Shown: positions 1 through 64,000 of the stretch, piece by piece
Numbering within the stretch: the first letter of the stretch is position 1
Layout of the letters: each line of letters starts with the position of its first letter
Assembly: GCF_000005505.3 (NCBI RefSeq)
Contig: NC_016134.3
Coordinates: forward strand, 11,390,624 to 11,454,623
Direction of reading: 5' to 3'
Source of the DNA: Brachypodium distachyon
Taxonomy: Eukaryota; Streptophyta; Magnoliopsida; Poales; Poaceae
DNA: 64,000 bases
Notes under the pieces: model-generated
The model's input: only the letters and a program-made list of their open reading frames with translations
Told to the model about the DNA's origin: nothing
Databases searched by the model: none
Position numbers and translations under genes: made by a program

Positions 1-548
1 CCTGCAGCTAGGCCGGGTTAGCATTTGACGTCACCGGCAAAGTCAGCCGTTCGATGGAGGCCTGGAGCTGAGTCAGCTTTGGCGGCAGAGCCGACGTGCC
101 GGCCTTAGCAGCAACGTTATCCGGCTTCTCCAGGGGGAACTTCACCATTCTGCCGGACTTGCTTGGGACTGCGCCACTCTCTGCGGTGCCCTTGCCAGCA
201 TCGACGCCATGAGCCGTCACCATGACCTCCACACGATCAGCGGGGCAGTCTACATGCCGGCCACGAACCGTGCAGACATCGGGGAGATCTTCGGCCACCA
301 CCACCTGCTCGGGATACCTGCTAGGACTATCAGTAGCGACATAAACCTCATCCACGCCGAAGTTGATGAAGCGGCCCGCGCAAGGAAGCGGTGCGTTGTT
401 GAAGCAGCCCGCGTTGTTGTCGATGAAGCCCAGAGAGCCGAATTTCTGGACCAAACCAGAGACCACGCGCTCTCCAGTGATGAGGAAGCTTCCCGTCCAG
501 ATGAAAACTCCAGCCTGCGCCGCTACTGGCCCCACGGTGGGCGCCAAC
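1..548 (-). mobile_element. 5' interior (leader/gag start) of a Gypsy-type LTR retrotransposon, cut by window edge
   Basis: Read on the minus strand, this stretch follows an LTR and opens with a primer-binding-like sequence (TTGGCGCCCACCGTGGGG), which is common at the start of grass Gypsy interiors. A frame stays open for about 180 codons from position 547 to 8. It has no ATG at its beginning and I recognise no domain, so it is probably leader plus gag N-terminus. The rest of the element lies off the left edge. Confidence 0.7.
535..548 (-). other. Primer-binding-site-like sequence of the left Gypsy element
   Basis: The minus strand reads GTTGGCGCCCACCG directly after the LTR end (...ATGACA). 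The position and sequence fit a minus-strand primer-binding site. The matching tRNA was not identified. Confidence 0.55.
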
Positions 549-1335
549 TGTCATGGTGGTGTCACAGCAGATGCCATGTGATGGCTTATCTTGGGACCGA
601 TGGACGAAGGAGGAACCGGAGGAGGGAGGACGTGAAGGGAAACACACATGAATACACAAGCACACACAGATTTACTCAGGTTCGGAGCCCTCTTGCCGAG
701 GTAAGACTCCTACTCCTGTTTTGTTGTATTACCAAGATAACAAGCTCTACAATGACGCTCCTTGAGCTGTATTCTTGAGGAAGAAGGAGAAGGGGAAAAC
801 CCTAAATGCCTAAGTGATCGCTCCTTCTCCTGGGAGAGGTAGTGCTCTATTTATGAACCGCCCATGTCACACTAACATGCGGGCCGGAACCTAAAGTTAT
901 CTTCTTTGGACCCCACCGGGCACGCGCCTTGGTTCCCTCCGGGTGGTGCCGCAGGGGACAAGACAACTTTACTTTTCCCTGGCGCCCTGCAACAAGTACA
1001 ACAGTCATCTACCGGCTTCCGTCAGAAATTCTCTTTCAGTGCTTCTCTGCGCAGTCGCCTGGCACCGCAACGTAAGCGGCGACTGCTTTTCCGTGATAAA
1101 AATATCGCTGCTTTACTTTGCGCCACGCAGTGAGGATAAGACCGTTGAGACATCTCGGTGCCAGCCGAGATCAGAGTATTCGTCCTTATCCTGCAATCTT
1201 ATAAGACGAGATAGTCATGCCGACATACACTTGGTATGCCGGCTTAGCAATAGTTTGATGACTATGCCGACTTTTCTTTCGTCTTCTCGGCTAAAGCGTG
1301 TCGTCATGACCCTACCCGGGGTCATCCCCCCGACA
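549..1335 (-). repeat. 5' LTR of the left Gypsy element
   Basis: On the minus strand the LTR begins TGTCGGGGGGATGACCCC and ends ATGACA, giving TG...CA termini over 787 bp. An A/T-rich TATA-like stretch (CATAAATAG, near 850) lies inside it. The bases just outside the right end (1336-1340, CGCGC) would be the target-site duplication, but the partner copy is outside the window. Confidence 0.75.
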
Positions 1336-1690
1336 CGCGCCCCCGCCGCCACGGACTCCCACCCACGCCGCCGTGCGGCTGCTGCCACCGCCGCCGCGGC
1401 CTCCAGCCCCCGCCGTCGCGGCCTCCCGCCCCCGCCGCCGCTTGGCCTCCAGCCGCCGCCGCTCCCGCTCAGATCCGGTGCGGTCGCGGACCGGATCCAC
1501 TGCCTCCCGCCCAAATCCGCCGAGAAGGGGAGTTGTGGGAGGCCCGGCACCCGCCTCCAGCCGTCGGTGAAACTCCAAGGCTGCCGTCACCTGCGCTGGT
1601 GGGGACCACTTCGTCGTGGACGACCACCTCGTGCTGTCGTGCAATTACGAGGAGAAGAAAGGGGGTGGACGAGATCCGCGGTCAGTTCTC
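1336..1690. other. GC-rich block with CCG-type simple sequence
   Basis: Very GC-rich, with long CCG/CGC runs. Open frames on both strands here are mostly products of base composition (Arg, Pro, Ala and Gly runs). The only stretch that looks like protein is the short piece at 1577-1660, listed separately. A similar GC-rich block lies at 4600-5130 beyond the minisatellite, so the two may have been one locus before the 1827-4380 element inserted. Confidence 0.4.
1577..1660 (+). pseudogene. Possible GATA-factor N-terminal fragment
   Basis: One frame reads K-A-A-V-T-C-A-G-G-D-H-F-V-V-D-D-H-L-V-L-S-C followed by N-Y-E-E-K-K. The DHFVVDD-L-L plus acidic pattern is typical, from memory, of the N-terminus of plant GATA zinc-finger transcription factors. 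The zinc finger itself is not present nearby. At most this is a captured or decayed fragment, and the match is short. Confidence 0.3.
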
Positions 1691-1826
1691 GGTCCCTGTA
1701 GATCATTGAAATTTATTGGTACATCATTGAAATTATATTGGTATGCCATCTGATTTTATTGGTATGCCATTGAATTCATTGGTAAAAATTGATATGTCAT
1801 TGAATTCAATGGTAGATATTGAAACT
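1691..1826. repeat. AT-rich minisatellite, left part
   Basis: Degenerate tandem copies of a roughly 20-bp unit like ATTGGTATGCCATTGAA. The same array continues at 4386-4560, so the 1827-4380 element inserted into it. Confidence 0.7.
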
Positions 1827-4380
1827 TGAAAAGACCTCGATGTCGCCTAGAGGGTGGGGGTGGGTGAATAGGCGTTTTAGAACTTTACGGATTTGGCTCT
1901 ATAAATTCTAAATGCGGAATTAAACTAGTCGGATATTTTCAAGCACAAATCCTAAATATGCTAGGCTCAACTATAGTGCACCAACAACTTAAGCAATAAC
2001 AAGATGAGCACTTCTATTAATCAATAAGCTAGCACAAGATATATAAGATAGCACAAAGCACATATAAGATAATTTATGACTTCAAGCATGATGGCTATCA
2101 CAAATTAAAGCACAAGTGAATGAACTCGGTTTAGGAATACCCGAGGCACGCGGAGACGGTAATTTGTCCCGATGTTCACTTCCTAAGAAGCTAATCACCG
2201 TTGGAGAGGTGCGGGCACCACAATAGGTAACCTCAATAGCCGTGAAAGGGCACACCCAACTCCTTGAGCCTCCCACACCAAAGTAGGAGCTCAATCACTA
2301 AGATGGCTAGCTTCTTCCTCTACTCCGAAGATGGCAAGCTCCACAACCAATTCACAAAGCACCACAAAGGAGTACCTCGGGCCTCTTCACAATCTCCACG
2401 AAGAGGTCACCGGGGCAACAACCACTAAGCCGTCTAGGAGAAGAACCTCCAAGATTAACAAGCTCACGGACTCTCACTCGAACTAATCAAGGTGGAGAGC
2501 TCAAACCAATGCACCAAATGCAAAGGAAGAACACAAGAAATGCTCAAATCCCTCTCTCCCAAATCTCACCCAAATCAACAAATGGAATGGAGAAATTGGA
2601 GAGGAGGAACAAAAGGAGGAGATCAACAAATGATCCCTCCAAATAGATCTACAAACTCCTTCAATTTTATGGAGGATTTGGGGCTTGGGGGAGGTGGGGA
2701 TTTTTCGGGTCTAGGAGCTTACCTTCTCGTTGGGGAAGAAGCCCCTTATATAGGGGTTCCCCAAAATCTGCCCGTTGGGGCCAAATTCCACAGCCCGGAG
2801 GTTCCGGACGAAATCCGGACCAAAAAATCAAACAAGAAAAACGCTACTGGATTCACCTGGAGGTTCGCCCGGAATTTGCCCGGAAGTTCCGACCTACAAA
2901 AAGCTGCAGAACCACTCACACGAAAACGGCAATAACTTTTGCATACGAACTCCGATTTCGATGAGCTTGGACTTGTTTCGAAGATAACAACGAGCTCTAT
3001 GAACTCACAAAGAAATCCAACAAATATCAACCAAAAAAGATGATGCAAAATATGTAAAGGTTTGAGCACTCTACGCACGACGAGTTGAAGCAACGTGACC
3101 GAAAGCCCCTCTTGATAGAATGGCTATCGAACCTATAAACCGGTCTCCCACCAAACTCCTTGAGACCGGTAAAACTAGGAAAACCTAGTTAGAATATACC
3201 TTTGCCTTGAGCAATCCACTTTAGGTTGATGTAGGCGTCAATGCTCGTCTCAAGTTGGAATCCTTTGCTTGATCACGGTCACTTGGTGAAGATACTCAAT
3301 TTGCTCCCCCATACTCCAATGTGGGAGACCTTCACTTTAAGCTCATATTCACATGTACATTATCACCAAATGGATTGCAAGCTTCAAGCATGTATCTTCT
3401 CGGGATGCTTATATTGAGCTTGCCCTTTGTCAATCTTGATGACCGTCTCCATATGGGCTATATAAGCTTGTTTCTTCAAAGCTCGCCCATATGTATCACC
3501 TAACCCTCAACCAAATAACATAGACATAATATTAGTTTGTCCATAAGTGCAATATACAATTGCTTACCATATGATTCATGTATATAATCCTCGGAGTGCT
3601 TTTCTTGATCTTGCTCTTCTCAACCTTGATGAATCATCACCACTTGATCTCATCTCTCATGGGTTATATGAAATCTTCCTTTTTGATCCAAACCCATGAG
3701 TTTCACCTAACCCACATATAGATATACCAAACACATAGTTTATGGGTTAGTTCACAAAGCCCAATTGACAAATGCTTACCATACCACTAGATCTCATGTG
3801 GTACATAATTACGCTTGTGAGTTGACCAACTTGAATCCAATATTTGCAATTATTCTTGGTCAACCTTCATCTTTGCTTTACTCCATCTTTATGATATCAT
3901 GAATATCACTTTAGTCCTCTTCATCTTCTAACACAAAATCTTGAGACACCAAATAGATTCTTCACTCGATTACTTGCTCCATGACTTGGTTAACCATGAC
4001 TCAACTCATGAGCTCAACATAACCTTATCATGAAACCATATGTTGAATCCTTATCTTTTAATCATTCTCTCAAGATATTAATCCTTCACGGGAACTTCAC
4101 TTTCTTCTTCTTGACAATATTTGATATACTAGCATTCCTTCATATAAAGCTCAATGCAAACACTTATCCAAATAGATTGTCATCGGATACCAAAACCACA
4201 CATTCAATTGTCAACTCTCATTATATATCTTTATCTTCATGACATTTATCATTGAATTAACCAAACGGTCTTCATTCATTGCCTATGAAACATCCCTTCA
4301 AATATATCTCAACTAAAACATTAGTTCATAGGGATTGTCATTAATTACCAAAACCACACATGGAGCAACATGCACTTTCA
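1827..4380. mobile_element. 2.55-kb non-coding element, TGAAA...TTTCA ends, 5-bp TSD
   Basis: It begins TGAAAAGACCTCGATGTCGC and ends in CATGCACTTTCA. It is flanked by perfect 5-bp duplications AAACT (1822-1826 and 4381-4385). The start (GTCGCCTAGAGGG-type followed by GTGAATAGGCG) and the end (TTACCAAAACCACA...GCACTTTCA) recur in many grass genomes as a non-coding repeat class whose superfamily I cannot name. No convincing coding sequence is seen inside. A related element occurs at 22484-23684. Confidence 0.75.
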
Positions 4381-4385
4381 AAACT

Positions 4386-4560
4386 ATATTGGTATGCCAT
4401 TAAATTCATTGGTAAATATTGATTTCCATGTGTGTTGGATTGAGATTTTATCGGTATGGCATTGAATTTTATTGGTATGCAATGAAAAATCAGTGGTTTG
4501 TTGATGTATCATTGAAAATCATTGGTATGGCATTGAAAAATCAATGGTATTGAATTTCAT
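4386..4560. repeat. AT-rich minisatellite, right part
   Basis: Continuation of the 1691-1826 array, with ATTGGTATGGCATTGAA-like units. Together they form one array split by the 2.55-kb insertion. Confidence 0.7.
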
Positions 4561-4599
4561 TAACCTATATTACGTATTTAGTTAGAAATTATTTCAATT

Positions 4600-5130
4600 G
4601 TTGACACAATCGATATCTCGTGCCGCCGCTTGCCTGCACACGGAGGCCATCTACTCGCTCTGCCGTGACATGCTGCTCAGGAGGAGGACCGAGAGGTCTT
4701 CGGCAGGTCCAGGAGGCCGTGGGGGATGGCACGGCATCAGCGGCGACGCGAATCGTGACGGCAGCGACATGAATTGCAGCGGCTACGATCTGGCGTCGGG
4801 CGCGACCGTTGGCCTCGATTGCGACCGGGAATCGGGTCGGGGTGCCTCGAGGCGGGTGCGGGAAGGCTCGCGGACGGCCAGAGTGGGTCGCCACGACGGA
4901 GGCGGCGACGATTGGATCCACCGAGGAAGGATCCAGACCGCTGCCACAAGGGGATCCGGCGGCGGCTGCGCAGCGGAGGCGGCGGCTGGGTCCAGCGACG
5001 GCTGCCCAGCGGAGGCAACAGGGTCCAGCGGAGGCTGCCCGGCGGAGGCCGCACGGTCCAGCGGCGGCGGCGTCTGCGGAGCAGGGGGCGCAGGAGGTAA
5101 ACACGGGGCCGAGGGCTACTTCCGTGCCTA
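4600..5130. other. GC-rich block, no assigned gene
   Basis: GC-rich, with repeated GCGGAGGC/GGGTCCAGCG units near 4960-5090 that give Gly/Ala/Arg-rich frames on both strands. I see no recognisable domain. It may belong with 1336-1690. Confidence 0.35.
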
Positions 5131-5345
5131 CCGTCTCATTTTTGCACATGGTGGGACCGACATACCTGAGAATACCCTGTTCGATAAATAGGAGAACGAA
5201 TCAATACAGCAACAATACACATAGCGCGTCTTCATACCTGGTGGTTGCTGGCAGCAGCGGATTGATCGATCCGGTGCCGGTAGATACCGGAGCCTGTAGA
5301 AATGCTTTTCGCACGATCGAAGCGAAAGTGTCATGCATATGCGTG

Positions 5346-5508
5346 ACGTGTGAGTTTGAGTTTTGGCCGCTAGCTAGCTACTCCTTGCATCCATCATTTC
5401 TTTGCACGCTGCACACACAAATGCCATGCAAATGATCACACGGATGCAGTGACTTGGCTAGTTGGCAAAAAATGCGTGAGAGATTTCATCTTTCTCTCCA
5501 TATATAAG
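5346..5508 (+). promoter_or_regulatory. PHAS unit 1 promoter module and TATA box
   Basis: The conserved family-A block runs from GTGTGAGTTTGAGTTTT through a CATGCAAATGATCAC core and CTAGTTGGCA to TATATAAG (about 5501-5508). The same block recurs before most family-A units. The TATA box is 102 bp upstream of the miR2275-like site. Confidence 0.65.
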
Positions 5509-5532
5509 CTCAGAGCTAGCTTCCCACTGGTT

Positions 5533-6140
5533 GATGCATGCTCCACGGAAGAGATGAATATTTTCGAGCTAAAAACAAACAGTACTCTGGATTTTGGTCC
5601 ACTGAGACATTAGAGGAGACCAAAAGTATGTTGCAGCTTTGTTTATGAAAATTCTTTTCAGTGCCCGTTTGGCAGGAGGCACGGTGTCTCCGACATCCCT
5701 CTACCGTTCGATGGGCCGCAATGCCGCTGCGGGCCATAGATGGCGCTGTACGTGGCTGCAGAGGCCATTCATTACGGCTAGGATGAGTTTGGGCTGCATG
5801 TCAGCCGGCAGTTTGAGCATAGTCCGCTCACCTGGGCCATCCGTACGTTGGCTGGACACAAGCATCCGGACCAGATCGACTTCGCGGACCTGTGCTAGAT
5901 CATCGTTTTTCTTCTTCTTGTGCAGATAGACCTTAGAATTGTCTATGTTAATAAGTTCTGTTGGGCCAAATAACTGTTTCGAGAATGGACCTGCGCCATG
6001 TTACGCCGAAGGATGTGGGAGCCCGTTGGTTAATTCCCATATTTTGGGGTCTGATTTTCGTTCACATCCCCAGGCTTAACGAATTGATTATGTCATTCCG
6101 TTCATTTTACGAATCCCTTGACCAGATTACAGTTTTTGAC
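5533..6140 (+). ncRNA. PHAS unit 1, putative 24-nt phasiRNA precursor
   Basis: The motif at 5603-5624 (TGAGACATTAGAG then GAGACCAAA) pairs with miR2275 with about two mismatches and one G:U. Predicted cleavage is between 5614 and 5615. The start is inferred as about 32 nt after the TATA box. The end is where homology to units 3 and 6 fades, near the GAATTGATTATG tract, and is not a mapped transcript end. No long open frame is credible. Function is inferred from the known miR2275/RDR6/DCL5 pathway of grass anthers. Confidence 0.6.
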
Positions 6141-6749
6141 GAATATTGCTCTCCTCGGGTGGGCCATCATCATCATCAACATGTGATGACTAGGGTTTCT
6201 AGGGTTCGCCAGCCTTCCTCTCTTCTGAAGAACTAGATCATGGTGGTGCGTTGCTGCACCCATCAGTTTCGACAATATAATGATAAGAAGAATACAATCC
6301 ATGCATTGCCAGTTCCTACCACGCCATAACCTAATTGTGCAAAGACCATTCTTGAATTTGGCAGTATATACAATCTGATGAAAGCTATGATGGCTTGGCC
6401 AAATGTTGCATGTGTTCAAATGTTGGCTCTGAATCCAAATATATGTCAAGAAAAGAACTGTCACGATCTTGCTAGGAAAACATAGTTACATAAAGATTAG
6501 CAAAGAAGAAAAACTATCTTACAATAAGAGAAATGCTCTGCATCTGCAGTTATAACACCGTTAAAGTATGAATCTGTTTTTCTTTTGAAAAATCACACAG
6601 CTCCGGGCGTGGGCTTCCGGGGATTGATGGCTTGCTGCGGCCTGTGGGCCTCGTGTGGGTCAGTGGGCCGGAAAGCCCAGCATGGTGTCGTCCTCATGCG
6701 TAGTAGCTGTTTGTGCCTGGTGGAAGCTGGGCGGTCTGACCTGGCCGCA
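6141..6749. other. Spacer between PHAS units 1 and 2
   Basis: AT-rich sequence with a moderately GC-rich patch at 6600-6740. No gene, repeat or target site recognised. Confidence 0.4.
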
Positions 6750-6868
6750 ATTCATTTCTTTACATGCTGGACATACGAGATGCAAGCAAATGATCACAGG
6801 GATGTGATGTCTTAGCTAGGTTTGAATTAATGAACGTGTGAAGAGCTTAGCTGGGGCCTCTATATAAG
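6750..6868 (+). promoter_or_regulatory. PHAS unit 2 promoter module and TATA box
   Basis: Family-A block with a diverged GCAAATGATCACAGGGAT core, ending in CTATATAAGCT (TATA at 6861-6868). It lies exactly 100 bp upstream of the unit 2 target site. Confidence 0.65.
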
Positions 6869-6892
6869 CTTTGAACTGCACAGTGTTGCTGA

Positions 6893-7036
6893 TTCAAACT
6901 TCTAATCAAAGGGAGAGGAGACATTTTTTTGGCTAAAACTACTTCTGCATTTTTGTGTGTTGAGATATTAGAGAAGGCCAAAATCATGCTGCACCTGTCT
7001 TCATGTATTATTTGGGACTATGGATACAGAGCTGCT
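6893..7036 (+). ncRNA. PHAS unit 2, putative phasiRNA precursor interrupted by a CACTA element
   Basis: The site at 6961-6982 is TGAGATATTAGAG then AAGGCCAAA, with predicted cleavage between 6972 and 6973. Sequence after the site (TCATGTATTATTTGGG) matches other units. At 7037 a CACTA element interrupts the transcribed body, which would resume at 9274. Whether the unit still works is unknown. Confidence 0.55.
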
Positions 7037-7559
7037 CACTACGCCAGAATGGGTTACTGGCGCACGAGCTCCAGTGACGGTACAGCTGGTCCAAAAAATT
7101 CATCGTCACTGGACGTCATTGGAGGAATCCAAAACGAACACCAGTGGCGGTGAGCAACCACCGCCACTGCTAGTAGAGCACCGGTGGCGGTGAAAGCACT
7201 CGCACGACCAGCACCGCCACCGGTGCTCTAGCACCCGTGGCGGTGGTCGTTCACCGCCACTGGAGCTCTTTAGTGGTCACCGGCGCACGAGCTCTAGTGG
7301 CGGTTAAAGTGGTCCAAAAAACAAACCGCCACTGGTAAGTCGTTGGAAGAATCTGAAACGAGTACCAGTGGCGGTTAGCTTCCACCGTCGCTGATACTGA
7401 AGCACTAGTGGCGGTGCGAGCACTCATGTGGCTTTCACCACCACTGGTGCTCCTAGGACCAGTGGCCGCATCAGTTAACCGCCACTAGTGCTCCTCAAAG
7501 TTTCCCATCCCGGTTACCAGTGGTGGGCAGATTCTTTGAACCGCCACTGGTAAGTTATC

Positions 7560-7567
7560 TATAAAAG
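7560..7567 (+). promoter_or_regulatory. TATA box of the CACTA transposase transcript
   Basis: TATAAAAG follows the subterminal repeats and precedes a CT-rich leader leading to the transposase remnant at 8217. Confidence 0.5.
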
Positions 7568-8216
7568 CAAAGTCACTATGGCCTTATCTTCCTCAGCTCG
7601 TGCGTCTCTGGACCAGCTGCGGCTCCTCAACACAGGCGACGGCGAAGCTCTGTCAAAATTCCATGGCGCCGGCGGCCGGAAGGTTGCTCCCTTTACCTCT
7701 CCTTCTTCCTCCTCTCCCTCTCCTTTCCTCTAGCTCCTTCCTCTCTTCTCTTCTTCCTCGATGTGGCTGAAATGGCACCGGCGGCCGGAAGGAGCTCGAT
7801 TTCTCTCCAGGAGCTGTCTCGGCCGGCCCCCTTTCTCGGGAGCTCCCCCACTCTTCCCCTAGCTCCGTTTCTCTCTCTCTTTCTGCTGCTGGTTGCTGCG
7901 CGCTCCCTCCCCTCTATCTCTCTGGTCCCCTCTCTCTCTCTCTCTGCTCCCCTCTCTTTCTGTGATTAATTAAGCTCTCTCCCAATAAAATATGTGTTGG
8001 ATGTGCATGTTCCGCGGCCATCGTGCCGTGTTTGTAAATTTTTGTTTATACATGTATAAGGGCCATCGTGCCGTGTGTGTTCACATGTGGGTGTGGGTGA
8101 GTGTTTATTTGGTAATTTTTTATAAAATTTGTAAATTTTATAGCAAAGGTCATGCTGAAATTTTGTGTGATACTATATGTAACTTGATTTATGTTTGTTT
8201 ATCGTGTTTTAGCTCG

Positions 8217-9144
8217 ATGAGCCGTGCTTGGATGTATGAGGAAACAAGAAATTGCGAAGATTGGATAAGAAAACTGAAGGACTTCATTGATGTCGCCACG
8301 GAACATATGCTGAGAAAAGGGGACGACATGACATGTTGTCCGTGTAGCAATTGTCGTAACACAATGATGCTTCTGTGGAGTTGCACTTGCTACTACACGG
8401 TTTTGTGTTGGGTTATTCACGTTGGACTTGTCACGGCGAGGATGCTATTGAAGTTGAAAGCGACCCAGAAATGGAGAACATGGAGCATGATGATTCACCC
8501 GACGAACCATGCCGTGGCAAAGATCAAGAAGTTCCGCAAGGCAGGGTGGCCGAAATGCTAGATGATGTGCACTTGCGGAAACAGTTAGATGACGCAGACG
8601 ATGAGATAGAGTGTCCCGTAAATTCCAGAAGCTAAGGGAGGACGCAGAGACGCCGTTCTATGAAAATGCAGGGCTGGACAAAAGTGTGCTGGAAGTAACG
8701 CTCGAACTTCTCCAAATGAAGGTAAAATATAATATCGTGGACTCGGGATTCACGGATATTTTGAGTTACCTTTCTATAGTTCTTCCTACGGGCAACATGT
8801 TGCCTAAGAGCACGTACGAAGCGAAGAAGGTTGCATGTCCCCTCGGGTTAGAGGTTTTCAGATACCATGCTTGTTCGTTGGACTGCATCATATACAAGGG
8901 TGACTACAAAGACATGCATAGCTGTCCAATATGCAAAACATCCCGATACAGGAAGAAAGACCCCAATCCTGAGGGCCTCCCGGAGGAAGAAGTGACTCGT
9001 GGTCCAGCGGCGAAGATGGTATGGTACCTCCCGTGTGGTAGCCGGCTGGAGCGTTGGTTTCAAAACGAGAAGGAGGCCAGGTGGTTCATCTTCCACGACC
9101 CGACTCAGAAGGATATCGATTCTGATGGGGTGTACGCTGGCTAG
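8217..9144 (+). pseudogene. Truncated TNP2-like CACTA transposase
   Basis: The ATG at 8217 starts MSRAWMYEETRNCEDWI, the transposase-associated N-terminal domain, followed by a CCPCSNCRN cysteine cluster. The frame shifts near 8370 to a frame reading ELHLLLHGFVLGYSRW. It shifts again near 8620 to the TNP2 body (KVACPLGLEVFRYHACSLDC, then CPICKTSRYRK near 8930-8955 and MVWYLPCGSRLERWF near 9016). The reading ends at 9144, where subterminal repeats begin, so the catalytic core is lost. Confidence 0.8.
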
Positions 9145-9276
9145 CACCGGTGGCAGGTATCATCACCGCCACCGGTGCTCGTTAGCACCTGTGGCGCAGG
9201 CTTAGTGGCGGTCCGGGTTACCGCCACCGGTGTGTAATTCGGACCGCCGCTGGTAACCTTTTTCGGAGCGGTGGCT

Positions 9277-10070
9277 GTTCTTGATTGAAATTGATTTATG
9301 TTGCTAAAACGTACTCTCACCGTTCCGGTATGGGCCTCTATGCATCCCTAGGTTGAAGATCTAACTAATCTAACATGAGTTTTGTATCACAAGAATTTAT
9401 ATGATTAGAAACTTCAAATGTTCTATTTTCTAATGGTATAATTTTTGTGATATAAGAAACATTTAAAATTAGTTAAATTTTCAACTTAGGATGCGTTGGG
9501 GGAACGGAGGTAGCATGGTGTGTTGGTACATCGAAGAGGTGATGGTCCTGCGATACTGCTGCAGCGATGACCATCATACGAGTAGGACAGCTGCATGCGT
9601 ACATTCAATATGAAAACATGTAGCCGTAGAGGAAGAACAACTCCTAGCTTTCCTGATCTGTTCGTTTTTGTCACGGACTTATGTCTTTGCAACGTAATCT
9701 ACTGTTGGTTTCCTTACTCCAAGTATCTAAAACTATTTCATGGATCTTGGCAGCCCCTCAATTTGTTCGTAATTCTCCACAAACGAGGCCATATTTTTGC
9801 CGTTCGTTATTTTCTTTCGTATTGTAACAGACGGTCATTTCAACAGTGCCACCTCTCATATATATTAGTGCTACGACTAAGCTTCGTCATTAAATCAAAG
9901 GTATATTTGGGATTAAACACAAATACTTTTTTACCACAATAATGGTAAATACTCGAAAGTCTATGAAAATAATTTCATCAAAAACAACCATACATAGGCA
10001 CGCATATCTAGTCCTCGGAAACTCCCCTCGTCCCATCATTCTTGTCGAAATATTACATGTATCTAATCCT
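9277..10070. other. AT-rich spacer after the CACTA element
   Basis: Probably the continuation of PHAS unit 2 followed by non-repetitive AT-rich sequence. No gene or further target site seen. Confidence 0.35.
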
Positions 10071-10071
10071 C

Positions 10072-10239
10072 ATAAATTATTACGTTGCCAGGCTCAGGGC
10101 CATGGGCAATCCGGTGGAGCTCGTGGAGTTCGAGGACCAGGGACATGGGTTCTTCGTCTTTGACCCCTTCGGTGAGGCGTCGGACGAGTTGGTCCGAGTA
10201 GTCAAGCGCTTCGTGTACTACGGCCACACATCCATCTGA
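10072..10239 (+). pseudogene. 3'-terminal fragment of a carboxylesterase (CXE/GID1-like) gene
   Basis: The frame reads YYVARLRAMGNPVELVEFED, then QGHGFFVFDPFGEASDEL and VRVVKRFV, ending in a stop at 10239. This is the C-terminus of the plant carboxylesterase family within the alpha/beta-hydrolase superfamily; the H of QGHGFF is the catalytic histidine position. The nucleophile-serine and oxyanion-hole regions are absent from the surrounding sequence. It is therefore a gene fragment, probably carried in by duplication or a transposon. Confidence 0.65.
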
Positions 10240-10451
10240 ATTACAATTACTATCAGACCTTTTAAGAGTTTGTAGATAGTATGGAGTGCATATCACCTTT
10301 CATGATAATGGAAAATATTTCAACAGGAAAAATACTTCAAGTTTAGCCATTCAACAGTGAGAACAACATCCGTACGTATCTGTAATATATGGAGGCAGCA
10401 TGTAACCAAGTACGTAGCAGAGGCCACGAAGCAAAGTGAAAGAAACTGCCA
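10240..10451. other. Spacer
   Basis: No recognisable feature between the carboxylesterase fragment and the unit 3 promoter module. Confidence 0.3.
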
Positions 10452-10651
10452 TACATATGCTTGACGTGTGAGTAAGTGAGTTTGAGTTTTGACCGCTAGC
10501 TACTCCTTGCATTCATCATTTTCTTTGCAAGCTGCACACACAAATTAAAGCCATGCAAATAATCACAAGGATGCAGTGACTTGGCTAGTTGGCAAAAATG
10601 CGTGCAAGAACATATTTATATGTAGAATTCATCTTTCTCTCCATATATAAG
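10452..10651 (+). promoter_or_regulatory. PHAS unit 3 promoter module and TATA box
   Basis: Full family-A block (CCATGCAAATAATCACAAGG, CTTGGCTAGTTGGCA) ending in CCATATATAAGCTT, with TATATAAG at 10644-10651. Close to the unit 6 block at 14680-14871. Confidence 0.65.
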
Positions 10652-10675
10652 CTTAGAGCTTCCCACTGGTTATTG

Positions 10676-11480
10676 ATGCTCTCCACGGAAGAGATGAATA
10701 TTTTCGAGCTAAAAATAATACTAGTACTTTGGATTTTGGTTCACTAGAGGAGACCAAAAGTATGTTGCAGCTTTGTCCACGAAAATTCTTTACAGTGCCC
10801 TTTTGCTAAAGACGCACGCTATCTCTGGTATCCTTCGACCGATCAATTGGCCTCAATCCGATCGCCGTGGACATGTACGTCGCTGCGCTGGGTACCAGCA
10901 ATTCCGGTCAGGGACGAGTTTGGCCCATGTCATAACTGGGCCGTCGAGACCGCTCACCTGGGCCATCCGAACCTTGGCTGTACACAAGCATCATGCGTCC
11001 GGACCGTTGGCTGGACACAAGCATCCGGACCAGACTCCGCCCATGCACGGGACCTGGGATAGATCATATCGTTGTCGTCTTTTAATCTTGTCATAATTTC
11101 TGATATTTGTTCTTCTGGCACTTATCGTTCCATGTCCCATTTTACTTTGCAATTTGATAATACATGTGGCCCCTTATCCCACATGCAAGTGACACAGCGC
11201 GGGGCAGATCATCAAAGTGCAAATCGGTTTTGATCATTTACCCCATTTTACTTTACACTTTGATAATATGTCCCGTCCTCACTCACTTATATGTGGCCTC
11301 TTACCCCACATGCAAGTGAGACATGGCGGGACAAATCATCAAAGTGCAAAGCAAATCGTAACATTGCTCTCACAAAGGGTGTGGGAGCGATTTTTTTGGT
11401 CTGATTTTTGTTCACATGCTCAAGACTTAACGAATTGATTATGTTCTTCCATATGCTACTTTACCTCCATGACATTCTCA
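10676..11480 (+). ncRNA. PHAS unit 3, site damaged by a short deletion
   Basis: At 10741-10758 the motif is reduced to TCACTAGAGGAGACCAAA. The seed-pairing part (GAGACCAAA) is kept, but GAGACAT is deleted relative to unit 6, which would weaken pairing with the 3' part of miR2275. The body matches units 1 and 6 (GATCGCCGTGGACATGTACG and onward). This is probably a dying unit. Confidence 0.45.
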
Positions 11481-11749
11481 CAGAGAGCATCATAACTTCT
11501 CTTTTTGTCACCATCAAGTAGGAGTAAGACCACCATCCATACCCATATAGCTCCCTTTGACAGTGATATTTGGTACACCTGTCCTGTTCATACTTGGGCA
11601 TTGCTGGCGGAAAAGCTATGAGTAAGTTTCAGGTTGATATATTTGCTAGAGAGGAAAAATCAAACGACACTACGGTGGTGTTTCATGCTTTGAACACTAT
11701 TTGTGAACAGAGAGACATGCACTGTGTTGGGACCTACTTAATTGGTAAC

Positions 11750-11896
11750 AAATTCTGTCAACTTCTTTGCATGCTGCAGATGCAAACTGCATGCACTTGA
11801 TCACAGGGCTGCAGAGTCTTGGGCTCTTGGCAACAGAAATTTGAAAAGTGCTTTAGCAATCAGCATGCATCTCTCGTCTATGTATCTCTATATAAG
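11750..11896 (+). promoter_or_regulatory. PHAS unit 4 promoter module and TATA box
   Basis: Subtype block with CTTTGCATGCTGCAGATGCA, a CACTTGATCACAGGGCTGCA core, and TATATAAG at 11889-11896. Shared with units 5 and 7. Confidence 0.65.
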
Positions 11897-11920
11897 AGCT
11901 TGAGATTGTTGATTCACAGT

Positions 11921-12440
11921 CCATATAGGGTTCGGGGGAGATGGATATATACCACATAACAATGTGGATTTTGAATTTTCGTTAGTATAAGCTGAGATAT
12001 TGGAGAAGACCAAAAGCATTGGACATCTGTTTTTTATATATTATTGGAGAAGCCCCCTGTGCAACAGTCAGGGTTGATTGGCAAGTGAACTTAATTCGTT
12101 GCCTAAATCTCTATATGTTATGCTAGTTTAACCATCCGAACTAGCATGGAAGGGAATTGTACAGGTAGAAAATCAACAAATTCAGAGGTGGGAAGCATCC
12201 GGATTTGCCGAGTCTATGCATGCAGTCGAATTGTACTAGCATAGGAATTGAATTGTACTATGAAAGGCATGCACTTTCAGTATGTACGGCTAATTAAGCA
12301 GTGCAATTTATTTTGCACTTTCATTTTGCTCCCCCGTCCTGTATCACTGCCGGGTGGACCTAAACCTCAATGTCAGTGACATAGAACATAGCATATTATC
12401 AAAGTACAAAATTAAAGTTGGACATAAGATTCAAATTGCC
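11921..12440 (+). ncRNA. PHAS unit 4, putative phasiRNA precursor
   Basis: The site at 11993-12014 (TGAGATATTGGAG then AAGACCAAA) differs from a perfect miR2275 complement at one mismatch and one G:U, the best match in family A subtype 2. Predicted cleavage is between 12004 and 12005. The TATA box is 104 bp upstream. The 3' end is set by homology to unit 7 and is approximate. Confidence 0.65.
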
Positions 12441-12507
12441 ACAAGTTTATGGTGTTGGCTGTGAGTTATTATTGTTTCGCCAAACCATTGAAGTACAGGC
12501 CACACTA

Positions 12508-12805
12508 TTAGGTAGTGTTTGGTTCCAGAACGAGCTGGGATGGAACGGAACGGTTCTATTCCTGTAGAAATGGAATGTATTATATATTCTAAGAACCAAA
12601 CACTTGAGCCCAGTTCCACTTGGAACCAACTGATTCCTACTTTTTTGAGCAATGGAATGGTTCTATTCCAATTTTGAGGCATATTAGAGGAATACTCCCT
12701 TATGTGGAACCATATGGTTCTATTCCAATTTTGTCAGTTCTAGGAATCAAACACATGAACTATCTTAACTTTTCGAACCATTTCATTGCATTATAATGAG
12801 TTTAT
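12508..12805. mobile_element. MITE-like insertion with TGTTTGGTTCC ends
   Basis: Comparison with the homologous tract at 16380-16420, where CACACTATC...CTAATGGTACGG is continuous, shows about 300 extra bases here. They start AGTGTTTGGTTCC and include GGAATCAAACAC and AACCAAACACTT inverted motifs. Exact ends and the target duplication are unclear. Ends resemble those of 23933-24986. Confidence 0.5.
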
Positions 12806-13090
12806 AATGGTACGGCCGATGGTTGATCAAGCCAATGATTTCTGAATGGCTCTTTAATTAGGTCGTTTGCCAAAGGTTGATCATACACGCACGAGCACTA
12901 GCTTATATGATACAGGATTAAACATTTAAGATGCGGTATATTTTGGATATTTTTTTGAAAAATTTCAACAAATTGTGGTGAATCTTGACCGCAATTTGAA
13001 TTTGGTATGAATAATCTGAAATTTTGAGATAAATATATTTTTTACCCATTGAAACTACTAAAATTTCATTGACATTTTAAACCCTGGATG
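12806..13090. other. Spacer
   Basis: AT-rich, no recognisable feature. Confidence 0.3.
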
Positions 13091-13217
13091 CTAGTGATTT
13101 TTGGTACACATGTCCTGTTCATACTTGGGTAATGCTGGCAGAAAAGCTATGAGCAGTTTCGAGTTGATATATTAGAGAGGAAAAATCAAACGACAATACG
13201 GTGGTGTTTCATGCTTT

Positions 13218-13305
13218 GAACCTTTCTATTATATGTATTTAGACGTCTTTTAGACGTAGATACATTCATATTTGTACAAATTTGAGTTACTTAATATGAG
13301 AGAGA
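13218..13305. mobile_element. Stowaway-type MITE remnant
   Basis: About 85 bp absent from the otherwise matching tract in unit 4 (11690-11710). It contains the TTTAGACGTCTTTTAGACGTAG and ACTTAATATG elements typical of grass Stowaway interiors. It lies in the upstream part of unit 5. Confidence 0.55.
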
Positions 13306-13371
13306 ATTTGTGAACAGAGAGACATGCACTGTGTTGGGCGGCCGCGGGCCCTACTTAATGCGTAACAGATT

Positions 13372-13512
13372 CTGTCAACTTCTTTGCATGCTGCAGATGC
13401 AAAATGCATGCACATGATCACAGGGCTGCAGGTCTTGGGCTCTTGGCTACAGAAATCTGAAAAGTGATTCAGCAATCAGCATGCATTTCTCATCTCGGTA
13501 TCTCTATATAAG
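13372..13512 (+). promoter_or_regulatory. PHAS unit 5 promoter module and TATA box
   Basis: Same subtype block as unit 4 (CATGCTGCAGATGCAAAATG, ATGATCACAGGGCTGCAG), with TATATAAG at 13505-13512. Confidence 0.65.
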
Positions 13513-13536
13513 AGCTTGAGCTTGTTGATTGACAGT

Positions 13537-13800
13537 CCATAGGGTTCGTGGGAGATGTATATAACACTTTTTTTTTGCGGGGAGATGTATATACCACATA
13601 ACAATGTGGACTTTGAATCTTTTCTTAGTAAGCTGAGATATTAGAGAAGACCAAAAGCATCTGACATCTCTGTTTATATATTATTGGAGAATGCCCCTGT
13701 GCAATAGTCAGGGTTGATTACCGTTGAATTTTCTTGCCTCAATCTTCATATTAGTAGTTTAACCATCCGAACTGGCACAAATTGTACTAGTAGCAATCGA
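13537..13800 (+). ncRNA. PHAS unit 5, putative phasiRNA precursor
   Basis: The site at 13634-13655 is TGAGATATTAGAG then AAGACCAAA, with cleavage expected between 13645 and 13646. The TATA-to-site distance is 129 bp. Removing the 30-bp micro-insertion plus duplication at 13564-13593 restores 99 bp, the family value. Confidence 0.6.
13564..13579 (-). mobile_element. Micro-retroinsertion (poly(A) stub) with 14-bp duplication
   Basis: Minus strand CGCAAAAAAAAAGTGT, flanked by direct copies of GGGAGATGTATATA (13550-13563 and 13580-13593). This is the footprint of target-primed reverse transcription that copied almost only the tail. The T-tract plus GCGGGG recurs at 16717 (other orientation) and 38480. 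Confidence 0.6.
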
Positions 13801-13859
13801 ATTGTACTAGTACAAGAAAAGAAGGGGGTGTACAACACGATCTCACAGAGAGCAGAGTA

Positions 13860-15010
13860 ACTTCACTTTTAGTCACCATCAAGTAGGAGTAATACAACCA
13901 TCCATATCCATGTAGTCCCCTTCGACAGTGATGATCAGTGTAGAATAACAGTGCAATATATCGCCAACTGCGGATGTCGTTCCTCCTCACGGATTGGCGA
14001 TGACGATTGTGCTCGGCAATAGTTAGATCGCAGGAACTGATTTTTGAAATTTAAAACAAACAAAAAAAGGTTTTCCCACTCTAAAGCAAAACATGATCAT
14101 CTACCGCTAAACATCACAAGCAATGATCCAAGATAGGAATAGAAACAATTATGAGATTCATGAGAGTGACTGCAATATTTTTGGTATTTTCGATTTACTT
14201 GAGAATCTAAAGCACTTAAACAAGCATTCATCAAAGACAGGGCAGAAGCAGATAATAAGAGATTGGGACAGAACATCTAAGTAGTAATTTTTATAACACA
14301 AGCAAACACCGAGAGATTAGGGAAATAGGAAGTTTTGGGATTCAGGAATAGAATGGGCTAAAAAAACAAGACTAGTACGAAATTAGTACAGACGATGATG
14401 CAATAACTCACACAAATCATGAACTACTACTTAGAAATCATCGCTTCACTCCATGGGTTTCCAACTCACACATCAATCAGGTACTGAAGCAACAAGCAGT
14501 AAATGAGATAAGGGAGAGGAACTAATCAGGATGAACTTAGGAGATGAAGCAGCACAAGTTGGAGAAAGGGAAGAAGTTGCAGGAGATTCTCGTGCATTCT
14601 AGCTTTGTACAAAATCCTGAGGTAATTATTATTGATTGGAGTAATAATATACAGTATTATAACTCATTATTATTAGAGTAGCGTGCATGACATTCGAGTT
14701 TTGACCGCTAGCTACTCTTTGGTGATTCATCATTTCTTTGCAAGCTGCATGCACACACACAAATGCCATGCAAACAATCACAAGGATGCAGTGACTTGGC
14801 TAGTTGGCAAAAAATGTGTGAAAGAGCATATTTATATGTAGAATTCATCTTTCTTTCTCTCTATATATAAGCTTAGAGCTTCCCACTGGTTGATGCATGC
14901 TCCACAAAGAGATGGATATTTTTTCGAGCTAAAAATAATACTCAGTACTTTGGATTTTGGTTCACTAAGACATTAGAGGAGACCAAAAGTATGTTGCAGC
15001 TTTGTCCACC
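13860..15010. repeat. Segmental duplication copy 1
   Basis: This block, including the non-coding tract 13860-14640 and PHAS unit 6, is repeated at 22405-25780 in the same order. The second copy is longer because of two nested insertions. The non-coding tract itself (CGATTGTGCTCGGCAATAG, then a purine-rich AT stretch) contains no gene I can support. Confidence 0.75.
14680..14871 (+). promoter_or_regulatory. PHAS unit 6 promoter module and TATA box
   Basis: Family-A block (GACATTCGAGTTTTGACCGC, CCATGCAAACAATCACAAGG), with TATATAAG at 14864-14871. Confidence 0.65.
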
Positions 15011-15480
15011 AAAATTCTTTACGGTGCCCGTTTGCTAAGACGCACGCTCTCTGGCATCTGGCCGCAATCCGATCGCCGTGGACATGTACGTCGCTGCGAC
15101 TTATTGCGGCCAGGGACGATTTTGGCCCATATCATAACTGGACCCGTGGTTCGAGCATAGACCGCTCGGCTGGGCCATATGAACGTTGGCTGGACACAAG
15201 CATCCGGCCCAGTCTCCGCCCATATTACATCAAGTTCCGTTGGGCCATATGACTGTTTTGACGAAGGGACCTGGGCCCATGTTACCGTTGCTAAGGATCG
15301 ATGTGAAGCCCATTTTTTGTCTGATTTTCGTTCACATGCCCCAGATTTAACGAATTGATTATGTTGTTTCATATGCTACTTTACCTCCATGACATTCTCA
15401 TAGAGGGCAGAGTAACTTCTCTTTTTGTCACCATCAAGTACGGATAAAACCACCATCCATACCCATATAGCTCCCTTTGA
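14896..15480 (+). ncRNA. PHAS unit 6, putative phasiRNA precursor
   Basis: The site at 14966-14987 is TAAGACATTAGAG then GAGACCAAA, 102 bp after the TATA box. Predicted cleavage is between 14977 and 14978. The body is homologous to units 1 and 3. The open frame on the opposite strand at 15019-15372 is a by-product of the GC-rich body. Confidence 0.6.
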
Positions 15481-15669
15481 CAGTGATTTTTGGTACACTT
15501 GTCCTGTTCATACTTGGGTAATGCTGGCATAAAAGCTATGAGCAAGTTTCAGATTGATATATTAGCTAGAGAGGAAAAATCAAACAACACTACGGTGGTG
15601 TTTCATGCTTTGAACACTATTTGTGAACTTAGACATGCACTGTGTTGGGCGGGCCCTACTTAATGGGTA

Positions 15670-15795
15670 ACAGATTCTGTCAACTTCTTTGCATGCTGCA
15701 GATGCAAAATGCATGCAGATGATCACAGGGCTGCAGGTCTTGGGCTCTTGGCAACAGAAAGTGATTCGGAAATCAGCATGCGTCTCTCATCTCTG
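15670..15795 (+). promoter_or_regulatory. PHAS unit 7 promoter module, TATA box deleted
   Basis: The block matches units 4 and 5 up to CTCTGTATCTCTAT, then jumps to TGATTCACAGTCC. About 18 bp containing the TATA box are missing. Confidence 0.6.
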
Positions 15796-15814
15796 TATCT
15801 CTATTGATTCACAG

Positions 15815-16400
15815 TCCATAGGGTTCGGGGGAGATGGATATATACAACATAACAATGTGGATTTTGAATTTTTCGTTTGTATAAGCTGAGATATTGGAGA
15901 AGACCAAAAGCATCTGACATCTCTGTTTATATATTATTTGAGAAGGCCCCTGTTCAACACTGAAGTTTGATTGAAAGTTGAGTTTTGTTGCCTCAATCTT
16001 CATATGTTATACTAGTTCAACCATCCGAACTAGCGGAATTGTACTAATAGCAGTCGAATTGTACTAGTATAGAAAAAAGGAGGGTGTGTATCAGTAGAAT
16101 AAGGCTAGGAATCGAATTGTACTAGGAAGAAGGTGTGCACTTCCAGTATGTACGGCTAATCAACCATTTTACTTTGCACTTTATATTAACAAAGATGTCC
16201 CATCCTGTATTCCTGTATAACTGCCGGTGGACCTAATTAAACCTCACATTTCAGTGACATAGCAGAACTTATCATATTATCAAAGTACAAAAGTAAAGTT
16301 GGACATAATATTAAAATTGCCACAGTTTATGGTGTTAGCCGTCAGTTATTATTGTTTCGCCAAACCATTCAAGTATAGGCCACACTATCACTGTCTAATG
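15815..16400 (+). ncRNA. PHAS unit 7, site intact but TATA lost
   Basis: The site at 15887-15908 is identical to unit 4 (TGAGATATTGGAG then AAGACCAAA). Because the TATA box is deleted, transcription may be lost or shifted. The body matches unit 4. The 3' end is approximate. Confidence 0.5.
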
Positions 16401-16509
16401 GTACGGCGATGGTTGATTGTTTTAATTTATTCGCAGATACAGATAGATCAAGCCAATGATTTCCGAATGGCTCTTCAATTAGGTCGTATGCCAAATGTCC
16501 ATCATATAT

Positions 16510-16547
16510 ACTCTTTCCGTCCTGAATTAATTCAGTACGGAGGGAGT
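16510..16547. mobile_element. Collapsed Stowaway MITE (ends only)
   Basis: ACTCTTTCCGTCC followed almost at once by GTACGGAGGGAGT: two Stowaway termini with the interior deleted, beside TA. Confidence 0.5.
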
Positions 16548-16716
16548 TGCATAGTTTGGCTACTGTCGCTTGGGGCGAGCGTTTCTGTTGGCCTTGCAGC
16601 TGTTGTGAAGGACTGATTATCGAGCACGTGTAGTTGTTTTGCTTCATCCGGAGGTAGCGAGAGACTGAGGTTTAGGCGAATGAATTCAGTGTGATAGCAA
16701 ACTGCTCTGTTCTGGT

Positions 16717-16734
16717 ACCCCGCAAAAAAAAAAA
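16717..16734 (+). mobile_element. Micro-retroinsertion ACCCCGC(A)n with 16-bp duplication
   Basis: ACCCCGC plus about 12 A residues lies between direct copies of ACTGCTCTGTTCTGGT (16701-16716 and 16735-16750). Confidence 0.6.
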
Positions 16735-16799
16735 ACTGCTCTGTTCTGGTGATAATGTCTTGGGTAGTGATTGATCGTTGTTCCACTCCAAATGAGAGA

Positions 16800-17000
16800 T
16801 GGATAATGTTTTGGCTAAACAATAGTATGGATTTTGTTTCATTGAGACATTAGAGAAGAGACCAAAAGCTTGTTGCATTTCTGTTCATAATATATCATTT
16901 GGGTACAGCGATCGAGAGAAAAGATATATTGACGAGTGATTTACTGGTACATCGATGAGGTGCACGAAGTCGAATGTAAAAGAAGTGGCAGGATTAAAAC
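16800..17000 (+). ncRNA. Degenerate PHAS unit 8
   Basis: 16843-16866 reads TGAGACATTAGAGAAGAGAC then CAAA, a target-like motif carrying a 2-base insertion, followed by the family tract GTTGCATTTCTGTTCATAAT. No TATA box or promoter block is visible upstream, where the collapsed Stowaway and the micro-insertion lie. Probably non-functional. Confidence 0.35.
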
Positions 17001-17467
17001 AAGTAGCACAGGGTTGCCATCTCCGGCGTGAGTTGCTACAAGTTTGTATAGCCATGATAGGACACACAGCTTTCTTATATACCAATTCTTTATTTTCTGT
17101 TGTCCTCTCCGTGCCTTGTTGCATTTTCTTTCTTTTCTAATAAAAATCGAGCCATGCAAATCGAAGATGATTTCACGAATTGGTGACAAATACTTCAGAT
17201 CCCACAAACATACTTTCAAACACCAATTCCTGAACGTCCCTTTCACGGTCCACTTGCACCACGTCGACCCCCAACTCTACCTGCCGCTGAAGAAATATAC
17301 ATTATTAAAAAATGAGTATCTTAGATACATTGTGAAATATATTTTCATATTATCTTGGTTTGACATTGCATATACGTTGATGATTTTTCCTATAAGCTTG
17401 TTCAAATTTTTTGAAGTTTGACAGTCAACAAAAGTTATTTTTTTTTGACAGAAACAGTCATAGGGTA
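17001..17467. other. AT-rich spacer
   Basis: No supported gene. The short open frames here are AT-rich noise. Confidence 0.3.
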
Positions 17468-17663
17468 GCATGCATGACATTTTAGTTTTGACTGTCAGAT
17501 ATATGCTCACAGTTGACTCATCATTTCTTTGCAAGCTGCACACACAAATGTACGCAAATGATCACAAGGACTTATAGCTTCCGCAAGAAACGTGTGAAAG
17601 AGCGTAGATATAGAAACGTGTGAAAGAACGTAGATATAGAATTCATCTCCATCTCTATATAAG
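17468..17663 (+). promoter_or_regulatory. PHAS unit 9 promoter module and TATA box
   Basis: Family-A block (GCAAGCTGCACACACAAATG, GCAAATGATCACAAGGA) with a short internal repeat GAAACGTGTGAAAGA. TATATAAG is at 17656-17663. Confidence 0.65.
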
Positions 17664-17687
17664 CTTATGGCTTCCCCACTTGCTGAT

Positions 17688-18260
17688 GCATATGCTCCAC
17701 CGAAGAGATGAATATTTTTCAGCTAAAAGAATATTACCTTGTATTTTGGTTCACTAAGATATTTGAGGAAACCAAAAATACGTTGTAGCTTTGTTCATAT
17801 GTTATTTGGGAATATTTCTTTTCGGACAGACAGATTCATTAGAAAGTCATTTTTGGAGCATTTGGCCGCAGCGACTACATTTTTGATAGTGTTCAACCAT
17901 CTCTCTAGATATGCAGAGGACTGTTCGACTTTCCCCGGGCCAAAAGAAAGACCTATGCCAACTCTAGTGACTTGATTAAATCATTGAGATAACTCTGATT
18001 GTCTTGTATATATTTATTGTAACATTTGCCTTTATTATAATATAATATATATTGCAGTTGATGGATCATTTATTTACTATCTTTTCCTTAAAAAAGTCAT
18101 TTATGTTCTTTAAAACATGATTTTCCCTGTATTGGTAGTTCAATTGATTCATCGTCTAGTTGATCTTGCCGTGCCGATTCTCGTCAAGTTCGCAGATAGC
18201 ACAAGTTGTAGCAGTGGATAAAAAAAAGTCTAAGAGTTCACTAATATAATTGAGACGTGT
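17688..18260 (+). ncRNA. PHAS unit 9, putative phasiRNA precursor
   Basis: The site at 17755-17776 is TAAGATATTTGAG then GAAACCAAA, 99 bp after the TATA box, with a perfect seed-pairing half. Predicted cleavage is between 17766 and 17767. The downstream tract is shared with units 12 and 13 and runs toward the 3' end of the dirigent pseudogene. Confidence 0.65.
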
Positions 18261-18483
18261 TTGCCTCCAAGCAGTGGAGTACTCTATATTTTTAGTTCGG
18301 CACGGTCATTTACTCGTTTAGCTAGCATGGTTCATTTAGTTCGTGTTTGTCGTCACGACCATACACTCTCCACGGGCCAGATGGCTGAAGTTCGATCGTG
18401 TTTTCAAGTTTTGATTCTATTTTTGTCTATTTTACAATGCAAGGTCGTTATTCAGCTAGCACGTACGTACCACCTCACATTCT

Positions 18484-18499
18484 TTTTTTTTTTACCAGT
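18484..18499 (-). mobile_element. Micro-retroinsertion with 19-bp duplication
   Basis: A poly(T) stretch plus ACCAGT lies between direct copies of ACGTACCACCTCACATTCT (18465-18483 and 18500-18518). The homologous tract at 26290-26315 lacks it. Confidence 0.55.
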
Positions 18500-18731
18500 A
18501 CGTACCACCTCACATTCTACTGAATATACTCCAATATCAACATATGAATTACAGAAACTTTATTCTTGGCCCTTGGATTATGCCAACATAATTTCAGAAA
18601 ACTAACATTGCCACATGTACAAATCGTGGATACAGTATGTAGTATGTAAATCCACTTATTGCAGAGCCAGGAATGTCAAGCAAGGCCGTCGGCCCTTCCA
18701 AACAGAGATCAACAGAGCAAACAAGAGCTCC

Positions 18732-19167
18732 TCACGGGTTAACGAAGACGTCGAGCTCAAGCACAGCATTAGGGTGATCAAGCCTTACAGTCTTCTACAA
18801 CACATACCCTCTGGCCATCCTGAACTGTCCCGTGCCACCGACCATGGCCAGCTCCCTTACCGCGGCACCGATGTCGTCCCGGCCAACCACGGTGACCGAC
18901 GAGCCCGCGTAGGAGCCCGAGGTGAGCACGAGCCCGCGTAGACGCCCGAGGTTGCCCCTCGACGCCCAGATGTACTGCCCCATGCACCGCTGTGAGAACG
19001 TCGTCGATGACGATCGTGTCGCTGAAGTGGCCCTTGGACCCGTTCAGCACTTGTACTGCTGTTGGGGATGGGCCGATTAGTACGTCGTGCATGTAGAAGT
19101 GAAGGCGTGCCGATGCCACCGCCGGGTGCGCCTCCAGGGCCAGGGCGAGGAACAGAGCGAGCAGCAT
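18732..19167 (-). pseudogene. Dirigent-like pseudogene
   Basis: Close paralogue of the intact gene at 26495-26977. The ATG at 19167 starts MLLALFLALALEAHP (signal peptide), then LHFYMHDVL and VQVLNGSKGHF. About 34 bases are deleted after DVLTA, shifting the frame near 18985. A second frame resumes with GQYIWASRGN, SSVTVVGRDDIGAA and VGGTGQFRMARGYVL. The tryptophan codon after GYVL is a TAG stop (18795-18797). The last residues (LDHPNAVLELDVFVNP) are still recognisable up to 18732. Not expected to make a functional protein. Confidence 0.85.
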
Positions 19168-19819
19168 GGCCTAGAGCTAGAGCTCAAGGTAGGAGAGGTA
19201 GTTAGGATAGAATCATAGAAGGGACTCTGAGGGAGGTGAGGTGAGAAGGAACTCCATGGCCGCCGAGAAAAACACAGAGCAGGGTGCTATAGAGGGAGAG
19301 AGAACCAGGAGGGAGAGAATCTTATAAGTTCTAAATTGACCATCATGTTTTTCTTACTGAGAGGGTATCGTGCAATATGAGCCGTCCTTGTGTTTATATT
19401 TGGGGGAGAGGGGTAAGACTTCTGCATTATGTGTTTTGTTTTTACGGATTAGAAAGACATACATGTTTGATGAATTGTCGGTAATAAATCTCCAAAAGAA
19501 CGAAGAACAAAATATATGAAAAATATAAACCGCCCCACCACAAAATAGCACAAGTCTAGTTAACATAAGTTACGGAGTAATAATCATCCCCAAAAATCAG
19601 TAAGTTAAGATAAACAACACACAAGTACGCAAAGTCGTTTCTAACGGGGCCGGCATGAACCGGTGCCATCCCATCGCACGTTGCACACCGAGATCCGTGC
19701 ACAGTCCGGACAAAAGGGGGGAAGCGGGGGAAGGAAAGGGCAGGCACGAATCTCGGGGCAGATTGTATGACGCGGATGGCGCCGTCTCCATACAAGTACT
19801 ACAATTCCTTATCCAGGTA
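19168..19819. other. Former upstream region of the dirigent pseudogene and spacer
   Basis: Purine-rich near 19200-19320, otherwise AT-rich. A moderately GC-rich patch at 19640-19790 has no recognisable coding content. Confidence 0.3.
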
Positions 19820-20483
19820 GCATCCATGACATTAATTGTTTTTATTGGCAATTAATTTCTTTGCAAGATGCACCCACGAAATGCATGCAGATCATAGGTA
19901 GAAATGCCTTAGCTAGTTGGCACTAAGGGTGTGTTTGGTTTGAGCCACAACTAGCCCCACCAATTTTTTGGCAAATTTTGGTATGACCAAATCAAGGGCA
20001 TGACCAAATTTTTGGTCACTAGATGTTAATTGGATTGCAGCCATTGAAAGGCTAATTTTTTGACAAACTTTTTAGACATAAATTTTGTTTGCAACCAACT
20101 TGATACTCAAACCGTTACTGGCTTGATATTTGCTCTGATTGAATGCACATGAGGCTTACCGTTTAACAGGAGAGAACTGTATTAACCATAAAGAAAAGGA
20201 AACAGGCTTGGGCCCACCGTGATTAGAGGGCCAGCGCCACGACCACTTTTTTGGCGGAGCTTTTCTTCGCCCTGAGCTCGCCACGGATTTTGCTGGGAAA
20301 GCACGGGCATGGCCGAGACTGGGTTGGCGAGCCAAATTTTCGGTCCCTATGCAAACAACCGTCAAATATCGTGGGCTAACCAATCTTTTGGTATGGTTGG
20401 ATTTGGTTGTAAACTAAACAGACCCTAAATGTGTGAAAGAGCTTAGTATATATACATCATGCATGCATCTCTCCATCTATAAG
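19820..20483 (+). promoter_or_regulatory. PHAS unit 10 promoter module split by a Tourist-like MITE
   Basis: The block's left half (TTTCTTTGCAAGATGCACCC, ATGCATGCAGATCATAGG, CTAGTTGGCAC) ends at 19923. Its right half (ATGTGTGAAAGAGCTTAG) resumes at 20429. A weakened TATA (CTATAAG, about 20477-20483) lies 85-92 bp before the site. Confidence 0.55.
19927..20425. mobile_element. Tourist/PIF-Harbinger-like MITE
   Basis: The left end is GGGTGTGTTTGGTTT. The right end read inward is GGGTCTGTTTAGTTT. The 3-bp duplications are TAA (19924-19926 and 20426-20428). The 499-bp insert splits the unit 10 promoter. Short open frames inside are not supported as genes. Confidence 0.75.
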
Positions 20484-20507
20484 CTTGGAGCTGCAGAGTG
20501 GTTGCTT

Positions 20508-20780
20508 CACACTCCAAAGAAGAAATGATTATTTTCTATTCAGAAATATTTTTGTATCTTGAATCAGTGAGATATTAGAGAAGACCAAAGGTTTATAGTG
20601 TCTATATTGATATATTATTTGAGAGCTCCACTTTTAAGCTCTGAATATTGATTAACAAGTCATATATGTTCCAACGATGTATTTTGTATTGATAGACCAA
20701 TGGTGCAGTAGTTGACTCCTAATGTACCCACCATCATCGAGTTTGCACGTACAGCAACTTTGCTGGATTAAATACCAAAG
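20508..20780 (+). ncRNA. PHAS unit 10, putative phasiRNA precursor
   Basis: The site at 20568-20589 is TGAGATATTAGAG then AAGACCAAA, identical to unit 5. Predicted cleavage is between 20579 and 20580. The promoter is interrupted by a MITE, so expression is uncertain. Confidence 0.55.
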
Positions 20781-20804
20781 TTCTCTCGGTGGAAGAAAAA
20801 GATG

Positions 20805-20968
20805 CATTTGAGTTCTGACTGATAGCTACTGTTTTTGTTGGCAATTCATTCCTTTGCACGCTAGTCGCAAGAAATGCTTGCAGATCATGAGGGGAATATT
20901 TAGCTAGTTGGCAATAGATGGGTGAAGAGCTTGCTTAGTATACACATATCTTTCCATATCTCTATAAG
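20805..20968 (+). promoter_or_regulatory. PHAS unit 11 promoter module
   Basis: Diverged family-A block (TTTGAGTTCTGACTGATAGC, GCAGATCATGAGG, TAGCTAGTTGGCA), with CTATAAG at 20962-20968 in place of TATATAAG. Confidence 0.5.
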
Positions 20969-20992
20969 CTTCGAGCTGCCCAGTGATTGATT

Positions 20993-21280
20993 CACACTCC
21001 AAACAATAGATTACATTTTTTCGGCTAAGAAATACCTGTGGATTTTGGTTCATATTAGAGTGGACCAAAAATATTGCGTTGTGTGCATCTTGTATATTTT
21101 TTGAGAGCTCCATTTTGTTATCCCACTCTGTTCAGTGACAAGTAATATACTCACTCCAAGTCCATAAGCGTCTCAGGTGCAGTACAATTTTATACTAACT
21201 TTGAACTAAATCTGAAACACATATTATGAATCGGAGGGTGTAGCTTATAAGATGCATAGTATACTGATAGACCAATAGGT
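20993..21280 (+). ncRNA. Degenerate PHAS unit 11
   Basis: 21048-21069 reads GTTCATATTAGAG then TGGACCAAA. The 5' TGAG of the motif is lost and the seed-pairing side has a changed base. Flanking tracts match unit 10. Confidence 0.4.
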
Positions 21281-21579
21281 GAGTACTTCCTAATATGGTA
21301 ATTTTCATATATGTTTGTCTTAAAAAAACAGACTCCTGGCTGCTGAACTAAGTAAGATTTCTAGAAAGCAGATAAGTATAGTGAATAAAAATGGATCAGA
21401 TATGAATCAGCAGGCTCAAGGTATGCCTGGAAAGCCTATCTATATCGCACAACTAATCGGCTACAGATTTCCCAAAACGGATCAACAGAATCAAGACTAA
21501 ATGCAGGTCCAGCTACATATTTCCGCTAACAAGTCAAGACATACTGAAATACAAGTATTATAACTCATAATTAGGGTAG

Positions 21580-21772
21580 CATGCGTGACATTTGAGTTTT
21601 GACCACTATCTACTACCTGTTGATTCATCATCTCCTTGCAAGCTGCACACACAAATGCATGCAGATGATCACAAGGATGCAGTGACTTAGCCAGTTGGCA
21701 AAAAAAAGTGTGAAAGAGCATATTTGTATATAGAATTCATCCCTGTCGCTATATAATCTATCTCTATATAAG
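21580..21772 (+). promoter_or_regulatory. PHAS unit 12 promoter module and TATA box
   Basis: Family-A block (GACATTTGAGTTTTGACCAC, ATGCATGCAGATGATCACAA, CAGTTGGCA), with TATATAAG at 21765-21772. Confidence 0.65.
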
Positions 21773-21796
21773 GTTAGAGCTCCCCGTGGATGCATG

Positions 21797-22404
21797 TTTG
21801 ACAGAAGCGATTTGAGTATTTTTCAGCTAAAACAGAACAGTACTTTGGATTTTTGTTCATTAAGATATTAGAGGAAACCAAAAGTATGTTGCACAGCTCT
21901 GTTCATATATTACTTGTGAACAATTCTTGACACGCAAAGGCGTTCATTGAAAAGTCGTTTATGTTCTTACAAGGCATTGTTCGTCGATAGCGTTCCCTGC
22001 CGATCAGCCTGAGTTCGCAAATAACACAAGCTGTAGCAGTGGATAGAAAATCAAAAGTTCACAAATATTTTGGGATGTGTTTGCCTCCAAGCAGTGGAGT
22101 TCACATTTTAATTTCAATTTCAGTTTGCTGGTTTACCGCTGTAAATGCTTTCCTGTGTCGCAGTTCATTTATCGAGCTAGAGTACTCTGTTTTCCGTTCT
22201 GTCGTTTTATTTTTCGTTATGCTTTTTTAATGGAGTGCGATCACAGTTTTGCGGGCGGGTGAAGAGATCAGGAATTATAGATACTTCATATTTGAGCCTT
22301 CGAGTCCAAGATAATTTCAGAAAACAAACATTATTGACACGTACACAAATCGTGGATACAGTATGTAAACCACTTATTGCAGAGCCATGAATGCCAAGCA
22401 AATC
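21797..22404 (+). ncRNA. PHAS unit 12, putative phasiRNA precursor
   Basis: The site at 21861-21882 is TAAGATATTAGAG then GAAACCAAA. It has a fully complementary seed half and about two mismatches overall, one of the strongest in the window. The TATA box is 96 bp upstream. Predicted cleavage is between 21872 and 21873. The downstream tract matches units 9 and 13 up to GCAGAGCCATGAATG, where those units meet a dirigent 3' end. Here the sequence switches to the segmental duplication instead. Confidence 0.7.
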
Positions 22405-22483
22405 AAGTAGGAGTAATACCACCATCCATACCCATGTAGTCCCCTTCGACAGTGATGATCACTGTAGGATAATAGTGCAATAT

Positions 22484-23684
22484 AAAGATCAAAGATCGAT
22501 TACGTCAAGGGGGGGGGGGTAAATGTGACCAATTTTAAGTTTTTTTCAAAAATGAAGACTGAAAACAGTCATAGTACTTCAAGAACAAAATTTTACTTAG
22601 CAAATTTTAGAGTTGCAGCGGAATAAAAAAAGATGAACAAGTTAAGCAGTAGCAGTGAAGACAAAAACGGTAAGAACAATTGTACTTCAACAGAAAGTAT
22701 AAGATTGAGAAACGATATCACCAGAACATGAAGACACAGAGATTTGTTTTCCGAAGTTCAGATTGTTAGCACAATCCTACGTCTCTGTTGAGGGGGCTGA
22801 GTCACACAAGACTCACGGACACACAAGTCCACCCAATCCTCCTCAGTTAAGATCTAAGTCTTGCCCAGTTACTCTTGGTAGATCTTGAGGTGATCTCCGG
22901 ACCTTCACAGACTGGTTGATGGCGAATCACAAGATTTGATTGCTCTTCAACACTGACTCCTAGCCGTCTAGGTGATGCCAATCACGAAGAGTAACAAGTT
23001 TCAAGTGTTCGGTTAGAGAGGGGATCCCATTCTTCACGCTCAGTTCAGCTCTAAGGGTTTTCTTAGATGTACTTCAAAACATATCCTTGGGGATCACCAC
23101 CGAACCCGTTCGGGGTGGGTCGTCTTATATAGCCTTCGCCACGGCCGATCTAGCCGTTGTGACCCATTGGATAAAGTGATCCCCGAGACTCCAGCTCACA
23201 CTTTATCTTTTTGTTTCACAACGGTTAGATTACGTGGTCAAAATGTAAAGCGACAAAGTTTTTCAAACACATTTGAAATCAGAGTGAAGACTTCACGCGG
23301 AAGTTTCTGTGAAGCCTGAAATGTTTCATTCTTCACTCACACAGAAAATGGTTTTCGCCTAATCTGAACATGAAGAATAGGTTTTACCTAAACCAGCTCC
23401 ACACTTCAAACCCTTCTTAATACTATGGCGTTCATATACTCAAGTGAAGAAAAAGCTACGGAAAGACCTGTGAAGAAAGCTATGCTTCACATTCTTCACC
23501 GTTCTTCACTGAGTTTTTCATACTTCAAGCCAGTAGTTGTACTTCAATTTTTAGGGGTCGTCGATGCTGGTTAAACCAACTCTTCTGAGGAACTAAAACC
23601 TGAAACACTCCGTGTAACTCATTAGTTCCTCAACCATGTTGTCATCATTCATCAAAACCCATACAGGGGCAAGGTTTCCCTTTC
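22484..23684. mobile_element. 1.2-kb non-coding element related to 1827-4380
   Basis: The right end (ATCAAAACCCATACAGGGGC...TTTCCCTTTCA) has the same layout as the end of 1827-4380, and the left contains GTCAAGG(G)n-TAAATG. Flanks carry AATAT (22479-22483 and 23685-23689). The interior has no coding potential. A GCCTTCGCCACGGCCGATC-containing, tandem CTTCAC-rich interior is seen. Confidence 0.6.
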
Positions 23685-23932
23685 AATATCGCCAACTGCG
23701 GATATCGTTTCTCCTCACAGGTTGACGAACGATTGTGCTCGGCAATAGTTAGATCGGATGAACTGATTTTTGGAATTTAAAACAAACAAAAGAAGGTTTT
23801 CCCACCCTAAAGCAAAACAAGATCATCTACCGCTAAACATCACAAGCAATGATCCAAGATAGGGATAGAAACAACTATGAGATTCATGAGAGTGACTGCA
23901 ATATTTTTGGTATTTTCAATTTACTTGAGAAT

Positions 23933-24986
23933 TAGTGTTTGGTTGGTGAAACGAGGTGGAATGTAATGGAACCGTTCTAGATTTGAGAGTGATTCATGCG
24001 TTTGGTTGAGAGAATATGTCAAAGTGGAACGGAACCAACTGGTTCCCACAGAAGGAATATTCCATTGTTATTCGGAACCACCTCGTTCCTCCGAAAACAA
24101 GGAATGGTTCGGTTCCACTTCTTTCTCCTCTAGCGCCTGCTCTTCTCCTCACCGCCCATGCTCTTCTCCTCCTGGTCCACCGTCTCGGCAAGATCCAGTG
24201 CGGATGCCGGAGGTCGACGACAGCGACTAGAATCCTGTCCTCCTCACCTACCGGCAGCGAGGAGCTGTTGCGCGCGATGGGGAGCGGCTGTGGGCCGCGG
24301 GGAAAAGCTGCGGCGGCGGTTCTCCTACGCGGCTTCGCCTCCCTCCTCTTCTCTCTCACGCGCTGCCCCTCTGCTATTTCATCTAGCCCGCCCCTCTGCT
24401 GTCGTGCCTCTCGATCCGCCCCTCTGTGCTTCCCTCTAGCACCACCCCCTCTACTGGATTTGTTTTTTGAGAAACCATCTGCTGGATTTGTTGCTCTGCT
24501 GGCGACGGAGAGAGGAGGTCGGCGATGGGAACATCCCAGCTAGTACCGTTGATCGATTGATGAGTAAATCTGATTAATCGGCTAAATTATTTTTTCTCCA
24601 TGTGTATTTGCCTCTCTCGTCCCAATCTCTCTGTATGGATCTCCATGGCCGTGGCTGCTGTACAGGATGCTTCTTCGGTGGTAAAAAAATTGTTGATGCT
24701 GATAAATGCAAATAACATGTTGATTTTTTTATCTAATGGTTGCATCCATACTCCAGTTTACAATGGTAACCTGACCGGTGGTGATTGCATCGATGTTATC
24801 TCATTCCATCCTCCCAACCATACACAAAATGGAACCATTCCATTCCATTCCATCTCCTTAACCAAACAAGATTCATAGTCATTTCATCTTCTCAACCAAA
24901 CACTTGAACCTAGTGAAATGGAATGTAATGGAATGGAACGGAACCATTCCATTCCATTCCACCCCACTCTGGAACCAAACACAGCC
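23933..24986. mobile_element. 1.05-kb TIR element with TGTTTGGTT ends
   Basis: Starts GTGTTTGGTTGG and ends GGAACCAAACACAGCC. Multiple GGAATGG/CCATTCC repeats are at both ends. The uninterrupted target is seen at 14205-14225. The 3-bp target duplication is ambiguous (TTA/CTA). A GC-rich centre (24120-24540) gives long frames on both strands but no domain. Confidence 0.55.
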
Positions 24987-25447
24987 TAAAGCACTAAAAC
25001 AAGCATTCATCAAAGACAGGGGCAGAAGCAGATAATAAGAGATTGGGACAGAACATCTAAGTAGTAATTTTTATAACACAAGCAAACGCCGAGAGATTAG
25101 GGAAATAGGAAGTTTTGGGATTCAGGAATAGAATGGGCTAAAAAAACAAGACTAGTACGAAATTAGTACAGGCGATGATGCAATAGTTCACACAAATCAT
25201 GAACTACTGCTAAGACAAAATCATCACTTCACTCCATGGGTTTCCAACTCACACATCAATCAGGTACTGAAGCAACAAGCAGTAAATAAGATAAGGGAGA
25301 GGAACTAATCAGGATGAACTTAGGAGATGAAGCAGCACAAGTTGGAGAAAGGGAAGAAGTTGCAGGAGATTCTTGTGCATACTAGCTTTGTACAAAATCC
25401 GAGTATTGATGGGAGTAATAATATACAGTATTATAACTCATTATTAG

Positions 25448-25640
25448 AGTAGCGTGCATGACATTCGAGTTTTGACCGCTAGCTACTCTTTGTTGATTCA
25501 TCATTTCTTTGCAAACTGCATGCACACACAGATGCCAGGCAAACAATCACAAGGATGCAGTGACTTAGCTAGTTGGCAAAAAATGTGTGAAAGAGCATAT
25601 TTATACATATAATTCACCTGTTCCCTAGCTTAGCTAGAGC
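25448..25640 (+). promoter_or_regulatory. PHAS unit 13 promoter module, TATA degraded
   Basis: The block matches unit 6 closely up to ATAATTCACCTG. The CTCTATATATAAGCTTAG segment is replaced by TTCCCTAGCTTAG, so no TATA box is visible. Confidence 0.55.
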
Positions 25641-25654
25641 TTCCCACTGGTTGA

Positions 25655-26440
25655 TGCATGCTCCACAGAAGAGATTTGAATATTTTCCAGCTAAAAGAAT
25701 ACTAGTAGTAGTTCGGATTTTTGTTCACTAAGATATAAGAGGAAACCAAAAGTATCTTGCACCTTTGTGCATATGTTATTTGGGAATAACTTTTGAAATA
25801 CAATATCGCACATTGCAAAATCGTTTACGTTCTTAAAAGGCATGGTTTATGGATAGACCAATTGATTTTGGGTCTAGATTTGATCATGCCGTGTCGATCA
25901 TCGTCAGGTTCGCAAATAGCACAGTCTGTAGCATTGGATAAAAATCAAGAGTTCACTAATATGTTGAGACGTGTTTGCTTCCAAGCGGTGGAGTTTACGT
26001 TTTCTTTTAGTATCTTTTTTCTTTCGGTAACAAAAGTTCTTCCATGTATCTCTAGATCTGTCACCCACTCGCCTGCGTGGCTCTCATACCGTGCCCTCTT
26101 GTTATCTCGGTACTGTAACTGAGCTGATGATGACACGGTCATTTAGCTAAGATGGTCATTCGTGTCGTCGACATGATAACACGGTCTCCATGGGCCATGG
26201 CTGAAGTTCGTGTTTCCAAGCTTTTTCTCTCTTTAATCTATTGCAATGCAGGGTCATTTAGCTACTTCTTCGCAGAAAAGATTCATTTAGCTACCACGTA
26301 CCACCACACATTCTGCTGAATATACTGAGGAATTACAGAAACTTTTTATTTTTGGCCCTTGGGTTCCAACATAATTTCAGAAAACAAACGTTATTGCCAC
26401 ATATACAAATCGTGGCGACAGTATGTAATCCACTTATTGC
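25655..26440 (+). ncRNA. PHAS unit 13, putative phasiRNA precursor
   Basis: The site at 25729-25750 is TAAGATATAAGAG then GAAACCAAA, with the seed half perfect. Predicted cleavage is between 25740 and 25741. The TATA box has decayed. The downstream tract runs convergently toward the intact dirigent gene. The 3' limit is approximate. Confidence 0.55.
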
Positions 26441-26494
26441 AGAGCCAGGAATGTAAGCAAAGCAGCCCTTTCCAAACAGAGCAACAAGAAATTC

Positions 26495-26977
26495 TCACGG
26501 GTTGACGAACACGTCGAGCTCAAGCACGGCATTAGGGTGATCAAGCCTTACAGTCTTCCACAACACATACCCTCTGGCCATCCTAAACTGTCCTGTGCCG
26601 CCGACCACGGCAAGCTCCCTCACCGCTGCGCCGATGTCGTCCCGGCCAACCACGGTGACCGACGAGCCCGCGTAGGCGCCGGAGGTGAGCACGACGTCCA
26701 TGGTGACCAGCAGCTCCGGGTTGCCCCTCGACGCCCAGATGTACTGCCCCTGCGCGCGCCCCACCAATGCCGATGACGGCGAGTCGCTGGCCGTGAGAAC
26801 GTCGTCGATCACGATCGTGTCGCCGAAGTGGCCCTTGGGCCCGTTCAGCACTTGCACTGCTGTTGGGGATGCGCCGGTTAGGACGTCGTGCATGTAGAAG
26901 TGCAGGTGCGCCGATGCCGCCGATGCCGGCGCCGGGTGCGCCGCCATGGCCAGAGCCAGGAACAGAGCGAGCAGCAT
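26495..26977 (-). CDS. Dirigent-domain secreted protein (160 aa)
   Basis: Single-exon gene. I chose the ATG at 26977: it starts a signal peptide (MLLALFLALAMAAHPAPASA), and upstream in-frame codons contain no ATG. The mature part is one dirigent domain: HLHFYMHDVLTG near residues 24-35, then GDTIVIDDVLT, GQYIWASRGN, SSVTVVGRDDIGAA, VVGGTGQFRMARGYV near 123-138 and AVLELDVFV at the end. Dirigent proteins are secreted beta-barrels that direct stereoselective phenoxy-radical coupling in lignan and lignin-like metabolism. The substrate here is unknown. Length is usual for the family. A TATA box lies at 27087-27095. A decayed paralogue is at 18732-19167. Confidence 0.9.
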   Translation of the reverse strand: MLLALFLALAMAAHPAPASAASAHLHFYMHDVLTGASPTAVQVLNGPKGHFGDTIVIDDVLTASDSPSSALVGRAQGQYIWASRGNPELLVTMDVVLTSGAYAGSSVTVVGRDDIGAAVRELAVVGGTGQFRMARGYVLWKTVRLDHPNAVLELDVFVNP

Positions 26978-27086
26978 GGCTAAGAGGTCTATCAGAGCCC
27001 CTGAGCTCAAGGTAGAAGAAGTAGTGTGTGATGAAGTCTGAACGATGTGTTATTTCTGCTGGCTGCGTCTGCATATGCTAATCGGG

Positions 27087-27095
27087 TATATATAC
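27087..27095 (-). promoter_or_regulatory. TATA box of the dirigent gene
   Basis: Minus strand GTGTATATATACCC, about 110 bp upstream of the chosen ATG and leaving a leader of roughly 80 nt. Confidence 0.55.
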
Positions 27096-27109
27096 ACACG
27101 CAAACGGAG

Positions 27110-27670
27110 GTTACAATTGTGGACTGTGAATGACCATCTGATGGTGGGTCGCCTTCAAAATTAATCCTAATGTTGATGGTGGGTCGCCTTCTGAATTAAT
27201 CTGACAGGCAATATGTTGTGTTCCTCCAGCTGTATAGATCGTGCATGCATGGTCCCTTGTGTAATGGTGTGTGTGTGAGTGTGATATATGTGCCCCCACT
27301 GCAGATCGATCCAGATCTATGAACAGTAATGTCCACGCTAGCTGGCTACCGTGCAACCAACATCATGCAGAGATAATTTTGCTGCAGCATGTGACCCATA
27401 TTCGGATCTCCCACAACTAATTGTGTCTTTGCAGCAACGGAAGAGGAACTCTCCCGGCCGGCCTCCGCATCCAGAAATGCACACAGTGACAGAACAATTG
27501 TGAATAATAGTGATGTATTGCCGGTGGATACTTATCGATGCTGTAGGTTTACACTTGCATATTGTTATTCTTTTCATGCCATTGTTGGCATGGCAGCTTT
27601 GCAATCAAATCTCAGAGTTCTTGTTTGTCTTCATATATACTGGTGCACAGATCCAAGGAGCGACAATGGC
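27110..27670. other. Upstream region of the dirigent gene and spacer
   Basis: Contains a short direct repeat GATGGTGGGTCGCCTTC (27137 and 27175). No other feature supported. Confidence 0.35.
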
Positions 27671-27674
27671 ATTT

Positions 27675-27800
27675 ATGCATAGCACCATAAGCATGATCTG
27701 CCCCAAAGAAAAACAAAACAAAAAATAACACCAATCGCTCATGCTAATATGGTGACCTGATGAATTCTTCGGTACGAGTACCAGAGTATTTGTATATATA
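27675..27800 (+). promoter_or_regulatory. PHAS unit 14 (family B) upstream module
   Basis: Family-B block with ATAAGCATGATCTGC, as in 39360-39400 and 40385-40410. TATATATA at 27793-27800 lies 84 bp before the site. Confidence 0.5.
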
Positions 27801-27824
27801 TGCACATAGCATTTGGGAGTACTT

Positions 27825-28181
27825 TCACTATCCCCATACAAATATATGGAGGTCCCAACTATCATCAAGGATGCATTGAGATATTGGAGTAAACCAACAA
27901 ATAATGTGTTTTAGTTGACCAAGTTTGTAAGGCAAGAATGATTGCACTCTGTGTTTTTATTCTTGAGAAATGATGTTCGATGGTCATTTGCCTATAGACT
28001 TTGTGGTGTCATCTTTCTTTTAACTTTTGGAGTCGCTATCAATGTCGATAAAACAAAATATTGTGAGACCCAGTAGCTTGATGTTTTTGGTGAGAGTAGT
28101 TCAATGTTGCCATGTTTATTTAAAGGCTAGGCCATGGAATATTTATTAGGCTCACCAAAGGGAGAAGGTGCGTACAAATTG
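27825..28181 (+). ncRNA. PHAS unit 14 (family B), putative phasiRNA precursor
   Basis: The site at 27877-27898 is TGAGATATTGGAG then TAAACCAAC. It mismatches miR2275 at the last base and at one central position. Predicted cleavage is between 27888 and 27889. The tract CACCAAAGGGAGAAGGTG near 28155 resembles the leader at 39575. The MULE inserted just beyond. Confidence 0.5.
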
Positions 28182-28440
28182 TTAAATAATACGATTTTTT
28201 TAATCATTTTCGAAAATAATACGGGTTTTTTAAAAATTTCAGGAATAATACGGCCTCGGCCTAACCCAGGCCGATTAGGCCCAGTCGGCCTGGCCGAAGC
28301 TGATTAGGCCCGGTCGGCCTGGCCCAGGCCGAATGGAGGCGGGCATTTTCGGTGCCGGCCGACTAGCGCCTCAGTTGGCCTAGCCCAGGCCGACTGGCCT
28401 TTCGGCTTAGCCGTGGCCGACTGGAGCCGACAGGGGCGCG
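28182..28440 (+). repeat. MULE left terminal inverted repeat and subterminal repeats
   Basis: AT-rich outer 70 bp with three AATAATACG copies, then GGCCTGGCC-type repeats. Inverted counterpart at 36890-37230. Confidence 0.7.
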
Positions 28441-28909
28441 GGCCCTCTTCCTTTCCCTTTTTCTTTATTCCTCCTCTCCTTCCCTTCTTCCTCCCCAGCC
28501 TGAGCAGCCCAGCGCCCAGCTCCTGCTTGCCCGTTCCCTTCTGTTCTTCTTCTCCTCTTCTTCTTCCTCAAAAATGACCCAATTTCTAGCCAAAATTAGT
28601 GAGTTTTGTTCCCGTTTAACCCACAAAACTGCATCCCCTTGCTATTTAGCACCCAATGACACCTTGATCTACTGTTTTCGTAAAACATGTAGAGCCAATT
28701 TCGTATTGCTAAGTTGGGGCAATGGCGGTGGTTTGGAGGAGTTTGGAGGTGGTGGTGGTGCTCATCCGGTAACTGTGAGGCTGCTCGAGGTTGGTGTTCA
28801 CACGCTTCAAGGGTAAATCCCAATCTCTCACATATTTATCCTAGCTTTATCCTATAATGTATATGTTTATGAGGATACGTGTGTATGTATATATAGAAGT
28901 ATGTTTTAG

Positions 28910-29300
28910 CGTTTGGTAGTGCTCATTATTTTGGACAACGGTTAATGTCGTATTGCTTAGTATTTGATGCGTCTAAATATTATGGCCAATAGTAATATGT
29001 TTTGATAGACTAGATTTTTTTTATGCTGTACTATTTAGTATTTGACGCATATTAATATTTTAAATCTGTCGTACTGCTTAGTATTTGACGCGTCTAAATA
29101 GTATGGCTGGTAGTAATAGGTTTTGATAGGCTAGATTTTATTTATGACGTACTGTTTAGTATTTGACGCTAATCTGTCGTATTGTTTAGTATTTGACGCG
29201 TATTAATATTTTTAATATGCCGTACTGCTTAGTATTTGACGCGTCTTAATATTTTTATATGCCATACTGCTTAGTATTTGACGCGTCTAAACATTTTTTT
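28910..29300 (+). repeat. Tandem repeat in the MULE transposase leader
   Basis: About eight degenerate copies of a unit around GTACTGCTTAGTATTTGACG then CGTCTAAATA, directly before the transposase ATG. Confidence 0.7.
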
Positions 29301-29311
29301 AGGCATCAGAG

Positions 29312-32038
29312 ATGTCCGGTGTAGTGAAGTTTGTTTTTTACTACGGTTCCGGTACTGTCTTAACAACTGAGCACAGAGCTGATCTGAGTCAGTTTAAGTA
29401 TGTGGAGTTGGATCTAACGGCCCCTCAAACATGGACGTTTAGTCAGTTGCAGGAATGATTGGTAGGATGTTTAGCGCTCAATCCTGAAACATACACCGTC
29501 CGTGTGCAAGCATTGTGGACCAAGTCAAATTCAAATATTTTCTAGGTTTTGAGGCCGATAGACCGGACATCAAAGTGGGTGCGCTGGTTAGAAAATTGCG
29601 AGAAAAGGGGAACTACACCTGTCGCCTTAATCCAGGTTGTCGCTCATGAGACCAATCCAGCTGAAAGCGAGGGTGAATCAAGTTATGACTTGTCCAATGC
29701 AAACTCTGTGTCGAATGCTGGAGGTGGTGGTCATGAATCAGGCTAGAGCTCCGAGGCAGTAGGAGAGGATGAGTACACTGGCGAGGCAGATGCGGACGAA
29801 GAAGATGGTCACTTGCAGAACCAGATGGAGGATGAAGATATAGATGGTCGTAGTTCTTATGACGATGAGTCTCATGAGTCGGACAAAGAGGAGGTGCCGA
29901 TTCCTGAATCATGGAATCAGGACTTCTCTTCAGCTATGACCGTGAACAATGGGCACGACTCTGCATGGCAATATCATCAGAACAACATTGCGAAGGGTGC
30001 CAGATTTCCTGACAACAAACATCTGCAGGATGCAATAATTGCTTGGGCAATGTCCACGCAAAGGGTTTTCAAAACAAGAGTCTCTTCACAAAAATATGTG
30101 ACAATGGAGTGCGAACAAATAAATTGTCCCACGAGGGTGCATGGCTATGTTCCTAAGTATGACACAGATTGGGTTGTGAGTGACTAGGTGTTGCACACAT
30201 GTGTCATTCCCAATATCCCTCAAGACCATCGTAACCTCTCGTCGATGCTTCTTGCTCGGTTGCTTTACACGGAGATAGTGGAGAGCAAAACAATGGAAGT
30301 GAAGGCCATCATGCATAAGGTTAGGATAAGGTTTAAGTACAACATTTCGTATGGAAAGGCTTGGAGGGCTAAGCAGAGGGCTCTTGAGGAAAGATTTGGT
30401 TCGTTTTTCGACTCGTACGACTCTGTTGTCCGCCTCCTCCATACACTACAAGCCCTTAATCCAGGCACCTATGTCGAGATCCAACACTTCCTGCACCCAG
30501 AGTATCCAACTGTGAGGGTGCTGCATCGACTATTCTTCACTTTCGGTGTATGCGTCCAAGTTTTCAATCATTGTCGACCAGTGATATGCGTAGATGGTAC
30601 TTTTCTCACTGGCAAATACAGGGGGCAAATCTTGACCGCCATTGGTCAAGACGGCAACAATCAAATCGTTCCGCTCGCATTTGCTTTCGTGGAGGGTGAG
30701 AACATTGAAAGTTGGTTATGGTTTTTCAGGCAGGTCAAGAGAGCAGTTGTGCATAATAAGCCAAATGTGTGCATCCTTCATGACAGACATGCAGGCATTC
30801 TCAGTGCGATAAGGACACTGACAAACCCTGGGCCTGATGAACAAACTCCATGGCAGGACATGCAGAGTCGTTGGTGCATGCGGCATTTGGGGGCCAACTT
30901 CTTCTCGCAATTCAGGAACAAGTCGCTTATGAATCTATTCAAGAAACTCTGCAAACAGAACCAACAATGGAAGTACACTAGGATACGTGGTTATCTTGAT
31001 GAGTTCACGAAGAAACATGTTATGGAGAGGAGAGAGGCACGAGCCACAGCGGTAGCAGCACATGTAACAGCAGTGGCTGCACAGACAGCAGTTGGAACAG
31101 GACCAGCTGAGGAAGAACCTGTTGGGGTTTGTGACTTGCCAGGGTTTGACCCACCCGGCACTAGGAGAAGGGTTGGGAGGCAGATTAAAAACTTTCAGTA
31201 GTGGATAGAGCACGAGCCTCTGGAGCGGTGGTCTTTGCTGCACGACACACATGGCGCTAGGTACGACGTCATGACTACTAACCTGGCAGAAACATACAAC
31301 TTTGTCCTAAGGGGAAATAGGGCTTTACCACTTACAGCAATCGTCGAGGGTATTTTCCATGGCTCGGTGAAGTATTTCAAAGATAGGCGCCAGAGAGCTG
31401 AAATGCATATCATGAACAACCCAAATACACGGTACTGTGAAAAGATTATGAAGTACATGGATGAGAAGATGGAAAAAGCTAGGTCTCATACTGTCGTCGC
31501 CATCGGTAATCAAGAACACAGGTTTGAGGTGCCCTTGCCAACTGACAAGTTCGGTTGTGGAAATGAATTGAGGACACAGGAGGTGAAGATTGGAAATGAA
31601 GCGTGGCCAACGTGTGAGTGCACCTGCAACAAACCAAAGTTGCTTCACCTACCTTGCTCATATGTACTTGCTGCTTGCGGGCAGCTAGGGATGGACGCAA
31701 TCTCATTTGTGTCTCCCTATTACCTGAAAGAGTCTGTGCTTAGCACATGGACGGATGAGATGCTAGGGTTTCGTGCAATGGGCAATTTCAATAAGGTAAC
31801 CCCTAGTGAAAGGCGGTACATCCCTGACCCCGGGCTACTGTGGACAGGCACAGGCAGACGCCCGTCCAGGCGCATCCGAAATGATATGGATGAATCTGAA
31901 ACCGAAGGACCTTCACGACAATGTTTTCTATGCAACCATTTTGGCCATAAGGACACTTATTGTCCAACTTTCGGTACTAGCGGAGCTACTGCCCGTGGAA
32001 GAGGGAGACGTGGACGACGAGGGAGAGGAAGAAACTAG
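29312..32038 (+). pseudogene. mudrA-like: mudrA-type MULE transposase, one frame with five in-frame stops
   Basis: A single frame runs 909 codons from the ATG at 29312 to the stop at 32036-32038 without a frameshift. It is broken by stops at 29456 (TGA), 29543, 29744, 30185 and 31199 (TAG). Each is one transition from a Trp or Gln codon. Domains in order: N-terminal MuDR-type region; MULE transposase domain (VICVDGTFLTGKYRGQ, VPLAFAFVEGEN, LHDRHAGILSAI, CMRHLGANF, TTNLAETYNFVLRG); SWIM-like finger (CTCNKPKLLHLPC with SY where SH is usual); and a CX2CX4HX4C zinc knuckle (CFLCNHFGHKDTYC) before an Arg/Gly-rich tail. The acidic catalytic residues look retained. Related copies could in principle mobilise this element in trans. 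Confidence 0.9.
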
Positions 32039-32049
32039 ACTATGGCCTT

Positions 32050-32395
32050 AATATGTACTATGTGTTAATTTGTACTGTATGTTTTAATTTGTACTCTATG
32101 TGGAACTATGTTATAATTTGTACTCTATGTGGAACTGTGTTTTAATTTGTACTATATGTGAAACTATGTGTTAATTTGTACTCTATTTTTTAATTTGTAC
32201 TCTATGTGGAACTAAGTTTTAATTTGTACTCTATGTGAAACTATGTGTTAATTTGTGTCCTATGTTTTAATTTGTATTCTATGTGGAACTATGTGTTAAT
32301 TTGTACTCTTTGTTCAACTATGTTTTAATATGTACTCTCAGTTTAACTATGCTTAACTTTGTATTGTATGTCTAACTATGTTTATAAATGTTGCA
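32050..32395 (+). repeat. Tandem repeat between transposase and plant mobile domain gene
   Basis: About twelve degenerate copies of TTAATTTGTACTCTATGTGG followed by AACTATGT. It lies in the presumed 3' UTR/intergenic region. Confidence 0.75.
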
Positions 32396-32403
32396 GGTAC
32401 AAA

Positions 32404-35110
32404 ATGGAGAGAGTATCATTGCTATCTCCGGAAATTAAGAGTAAGCATTGGGCTGCTCGATTGGTGGCGCATCCTGGGAGTGTCGAGCTTCTTGTCACGC
32501 GCACTCCTAAGGAAAATTGGATGATGCACCCTGCCTGGATTCAGCGGTATTTATTCATTCATCCCTTGCATGTTCATTTTATTTATTCAACCCTTGCATT
32601 GTCCATTTTATTTATTCATCCCTTACATGTCCATTTTATTTATGCAGTTTGAAGTGGGCTGACCTTTTACCTTTCGCACGACTTGTTGAGGCAGCTCGTG
32701 CAGAAATGGTAGAGGGCGAACGACAAGGCTTCAACTCTACACGGCCTACAAATTGACCACTCGTTGTTGAGCTGCTTAGTGGACAGATGGAGGTCCGAGA
32801 CACACACGTTTCACTTTCGCTGGGGAGAGATGGCTCATACTCTCCAGGATGTGTCGATGTTGCTGGGACTACCATTGGTGGGTGATCCCATAGGACCGTT
32901 GCAGGCACCAGCTGATTGGCAGGAGGGTATGGCACTACGTTTTCAAGCTGGGCCACTCACCTCGAAGGCTCACAGACCTAAGCTAGATTGGTTGCTCAAT
33001 TACCAGGTTAGATCGATGTGTTTTAAGTTAATATATCTAAGAGCGTACCTCTTATACTTGCATGGGTTTACTAACACTTGGTTTTTGTTGCATGCAGATT
33101 CAGAAGTTTGGGTATCCAGAGACCCAAATGACTGAGCCTCAGATCACTCGGAGCCTTGAGGCATATATAATGTGGCTTCTCGGGAAGGTGATGTTCACCG
33201 AGAACCATGTCACCACCATTAGCACGCACTACATCCCTATTGTAGTGGAGATCGCGAATGCAACTTGTGGTGACGACATCACACAGAGGAGTTGGGGTTC
33301 GGCTGTCTTAGTGGCTACGTACCGAGGTATGTGCAACGCTTGCCAGCTTGCGTCGCCCAAATCAGCCCTGCTTGGATGTCCTTTATTGTTGCAGCTGTGG
33401 TCATGGGAGAGGTTTTCTATCAGCCGACCAGACGTTACGGGTGATCACCCTAACCCTGAACAGGAGTTGTTTGACTTAGAACACATCGACCTGCCTACTT
33501 TCGCGACAATTTAGACACGTAACAAGGTATGTCGAATGTAAAATTTATACATTAGTTTACATAAACCATGAATGAAGCTAATTTCTTTTTTTTACAGAGA
33601 AGCTTTGCACACGATCAGGTCAGGAATTGCTACCCATCATTCAACGAGCAGTTCGACGTGTTGCACTCTGAGGCGGTTGTCTGGGAGCCGTACACACAGG
33701 ACGCCATCGATCTTAGATATCCTGGCGGGATGTCCATGGTCTGCACGAGAGATTACGCTTACTGGATGACAAAATCAAAGATCATCTTCGACGTCTGCGT
33801 GGAGGAGATGGCCCAGCAGAGGGTCATGAGGCAGTTTGGGGCACGCCAGTTGGTCGTTCCTCCACCGACGGAGGATCCACTTCCACCGATCGTTCACAGG
33901 TATGTACAGTTCTACAATTTATGATTGTCGTCCAGAATTGTCCATAATTTAATTGTTCAACACACAATGCGATCTCAGGTTACCAGGAAGGGAAGTACCA
34001 AGACCCGGACTCAGTGGCTGCAGAGGGTTCTGACGTACGTCACAGAGTGGGAGACTGCGACGACATGGGTTTGGCCATTGGAGGCCTTTGATCTCGATCT
34101 ATTCAACGGCTATTTGCAGAGGTACATGACAGCTACCCGATTGAGCATCATTCAACACTCTCACCCCCAGGAGATAGCCGAGCCGAGTTTGCAAGATATG
34201 TACCCTAGCCAGTCTACTTCAGGCTCTAGACAGCACGTGGTAAATATTTTCTCTTAACATAATGCATGTGTTTGTTACGTACTTTGCCATATATATGTAA
34301 TGCTCTTTGTGCCAATTGCAGGCTCAGTTGACACAGGATTTATAGGGTGAGTTCGCTGCGTATGGACGTTCGCTTTCGACCGGTCCACTTCTATTACCAC
34401 GGGAGCCGCACCAGTCCTGGCTAAGACGAATGGAGGAGAAGCTACGCTCTGTTTACGCGGCTATCACGTGCACCCGCACTTCGGACGTCGTTCCCCACCA
34501 GGCATCCTTACGGCCCCCGCGTCCCTCCACGCACCAGCGGCGGCCACGTCAGCAGGAACCACCGCACCTCCGACACTACCCGTGTCCACGTCTACCAGAG
34601 CAGTCGACGCCCAGGCCACCACCTCCTAAGCAGACTGGAGGTTCATCGTGGCACCAGCCGCAGTCTTCTTTCGACTATTGGCAGCAGCAGCAGCCCACTT
34701 TTCAGGCTGGAGGTTTGGTGTGGCAGCACCAGCAGAGTCCCATGATGAACTTTGAGTTTCATCCACAGACCCAGCCACAGGGTATGTATATTTCTATCTA
34801 TTGTGTTCATTACCATGAATGCTACACAATTCTAATGCTAAGTACTTTCCCACATGCAGGAGCCTACGGGCATCAGTCGTTGTTGTCCGAACCCTCGTGG
34901 GGTAGTGAGCAGGATCACGCTCAAGGAGAGGACTATTCTGTCCAACACGGCTGGATGTTTAATACTCCGCCACCAGACCCCACACAGGAGGATACACAGT
35001 ATCGCGAGGATGGGTCCGTGATTCCTCCGCGCAAGGTTGTGCGACCTCATAGCTATGGCTGGACCACGCCACAGGCACCCCCGGAACGCCGTCCCAGACG
35101 CCGTGCCTGA
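32404..35110 (+). pseudogene. MAIN-like plant mobile domain (aminotransferase-like) gene in the MULE
   Basis: The ATG at 32404 opens MERVSLLSPEIKSKHWAARL. Likely exons are 32404-32546, 32648-33006, 33098-33526, 33598-33899, 33979-34239, 34322-34781 and 34860-35110, all with GT-AG borders. The plant mobile domain is clear (LSCLVDRWRSETHTFHFRWG, EMAHTLQDVSMLLGLPLVG, then RWRS-type and LLGKVMF stretches). The C-terminus is Pro/Gln-rich. Defects: a frameshift near 32730, TAG at 33511-33513, TAG near 34343 and a probable one-base loss at the exon 5 acceptor. This domain is known both in host MAIN genes and on grass MULEs. The role in transposition is unknown. Confidence 0.8.
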
Positions 35111-35225
35111 TATTTGCATGTAGGACCTATGTATGAGACTTATTTCTACCTATGTATGAGACATATTTCTATCTATGTATGAGACAAATTTCTACCTATG
35201 TATGAGAGAGACATGTTACTATTTT
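35105..35225 (+). repeat. Short tandem repeat after the plant mobile domain gene
   Basis: Four copies of a unit like TATGTATGAGACATATTTCT, probably in the 3' UTR. Confidence 0.65.
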
Positions 35226-35342
35226 TCACATTCTTATTCAAGTTACATTTGCAAATAAAAAACGGTAGGACTGAAATACATATGCAGTAGAAAGACTGAA
35301 ACTAAAACCGACAACTTAAAATAAGATAACCTAACTCTAGTC

Positions 35343-35780
35343 CTACGAAGATGAAGAGCTCTTTCCCTTAGACGATGATGTGCTCTTTCCCTTCGACGGT
35401 GCAGTACTCTTCCCCTTGGACGATGAAGAACTCTTACCCGTTTTGCTTGGCATGAAGATATCTTCATCGGATTCCTCTTCTTCAACCCATAACAATGGAT
35501 GTTTTCTAGCCCATTGTAGGTATGACTCACTCTTACCTTGACTGTGCTTCTTCCACCTTTCGTGCAACCTTAGCAGTTCTTGCCGTATCTCTGCAGAAGT
35601 CCTCAATGGGAATCTGCACCTTCTTAATTGGTGGCCCAGCTCAGTTAGTAGGGTGTCACTACTAATGAGTTCGTCCCATGGAACTATCCTATTGTCTACC
35701 TTGATATCATCGGCTAACCACAATAGCCTCCGGGACATACCTGATCAAAATTTACGATCATCTGGGAAGCCGGACGACAT
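35343..35780 (-). pseudogene. Small basic Lys/Ser-rich protein gene in the MULE, early stop
   Basis: Likely start ATG at 35780 (MSSGFPDDRKF), followed by TGA (35747-35745) where a Trp codon probably stood, then S-G-MSRRLLWLADD and onward. The body is about 85 residues predicted helical (LLTELGHQLRRCRFPLRTSA, EIRQELLRLHERWKKHS), then acidic (VEEEESDED). The tail has four repeats of GKS-S/T-S/A-S/P-SK. A product could start at the internal ATG at 35738. TATA at 35827-35834. I do not recognise the family. The tail suggests a nuclear or nucleic-acid-binding protein, which is inference. Confidence 0.6.
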
Positions 35781-35826
35781 CTTCCCAGATGAAATGATGA
35801 GACTACACTTCAATACCATGGACGGT

Positions 35827-36002
35827 CTTTTATAGTTACAGAAGATACAAATAGGCGGAAAACGGTGGCGGGAGAACCAGGCGGGAAACAGTGGCGGGAA
35901 AACAAGGCGGGAAACGGTGGCGGGAAAACGAGGCGGGAAACGGTGGCGGGAAAACCAGGCGGGAAACGGTGGCGGGAGAATGAGTTTGAGAACCTATAAA
36001 TA
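35827..36002. promoter_or_regulatory. Bidirectional promoter with a 26-bp E2F-like repeat array
   Basis: 35853-35981 holds about five tandem units of AGGCGGGAAACGGTGGCGGG plus AAAACC. Each unit carries two GGCGGGAA-type sites, i.e. TTTCCCGCC on the other strand, the plant E2F consensus. The array is bracketed by a minus-strand TATA (TATAAAAG, 35827-35834) for the small gene and a plus-strand TATA (TATAAATA, 35995-36002) for the GRF-finger gene. This suggests S-phase-linked divergent transcription. Confidence 0.75.
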
Positions 36003-36070
36003 CCTCATCTCCGGTAGTCATCCAAGCATCTTTCCCACTACTGTTTTTTCCAATATTCCAGTGTCCCCCA

Positions 36071-36715
36071 ATGAGTTTGCCTTGCTCCGACCAAGGCGAG
36101 AGGCCGAGGAAGATGAAAGAAGCGATGTTGCCTCCGGGGGTGGAACATCTCAGGTGTTGGTGCGGCAATCTATGCAAACTGAAGGAGGTGACAGATTTTT
36201 CATATGTGCGAACTATGAGCATGATCCACCTGTCCCGGTTTCGCCGTACGACAAGCCTCCGGTAAGCACATATAGGTGTGCTTAAACATGTTGTGTGTGT
36301 CATATTCGATTTATTTGTAACATTAGGCTATGTTGTAGCCTCCTCCGCCCCTATGCATGTGGTACCGTTGGATTGACACGGAGATGCCAGATTGGGCGGT
36401 GGAACAGATTAACACAATGTCACGAAGTACATGGCAGCGTTTCCATGCGGAGGAGCGTGCGGCAAAAGCTGCAGCCCAGGAGAAAGAGGAGCAAGAGAGA
36501 GAGAGCTCAAAGAGCATAGGGAGGAACAATGTCGTTACTTTGATGAAGCACTGAGGAAAAACAGGGAGAAAGCGCTTCGCATGCAAGAGGACGAACGAAG
36601 GCTCAAGGATGCTCATGAGGCAGAAAGGGAGAGGCAAAGAGAAAGGGCCGCCGTGGCAAAGGCTGCACAGGAACGTGGCGATACGTCTGGAAAATGGCCT
36701 AAGTGGACTCAGTAG
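36071..36715 (+). pseudogene. GRF-type zinc finger/coiled-coil gene in the MULE
   Basis: The ATG at 36071 gives MSLPCSDQGERPRK, then the start of a GRF-type finger (CWCGNLCKLKEVTDF). The frame then changes, probably by a small deletion near 36190. It continues in another frame as RFFICANYEHDPPVPVSPYDKPP. Intron 36262-36338 (GT-AG). Exon 2 reads PLCMWYRWIDTEMPDWAVEQ, then a long charged coiled coil. An indel in a GA run near 36500 shifts the frame to ELKEHREEQCRYFDEALRKN and onward, ending GKWPKWTQ with a stop at 36715. GRF fingers bind nucleic acid. The role on the MULE is unknown. Confidence 0.75.
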
Positions 36716-36889
36716 TGCTTGTACTGTGTTTCAATTGTATTTGCAATCTTTAATTCTGTCCAATTGCGGTTGCCGTATTATCGAAGTATGTTAATTTAGT
36801 CGTGCCTTGGTTCCGTAACTAGCACATTGTCGATGTATGTTAATTTATCTAAGTTGTCAAGTCTTTTAGTTCAAAAAACCGCAAGGATT

Positions 36890-37230
36890 CGAGACAAAAA
36901 TTGGGCCTCGGCCGTGTATGCATTGGTCATGCAACCAACTAGCTTTGGCGAAGCTGATTAGTTCGAATCGGTTTTGGCGAAACCAACTGCATCCAGTTGG
37001 CCTGGCCGAAACCGACTGCTCCAGTCGGCCTGGCCGAAACCAACTAGGCTTCAGTCGGCCTGGCCACGGGACCCACGCTCTGCGTAGGGCCAGGCCCACT
37101 GGGCCTAATCGGCTTTGGCCAAACCGACTGGACCCAATCGACCTGGGCCAGGCCGAGGCCGTATTATTTTTGAAATTTTTGAAAAACGCGTATTATTTTT
37201 AAAAATGATTAAAAAAATCGTATTATTTAA
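36890..37230 (+). repeat. MULE right terminal inverted repeat and subterminal repeats
   Basis: Inverted partner of 28182-28440: GGCCGAAACCGACT-type repeats, then CGTATTATTTTT copies. Confidence 0.7.
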
Positions 37231-37539
37231 AAAAATTAGCCAAATTGTGGTGGGAGCTCACATCAGAGCGACGGTCCGTTACACGCCATCACAGAAATCC
37301 AACAACAGATTCGTTAAATCCTTTTCCTCTGGTGAGAGGATGATCTTGATGACTGCTGCCATGGCCGCAGGATTGAGTCGGAGTTTCACCTGTTTTCGAC
37401 TAACCTGAATTCGTCTGTTCACAACCGGTGGAAAATCTTAAGATCTTCTGGGTTTTTGAAGGCCATAAGATCTGACTGTATGGTTGCGATTTATACTTTT
37501 GGAATATTTGGAACGAGAGGAGCCCAAAGATTTTCACGA

Positions 37540-37735
37540 AGGAATCTCTTGCCCTTGAAGGTGTTTCTCTTCCCATTTCTAATGATCTCTACCACTGAAG
37601 AGATGCGTTTAGGGAGTAGTATTGGAGCTTTGCTACCATGGGGTTCGCGTCACTTTTCGTCTTGCCATTTTCGGCTTGTACAGTGTTCCCTCTACTTAAT
37701 GAAATAGCAGTGTTCCTGCTTTGCCCGTAAAAACA
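37540..37735 (+). mobile_element. Possible LINE 3' remnant
   Basis: CCCTCTACTTAATGAAATAG followed by a CTGC/GCCCG stretch and GTAAAAAC resembles the 3' tail of grass LINEs. No reverse transcriptase is preserved and limits are guesses. Confidence 0.3.
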
Positions 37736-37972
37736 ATCCTTTCCTCCGCATTTCTCTATTTCTTAATGTAAAGATAACTGACACCATGATTGTAAGTTGT
37801 CTTTTTTAAGGCATGGTTTTTGAAACTATGAAATATTGAATTTCATAACATGTACTATATACATACAACCATAACTGCTGCATCACGTGGGCCTACAAAT
37901 GGAAATCAACGGTTATGTTCTTCCACTTCTTGTCTGTGAGCTCTCAAATGATTATTTTAATTTAGCTCTCAA

Positions 37973-37994
37973 ATGTAATTTAGAGTAAACCAAC
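37973..37994 (+). other. Very degenerate miR2275-like site
   Basis: ATGTAATTTAGAG then TAAACCAAC, followed by AATAATTCTT...CAGGTTTGTGAG, a tract also seen after the unit 14 site. A TATATACA lies about 116 bp upstream. Probably a relic. Confidence 0.25.
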
Positions 37995-38245
37995 AATAAT
38001 TCTTCTATACGACCAGGTTTGTGAGCCGATAATTCTTCCACTTCTTGTTTTTAGTCTTGAGAGGTGACTCTTTTTAAACGTCTTAGGTGCTTTATGATTT
38101 CAACTCTCTTTTTTTGTCAAATTTCGTTAAATTTTGTCTAAACGGTCGAATTTTGTTTGAAAATTCAAATATTAGATTGTTAATTTCAGATGAATTTTTG
38201 TTCCGAAATTTGTCCCTTTCGTTAGCTCCCGATTTTTTTTGCAGA

Positions 38246-38360
38246 ATGAAACCAAAACCTCATGTCTCCACCATGGCGACGGTAGATCCTTTGGAATTCG
38301 AAGATCCATCATCTCTCACCCATCTCCTGGATTTCACTCCTGTGCATGCTTCCAGGATTA
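38246..38360 (+). pseudogene. Possible exon fragment of unknown gene
   Basis: The frame MKPKPHVSTMATVDPLEFED then PSSLTHLLDFTPVHASRIK is followed by a candidate GT donor (AAG|GTTCGTG). The text looks like protein, but I cannot name it and no second exon is found. Confidence 0.25.
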
Positions 38361-38638
38361 AGGTTCGTGATCTCTATTCCACGCATGCGAACCCTGTGTC
38401 CTCTTCTTGCCACTTTCACCTGGTTGCATCATTTGGCTGGCCTCCTTCCGATCATCAACACTGAATGTTTTTTTTTTCTTCTTCTTTTTTTTGCGGGGAA
38501 CAATCTCTCTGGAAGAGTTTTCAAGTTTACAGTTTGCTCCAAGGCAGTAGGTTTCTTGATTAACAAAAAGGGTGCTTTTGAATGCAATTTCTTCAAATGC
38601 TCCTTCTATATAATCTCACAAGGAACTTTCACTCTTGC

Positions 38639-38800
38639 AGAAGAGAAATTCTAATGTCATATTTGAGATGTTGAAGGAAACCGAAGCAAATACTATCTCT
38701 TGATACATGTGTTTTGTGTTACACAGGAAATGCTTGAGATTCCATTTTGCATTTATCCGTTGCACAGGAAATCGCAAATTCTCACATATACAATTAGTTC
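38639..38800 (+). ncRNA. PHAS unit 15 (family B), weak
   Basis: 38664-38685 reads TGAGATGTTGAAG then GAAACCGAA, with mismatches at three positions. TATATAAT at 38607-38614 is only 57 bp upstream, shorter than in sister units. The leader TCTCACAAGGAACTTTCAC matches units 16 and 17. Confidence 0.4.
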
Positions 38801-39359
38801 CAGATCATTCTAGAAGACTTGCTTTTTGTGAACTTTTGAAAACGCTTTTGTTCTAGGACCTAATCATCAAGCAAGCTTTAATTTATACATATAAATACGA
38901 GGACGAATATTTATTGATTTTGGAACCGATTACTGTGTGTGTACGTACAAAGATTGTATGCATAATGTTCTAAGAAATCAGAAACAGAAATGTTGGAACT
39001 CAACATTCTGAGTTTGTGAACTGAAGGATTCAGGTGTCGTTCTAGACAACATTGACAAGAGCTAAAGCTAACATGAACAAATAAGACATGTAGACATCGA
39101 ACTCGGCCCTGAAAAAATTGCTACTCCAAAAATTCAGAAATGCAGCTGCGCCGACGACCCCCACACAGTCACCCAGCCGTGCCACCATACCAACGGGGCT
39201 ATGTGGAACACAAAGGAGTGTCCTGATCATATCAATGCTTTAGTCCACCATATCAGCCATTTAAATTTGTGAACATTGTTAAAAGTTCCCGTAGACCCTG
39301 ATCATATCAATGCTTTAATACATGTCATGTTTTTATTGAATGGATCTGACATACTTTTT

Positions 39360-39548
39360 TTTACTGTAAATAACGCAATAAGCATGATCTACTACACTAA
39401 TTAAGGCCTCTCATGGTAATCAGATCTCTCATGCTTCAAGCATATGGGTGCGTGTAGCTGATTCACCAAAGCACATATGAGTATGATCGAGACTTAACAC
39501 CAGTTAATTATGATATGAATGGAAGTTACAATTTTTTCCCTCTATAAT
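39360..39548 (+). promoter_or_regulatory. PHAS unit 16 (family B) promoter module
   Basis: CAATAAGCATGATCTACTAC block, then CTCTATAATCTCAC. TATAAT is at about 39543-39548, 82 bp before the site. Confidence 0.5.
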
Positions 39549-39572
39549 CTCACCATGAACTTCACTTTCGTT

Positions 39573-39800
39573 CCTACCAAAGGGAGAAGATGAAACCCCG
39601 CAACAAAAGCTATATTAGTGTATTTGAGATATTGGGGCAAATCAAACTAAATGCTCTATGGTTCTGCATGCATATTTCAATAAACTAGGAATACTCTCGG
39701 CTTATATATAGCAAGATCCTTTGTTAACAGCTTTAGCTTTGTAAAATTATAAATGCAAGATCTTTTATCAGTGGGTTTGGCTTTGTAAAATTATGCAGCA
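39573..39800 (+). ncRNA. PHAS unit 16 (family B), putative phasiRNA precursor
   Basis: The site at 39625-39646 is TGAGATATTGGGG then CAAATCAAA. The 3' half of the miRNA pairs well and the seed half has mismatches. Predicted cleavage is between 39636 and 39637. The end is approximate. Confidence 0.45.
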
Positions 39801-40677
39801 AAATTGTTTGGTACGACATGGCCCTACATAATTACCTACCACAGTTACCCACCAAATTTTAGATATTTTAACCAACTGTATGGATAGCTTCCATATGAAT
39901 AGCTTCCAAATGCAAGAATCTAATCATGTCTTTCCGAGTGCAAGAATCTAATCTTGTCTTTCATTCATCATGAATCAAGTGATATATGGTGTAGCTTCTA
40001 TGATAGACATTTATCACTTGCACATGTATATTTACTCAGTTATGATAATTCTATTTCGGTTACAAATGAGATCACCAAATGATTTAAATTTACCACCTTT
40101 TTTTACAAGGTACGTAGGAGTTGTCCGACATTGCATTACTGTAGTTATTTACTTGTTAAGCTAACACACTTTGTGCCCGACCTTCAACATAAAAAAATAT
40201 CGGACCTCAAATGTGTTTGTGAACAGAAGGAGATCCTGAATACTTGTTCTTAAAATCCTAACAGAAACATTGCTATAAGTTGCAGGGTTGCACATGCCTA
40301 TGTTTTAGTGCACAATGCATATCCTGCAGCTGGTGGTATTTATTTTGACATGAGCTAACATACAGTTAACTCTTTTGCATTATAGATGATACAGTAAGCA
40401 TGATCTGCACTGAGTACTCCTTTATTTCTAGCGGACCTATTCTTGTACGGAGTAGTAAGATTTGTAAATTATAAATACAAGACAGAATATTTCTTGATTT
40501 TAGAACGATTTTTTTCGGAATTAAATATATATACAATGTTCTGAGAAATCAGAAACATACTCGGAACTCAGCATTCTGAGTTTGTGAACTGAAGGATCGT
40601 GTGTCTTTCTTGACAACATTGGCAAGAGCTAATGCTTTAATAGATGTCATGTTTTTGGTGAAGTGAAATGACACTTT

Positions 40678-40864
40678 TTTACTGTAGATAATGCAGTAAA
40701 CATGATGTTCTGCACTGATTAAGGCAAGACGTCTTCTGCGTCAAGTATGTGTGTGTACCTGATTCACCAGAGCACAAATTTAGTATGAGCAAGAGTGAAC
40801 ACCAGTTAATCATGACATGAATGGATGTTACAATTTTTTAGCTTGCTCCCTCTCTATATATAAT
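40678..40864 (+). promoter_or_regulatory. PHAS unit 17 (family B) promoter module
   Basis: CAGTAAACATGATGTTCTGC block, then CTCTCTATATATAATCTCAC. The TATA is about 83 bp before the site. Confidence 0.5.
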
Positions 40865-40886
40865 CTCACAATGAACTTCACTTTGG

Positions 40887-41140
40887 TCTTGCCAAAAGAA
40901 GCAGATGAATCAACACAAGCAAAACTATGTTCGTGCATTTTAGATATTGGAGCAAATCAAACTAAGTGCTCTATGGTTCTACATGTATGTTTCAATAAAC
41001 TACAAATGTCTCAGGTCTCGGATTACATAGTGCAAGATCCTTTGTCAACAGCTTCAGCTTTGTAAAATTAGAAGTGCAAAGTCATCTGTCAATGGCTTTG
41101 CCTTTGTAAAACCAGCAAAATGGTACAGTTCTAGTCGGCC
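40887..41140 (+). ncRNA. PHAS unit 17 (family B), putative phasiRNA precursor
   Basis: The site at 40940-40961 is TTAGATATTGGAG then CAAATCAAA. Predicted cleavage is between 40951 and 40952. The body repeats a CTTTGTAAAA-containing tract, also duplicated at 41100-41230. Confidence 0.45.
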
Positions 41141-41771
41141 CATGCCTTTTATCAACACATGCATGAGCTGTGGGGATAGTTCCATACCAAAGAAATTCCG
41201 AGTGCCTTTGTAAAACTACCTAGCAAAATGGTACAGTTCTATTCGGCCCATGCCTTTCATCAACACATAGATGAGCTGTGGGGATAGTTTCCATAAGAAA
41301 GAAATTCTGAGTGCAAGAAAGTCATCCCGCCTTCCATGGTGAATCAAGTGATATTGTGTAGCTTTTTGATGGAAATTTATCACTTGCACATGTATATTTA
41401 TTCGGTCTTTATGTTAAGATGAACAAGTACGAATGCAATCATCTAACAATTTGAAATAGTTTGCATAGATGAGCGCACCACTTTTTTTGTTTACAAGGTA
41501 AGTAGCAACTGTGTTAACACAACTTTGTGCCTGTGAACAAAAAATAATGTCGGAACTCAAATTTTAGTTTGTGAATAGAAGGAGAACAAGAGCACAGATA
41601 TAACTAATTTCCAGATAAAACAATCTATTAATAAGTTTTGGATAGTACATGACAACATTGAGAAGGCTAAAATGAAGCAGTAAGACAAGCAGACAACTAG
41701 CTCAGCAATAAAAAAACATTGGAATGGAGAAATCAACAAAAAAAAGAAGGAAAACAACAATTTAAAGAATG
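41141..41771. other. Spacer between family B and the aldo-keto reductase 3' end
   Basis: Contains a direct repeat (AGCAAAATGGTACAGTTCTA near 41115 and 41223, with about 70 bp of shared sequence) and a partial family-B copy. No gene supported. Confidence 0.4.
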
Positions 41772-44012
41772 TCACGGACAAGGATTTGGATATCTTGCAT
41801 GAACATCATTGATCTCTGCTACAATTTCCTCGCATAGATGGATCTTTGTTGCCTCAAGAACTTCCTGAAGCTGCCTCAATTTAGTTGCACCGAAAACAGC
41901 TGATCCCACAAGGGGGTGTCTCAGTACAAATGCTGAAAGCATCAACAAAAGTAGCATGGATAAATGTTCACCAAAAGAGAATGCAACCTGAAATTGAAAA
42001 AAAATTATGAGGTAACATACCAATTGCCAGGATTGCTGGACAAACTCCATACTTGATGGAAATTCTTCTGTATTCCTGAAACAATTTGAAAGAACTAACA
42101 CATAAGCACCATGAAAGAGGTTTGCCACAAAGTAGATGTTAATCAAACACCTTCATGGCTGATTCAAGTTTGGGGTTTTGAAGATTGTATCTGGATTCAC
42201 CCTCGGAGTATCTTCCTACAAAACAGCAAGAACACCAATGATTCAGTGAAACATAACGTAAGAGGGAATGGAATGTAAAACATAGCACCTTTGAAAAGAT
42301 TCATTCTTGCATCTGGCAGACCACTATCATCAGATGAGTGATACTTCCCTGAAAGTATACCCATTGCCATTGGGCTGTAGGCCAGCAAACTGATTCTGCA
42401 GATGTCGTAGTTTAACAATCCAAGTTCAGCGACAGCTTGTACAAAGAAACTCCCTACTGAGATGGCAATACTTGTCACCCAAAAAAAGTAGCTAACTGAA
42501 GATCGGAGGCTGTATTATGGATACCTCTCGTGATGGCAGCATTCCGCCAATCCTGCATCAAAATTTCGACAAAGCAAGTTGTACGAGTTCTGCAAAAAGA
42601 GAACAAGTATGAAGTGTAGTTACAGTCCTGGTACTGAAACTATACGTATCTAAATTGTTAAAATCAGAATCTACTGCTTACTTGGACTGTTAGTATCTTG
42701 GGGCGTAACTCAAAATTCCTACTCAGTTCAAGGAACTTCATCACCCCATATGGTGTTTCATTGCTAAGGCCAATGTACCTGATCTAATGCCATCAATTCA
42801 TGAATCTTCCAAAAAGAAAATATAACATCTCGGACGAATAGGCAAAATATAACAAAATCCCTGCAGCATACCTTGCCAGCATCTATGCCTTTTCGAAGAG
42901 CTTCTAGCTGTTCTTCCATCGGTACAGACGCGTATTGACAGCTTGGATCGTATTCCGTTTCTCCAAACATCGGAACATAACTGCAAGTGCAGTACATCTT
43001 GTCTTACGACACGAGGATGCGCATGATACAAGCATGAAATGGTGTTGCTGTACAGACCGGTCAGGCCAATGGATCTGGTAAAGGTCAATGTAATCCACAC
43101 CCAGCCTGCGCAAACTGCAACAAAGATCAAAAAAGGAGAGCACAACATGCATTTCAGATAATATGAACAGAAATATGACTTGTGTAACTAAGCAAACGAT
43201 AACTCGAGTTCAGAGCAAAAATGATTAACTGACCAACCTACTATAAGAACAGTATAAGCTTGTGAGCTATGCATTTCAGTTGATATGAACAGAAATCTCA
43301 AGTTCTTCTGAAAAGAAAAACAGTAGAAGTTTGGAGCGAAATCCAAGGTTTACTAGCTGACCAACCTGCTATCGATTGCCTCCGTGATGTTCCGTGAATC
43401 GATAGCCTCCGGCCCGCCACGGATCCACGTCATCTCAGCAGACGGCCCAGCCACCTGCCCTAACAGGGCAGCACCGAAACAGAGCAGGAAATCGCAGTTC
43501 AGTTAACTGAATTTACAGTTTCAGCCAAAAGGCACGGGCATTGACCGTTGACCGAGAAGCTGAACCTTGGTGGCGAGCACGACGCCGTCGCGGGGGACCT
43601 TCCGGGCCCGCATCCAGCGGCCGAGGAGCTCCTCGCTGCGCCCGTGCGTCTCCCTGCGCTGCGGCACCGGGTACCTGCTTGCAATTTTTGCGTAGGCAAT
43701 CAAGACGATTTCTTTGTGAAAAGGGAGGAGTTTGAGGGGGGCGAAGGGGATGAGGAGAGCAGAAGGGGGCGTACATCTCGGCGGAGTCGAAGAAGTTGAC
43801 GCCGGCGTCGAAGGCGGCGTCGAGGAGGCGCAGCGATTCCGGCGGCCCGCTCTGCTCCCCCATCGTCATGGTTCCTGCAAATGCAAAGCAATCGAGTGAA
43901 CGCAGAAGTAAGGGCGACGCGGGGGGTGTAGGAGGGATATGGGGGACGAACCGAAGCAGAGGCGGGAGACGGGCGGCAGGTCAGGGGCGAGGTGGAAGGT
44001 GGGCATCGCCAT
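41772..44012 (-). CDS. Tas-type aldo-keto reductase, 12 exons, 359 aa
   Basis: Exons (minus): 44012-43952, 43874-43775, 43674-43566, 43454-43366, 43114-43058, 42980-42872, 42783-42682, 42589-42525, 42395-42289, 42215-42151, 42075-42021 and 41932-41772. All introns are GT-AG and the exons sum to 1080 nt with no stop. The protein is an (alpha/beta)8 NAD(P)H-dependent oxidoreductase: GTMTMGEQSGPPESLRLLDA, then GVNFFDSAEMYPVPQRRETHG (catalytic D and Y), ATKVAGPS (K), QIHWPDR (H), KIRYIGLSNETPYGVMKF, LLAYSPMAMGILSGKY, and VFGATKLRQLQ near the cofactor site. The layout and the YPNPCP end match E. coli Tas and its plant homologues. Substrate unknown. The start at 44012 is followed by a second ATG two codons on. 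It is the only complete multi-exon host gene here. Confidence 0.92.
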
Positions 44013-44194
44013 GGCCGCCGTGTCCCCTGTTCTCTCCTCTCCCCTGAACCGAGGAAGAAAGGATTCGTAGTACCCTATCCATTCCGGGGTTTTGCCGTCA
44101 AGATTCGTGCGCCTTGAGATTCGTGTATAGGGTCAAAAGGAGATCATGCATTCTAACTGATTTTTATAGATGAACAATTATTTCTGAAGCTTGA

Positions 44195-44318
44195 CTGAGC
44201 TCATGCAAATGAAGCACCAGAGCCACCTTATAAGCATGGCATTCCAACCTACCATGTCAAGCCATCATGCATTCCATGAACTTCGTTTATGGAAAAAGAA
44301 TTTGACGGCATATAAGTA
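44195..44318 (+). promoter_or_regulatory. PHAS unit 18 upstream region and TATA box
   Basis: CTCATGCAAATGAAGCACC resembles the family-A core. TATAAG at about 44311 lies 100 bp before the site, as in family A. Confidence 0.5.
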
Positions 44319-44342
44319 TAACTAAGCTCTTATAGAACTACA

Positions 44343-44600
44343 CTGAGAGTCCCAACGCATCTCCCAAAACACATTATATCTAACCAGATGATTAAATCTT
44401 TCTGATCGCTTGAGATATTAGAGGGAACCAAACCTTGACATCCTCTAGGAATATGTTAGTGTGATGTTTTGTTAAGTTGCGGGCAAATATTCTTCATCTT
44501 GGCGATGGATGGCGGTGATCCAGGAGGTTCATGACCGCGTCAATTGCGATGAATTTGCTTCGACATCAAGGTCCTTCTGAAGGTGAATGGATTTGAAAGG
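44343..44600 (+). ncRNA. PHAS unit 18, putative phasiRNA precursor
   Basis: The site at 44411-44432 is TGAGATATTAGAG then GGAACCAAA, with one mismatch and one G:U against miR2275, among the best in the window. Predicted cleavage is between 44422 and 44423. The flanking sequence is otherwise unlike families A and B. The end is arbitrary. Confidence 0.6.
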
Positions 44601-46090
44601 GGTTTTGTAGCATTCTGTTCCATAGGAATTTTTCCTACGGAGGCTCTCTTGGTTCAAAAGAATGGATCCTTCAAAATTTCTATGGATTTCTTTTCTACAC
44701 CCTAATAATATAGGAATTCTAACAGGAGTTTACATCTCTTGCAACAAAAATTACTGCAACATTAATGTTTTGTTCCAATAATTAAGTTGCAGTATTTTAA
44801 TAGGAAGTTTTAGCTTTGTGGTAATAGTGGTTGCATATTGCCATGATTTTACTATGTTGCCTTAGTGACAAAAACTTCGTTGCAATTGATAAATTAATTA
44901 TTGCAACAAAATGTATATTCATGGCAATATCGAAATTTATTGCCATGATTTTACTATGTTGGTTTAGCTATTTTTTTGTTCCAATAGAGACCAGATACCG
45001 CAACAACAAAAAATAAGTTGTCGCATTAACTATCTCATATTGAAACTAGTTTGAGTGCTGCGTCACGAAGACGGATAGAGCTTATGACTTCTATTATTCT
45101 GTACGACACAATATCATAGCATCCATCCATCGCTGCAGGTTTAATATGACGCAGCCGTTGATAATTAAGGTGTCCTACCAAAATCGGATGCAAAGTACCA
45201 TTGTGAATGAGAGACCAGGAAGATTTATTGAGCTAATTATCATTTGGTAACTCCTCGGTTTGCTGGATCATGGCAAAATGTTTAGTTGTTGCATTGATCT
45301 AAGCCAATTCAGATTCCTCACTGTATTTTACTCGTAGAAACTATAAGGGGAAAAAAACGAATATTACTTTTGGGCTTTTTAGCCCACGCCAGCCAACTAT
45401 CCCACCTAGCGCACTTTGCCATTCCGGCTTTCTTCTGGCGGGCCAGTTGTCCTTCCTTTTTTTTTCCTCGTGGGTCGTATCTCTCTGCTTTGGCCCATTA
45501 GTCCGACAGGCCTGCCCGAGGGTCCTCACAAATCCATGAGCATTAGGGATGGAGAAATCCATGGACATACTATCTCGAAGCTAGACTCGAAAGAAAAAAA
45601 TTCAGCTACCTACGGAAAAGATACAGTTTGTTGTTTCAATTTCGGCAAATAAAATTTCGCTTCCGTTTTCAGAACTTCCTTTCCGTTTACATATTTCCTC
45701 CCCATTCTCGTTTTTCTGAGGAACAGACGGGAAGATTTATTTATGGTTCAGCAAATATCATTCAAAGCAGGTTCAGACAACATAGGTATTTGAACTTTCT
45801 ATCTGAATCTATATATCTTGTGAATGTATGGCATAACAGAGTGTAAGCAATAACAGAGTATAAGCCGTAGTAACACGGTAACAGAGTGTACACTCCCTCA
45901 GAAATCATCAAGTCCCTGTGATTCTCAATGACAGCGTTTTAAGATTTGGATTGCTCATAGCAGCATCCAGTAATCACATCACATATAGGAGCAGAACCTT
46001 CATGTGCATGTGGTGATTAGGGAACCGACGAGGCTTCACGTGTATGTGGTGAGATGCTTGATCAGTTACAGGTAATTCTTCTTCGCGAAT
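44601..46090. other. Spacer, no gene
   Basis: AT-rich with a repeated TTGCCATGATTTTACTATGT (about 44837 and 44940) and a TTGCAACA-rich stretch at 44740-45020. A GGCCCATTAG-containing patch is at 45490. No coding sequence supported. Confidence 0.35.
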
Positions 46091-46095
46091 GCCAG

Positions 46096-46102
46096 TATAT
46101 AG
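46096..46102 (+). promoter_or_regulatory. PHAS unit 19 TATA box
   Basis: AGTATATAGATCC. TATATAG lies 105 bp upstream of the target-like site. Confidence 0.45.
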
Positions 46103-46127
46103 ATCCACCACAGCGACAGGGAGCTCT

Positions 46128-46330
46128 CTAGAAGTGGCACAAGATGAACATGATTTCCTCGTCAAAAGCGAGAGGCAAGATTTCTGCTCCTTTTTTTGAT
46201 TGAGATATTAGAGAAAAACAAAGCATATGTTGATGTGATCACTTGTTACTCTTTCTATGGATTGTTCTGGTCATAAATGTGGAAACCCCAACATCATTGA
46301 TACAAGTGGTGCTAACTGTTTTTTGTTCAC
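46128..46330 (+). ncRNA. PHAS unit 19, putative phasiRNA precursor
   Basis: The site at 46201-46222 is TGAGATATTAGAG then AAAAACAAA. The AAAACAAA end fits the miR2275 isoform that starts UUUGUUUU rather than UUUGGUUU. Predicted cleavage is between 46212 and 46213. The end is arbitrary. Confidence 0.5.
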
Positions 46331-46686
46331 ATATGTCATCAACTTTCAACATTTCTTTCTTTTTGGACGCGGGGGGTCCTAATTGAATGGAAATTTTGTA
46401 GTTCCGGCATTAGTTTTTACCGGATTGGCACAGGGAAGATTCTTGATTTCGGAGATTGCAACTCAACAATTAGAATTATTATCAGCACATATGTAAATAA
46501 AGAAAAAGCTCATTTAATTCCGAATCATCCGACTAGGCTGGACATGCAATTTTCACTTTATCTCTGTTCGTTGAAATCCAAGACACAGTTGAATGATCTC
46601 GGATGTTTATTGTTGTTGTTCTATAAAACAACAGGAGTACGGGGTGCCAATGCTTTATGCTCGATGGCACAAATGCGAGAATAGTA
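46331..46686. other. Spacer
   Basis: A TTTCTTTTTGGACGCGGGGG stretch at 46355 looks like a LINE 3' stub. Otherwise nothing seen. Confidence 0.3.
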
Positions 46687-47438
46687 TGTAGGGGGTGTAA
46701 GTCGGTCTTATACCGAAGGTCGTCGTACATTTGGACAAGTTGACATGTCGATATTTTTTGAATAGGTTCGGTCGATCCTGCGTCTACGACTTAATTCTAT
46801 GTTAGGAGAGACTTCGAGGGGGTCGTTAGCCAGGTGTTTGGACCGAACTCGTCTTTCCAAATCACCTATGGCGAGAGATCTCTAGGAGCCGTCTTGGACT
46901 TGGGCCGAACTTGTCTTCCCAAGTAGCGAGGTTGGGATACCCTCAAGACTCTAACCCGATCCCTCTACTTCGAGTCGAGGCCTTACTAGACGGCCCGGAA
47001 CCTCGAAACTACGCTTCCCAAGTCACGTCCACGAGGTCGAGTCGAGACTAAGCTCGACCCAAGCACTCGAGAGCGGGCTGCTTAGGTTGCTCTAGCCCTC
47101 TCCCCTTTGATCTTATTGCAATGGAGAGTGAATGAAACAAGCCACCATGAGGGGGTATTTATAGCCTAGGGGTCCATGACAAAAGAGCATGGCTACCCTT
47201 GAGGGAGAGGGAAAGTGAGAGCAAAGTGGTAAACTCCCCCCTACACCTTTCTTGGCCCCTACTTAAGCTTCCCTTCCCCTTTGACCAAGCCACGATAGGC
47301 TTGACTTGTTGACTCCTTTGACCGGCGCCTAATTGGCATGGCTATGCCTTGTTGGCAATTTGATCGGTCTTTGGGATTTGGTCGTCGCCACGTAGGATTA
47401 GGGCCCGGCCCATGTAAGGATTTTATTATATTACAACA
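46687..47438 (-). repeat. 3' LTR of a minus-strand Gypsy-type element
   Basis: On the minus strand it begins TGTTGTAATATAATAAAATC and ends CACCCCCTACA (TG...CA, 752 bp). It contains CTATAAATACCCCC, a TATA box on the minus strand near 47153. Just upstream on that strand is CTCAAGGGGGCTAC (47452-47439), a polypurine-like tract. The element's other LTR and pol are not in the window. Confidence 0.65.
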
Positions 47439-49720
47439 GTAGCCCCCTTGAGCCGGAGACATTGGGAATGCCTTCGGGTCAACTTCAATGTTGATGGCGT
47501 GCCGAGATTCTTCTTCTGGTACCTGGAGCGTTGTTCTCCTTGGGGTGAGCCACCGTCTAGGTAGGTTTTACGAGGAAATCAGGCCTAGGTGGGCTGCTTT
47601 GTGAGATACTCGCAGTTTCGGGAGTGACCTTCGAGACGTTGCGTTGGAGGAGCCACCGGCCAGGTAAACTTTGGCCTAGGTGGGCTTGCTGCACAAAAAT
47701 TTGTGGCTTTGTGAACTTTGGCGCATTCCAAGGGCTCCCGGGGATTTTTCCTGCGGAAAATTAGGGCCTTAGAATCTTCGGTGCGGAGAACCACCGGCTA
47801 GGTTAGTTTCCCGATGAGAAACTGAGCCCAGGTGGGTTCCTTCGCAGGGTTTCGCCGGTCGTGAGGTCTATTTCCGGAGAAACGGACACTTTTGGGACCT
47901 CCCTTCTGATGAAATATGGCCACGAAGGCCTTTTTTGCAAAATCCCGAGCTTGGAGGCTCTTTGGCGGGTTTTTGGAAGCTCGGAGGGCATTGGTGTAAA
48001 TCTTCAGAGCCGCAGGGGCTTTCCTATGACTTTTAATATTCCTGAGGGCCTGGGCGCGATTTTTGCAGGAAAGCAAGGGCCTGGCTTGGAATTTCAGTGT
48101 CCCAGAGGGCCTTTTTATGAAAGTCCCCGAGCTGTGGGCTTTTCCCCGCGCGCGCACTCTTGGGCCGCAGCGGCCTAGTGGGCTCTTCGGGTGTGCAGGC
48201 CAGGCCTAACTGGGCCCGAGAGGGGCTCCTTTTCTTTTCTTTTCTTTTTTTAGCGCGAACTTGGGCCACGGCTGGACCGGCTCAGCTGGGCTAGCGTACC
48301 GGTTCGCGAACCGAGCAGCTCGATCGGACGGTGGGTAACCCCCTGATGCCCTAGATCGAACGGCCGGCGGTTGTCTTCCTCCTTCGTACGATCCAGAAAG
48401 GTGGGCGTCCTCCTTTCCTCTTTCGTAGGGGGGCATGGCTGCCCAGGGATGACGCCGGCGACCGCGGGGGCTCGGCTAGGACGGCGCGGACCAGTCTGGG
48501 GCGACCAAACGGCCACATCCTGCCCCCTCCTGCCCCCTCCTTTGCTTCTTTTTGCTTTTCCTCCTTTCGTTTTTTTCTTGGCATTGGACAGAGCTTGTCC
48601 CCGGCCGACGACGTGTCGATTCGTGGATGGCTAGGCCCGGACGTCGAGGGGGGCCCGTTGGCCTATAAAATGGAGTAGTGCGGGGCTTGAGTAGACACGC
48701 CCACTCTCGTTTCCTCCCCTTCCAGCGCCGAAGACAAGCTCGGCGACATCCGAAGGACGGGGCGAGACCGGTGGCAACTAGGGGCTTCTTTGGGGCGCGT
48801 AGCTAGCTTCCGGTGCTTTCCCGTCGCTCGCGCTTGCCTAAAGATCGTCGAATCGTTGTGGGGGCTGAATTTCCGGCGAAGACGTGGCTTCGAGCCGCGA
48901 AAGGGGGGCGCCTAGGGTCTTTCGTGTCCTTGTCGAGTTCGGCCGCGCCGGGGTGTTTGGTTCTTGCCCATCGGGCATTCTTGACGCGCGTGCCGGTGAG
49001 CATTGGGGAGGGGGTGCCCGGGCGCTTAGTCGAGCATCCTCGGGGCGCGGTCGGCATGGGCATGCGCAGGAGGGCGCGCGCGGGGCGTAGGAGTGAAGTC
49101 GTGGGTGGGCGCGCATGCGCGGCCACGCGCGGCACGGAGCTCCCTCTAGTCCCAGTAGTAGTCGGTAGCGGAGGGGTGCGACGCGGGGCACGGCACGCGC
49201 GCGCGGGCTTCTGTTGCGCAAGGCATGCCTCGGCGTTGGCCGCGAACTGGCATGGGCGCGGCGTTACCCAGGGTGTCGGTTGTTTGATCGAACACCTTGC
49301 GGTCGTCTGATGCTTCCTCCTGGCTCGGGGCTGGGCCCGTGATAGGAACGTGGGCCTTGGGCCGTTGTGGGGGAGCTGGGCTCCCCTTTTCTTTTTTTTT
49401 CTTCGCGGGTTGGGCCTTCTTCTTTAGCCTGGCAGACCGAAGGGAGGCCGTGGGCCCTAGGAAAAGCCTGGCCGACCGGGAGCTAGGCTCCTGCTTCCCC
49501 CTTGCGACGTGGGCTAATGGCTAAGCGCCGGCCTTGGGTCGGTTTTTCTGCCTATGCTGTCGGGCCGATGCGTGGGGAGGCCGCCGAGGGGAGCTGGGCC
49601 TTCCTCCTTCCTCTTTTTTTTTATCCGTTCGGCGGTTGAGTTTTGCGACGTAGATTTTCCCTAGTTGCTTCCTTAGGAATTTTTGGAACTTGTACTAATC
49701 TTTTTGCATCTTCTTGTAGG
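47439..49720. mobile_element. Interior of the Gypsy element and leader of its antisense gene
   Basis: 47439-48660 contains GGCCTAGGTGGGC/TTTTGCGGAA-like degenerate repeats and no domain. TATAAAA at 48664-48670 (+) is followed by a GC-rich leader. The long GC-rich frames at 48800-49500 have no recognisable domain. An acceptor (CTTCTTGTAG) at 49720 starts the antisense gene's main exon. Confidence 0.55.
48664..48670 (+). promoter_or_regulatory. TATA box of the antisense retroelement gene
   Basis: GGCCTATAAAATGGAGTAG on the plus strand, opposite in direction to the LTR at 46687-47438 and about 1 kb before the coding exons. Confidence 0.5.
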
Positions 49721-52700
49721 AGCGTCGAGAGGGAGGCTTCCCATGGGAGCGGGGCCGAGGCGCAGACATCGGGGGGTAAGCCGCGGAGGTCGAAGAAGGT
49801 CACACGCCCGGAGAGAGGACCTCGGCCTAAGCCTTTTCCGGCCATGCCAGGACGGGTTCCCGACATTCTTCCGGCGTCAGTGACGACCGAGAAGGATTTG
49901 TCAGACCTTGTGGAGGCGGGCTACTTCCGCAAGGGCCTTGCCTCACTTCCTGACGAGGGTGAGCTTCGACTGGAGCCGCAGAGGCGTCGAGGGCACTTCG
50001 TTGTGTTCACCAGCTGGTTCCACGCGGGACTGTGCTTGCCCGTACACCCGTTCCTGCTGGAGTTCCTGGATACCTATGGTATCGAGTTGGTGCAGTTGCT
50101 TCCTTCGGCGATCCTGCGTCTGACCGTGTTCAGGTGGCTTTGTGAGACCGCCTTGCGGGAGCCTCCGACCATGAGGTTGTTCTTGTTTTTGTTCACCGTC
50201 CACGTGGAGGAGTGCCGCACCCCCGACGAGAGTAATTGGAGTGCTTTTGGGTCGGTTGCCGTGAGGCTCCGTCCTGGCTTCCACGATGAGTTCCCCCTGA
50301 TGCCGGCCAAGAGCGCGGTGTTGGGGAACGCGGTATGCTACGCTAGCACAAAATAAAAATTTCTACCGCTTCCGCCCGGATCAATGCTGTAGATAATGGA
50401 TCACGAGATTACCACTAGACGCGCAGACTCGTAGCGGAAGTAGAGTCAATGTAGCGCGTCGATGCCGTGTAGTTGAACAGCCTGCTCCTCCTCGTCGATC
50501 CCATGAACAATTCGTCCAAGCGCCGCAGGTGCAACGCCTCCGAGGTATCCACACGTACAGGGAGGAACTCCGTGCGGCGGACTGCTAGATCCGATCGCAA
50601 GGCTTTGGGCGTGCAAGTGTGACGGCCGAGTCTAACTCGCGTCTGGACTGGTGCAACCCTAGACGGGTTGGTCTCCTCCACTTATATAGACGTCCCTAGT
50701 GGGCTCAACACTTGAGGCCCGTTAGGAGTCTAAGCCCGATATGAGTTGGATCCGATCCAACTCGGTTCCCACCCCTTAAGCGTGTGACCCTTCAGGTTCG
50801 TGATCAGTCGGACACGACTACGAGCTCGGACTGCGGGCCCGAGTAACACCTTACTCGTCCACTGGCACCGACTCAAGTCGATAGTTGGTAGCGGCGCCTA
50901 GCAGCACGTGCCAACTCCTGAGTAACCACAAGGTATATTGACGAACCATACAATGTGTCATATGCAACATTCCTTTTGCCTCACGATATGTGTGTCGAGC
51001 TCAAGGCGAGTGCTTGTCATCCTTGTGGATAGCTCGAGTCTCTTCTCGTTCCTGTGATACAGATTCCCGAACGGGTTAACACTTAACCCAAGTCGCATGG
51101 CCACGCTTTCCGAATCTGATCACTCGAGAGGGCCCAGAGATATCTCTCGGAACAGGAGGGGCAAATCCCATCTTGATCAACCATGACTCGCAGCATGCTT
51201 CTCAGCAAACCCGAAAGCTACCTTTATAACCACCCAGTTACGGAGTAGCGTTTGGCAACCCCTAAGTAGGCCGATTCACATCCCAAGCTCATGCGATGAC
51301 CTCAGGTCTAGGACTGGCATATACATCGTACTTGAGACTAACAAATGACAATCATCTCGTTGTGTCTCAGTGCGGGTCTGTCCGACTCAACAATCTCATT
51401 GTCGAGTCCATGCTATCAGTCGGCAACACCTTGCCCTATGACTTGTGAAACATAGTCATCATACTGATTCACATTGCTAGTCTAGGTTATGTATCCGCAT
51501 AACCTCAATGATTAGGGACCATTAGAACAACATCATAGAATACATAGTCTCACAAACAAATCACGTATTTATTGATACATATCAGTGATGATGTTCAAGG
51601 ACAATAACAATAACTCATGAATACATAGGAAATAACATCATCACATGATTGCCTCTAGGGCATATCTCCAACACGCGGTGCGTTTGTTCGACGGGGGGGA
51701 CTCGCAGTGGTTCTTCCTCAACGTTTTGGAGACGAGCTTGCGTCACTCCGGTAGGCTCCCTCGACACTTTGGGCCTGGGGGGTTTCGAGATGTCGTCCGT
51801 CCCATGGGCACGTACTTGGTCGAAGAGTGGGAGCTTGCCGGGATCAAGTTGGCTCGTTCGGAGCGTAGCTTCCGCGACCTTCTCGAGGAGATGGTGATGG
51901 CGGGCCGCTTCATGATGAGGGCGCAACCACAGGCGGAGTTGGGGATCCCCTTGGCCTTTCGTCACCCACGTCGTGCGGCTAAGCGTGAGTTTCGTGACAC
52001 TTGAGTCGTTGCTTCAAGTATTTTTGTTTGCTTGACACTAACCCTGATTAGTGCTTGTGCTTGTTTTTTAGTGGCCTTCTCCCGAGAGAAGGCGGCCGAG
52101 TGGGCTTCCCAGATGATTGGACCGTACAACTCGGTGGAGCATCGGGCCTACGTCAATACCATCAGCGAGGGAGGATGCCACAATGTCGTGGCGGCATGCT
52201 TCGACGACTCGGTACCGATGCGCCCGGATCCCAAGTTCGGGAAGCTCATCAAGGCTGGCGAGCGGTACTCTCGTCTTGCGACTCCGTCGATGATCGCCGT
52301 TGGATCTCACCTTAGAGATGCTTGTGGGAAGGTGAAGCCTCGGGTTGTGCTTGGGTTGGGTGTGCCGGCGGCCCCAATGCCCAAGATCCCTCGTCCTCTG
52401 AGTTCACGCAAGAGGAAGGCTCCTTCTCCTGACCTAGGCGATTGGGCCGAGTCGAGGTCTCCCATGAGAGAGTCCATGGACATGCACCTAGCCAGGAAGA
52501 TCGACATTGAGAAGATCCTGCCTCCGTCGCCTCACGAGCGTGTGGTTTTCGCCCAGAGGACCGGGCTTCAGCTCGTGGTGGATACCTCCTCGGAAGCCAG
52601 CAGCGCGGGTGTCCCGGTGTTCTCTTTGGCTTGTGGGCCTGTCGAGGAGGAGCTTCCTGCCACCAGTGGGTGCGCACATGTTGAGCGTTTTAATTCCCTT

Positions 52701-53575
52701 TAAGGAATGTTCTCACGGGGTTCTCTTGTCTTGTTTTAGGTACGGGGCTTGCGGCGCCTGATGCTCCTGAGGCCGAGCCCCGGATTCCGGAGGAGGGAGA
52801 GGTGCTTCCGAGGACCGAGGGAGGAGTGAGAGACCCGCTTGAGGTGTTGGATCTTGTGAGTCCGCTTTCCTCGTCTCCCTTCTTGCTAGGTCAATTTTGT
52901 CGGTCAGCGCTCATGATTTCTCTTCCTTTGCCAGGTGAGAGGCTTGGTCGAGGCCGTGGGCACTCTTCCTGCCCTCAAGGCTCAGGTTGGTGTGCTTTTG
53001 GCAGCCTTGGACGTCGAGACCTCGAAGGCTACCCTTGCCTTGAGTGAGTTGACTTCGGAGAGGGCACGGCGGGAGGCTGTCAAGACTGAGCTTTTTTGTG
53101 TGTCGGCGGAGCTTGCCACCATGGAGGCGAGGGCTCACCTTGTCGAGGAGGGCCAGAAGGATGCGATCACGAAGACCTGTTGTGCTGAGGAGGACTTGGT
53201 GGTGGCCAGCCTCAACGTGGAGCACGCTCGAGCGAAGGTTGCCTCCCTCAAGGCGGAGTCGGAGGACGCCAGGTTCGGACCGGTGTTCGCTCCTCCTGCT
53301 CGCGTCCCCTCGGATAGCCATCCGGAGGTGGTCTCGCTCCTGCTCGCCCAGGCTTCGGAGATTCGAGAGATGATACTCTGTTTGAAGGGCTCCCCTCAGC
53401 CAGATCTTCCTCCGTGTCGTACGATGGATGAGGCAAGTAGGGTGCTTACTTCACAGGTGGAGCTCCTTGAGCCCGCCGTGAAGAGGTGCCTTCTGAGCAC
53501 GGGTGCTCGACTTGTTTCGTCGGCAGTCGCAACTGTCCTGGACGGCGGTGCCGGGACGAGTGGACTTGAGGGGTC
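49721..53575 (+). pseudogene. Antisense ORF gene, 'putative gypsy type transposon' domain plus coiled coil, split by a solo LTR
   Basis: Exons on plus: 49721-50333 continuing at 51679-51984 across the LTR; 52072 to about 52670; about 52740-52856; and from 52935 to the break near 53575. The first carries the domain PF04195 (SVTTEKDLSDLVEAGYF, HFVVFTSWFHAGLCLPVHPF, FLDTYGIELVQLLPSAI, FRWLCETALRE). Later exons give REKAAEWASQMIGP, a Ser/Pro-rich linker and a coiled coil (VRGLVEAVGTLPALKAQVGV, LTSERARREAVKTEL). The frame is open apart from the solo LTR and the missing 3' end. Such antisense genes are known in Tat-lineage Gypsy elements. Function unknown. Confidence 0.7.
50334..51673 (-). mobile_element. 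Solo LTR inserted in the antisense gene
   Basis: On the minus strand it starts TGTTGGAGATATGCCCTAGA, a widespread Pooideae LTR type, and ends GCTAGCGTAGCATA. Perfect CGCGG duplications flank it (50329-50333, 51674-51678). No internal region, primer site or second LTR, so it is a 1340-bp solo LTR. A minus-strand TATA (CTATATAAG) lies near 50685. Confidence 0.8.
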
Positions 53576-53582
53576 AAGAGGT

Positions 53583-55753
53583 GTCAAGAGAATATGCAGT
53601 ACAAGCCGTCCATCATTTGGTGTCGGCATTGGCCAAAGACCACCCCGCCCATGACGCCATACTCGGGGGAGGAGTGGACGGTTTGAGGAACCTCCTTCCT
53701 CCTCTTCCCCAGCGAAAGAGCACCCCGCTGAAAAGCAGCGCCGCCTCCAACACACGTATGGAAGACGATGACTCATACACCCCAGGTTACAGCCCGGCTC
53801 CTATCATGGAAAAGCCCCCCGCTAGCCAACCGGACCCAAGCGAGGGCATCCGGGATAACGATCTGGGTCCGAGCGACAACATCCTTGTAAGCATACTTTT
53901 CAAACTCTTTTTCACTCCTTACCTTCATGAATAAAGATCTTACACACATATGCCTTCTTCTTGTTACGCGCAGGCACTAGTGAAGTGTCGTATTCACGTA
54001 GACAAGCCTGGGAAGCCTGTAGGCGCCATTGGCCGCCTGATGCCCAGACAATCACTGCCACTGGTGCACGGCATTCTTATGAACGACACACAAGTGAGTG
54101 TGATGGTGGACTCCGTCGTCGAGGAGAATCGTGATTATGCTATCCCGCTACTCCGGAGGAAGGCGTGGATATCCTAGGAGGTTGTCCAAACTACCGCATT
54201 ATGTGGCATGGGAGCTTGGTATCTCTCAGCGTCGGCCCTCTATGACTCCATCTCCCTCCGCCCACAAAGGTACTTCTCAATCGCCGCTCGGCCTTTCCCC
54301 TAGGATACTGTCTCATGTCGATGCCGGCGGAGATGAAGAGCGGGCAATGTCGATGCCTCCACAGCTGAAAGATAGCCAGACCACAGGGTCGGCACAGGCT
54401 GGAAGCGTCCCTCCTACCTTCTCTCTCTTGGGTGCCGCTGAGTCCATGGGTGACCACAAGATCGATGACAAGTACAAGGCAGAGGAGCAAAAGGATTGGG
54501 ACAATAACAGGAGGCATAAAAAGAGGGGGCGCGGCGGCAAGACCATCAAGGACTCCTCGAATGTCAAGCAAGATGAGATGCACCATGTGCTTGACATAAC
54601 TAGAGTCTTGGAAGACAATAGGCCTAACATTCTCATGAAGAACCCCCGTCAAGGCCAGAGATTCGAAGACGGATCCTATTTCGTGGCTAGGGAGTTTGAC
54701 CGGGTGCTTATTTACTATCCAGGAAGACCGATTCTCACCGAAAATTTCCTGCGTGCCGTGTCCAGAGAGATGCAAGAGCTTCATCAGTTCTACATACAAG
54801 CATCAGCTAGTTCTCAATAGCATGCCCAAAATCAATGTTCGAATTCCACGAGACTATGGCTTCTTTGACCAAGAAACTGGGAACATTCAGGAACGTCCTA
54901 TTACCTTTGGTGTGGAGTTCAACAAACTGTTCCACCTCTTCAACCGCCAAAAGCTTGATATCAACCTCTTAAGGCTGTGCTCTGCCTACCAAATAAGGGA
55001 AATGCGGTGAATGGAGGTCAAAAAAGTAGCCATTCTAGACCCCGCGGTGTTCAACTACGGTGATATCGGTCTTGAGGCAGAAAAGGATCCCTCAAGAACC
55101 CTGGCGTCTAAATACTTGGTGGCGTGTCTAGAGAAATACGCGGACCACGACTTTATTCTCTTCTTTCTTAATTTGGAGTAAGTTGAATTTTATATATGGA
55201 TCCGTTTGTTTTTTCTAATTCAGTCTTTCTTATACACCCTTAGATACTAAAGTTTGTTTCTTTTGAAAACAGAGACCATTGGGTGACACTACTCATTTGT
55301 TTGCCTTGGTCCGCGGTGTACTATTTCGATTCACTACTTCCGAAGAAGGGTGTTCGAGGTCGCTACTGAAAACCCATCAAATCACTCATTAACACTGCCT
55401 AAAAAGTTGCGACCAAGGGAAAACTAGCTGGTAAAGGCTATAAAGACGAGCCTCACCACAACCACAGGTTCCCTTGCCAGCAACAGCCGGCCGACAGTGT
55501 GTACTGTGGCTGCTACTGCTGTCACATCCTTATGGAGAATGCCAGCATGTTCAAGCCTGAGTGGATGGGGTCAATCGCGGCTGTGGAAGAGTACTGGCAG
55601 CCCCGAATGACAATGGCACACCGACCTAAATGGGTCAGGTATAACATTCAAAGGGAGTTCTCCCATCTCATCAACAATGAGGTCATCAAGTCTAGTGGGG
55701 ACTTCTACGAACGCGTGGAACAAGTGGTGACTAGGGTTCACCCACAACAATAG
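53583..55753 (+). pseudogene. CACTA second-ORF with C-terminal Ulp1-like protease domain
   Basis: Frames in order: EYAVQAVHHLVSALAKDHPA; an acidic/Pro linker; intron 53887-53973 (GT-AG); VKCRIHVDKPGKPVGAIGRL; a long basic linker (KKRGRGGKTIKD near 54510); PKINVRIPRDYGFFDQETGN; and the Ulp1-type core. The core has HWVTLLICLPWSAVYYFDSL near 55270-55330 (catalytic His and Asp) and CQQQPADSVYCGCYCCHIL near 55475-55535 (Gln and Cys). Frame changes near 54170, 54290 and 54830, plus stops near 55367 and 55399, disable it. Ulp1-like proteases are a known passenger of grass CACTA elements. The substrate is unproven. Confidence 0.75.
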
Positions 55754-56245
55754 CTTCAAATTTGATTTTGCTATGAAATTTTGACATTTTGTAATCAACG
55801 TCGTGAAGTGAGATACATTTGTATTCTTTATATGCTTTAAATCATGCGACTTTATATACATTTGTATGCTTTAAATGATGTGCCTGTGTATTTTTTTTGT
55901 GCTCTGTTGTGCTGTGCTGTGTATATATATGTGCCGTGTATTTTTCTTGGTATAAATGCTGTGTATTTCTGTGGTTTCAATTTTTTTAATTACTGAAAAT
56001 GTATCAGTGTCGGTCGCTCGCCCGCCACTGATGTGGCAAAGCGACCGTTACTGATGTACCAATCATCAAAAAAAATTAATTACTGAAAATGTATCAGTGT
56101 AGGTCGCTCGCCCGCCACTGATGTGGCAAAGCGACCGTTACTGATGTACTCCATTACTGATGATAGTACATCAGTAACGGTCGGGGCTGGCAGGAAGTTA
56201 GTAACGGCGGTCCTGACCGTTACTGATGTTGTTTTTCGACCGTTA

Positions 56246-56269
56246 CTGATAAAACTTTTTGTAGTAGTG
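56246..56269 (-). repeat. Terminal inverted repeat of the second CACTA element
   Basis: Inward from 56269: CACTACTACAAAAAGTTTTA then TCAG. Confidence 0.75.
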
Positions 56270-56448
56270 GGGGTCCTACTTCGACTGGCACAGTCTCTCC
56301 CATCGGCTATATTGTCCATCCACCGTGAAGTTTCATCAATATCATCAGTTATATGTATCAATTTCAATATATCTTGAGAGCGAGAAAGACGATTGATTAG
56401 TTACCAAAGGAGAAGTGGAGAGTGGCCATGGCGACAATGACAAGAATA
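56270..56448. other. Short spacer between CACTA end and Copia LTR
   Basis: No recognisable feature. Confidence 0.3.
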
Positions 56449-56892
56449 TGTTATGAACGCGACAAGCAAAGACGAAAAACGAAGAAAAAATCATAGCGCA
56501 AAGACACACGGATTTAACGGGGAAACCCCTCTCAAACAACGAGAGGGAATAAAACCACGGGAGCCAACCAGCGAAACTTCACTATATGGGGAGTGTTTAC
56601 ACAACGCCGGGGAAATTCTACAGATGCAATTTTTCAGAAACGGCGACTTACAAGGGGTATATATAGCAGGAGAATTAGGGCAAAACAGATCCGTATCGGG
56701 GACCCCAAAAGTTCCGGGTTAGGGCCGGACACCCGGAAGTTCCGGGCTTGTTTCGGACCAAACTCCGCAGTCGTCACGCGAAGTTCCAGTAGCATTATGG
56801 AGGTGAGCCGGAGGTTGGGTGGAAGTTCCGCCCCACCAGAAGTAGACCGGAAGTTCCGGTCCTAGGAAACACCTCCTTGAGAATTTGGATCA
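56449..56892 (-). repeat. 3' LTR of the Copia element
   Basis: Shares TGTTATGAACGCGACAAGCA and the GGAAGTTCCGG-containing body with the other LTR. Small indels and substitutions suggest an old insertion. The minus-strand start is TGATCC here versus TGTCC in the other LTR. Confidence 0.85.
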
Positions 56893-57002
56893 CAACATCA
56901 ACAAACTCCACCTTGAGACAAATTCCTCCTTGTAGCATGAACATCAACAACTCCTGAATCAACAAAGAAAACACTTTCCGTGCCAAAAGCCGCTAGGGGC
57001 TA

Positions 57003-58690
57003 AACAGTTATACCAACTAAGCTTGACCATAGCTCAAACTTAGCAATAGGAACAGGCTTTGTCATCATATCAGCAGGATTATCATGAGTGCTGATCTTGC
57101 ATACCTTCAATTTACCTTGTGCAACAACGTCGCAAATAAAATGGTACTTGACATCAATGTGCTTTTTTCTCTCATGGAGCATCTGATCTTTAGTAAGGTA
57201 AATAGCACTTTGACTGTCACAAAACAGGTTAATGCAAAAAACATCTTGACAAAGCTCAGCTTATAAACCCTTCAACCAAATAGACTCTTTGCAAGCTTCA
57301 GCAATAGTCATATATTCTGCTTCGGTTGTAGATTGAGCAACAACTGGTTGCCGTGTTGCCTTACAACTCACAGCACATCCACCTACCATGAACACATAAC
57401 CTGTGAGGGATCTCCTCTTAGCCATGTCGGCAGCAAAATCTGAATCCACATAGCCAGCGAGTCCCTCATCAGTCTTGCCAAACTTCAAGCAAGCATTGGA
57501 TGTGCCACGGAGGTACCTGAAAATCCACTGAACAGCTTTCCAATGTTCTTTACCGGGATTAGCCATGTAACGACTGACTAAGCTCATAGCATATGATAAA
57601 TCAGGATGTGAACAAAACATGGCATACATCAAGGAACCAACAGCACTAGAATAGGGAACTCATGACATGTACTCAATATCTTCATCAGAAGTAGGACATT
57701 GCAACGCTGACAACTTGAAATGAGAAGCAATAGGAGTACTAACACACTTTGCATCATGCATATTAAAATGGCGAAATACTTTCTCAATGTAACTTTGCTG
57801 ACTAAGAAATAGCAACCTAGATTTTCTGTCCCTTTTAGTTTCCATATCTAGGATTTTCTTAGCATCACCAAGATCCTTCATCTCAAATTCACTACTTACT
57901 TGTGCCTTCAAAGTAACGATTACTTTCATGCTCTTGGCAGCAATTAACATATCATCAACATATAACAAGAAGTATGTAGGTGATCCGTCAACAAATTTAA
58001 TGTAGACACAACTGTCATACTGAGATCTACTAAACCCACGTGAAATCATAAATGAATCAAACCTTTTAGACCACTGTCTAGGAGATTGCTTCAAACCATA
58101 AAGGGATTTCTTCAACTTACACACAAAATCCTCTTTACCAGAACTATGAACCCTTCAGGTTGGTCCGTGTATATTTCCTCCTAAAGCTCTTCATGCAAAA
58201 ATGTAGTCTTCACATCTAACTGCTCAAGCTCAAAATGCATAGCAACAATACTAAAGAAAGTACGGATGGAACTATGCTTTACCACTGGAGAGAACACATC
58301 ATTATAATCAATACTTAGTATTTGACTGAAACCTTTTGCCACTAACCTTCCATAAACCTCATAGGCTCATTAGGAGACAAACCCTCATTTCTCTTGAAAA
58401 TCCATTTGCAGCAAACGGCCTTCTTTTGTTTAGACAAGGGCACAACATCCCATGTGCCATTCTTCTCAAGAGATTGCATCTCCTCTTGCATGGCAGACAA
58501 CCACCTCATACGGTCTCCGAAAACAACAGCTTCATTATGTGTGGCCGGTTCACTATCATGCTCCATATGTTCTGCACAACTCAAACCATAATAAACAAGA
58601 ACACACTCTTCAATTAAACATGGGCGAGGACCTTTATTCCTCTTTGGACGGTCAGCTGCAATAGAACGTGTGGGTTGCTGCAAAACAGGT
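57003..58690 (-). pseudogene. Copia reverse transcriptase and RNase H remnant
   Basis: From 58690 downward: RSIAADRPKRNKGPRPCL, then the RT N-terminus (AMQEEMQSLEKNGTWDVVPL, CKWIFKRNEG). After a frame break near 58340, KSLYGLKQSPRQWSKRFDSF and YFLLYVDDMLIAAKSM (the YVDD active site) follow. RNase H follows with YVDSDFAADMAKRRSLTGYV, AQSTTEAEYM and ERKKHIDVKYHFI. Stops at about 57659 and 57262 and the frame break make it inactive. Confidence 0.85.
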
Positions 58691-58917
58691 GGTGAGGGTG
58701 GAACAATATCATCGTTATTATCATCATTGTTCCCATCATCATTACCATGATCAACCTAAGCATCATCGTTATCAACAATTTCATCAACGTGCTCCACCTG
58801 CACTCTAAGTCTCTCCTCTTCAATGCGAGAGACATCAGTGGACAAAATATCATGATACATAACTTTTTCATTAAAGACAACATTCCTGCTCAGCAATATT
58901 TTTTTAGCTTTAGGATT

Positions 58918-60300
58918 TCACAACCTATAAGCTTTAACTCCAGAACCATATCCAAGAAATATGCACTTAACAGCTCTAGGTTCTAACTTTTCATTATCAA
59001 CATGAGCATAAACGGTGCAACCGAAAACTCTCAACTGTGAATAATCTGCAGGTTTACCAGACCATACCTCAATGGGAGTTTTCTTGTCAAGTGGAATAGA
59101 AAGTGACATGTTTATGAGGTAGCATGCGGTGGAAGCTGCCTCAGCCAAAAAACGTCTGCCCAAACCTGCATTGGACAGCATGCAACGGGCCCTCGAGATG
59201 ATGGTTCTGTTCATGCGCTCAGCCACGCCATTTTGTTGTGGAGTATGGGCAACCGTGTAGTGCCTAGAGGCGCAACTTGGTGACCCTCAGGGTACCATTT
59301 GACCCTCCTTAGTTCAAACAAATGAACTAGTTTTTCAAAAAGTTGTGTCATTTTAAAACTTTAGTTCATTTGGTTGAACTAAGGATGGTTAATGGGTAGC
59401 CTGAGGGTCACAAACTTGCAGCTCTAGTAGTGCCTAACAACACCATCGTTGCTGCAAACTCCTCAAACTCATCAGAAACAAATTCACCACCATTGTCTGT
59501 ACGCAAAACTTTTACCTTCCTTTCAGTTTGCTTTTCCACCATAGCTTTTCATTTCTTGAACGCACCAAAAACATCAGATTTATGTTTCAGAAAATAAGGC
59601 CAAACTTTTCTTGAGTAATCATCAATAATGGTAACCATGTAATTAGCACCACCAATAGAATTCTTACGGGAGGGTCCCCAAACATCAGCATGCACATAAT
59701 CTAATATGCCTTTGGTGGTATGAACGGAAGAAATGAACTTGACCATTTTGTGCTTACCATAAACGCAGTGCTCACAAAACTCAAGCTTACTCAAGTTGCA
59801 GCCATCAATCAGCTCTCTCTAGACTAACTCTACCAGCCCATGTTCACTCATATGCCCAAGACACATATGCCACAGACTCGTTTTTGCACAATTATCATAA
59901 TCATTAGGTGTAACGGCAGCAGCAAAACCAGGCAAAGTGCTACCTCTAAGAACATATAATTTGGCAAAATTCATATCACCTATCAGGTGAATGAGAGAAC
60001 CTCTAGATACCTTCAAAAGTCTACGCCCTCCGGCGTACTTGTACCCGTCACAATCCATGGTACTAAGTGAGATCAAATTTCTTGCAATGCTTGGTATGTG
60101 CTTCACCTCTTTCAACGTACGTGTCATGCCATCATGGGTCTTGATCTGAACCGACCCAACGCCAACAATATGACAAGGATTGTCATTGCCCACATGCACA
60201 AAATCTCCAATCCTTATTACAACAAATATGAAAGGAACATGCTTTATCAAGAATCCATTCATCATCACAGGAAGCACAAGCAGCAAGAACATCGAGGCAT
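58918..60300 (-). pseudogene. Copia protease/integrase remnant
   Basis: The protease motif reads WILDKACSFHIC near 60250, with K where S/T normally follows the catalytic Asp. The GAG-pre-integrase region (LWHMCLGHMSEHGL) lies near 59850. The integrase zinc-binding and core regions are ELCEHC-type near 59780, HADVWGPSRKNSIGGA and TIIDDYSRKVW. The C-terminal part is AERMNRTIISRARCML near 59220 and PADYSQLRVFGCTVYAHV near 59020. A MITE (59267-59427) splits the integrase. Confidence 0.8.
59267..59427. mobile_element. 161-bp MITE inside the Copia integrase
   Basis: Terminal inverted repeats (GAGGCGCAACTTGGTGACCC on the left, GAGCTGCAAGTTTGTGACCC inverted on the right), flanked by TAGTGCCTA (59258-59266 and 59428-59436). 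The 9-bp duplication fits a Mutator-type MITE. Because the element end resembles CTAGAG, a shorter duplication is also possible. Confidence 0.7.
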
Positions 60301-60399
60301 TCACCCTCAGAGCTGTAGGTAGAAACGACAGCGGCCTTACCATTACCATCGGACTTGTCTTTCGGTTTGTAGGTACCGTTCATTTTCTCCTTGTTCTGA

Positions 60400-61088
60400 A
60401 GTTTATAACAATCCATAATAACATGATTATTTTTCTTACAATACCTGCAAAACTTATCTTTTCCTCGGGACTTTGAACGAGCTTTTCTGTCCCGGCTCTT
60501 ATCTCGGTTGCCGTAGTTGTTACCTCTGCTCGGTCCTGCCACGAACCTGTAGAGCTTCTACCTTTGAGGACGTGTCATGGCTGTAAAGAATGGAATCACG
60601 AAAATTTGTATATGAACTAGGCAACGAGCATAAGAGTAAGATAGGTAAATCCTCATCATCAAACTTAACCTTCAAAGTTTGCAAATCAGAAACTATCTCT
60701 CAAAAAACAGTTATATGAGATATTACCGATCCACCTTCTTGCAGCTTTTGGGTGAACAACTTCATCTTTACATGCATCTTACAGGTTAGATCTTTCGACA
60801 TGCAGATCGATTCCAGTTTCAGCCACAGGGCTGCTGTGGATTTCTCCTCCAACACTTCCTGCAAAATATTGTTGGACATATGAAGTTGAATCAAAGATAA
60901 AGCCTTACGATCTTTGCGTTTCTCTTCGGCAGTCCACTCCTTTTGCATCCTTTTTGCTGAAGGAATCAAGCGCTTCATCCAGATCTGAAGTTTGGGCGAG
61001 AATCGCCCGCATCTTCACTTGCCACAACGAGAATCGTGTGGTGTAGTCCAGTTGTGGCAGATCGAACTTCAGGGAAGACATGTCGCAA
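60400..61088 (-). pseudogene. Copia gag remnant
   Basis: The ATG at 61082-61088 region gives MSSLKFDLPQLDYTTRFSLW, the usual Copia gag start, then LIPSAKRMQKEWTAEEKRKD in another frame, LIQLHMSNNILQEVLEE and a CX2CX4HX4C knuckle (CRYCKKNNHVIMDC, about 60449-60408). Frame breaks near 60960 and 60690. Confidence 0.8.
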
Positions 61089-61121
61089 ACCCTAGGCGGA
61101 ACCTGGGGCTCTGATACCACT

Positions 61122-61555
61122 TGTTATGAACGCGACAAGCAAAAACGAAGAACGAAGAAGAAATCACAGCACAAGGACACACGGATTTAACGTGGAAAAC
61201 CCTCTCAAACAACGAGAGGGAAAAAACCACGGGCGCCAGCCAGCGAAACTTCACTATATGGGGAGTGTTTATACAACGCCGGGGAGATTCTATAGATGCA
61301 AATCTTGCTGAAACGGCGGCTTACAAGGGGTATATATAGCAAGAGAATTAGGGCAAAACAGATCCGTATCAGGGACCCCGGAAAATCCGGGTTAGGGCCG
61401 GAAGTTCCGGGCTTGTTCCGGACCAAACTCCGCAGCCGTCACGCGAAGTTCTAGTAGCATCAAGGAGGTGACCAGAGGTTGGGTGGAAGTTCCGCCGCAC
61501 CAGAAGTAGACCGGAAGTTCCGGTCCTGGGAAACACCTCCTTGAGAATTTGGACA
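61122..61555 (-). repeat. 5' LTR of the Copia element
   Basis: Minus strand TGTCCAAATTCTCAAGGAGG to CGCGTTCATAACA, followed by the primer-binding site. Confidence 0.85.
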
Positions 61556-61678
61556 GCACAAGAGTTCTTCGCTGCCCTCCTACCATACGTACATAGTGAG
61601 ACGTCCTATCAGCTAGTTTTGAGTGAAGATCACGGCTAGGCGATGCGTGCATCATATGTATATGAGCTAGCGGACGAG

Positions 61679-61692
61679 CAATGAAAATTAGT
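61679..61692. repeat. Target-site duplication of the LINE (left copy)
   Basis: CAATGAAAATTAGT, identical to 63628-63641. Confidence 0.8.
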
Positions 61693-63627
61693 TTTTTTTT
61701 CGAAAAGGGGGGCTCCCCGGCCTCTGCATCGAAGTGATGCACACAACCAATTTATTGCAAAGTTAAAACATCTCAATACAAAATTCACGAATCACACAAA
61801 GTGAAGACAAAAATAAGCAAAATAAAACAAAGATCCTGAAGATAATTCCTATGCATCTTGCAATCTTGCAACAGGCCGCCAGCCAGCCAGGTTGGAGATA
61901 TCCCGAGCGACCGTCTCTAGCCGAGTGCACCCAGAAGCCGAAAGCTCCCGCTTGTCCACAGGGGAGGAGGAGGGACCAAAGGCGGATTAGAGCGGTGGCC
62001 CTGAAAAGAACCTGCAAACATTGAACTTTAGTCCTGTTAAAAATAATATCATTTCGACAATTCCAAATAGCCCAACAGACAGCAGACACTCCCACCCGAA
62101 TGTGGGCCTTAGTCTTTTTGTCAATCCCATTTAACCAATTCCCAAACAAATTAGAAATATTGGTAGGCGGAGGCAAATTAAAGGCAAAGTAAATAATTCG
62201 CCACACGAGTTGGGCATAAGGACAAGTGATGAATAAATGATGAATGGACTCCTCGATGTCACAAAAACAACATTTCATACATCCTGTCCACTTTCTTTTG
62301 GCTAGATTATCCTTCGTAAGCAACACTTTTCAATCAAGAAACCACATAAAAATCTTAACTTTTAGGGGAATTTTTAATTTCCAAAGATAATACCACGAGA
62401 AACCCATAGGGCTATCCATTAAATCTCTGTATATAGATTTAACCGAGAAAACCCCGAGGGAGTTAAGGGAGTTAACTTCCACCAAAATCTATCTGGTGTG
62501 GTGGAAAGATTAAACATCATTAATCGCTAGACTAAGTGCAACCAAGATGTCCACTTATTTTCAGTTAGTAAACGTCTGAACTCAACGTTCAGGGGCACCG
62601 TCGGTAAAACATCAGCCACAAGAACATTTTTCCGTTGCACAATGTTAAATAATGATCGATATTGAAGCACAATAGGACTATCCCCCAACCAAGTATCTTC
62701 CCAAAACCGAGTACCACGACCATCCCCTAAAATAAATGTGCCTTTGTTAAAGAACTCATCTTTAACCCGCATTAGGCACTTCCAAAAAGGGGAATCAGCC
62801 GGTTGTAACTTGGCTTGGGAGATGGTGTTAGAATGAAGATACTTATTACGAAGGAGCTACTGCCACAGACCATCTTCATTAAGTAGTTTAAACAACCATT
62901 TGCTGAGTAAACACTTATTTTTGAGGTCCAACAACTCAATGCCTAGTCCGCCCTGATCTTTAGGGCGACAGGTAATATTCCATTTTGTCAACCGATATTT
63001 CCTCTTCTGGTTATCAGATTGCCAAAAGAAGCGCGATCTGTAAATGCAATCGTTGCCGTACCCCAGCGGGTATTTCAAGAAAAGATAACATAAACATAGG
63101 CATACTCGTAAGGACCGAATTAATCAGGATAAGTCGATCTCCGTATGAGAGTAACTTGTCCTTCCAACTCCCCAACTTTTTCTCAAAACGGTCTTCAACG
63201 TCTTTCCATTCCCTATTGAGTAATTTCCTATAATGAATTGGAATCCCCAGATAACGAAATGGGAGAGTTCCACATTCGCAGCCAAAAATCTGTTTATAGT
63301 CATCCTCACACACTTGAGCCTGACCGGAACAGAAAATTTCACTCTTGTGAAAGTTAATTTTAAGGCCCGACAGCTGTTCAAAAAAGCACAAGATCAACTT
63401 CATATTAACAGCCTTTTCTAAATCATGATCCATAAAAATAATCGTATCGTCAGCATATTGGAGGATAGACACTCTTCCCTCCACCAAATGAGGGATGAGG
63501 CCTACCACTTGACCATCATCTTTAGCCCTGTCAATAAGAATAGCAAGTATGTCTGCGACAATATTAAAAAGAATCGGGGATAGAGGGTCTCCTTGGCCCA
63601 AACCTTTCTGAGTTTGGAACTAATGAC
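61693..63627 (-). mobile_element. 5'-truncated LINE retrotransposon
   Basis: The minus-strand 3' end is a CCGGGGAGCCCCCC stretch followed by TTTTCG and an A-tail, at the left edge. The right edge is a truncation inside the reverse transcriptase. A perfect 14-bp duplication CAATGAAAATTAGT brackets it (61679-61692, 63628-63641). Confidence 0.9.
61763..63627 (-). pseudogene. LINE ORF2 remnant: reverse transcriptase and zf-RVT
   Basis: The first part reads QKGLGQGDPLSPILFNIVAD, then SILQYADDTIIFMDHDLEKA (YADD active site), FRYLGIPIHYRKLL and SWKDKLLSYGDRLILINSVL. Near 63010 the frame changes to RSRFFWQSDNQKRKY and WNITCRPKDQGGLGI. A stop near 62859 precedes DGRGTRFWEDTWLGDSP. The zf-RVT region (CMKCCFCDIEESIHHLFITC, then AQLVWR) is at about 62275-62190. 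The endonuclease and RT fingers are absent through truncation. Confidence 0.85.
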
Positions 63628-63641
63628 CAATGAAAATTAGT

Positions 63642-64000
63642 GTACGTAGGATCGGTAAAAATGGGTGGAAGACCGGTCCTCGGCTAACTATTAGTCACAT
63701 GGGAGGGTTGTGTGCATGGATCGAATGGCAGAAGCAAGAGGGTGAAGAAATATGCCACGGAATGCTCTGTGTTTGATTATTTGCGTGGTAGTAGCAACTA
63801 GAGGTAGGTTATCCTCTGAACCGGAAGAGCAGATCGCCAACGAATAGTCGATGCTACTTTCTGAAATGACCGACCCAGGCTCAAAGTGCTGAACTTATGT
63901 TGTTCTGTTTGACTTGTGTGCAGAAGATATACCTGATGTCAATTACAATTAGCCGACTCTTATTTGAATAAGTGATGATTTTTTATCATTGTTCTTCCTC
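63642..64000. other. Spacer at right edge
   Basis: No gene, repeat or target motif recognised. Confidence 0.3.

Follow-up and report, generated by a model that had tools for sequence, protein, structure and literature searches.

Target sites for miR2275 and a repeated promoter-like block in a very probable 24-nt PHAS supercluster of Brachypodium distachyon chromosome 4

The window, the whole 64,000-nt stretch analysed here, lies on Brachypodium distachyon chromosome 4 at 11.39–11.45 Mb. It carries twenty near-copies of one 22-mer, and the question is whether these are trigger sites of non-coding RNA genes, as the original prediction of a miR2275-dependent PHAS cluster held, or copies of something else. 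We regard it as very probable (roughly 0.95) that the stretch is part of a miR2275-triggered 24-nt PHAS supercluster. The prediction gains support from the pairing of the sites with the genome's own miR2275, from the gene-like layout of the largest unit family (family 1) and from the 51 miR2275-triggered phasiRNA loci that TarDB lists at chromosome 4, 9–12 Mb (PMC8120726). A miR2275 phasiRNA supercluster in this region is already known and in print (PMC8120726), so little is added as discovery. The supercluster is recognisable from raw sequence by itself, and what is added is its anatomy, namely a promoter block specific to one family, a site that is conserved ahead of a diverging body, and the order of strands over 158 kb. 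This anatomy could aid study of how 24-nt phasiRNA genes are jointly activated in anthers and how they multiply.

The predicted sequence is present at all twenty positions, that listed at 10741 aligning best from 10737. Sites were scored without weighting (mismatch 1, G:U 0.5, target if ≤5), as in B. distachyon degradome work (PMC4053937). Against two miR2275 sequences of the same genome, 16 places in the window score ≤3.0 on the plus strand and none on the minus strand, in keeping with the claim that all sites lie on plus. The shuffled-motif control proposed with the prediction gave a mean of 0.008 and a maximum of 2 in 500 sets, a figure that overstates independence because 13 units are one family and the sites are not 20 separate events. 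A second query set, of five published sequences of miR2275 tabulated in PMC6852985, found 17 plus-strand places at ≤4 and 21 at ≤5, with none on the minus strand; among the 20 listed sites, 16 stay at ≤3.5. The corresponding 500 shuffled sets average 0.18 (maximum 2) at ≤4 and 1.6 (maximum 6) at ≤5, and the unlisted places 14504 (4.0) and 7112, 13165 and 25287 (5.0 each) are close to this chance level. Seed-weighted scoring with four miR2275 variants (cut 5.5) gives 17 sites, with a maximum of 1 in 200 dinucleotide shuffles of the window and of 4 in 1000 shuffled miRNA sets. The 13-mer alone, with three mismatches allowed, shows a moderate excess (59 matches; mean 34.6 and maximum 55 in 100 shuffles). 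No stop-to-stop frame of at least 150 aa overlaps any of the 20 sites, which agrees with their predicted position outside credible coding frames. Of the five sites called decayed, 10737, 16843, 21048 and 37973 are so; 38664 is intact, with a score of 2.5 against the five published sequences.

The sites fall into several sequence families, of which family 1 is the largest, with 12 full copies of a promoter-like block in the window. An nhmmer profile built from these 12 copies recovered no others of full length in the window. The features are as follows.

5394..5575, +, family-1 promoter block of unit 5603 (nhmmer 3.6e-50; TATATAAGCT at -102 from the site)
5603..5624, +, miR2275 site, score 1.5, predicted cut 5614/5615
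6752..6940, +, family-1 promoter block of unit 6961 (nhmmer 8.7e-33; TATA-like at -100)
6961..6982, +, miR2275 site, score 3.0
10516..10716, +, family-1 promoter block of unit 10737 (nhmmer 2.3e-52; TATA-like at -93)
10737..10758, +, decayed (truncated) miR2275 site, score 5.0
11758..11963, +, family-1 promoter block of unit 11993 (nhmmer 6.2e-42; TATA-like at -104)
11993..12014, +, miR2275 site, score 1.5, predicted cut 12004/12005
13375..13605, +, family-1 promoter block of unit 13634 (nhmmer 2.3e-37; TATA-like at -129)
13634..13655, +, miR2275 site, score 2.5
14730..14936, +, family-1 promoter block of unit 14966 (nhmmer 5.4e-54)
14966..14987, +, miR2275 site, score 2.5
15680..15856, +, family-1 promoter block of unit 15887 (nhmmer 2.8e-31; no TATA-like match near -100)
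15887..15908, +, miR2275 site, score 1.5
16843..16866, +, decayed miR2275 site with 2-nt insertion, score 6.0
17521..17729, +, family-1 promoter block of unit 17755 (nhmmer 1.1e-38; TATA-like at -99)
17755..17776, +, miR2275 site, score 2.0
19855..19931, +, half copy of family-1 promoter block (nhmmer 4.9e-11)
20340..20547, +, family-1 promoter block of unit 20568 (nhmmer 8.6e-33; TATA-like at -121/-119)
20568..20589, +, miR2275 site, score 2.5
20846..21031, +, family-1 promoter block of unit 21048 (nhmmer 9.8e-39; no TATA-like match)
21048..21069, +, decayed miR2275 site, score 7.5
21628..21833, +, family-1 promoter block of unit 21861 (nhmmer 2.7e-48; TATA-like at -96 among others)
21861..21882, +, miR2275 site, score 2.0, predicted cut 21872/21873
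25501..25697, +, family-1 promoter block of unit 25729 (nhmmer 5.1e-48; no TATA-like match)
25729..25750, +, miR2275 site, score 3.0
27877..27898, +, miR2275 site, score 2.0, in a separate family with 37973
37973..37994, +, decayed miR2275 site, score 8.5
38664..38685, +, miR2275 site, score 2.0 (own-genome miR2275) or 2.5 (five published)
39625..39646, +, miR2275 site, score 2.0, in family 2 with 40940
40940..40961, +, miR2275 site, score 2.5, family 2
44411..44432, +, miR2275 site, score 1.5
46201..46222, +, miR2275 site, score 3.0 (two own miRNAs) or 1.0 (ata-miR2275a-3p)

Downstream of the 12 full blocks the site is good in 10 cases and decayed in 2; the half block has no place scoring ≤5 nearby downstream. 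A TATA-like match stands at -93 to -129 from the site in 9 of the 13 family-1 units (9 of the 12 full-block copies, about 100 nt upstream) and is absent from this range in units 15887, 16843, 21048 and 25729. Unit 16843 shows its kinship to family 1 chiefly close to the site. The distal part of the 20568 block overlaps the end of a dispersed repeat (repeat copies for 20300–20437). The profile found no family-1 upstream block at unit 46201, and no second genomic copy of the flanks of 44411 was found, a dispersed repeat downstream excepted. With its site shortly after a TATA-like box, family 1 has the look, judged from sequence, of short non-coding Pol II genes.

The 13 units share a common stretch of up to about 320 nt and transposon genes are abundant nearby, as would be expected if they were transposon or dispersed-repeat copies carrying a miR2275-like 22-mer by chance. 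That origin is nevertheless very improbable. Every window copy has a single orientation, the extent of homology varies from pair to pair, and families with other flanks, which lack the promoter block, bear the same 22-mer. Family 2 occupies two places in the whole genome in a close-copy search. The 14966 block, in a search that recovers close copies (7 of the 12 window blocks), gives 7 matches in the cluster and one short match elsewhere; taken together with a search by unit 13634, the sole match outside the cluster is one of 57 bp on another contig, with no miR2275 site in the surrounding 3 kb. This favours local duplication and disfavours a transposon; a MITE or transposon origin is unsupported by these close-copy searches.

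A second alternative is that the units are a tandem-duplicated PHAS family, now mostly silent, whose sites are kept merely by recent common descent. Four of the 20 listed sites are decayed, which also counts against the PHAS reading, and family-1 pairs are about 68–89% alike in longer matches spanning promoter and site. Conservation of the site is partly due to shared descent. It stands clearly above its surroundings: mean identity over the site columns of the 13-unit alignment is 0.80, the overall mean being 0.50, and the best 22-column stretch (0.82) overlaps the site, the conservation maximum of family 1. With the 51 published loci of the 3-Mb region (PMC8120726) also against it, we consider a silent relic very improbable, slightly less so than a transposon origin.

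The genome encodes a miR2275 trigger with which the window sites pair. MIR2275 hairpins above the Rfam cut-off lie at five places, on a contig other than that of the window, and one contains published bdi-miR2275a (PMC6852985) letter for letter. At site 5603, TGAGACATT is fully paired with AAUGUCUCA of bdi-miR2275a. Genome-wide, a window-derived pattern has 119 matches (3 for the reversed pattern) and a bdi-miR2275a pattern 86 (1 for its control); 71 of 81 such places fall within 18 clusters. Grass miR2118 loci cluster too, and TarDB has 12 miR2118-triggered loci at chromosome 4, 9–12 Mb (PMC8120726), but the best miR2118 site in the window scores 8.0 (seed-weighted), so that 21-nt PHAS loci with this trigger are a most improbable reading. 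The same low standing goes to an array of MIR2275 genes: nothing in the window passes the Rfam gathering cut-off as a MIR2275, and the 22-mers sit on the target strand.

The limits first proposed for the array, 5346–46330, do not hold, as further sites lie on either side of the window. The array comprises 36 sites across 158 kb, and its strand switches once. The TarDB locus Chr4:11539101-11540181(-) includes the array site 11539809-11539830(-), 85 kb beyond the window (PMC8120726). Species, chromosome interval and trigger are alike between the TarDB loci and the array, a correspondence at the level of the region. The TarDB passages on chromosome 4 do not itemise the window's units and mention neither a shared promoter block nor a strand layout, both of which are seen in the array (PMC8120726). 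None of the papers listed in literature searches is, by its listing, on the promoter block; block and strand layout are possibly not previously described. A further 146 phased loci are reported for B. distachyon, with degradome-supported cleavage assigned to miR2275 (PMC4053937); their correspondence with the array is at the level of species and assigned trigger. A bolder and rather doubtful idea is that a shared, locally duplicated regulatory module drives the cluster, the strand switch making two convergent arrays and the supercluster one co-regulated domain. Such a module might, quite speculatively, consist of TTCTTTGCAAGCTGCA and GCAAATGATCACAGGGATG blocks, a TATA-like box, a leader and an AU-rich block at the place of the second 24-mer.

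The meiotic 24-PHAS loci of rice (PMC5825165) are the closest guide to how the units would work. As described there, they have a 22-mer miR2275 site in the 5' region, where the Brachypodium units would also carry theirs; like the units here, they are mostly unique or low-copy, and many of them are clustered. Unlike them, the 13 Brachypodium units belong to a single sequence family and share a promoter block. Each unit would be a short Pol II non-coding gene. In family 1 the order would be a promoter-like block, usually a TATA-like box some 100 nt upstream of the site, and a leader of some tens of nucleotides; a single miR2275 site near the 5' end and a rapidly diverging body would follow. In meiotic-stage anthers, the 22-nt miR2275 from the other contig would direct a cut between site positions 12 and 13, RDR6 would convert the downstream fragment to double strand, and DCL5 would dice it every 24 nt from the cut end. 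We infer the transcription start of each unit, as well as cleavage, phasing and enzymes. The cut originally predicted, at site start +11/+12, matches rice, where phasing begins at site position 13 (PMC5825165).

EAT1, a bHLH factor of rice, works at E-boxes (PMC5825165); those in Brachypodium are sequence candidates. The 300 nt upstream of the 20 sites hold 42 E-boxes (CANNTG), a weak excess of 2.1 each over 1.5 per 300 nt in the window. Seven of the 13 family-1 units have one at the same alignment position with varying middle letters, which is no more than suggestive. An AU-rich motif has been published for premeiotic 24-PHAS loci; in the array, 10 of the 13 family-1 units show a clear AU-rich block at about +42. 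As an element common to the other families it was rejected (combined p 0.029 over 7 sites); in a displaced-window control 10 of 53 windows fall below 0.05, 6 of them below 0.029. A compositional 24-nt register was likewise set aside. It appeared strong over cycles 1–7 (0 of 500 shifted controls), because the paralogues are alike over the first 60 nt, and faded from cycle 3 on. Downstream of 15 of the cuts, the share of the 500 shifted controls that equal or exceed the real value is 0.048 for cycles 3–11, 0.328 for 3–19 and 0.152 for 3–27, which is no clear signal and counts against the PHAS reading. A at the first register base ranks 3, 1 and 2 of 24 across three cycle ranges, which is a hint of register and nothing firmer.

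The window contains a one-stranded series of miR2275 target sites. The original prediction listed some twenty close copies of TGAGATATTRGAG-RARACCAAA, all plus-strand, spanning 5.3 to 46.3 kb; this observation is confirmed, the sequence being present at 20 of 20 coordinates. The motif has the reverse-complement sequence of miR2275, and 16 of the copies pair with the genome's own miR2275 at a score of 3.0 or less (lower scores denoting better pairing). Sites were scored successively with a first set of miR2275 variants, five published sequences (table in PMC6852985) and two genome-encoded mature sequences. For the published sequences the scheme was that of B. distachyon degradome work (PMC4053937), with a mismatch counted as 1 and G:U as 0.5. 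The five published sequences give 17 places at ≤4 and 21 at ≤5, all on the plus strand, with none at ≤5 on the minus strand of the window. Across 500 column-shuffled miRNA sets, the window yields a mean of 0.18 (maximum 2) at ≤4 and 1.6 (maximum 6) at ≤5; since shuffled sets produce similar weak places, those at 7112, 13165, 14504 and 25287 may be chance matches. The genome's own sequences, from two of the five MIR2275 hairpins over the Rfam cut-off and with mature ends inferred from bdi-miR2275a, give 16 sites at ≤3.0, every one plus (shuffled sets, maximum 2). The 13-mer alone, with three mismatches allowed, shows only a moderate excess (59 in the window versus a mean of 34.6). Four of the 20 sites are decayed (10737, 16843, 21048 and 37973) and 16 are good, including 38664, which had been listed as decayed and scores 2.0 with the genome's own miR2275.

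Thirteen units (putative non-coding RNA genes, named by the start of their site), from 5603 to 25729, align as a single family, family 1, with the kinship of 16843 lying mainly close to its site. Mean column identity is 0.50 over the alignment and 0.80 over the site; the best 22-column window (0.82) is two columns off the site. The next-best blocks lie upstream (0.72), in an AU-rich stretch after the site that is confined to family 1 (0.70) and again upstream (0.66), and identity falls to 0.16–0.45 past about +60. The pattern is that of a conserved, promoter-like region and trigger site, then a free-running body. The upstream blocks of 12 units (16843 left out, site excluded) were combined into a profile. 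In the window it recovers its 12 source units and one half copy, every hit on the plus strand, without any additional full copy. After ten of the 12 full blocks comes a good site, and after the other two (10737 and 21048) a decayed one. Nine of the 13 units have a TATA-like match at −93 to −129 (none there in 15887, 16843, 21048 and 25729), and E-boxes are slightly commoner before sites than across the window at large.

If the units derived from a transposon, copies would be expected elsewhere, yet the 14966 block has only eight matches in the genome, seven of them in the cluster and the eighth a 57-bp stretch on contig C3, although such searches detect close copies only (of the window's 12 known blocks, this query recovered 7). 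No miR2275 site lies within 3 kb around the C3 match. All matches of a query from unit 13634 fall in this cluster, one of them in a unit 14 kb ahead of the window. Units 39625 and 40940 form a second family, found at two places in the whole genome; 27877 and 37973 are similar from +7 to +91, and 38664 has a brief upstream similarity to 40940. A genome search found no second copy of 44411 at its site, and the profile search of the window found no family-1 block upstream of 46201. As the 22-mer is constant while the flanks differ, the comparison argues for function rather than descent alone, with very old common ancestry a possible alternative.

The array extends past the window on both sides. 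A piecewise scan of 174 kb (the window with 30 kb before and 80 kb after it) gave 36 sites at ≤4.0, 29 plus and then 7 minus; the shuffled controls refer to the window, and beyond it some of the weaker sites may be chance matches or come from repeats. The plus sites run from 11,376,705 to 11,507,990 (2 before, 16 inside and 11 after the window) and the minus sites from 11,513,681 to 11,534,510, with more minus sites as far as 11,578,887 among the matches listed. Four of 11 10-kb pieces (L022, L024, L027 and L029) have no site at ≤4.0. The family-1 profile identifies two units before the window, with sites at 11,376,705 and 11,380,344.

The original prediction had named as contrary to it a motif equally frequent elsewhere in the genome, and this is not what is found. 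In the 271,293,937 bp searched (G000, the B. distachyon genome; window at C5:11390624-11454623, C5 being 48,594,894 bp), the bdi-miR2275a pattern with ≤3 mismatches occurs at 86 places, versus 1 for the reversed pattern. Five are MIR2275 genes; 8 of the remaining 81 are in the window, and 71 of the 81 fall in 18 clusters (gap ≤30 kb; uniform placement, mean 1.5, maximum 8 in 2000 runs). Clustered neighbours share a strand in 45 of 53 pairs. Published bdi-miR2275a is encoded letter for letter in the genome. MIR2275 hairpins occur in small groups on contig C4 at 12.534, 13.93–13.96 and 14.26 Mb. Five exceed the Rfam cut-off; near 12.534 Mb there is also a third hairpin, which falls slightly under it (58.5 versus 60.5). 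Six miR2275 sites at C4:663152-667304 (L001 and L002) alternate in strand (−+−+−+), as three pairs about 0.3–0.6 kb apart with members facing away from one another. A search of L001 and L002, covering the first and third pairs, showed no inverted repeat. These look like divergent PHAS (phasiRNA precursor) pairs with a common promoter between members.

In grass anthers, miR2275 is described as cleaving the precursor, RDR6 as making the double strand and DCL5 as dicing 24-nt phasiRNAs. Each unit's precursor would likewise be cleaved by miR2275, and RDR6 double-strand synthesis and 24-nt phasing by DCL5 would follow. Sites, promoter-like blocks and trigger genes are the elements identified in the DNA itself; a sequence-only test of 24-nt register at 15 sites gave no clear signal. 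Published data lend support at the scale of the region: PMC8120726 reports 51 miR2275-triggered phasiRNA loci at chr4 9–12 Mb (194 genome-wide), and PMC4053937 reports 146 loci with degradome support in B. distachyon. The site at C5:11539809-11539830(−) falls inside the published locus Chr4:11539101-11540181(−) (PMC8120726), so C5 is chromosome 4 in the same coordinates. The reading of the window as a miR2275-triggered 24-nt PHAS cluster, with predicted cleavage and phasing, is thus supported. The miR2275 PHAS cluster of this region is already known; the shared promoter block and single strand switch, of which the published text available to us held no description, are modest additions.

Other elements in the window are as follows.

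7133-7271: two 60-nt arms, 85% complementary, with a 19-nt spacer, directly after unit 6961
30188-32410: Mutator-type transposase with MULE domain, a stop separating two long frames
59288-59403, minus strand: Rfam MIR5070 match (104.2 versus a gathering score of 100), copia-type fragments on either side

The first looks like a small foldback element. The transposase is followed by a tandem array of an approximately 29-nt repeat. Just downstream of unit 44411, 44584-44755 is a dispersed repeat with 25 further genome matches. Dirigent-gene sequence lies inside the PHAS array at 18720-19132 and 26483-27049; over two ungapped blocks the stretches share 92% and 88% identity, and the frame at 26.5 kb encodes a Dirigent domain.
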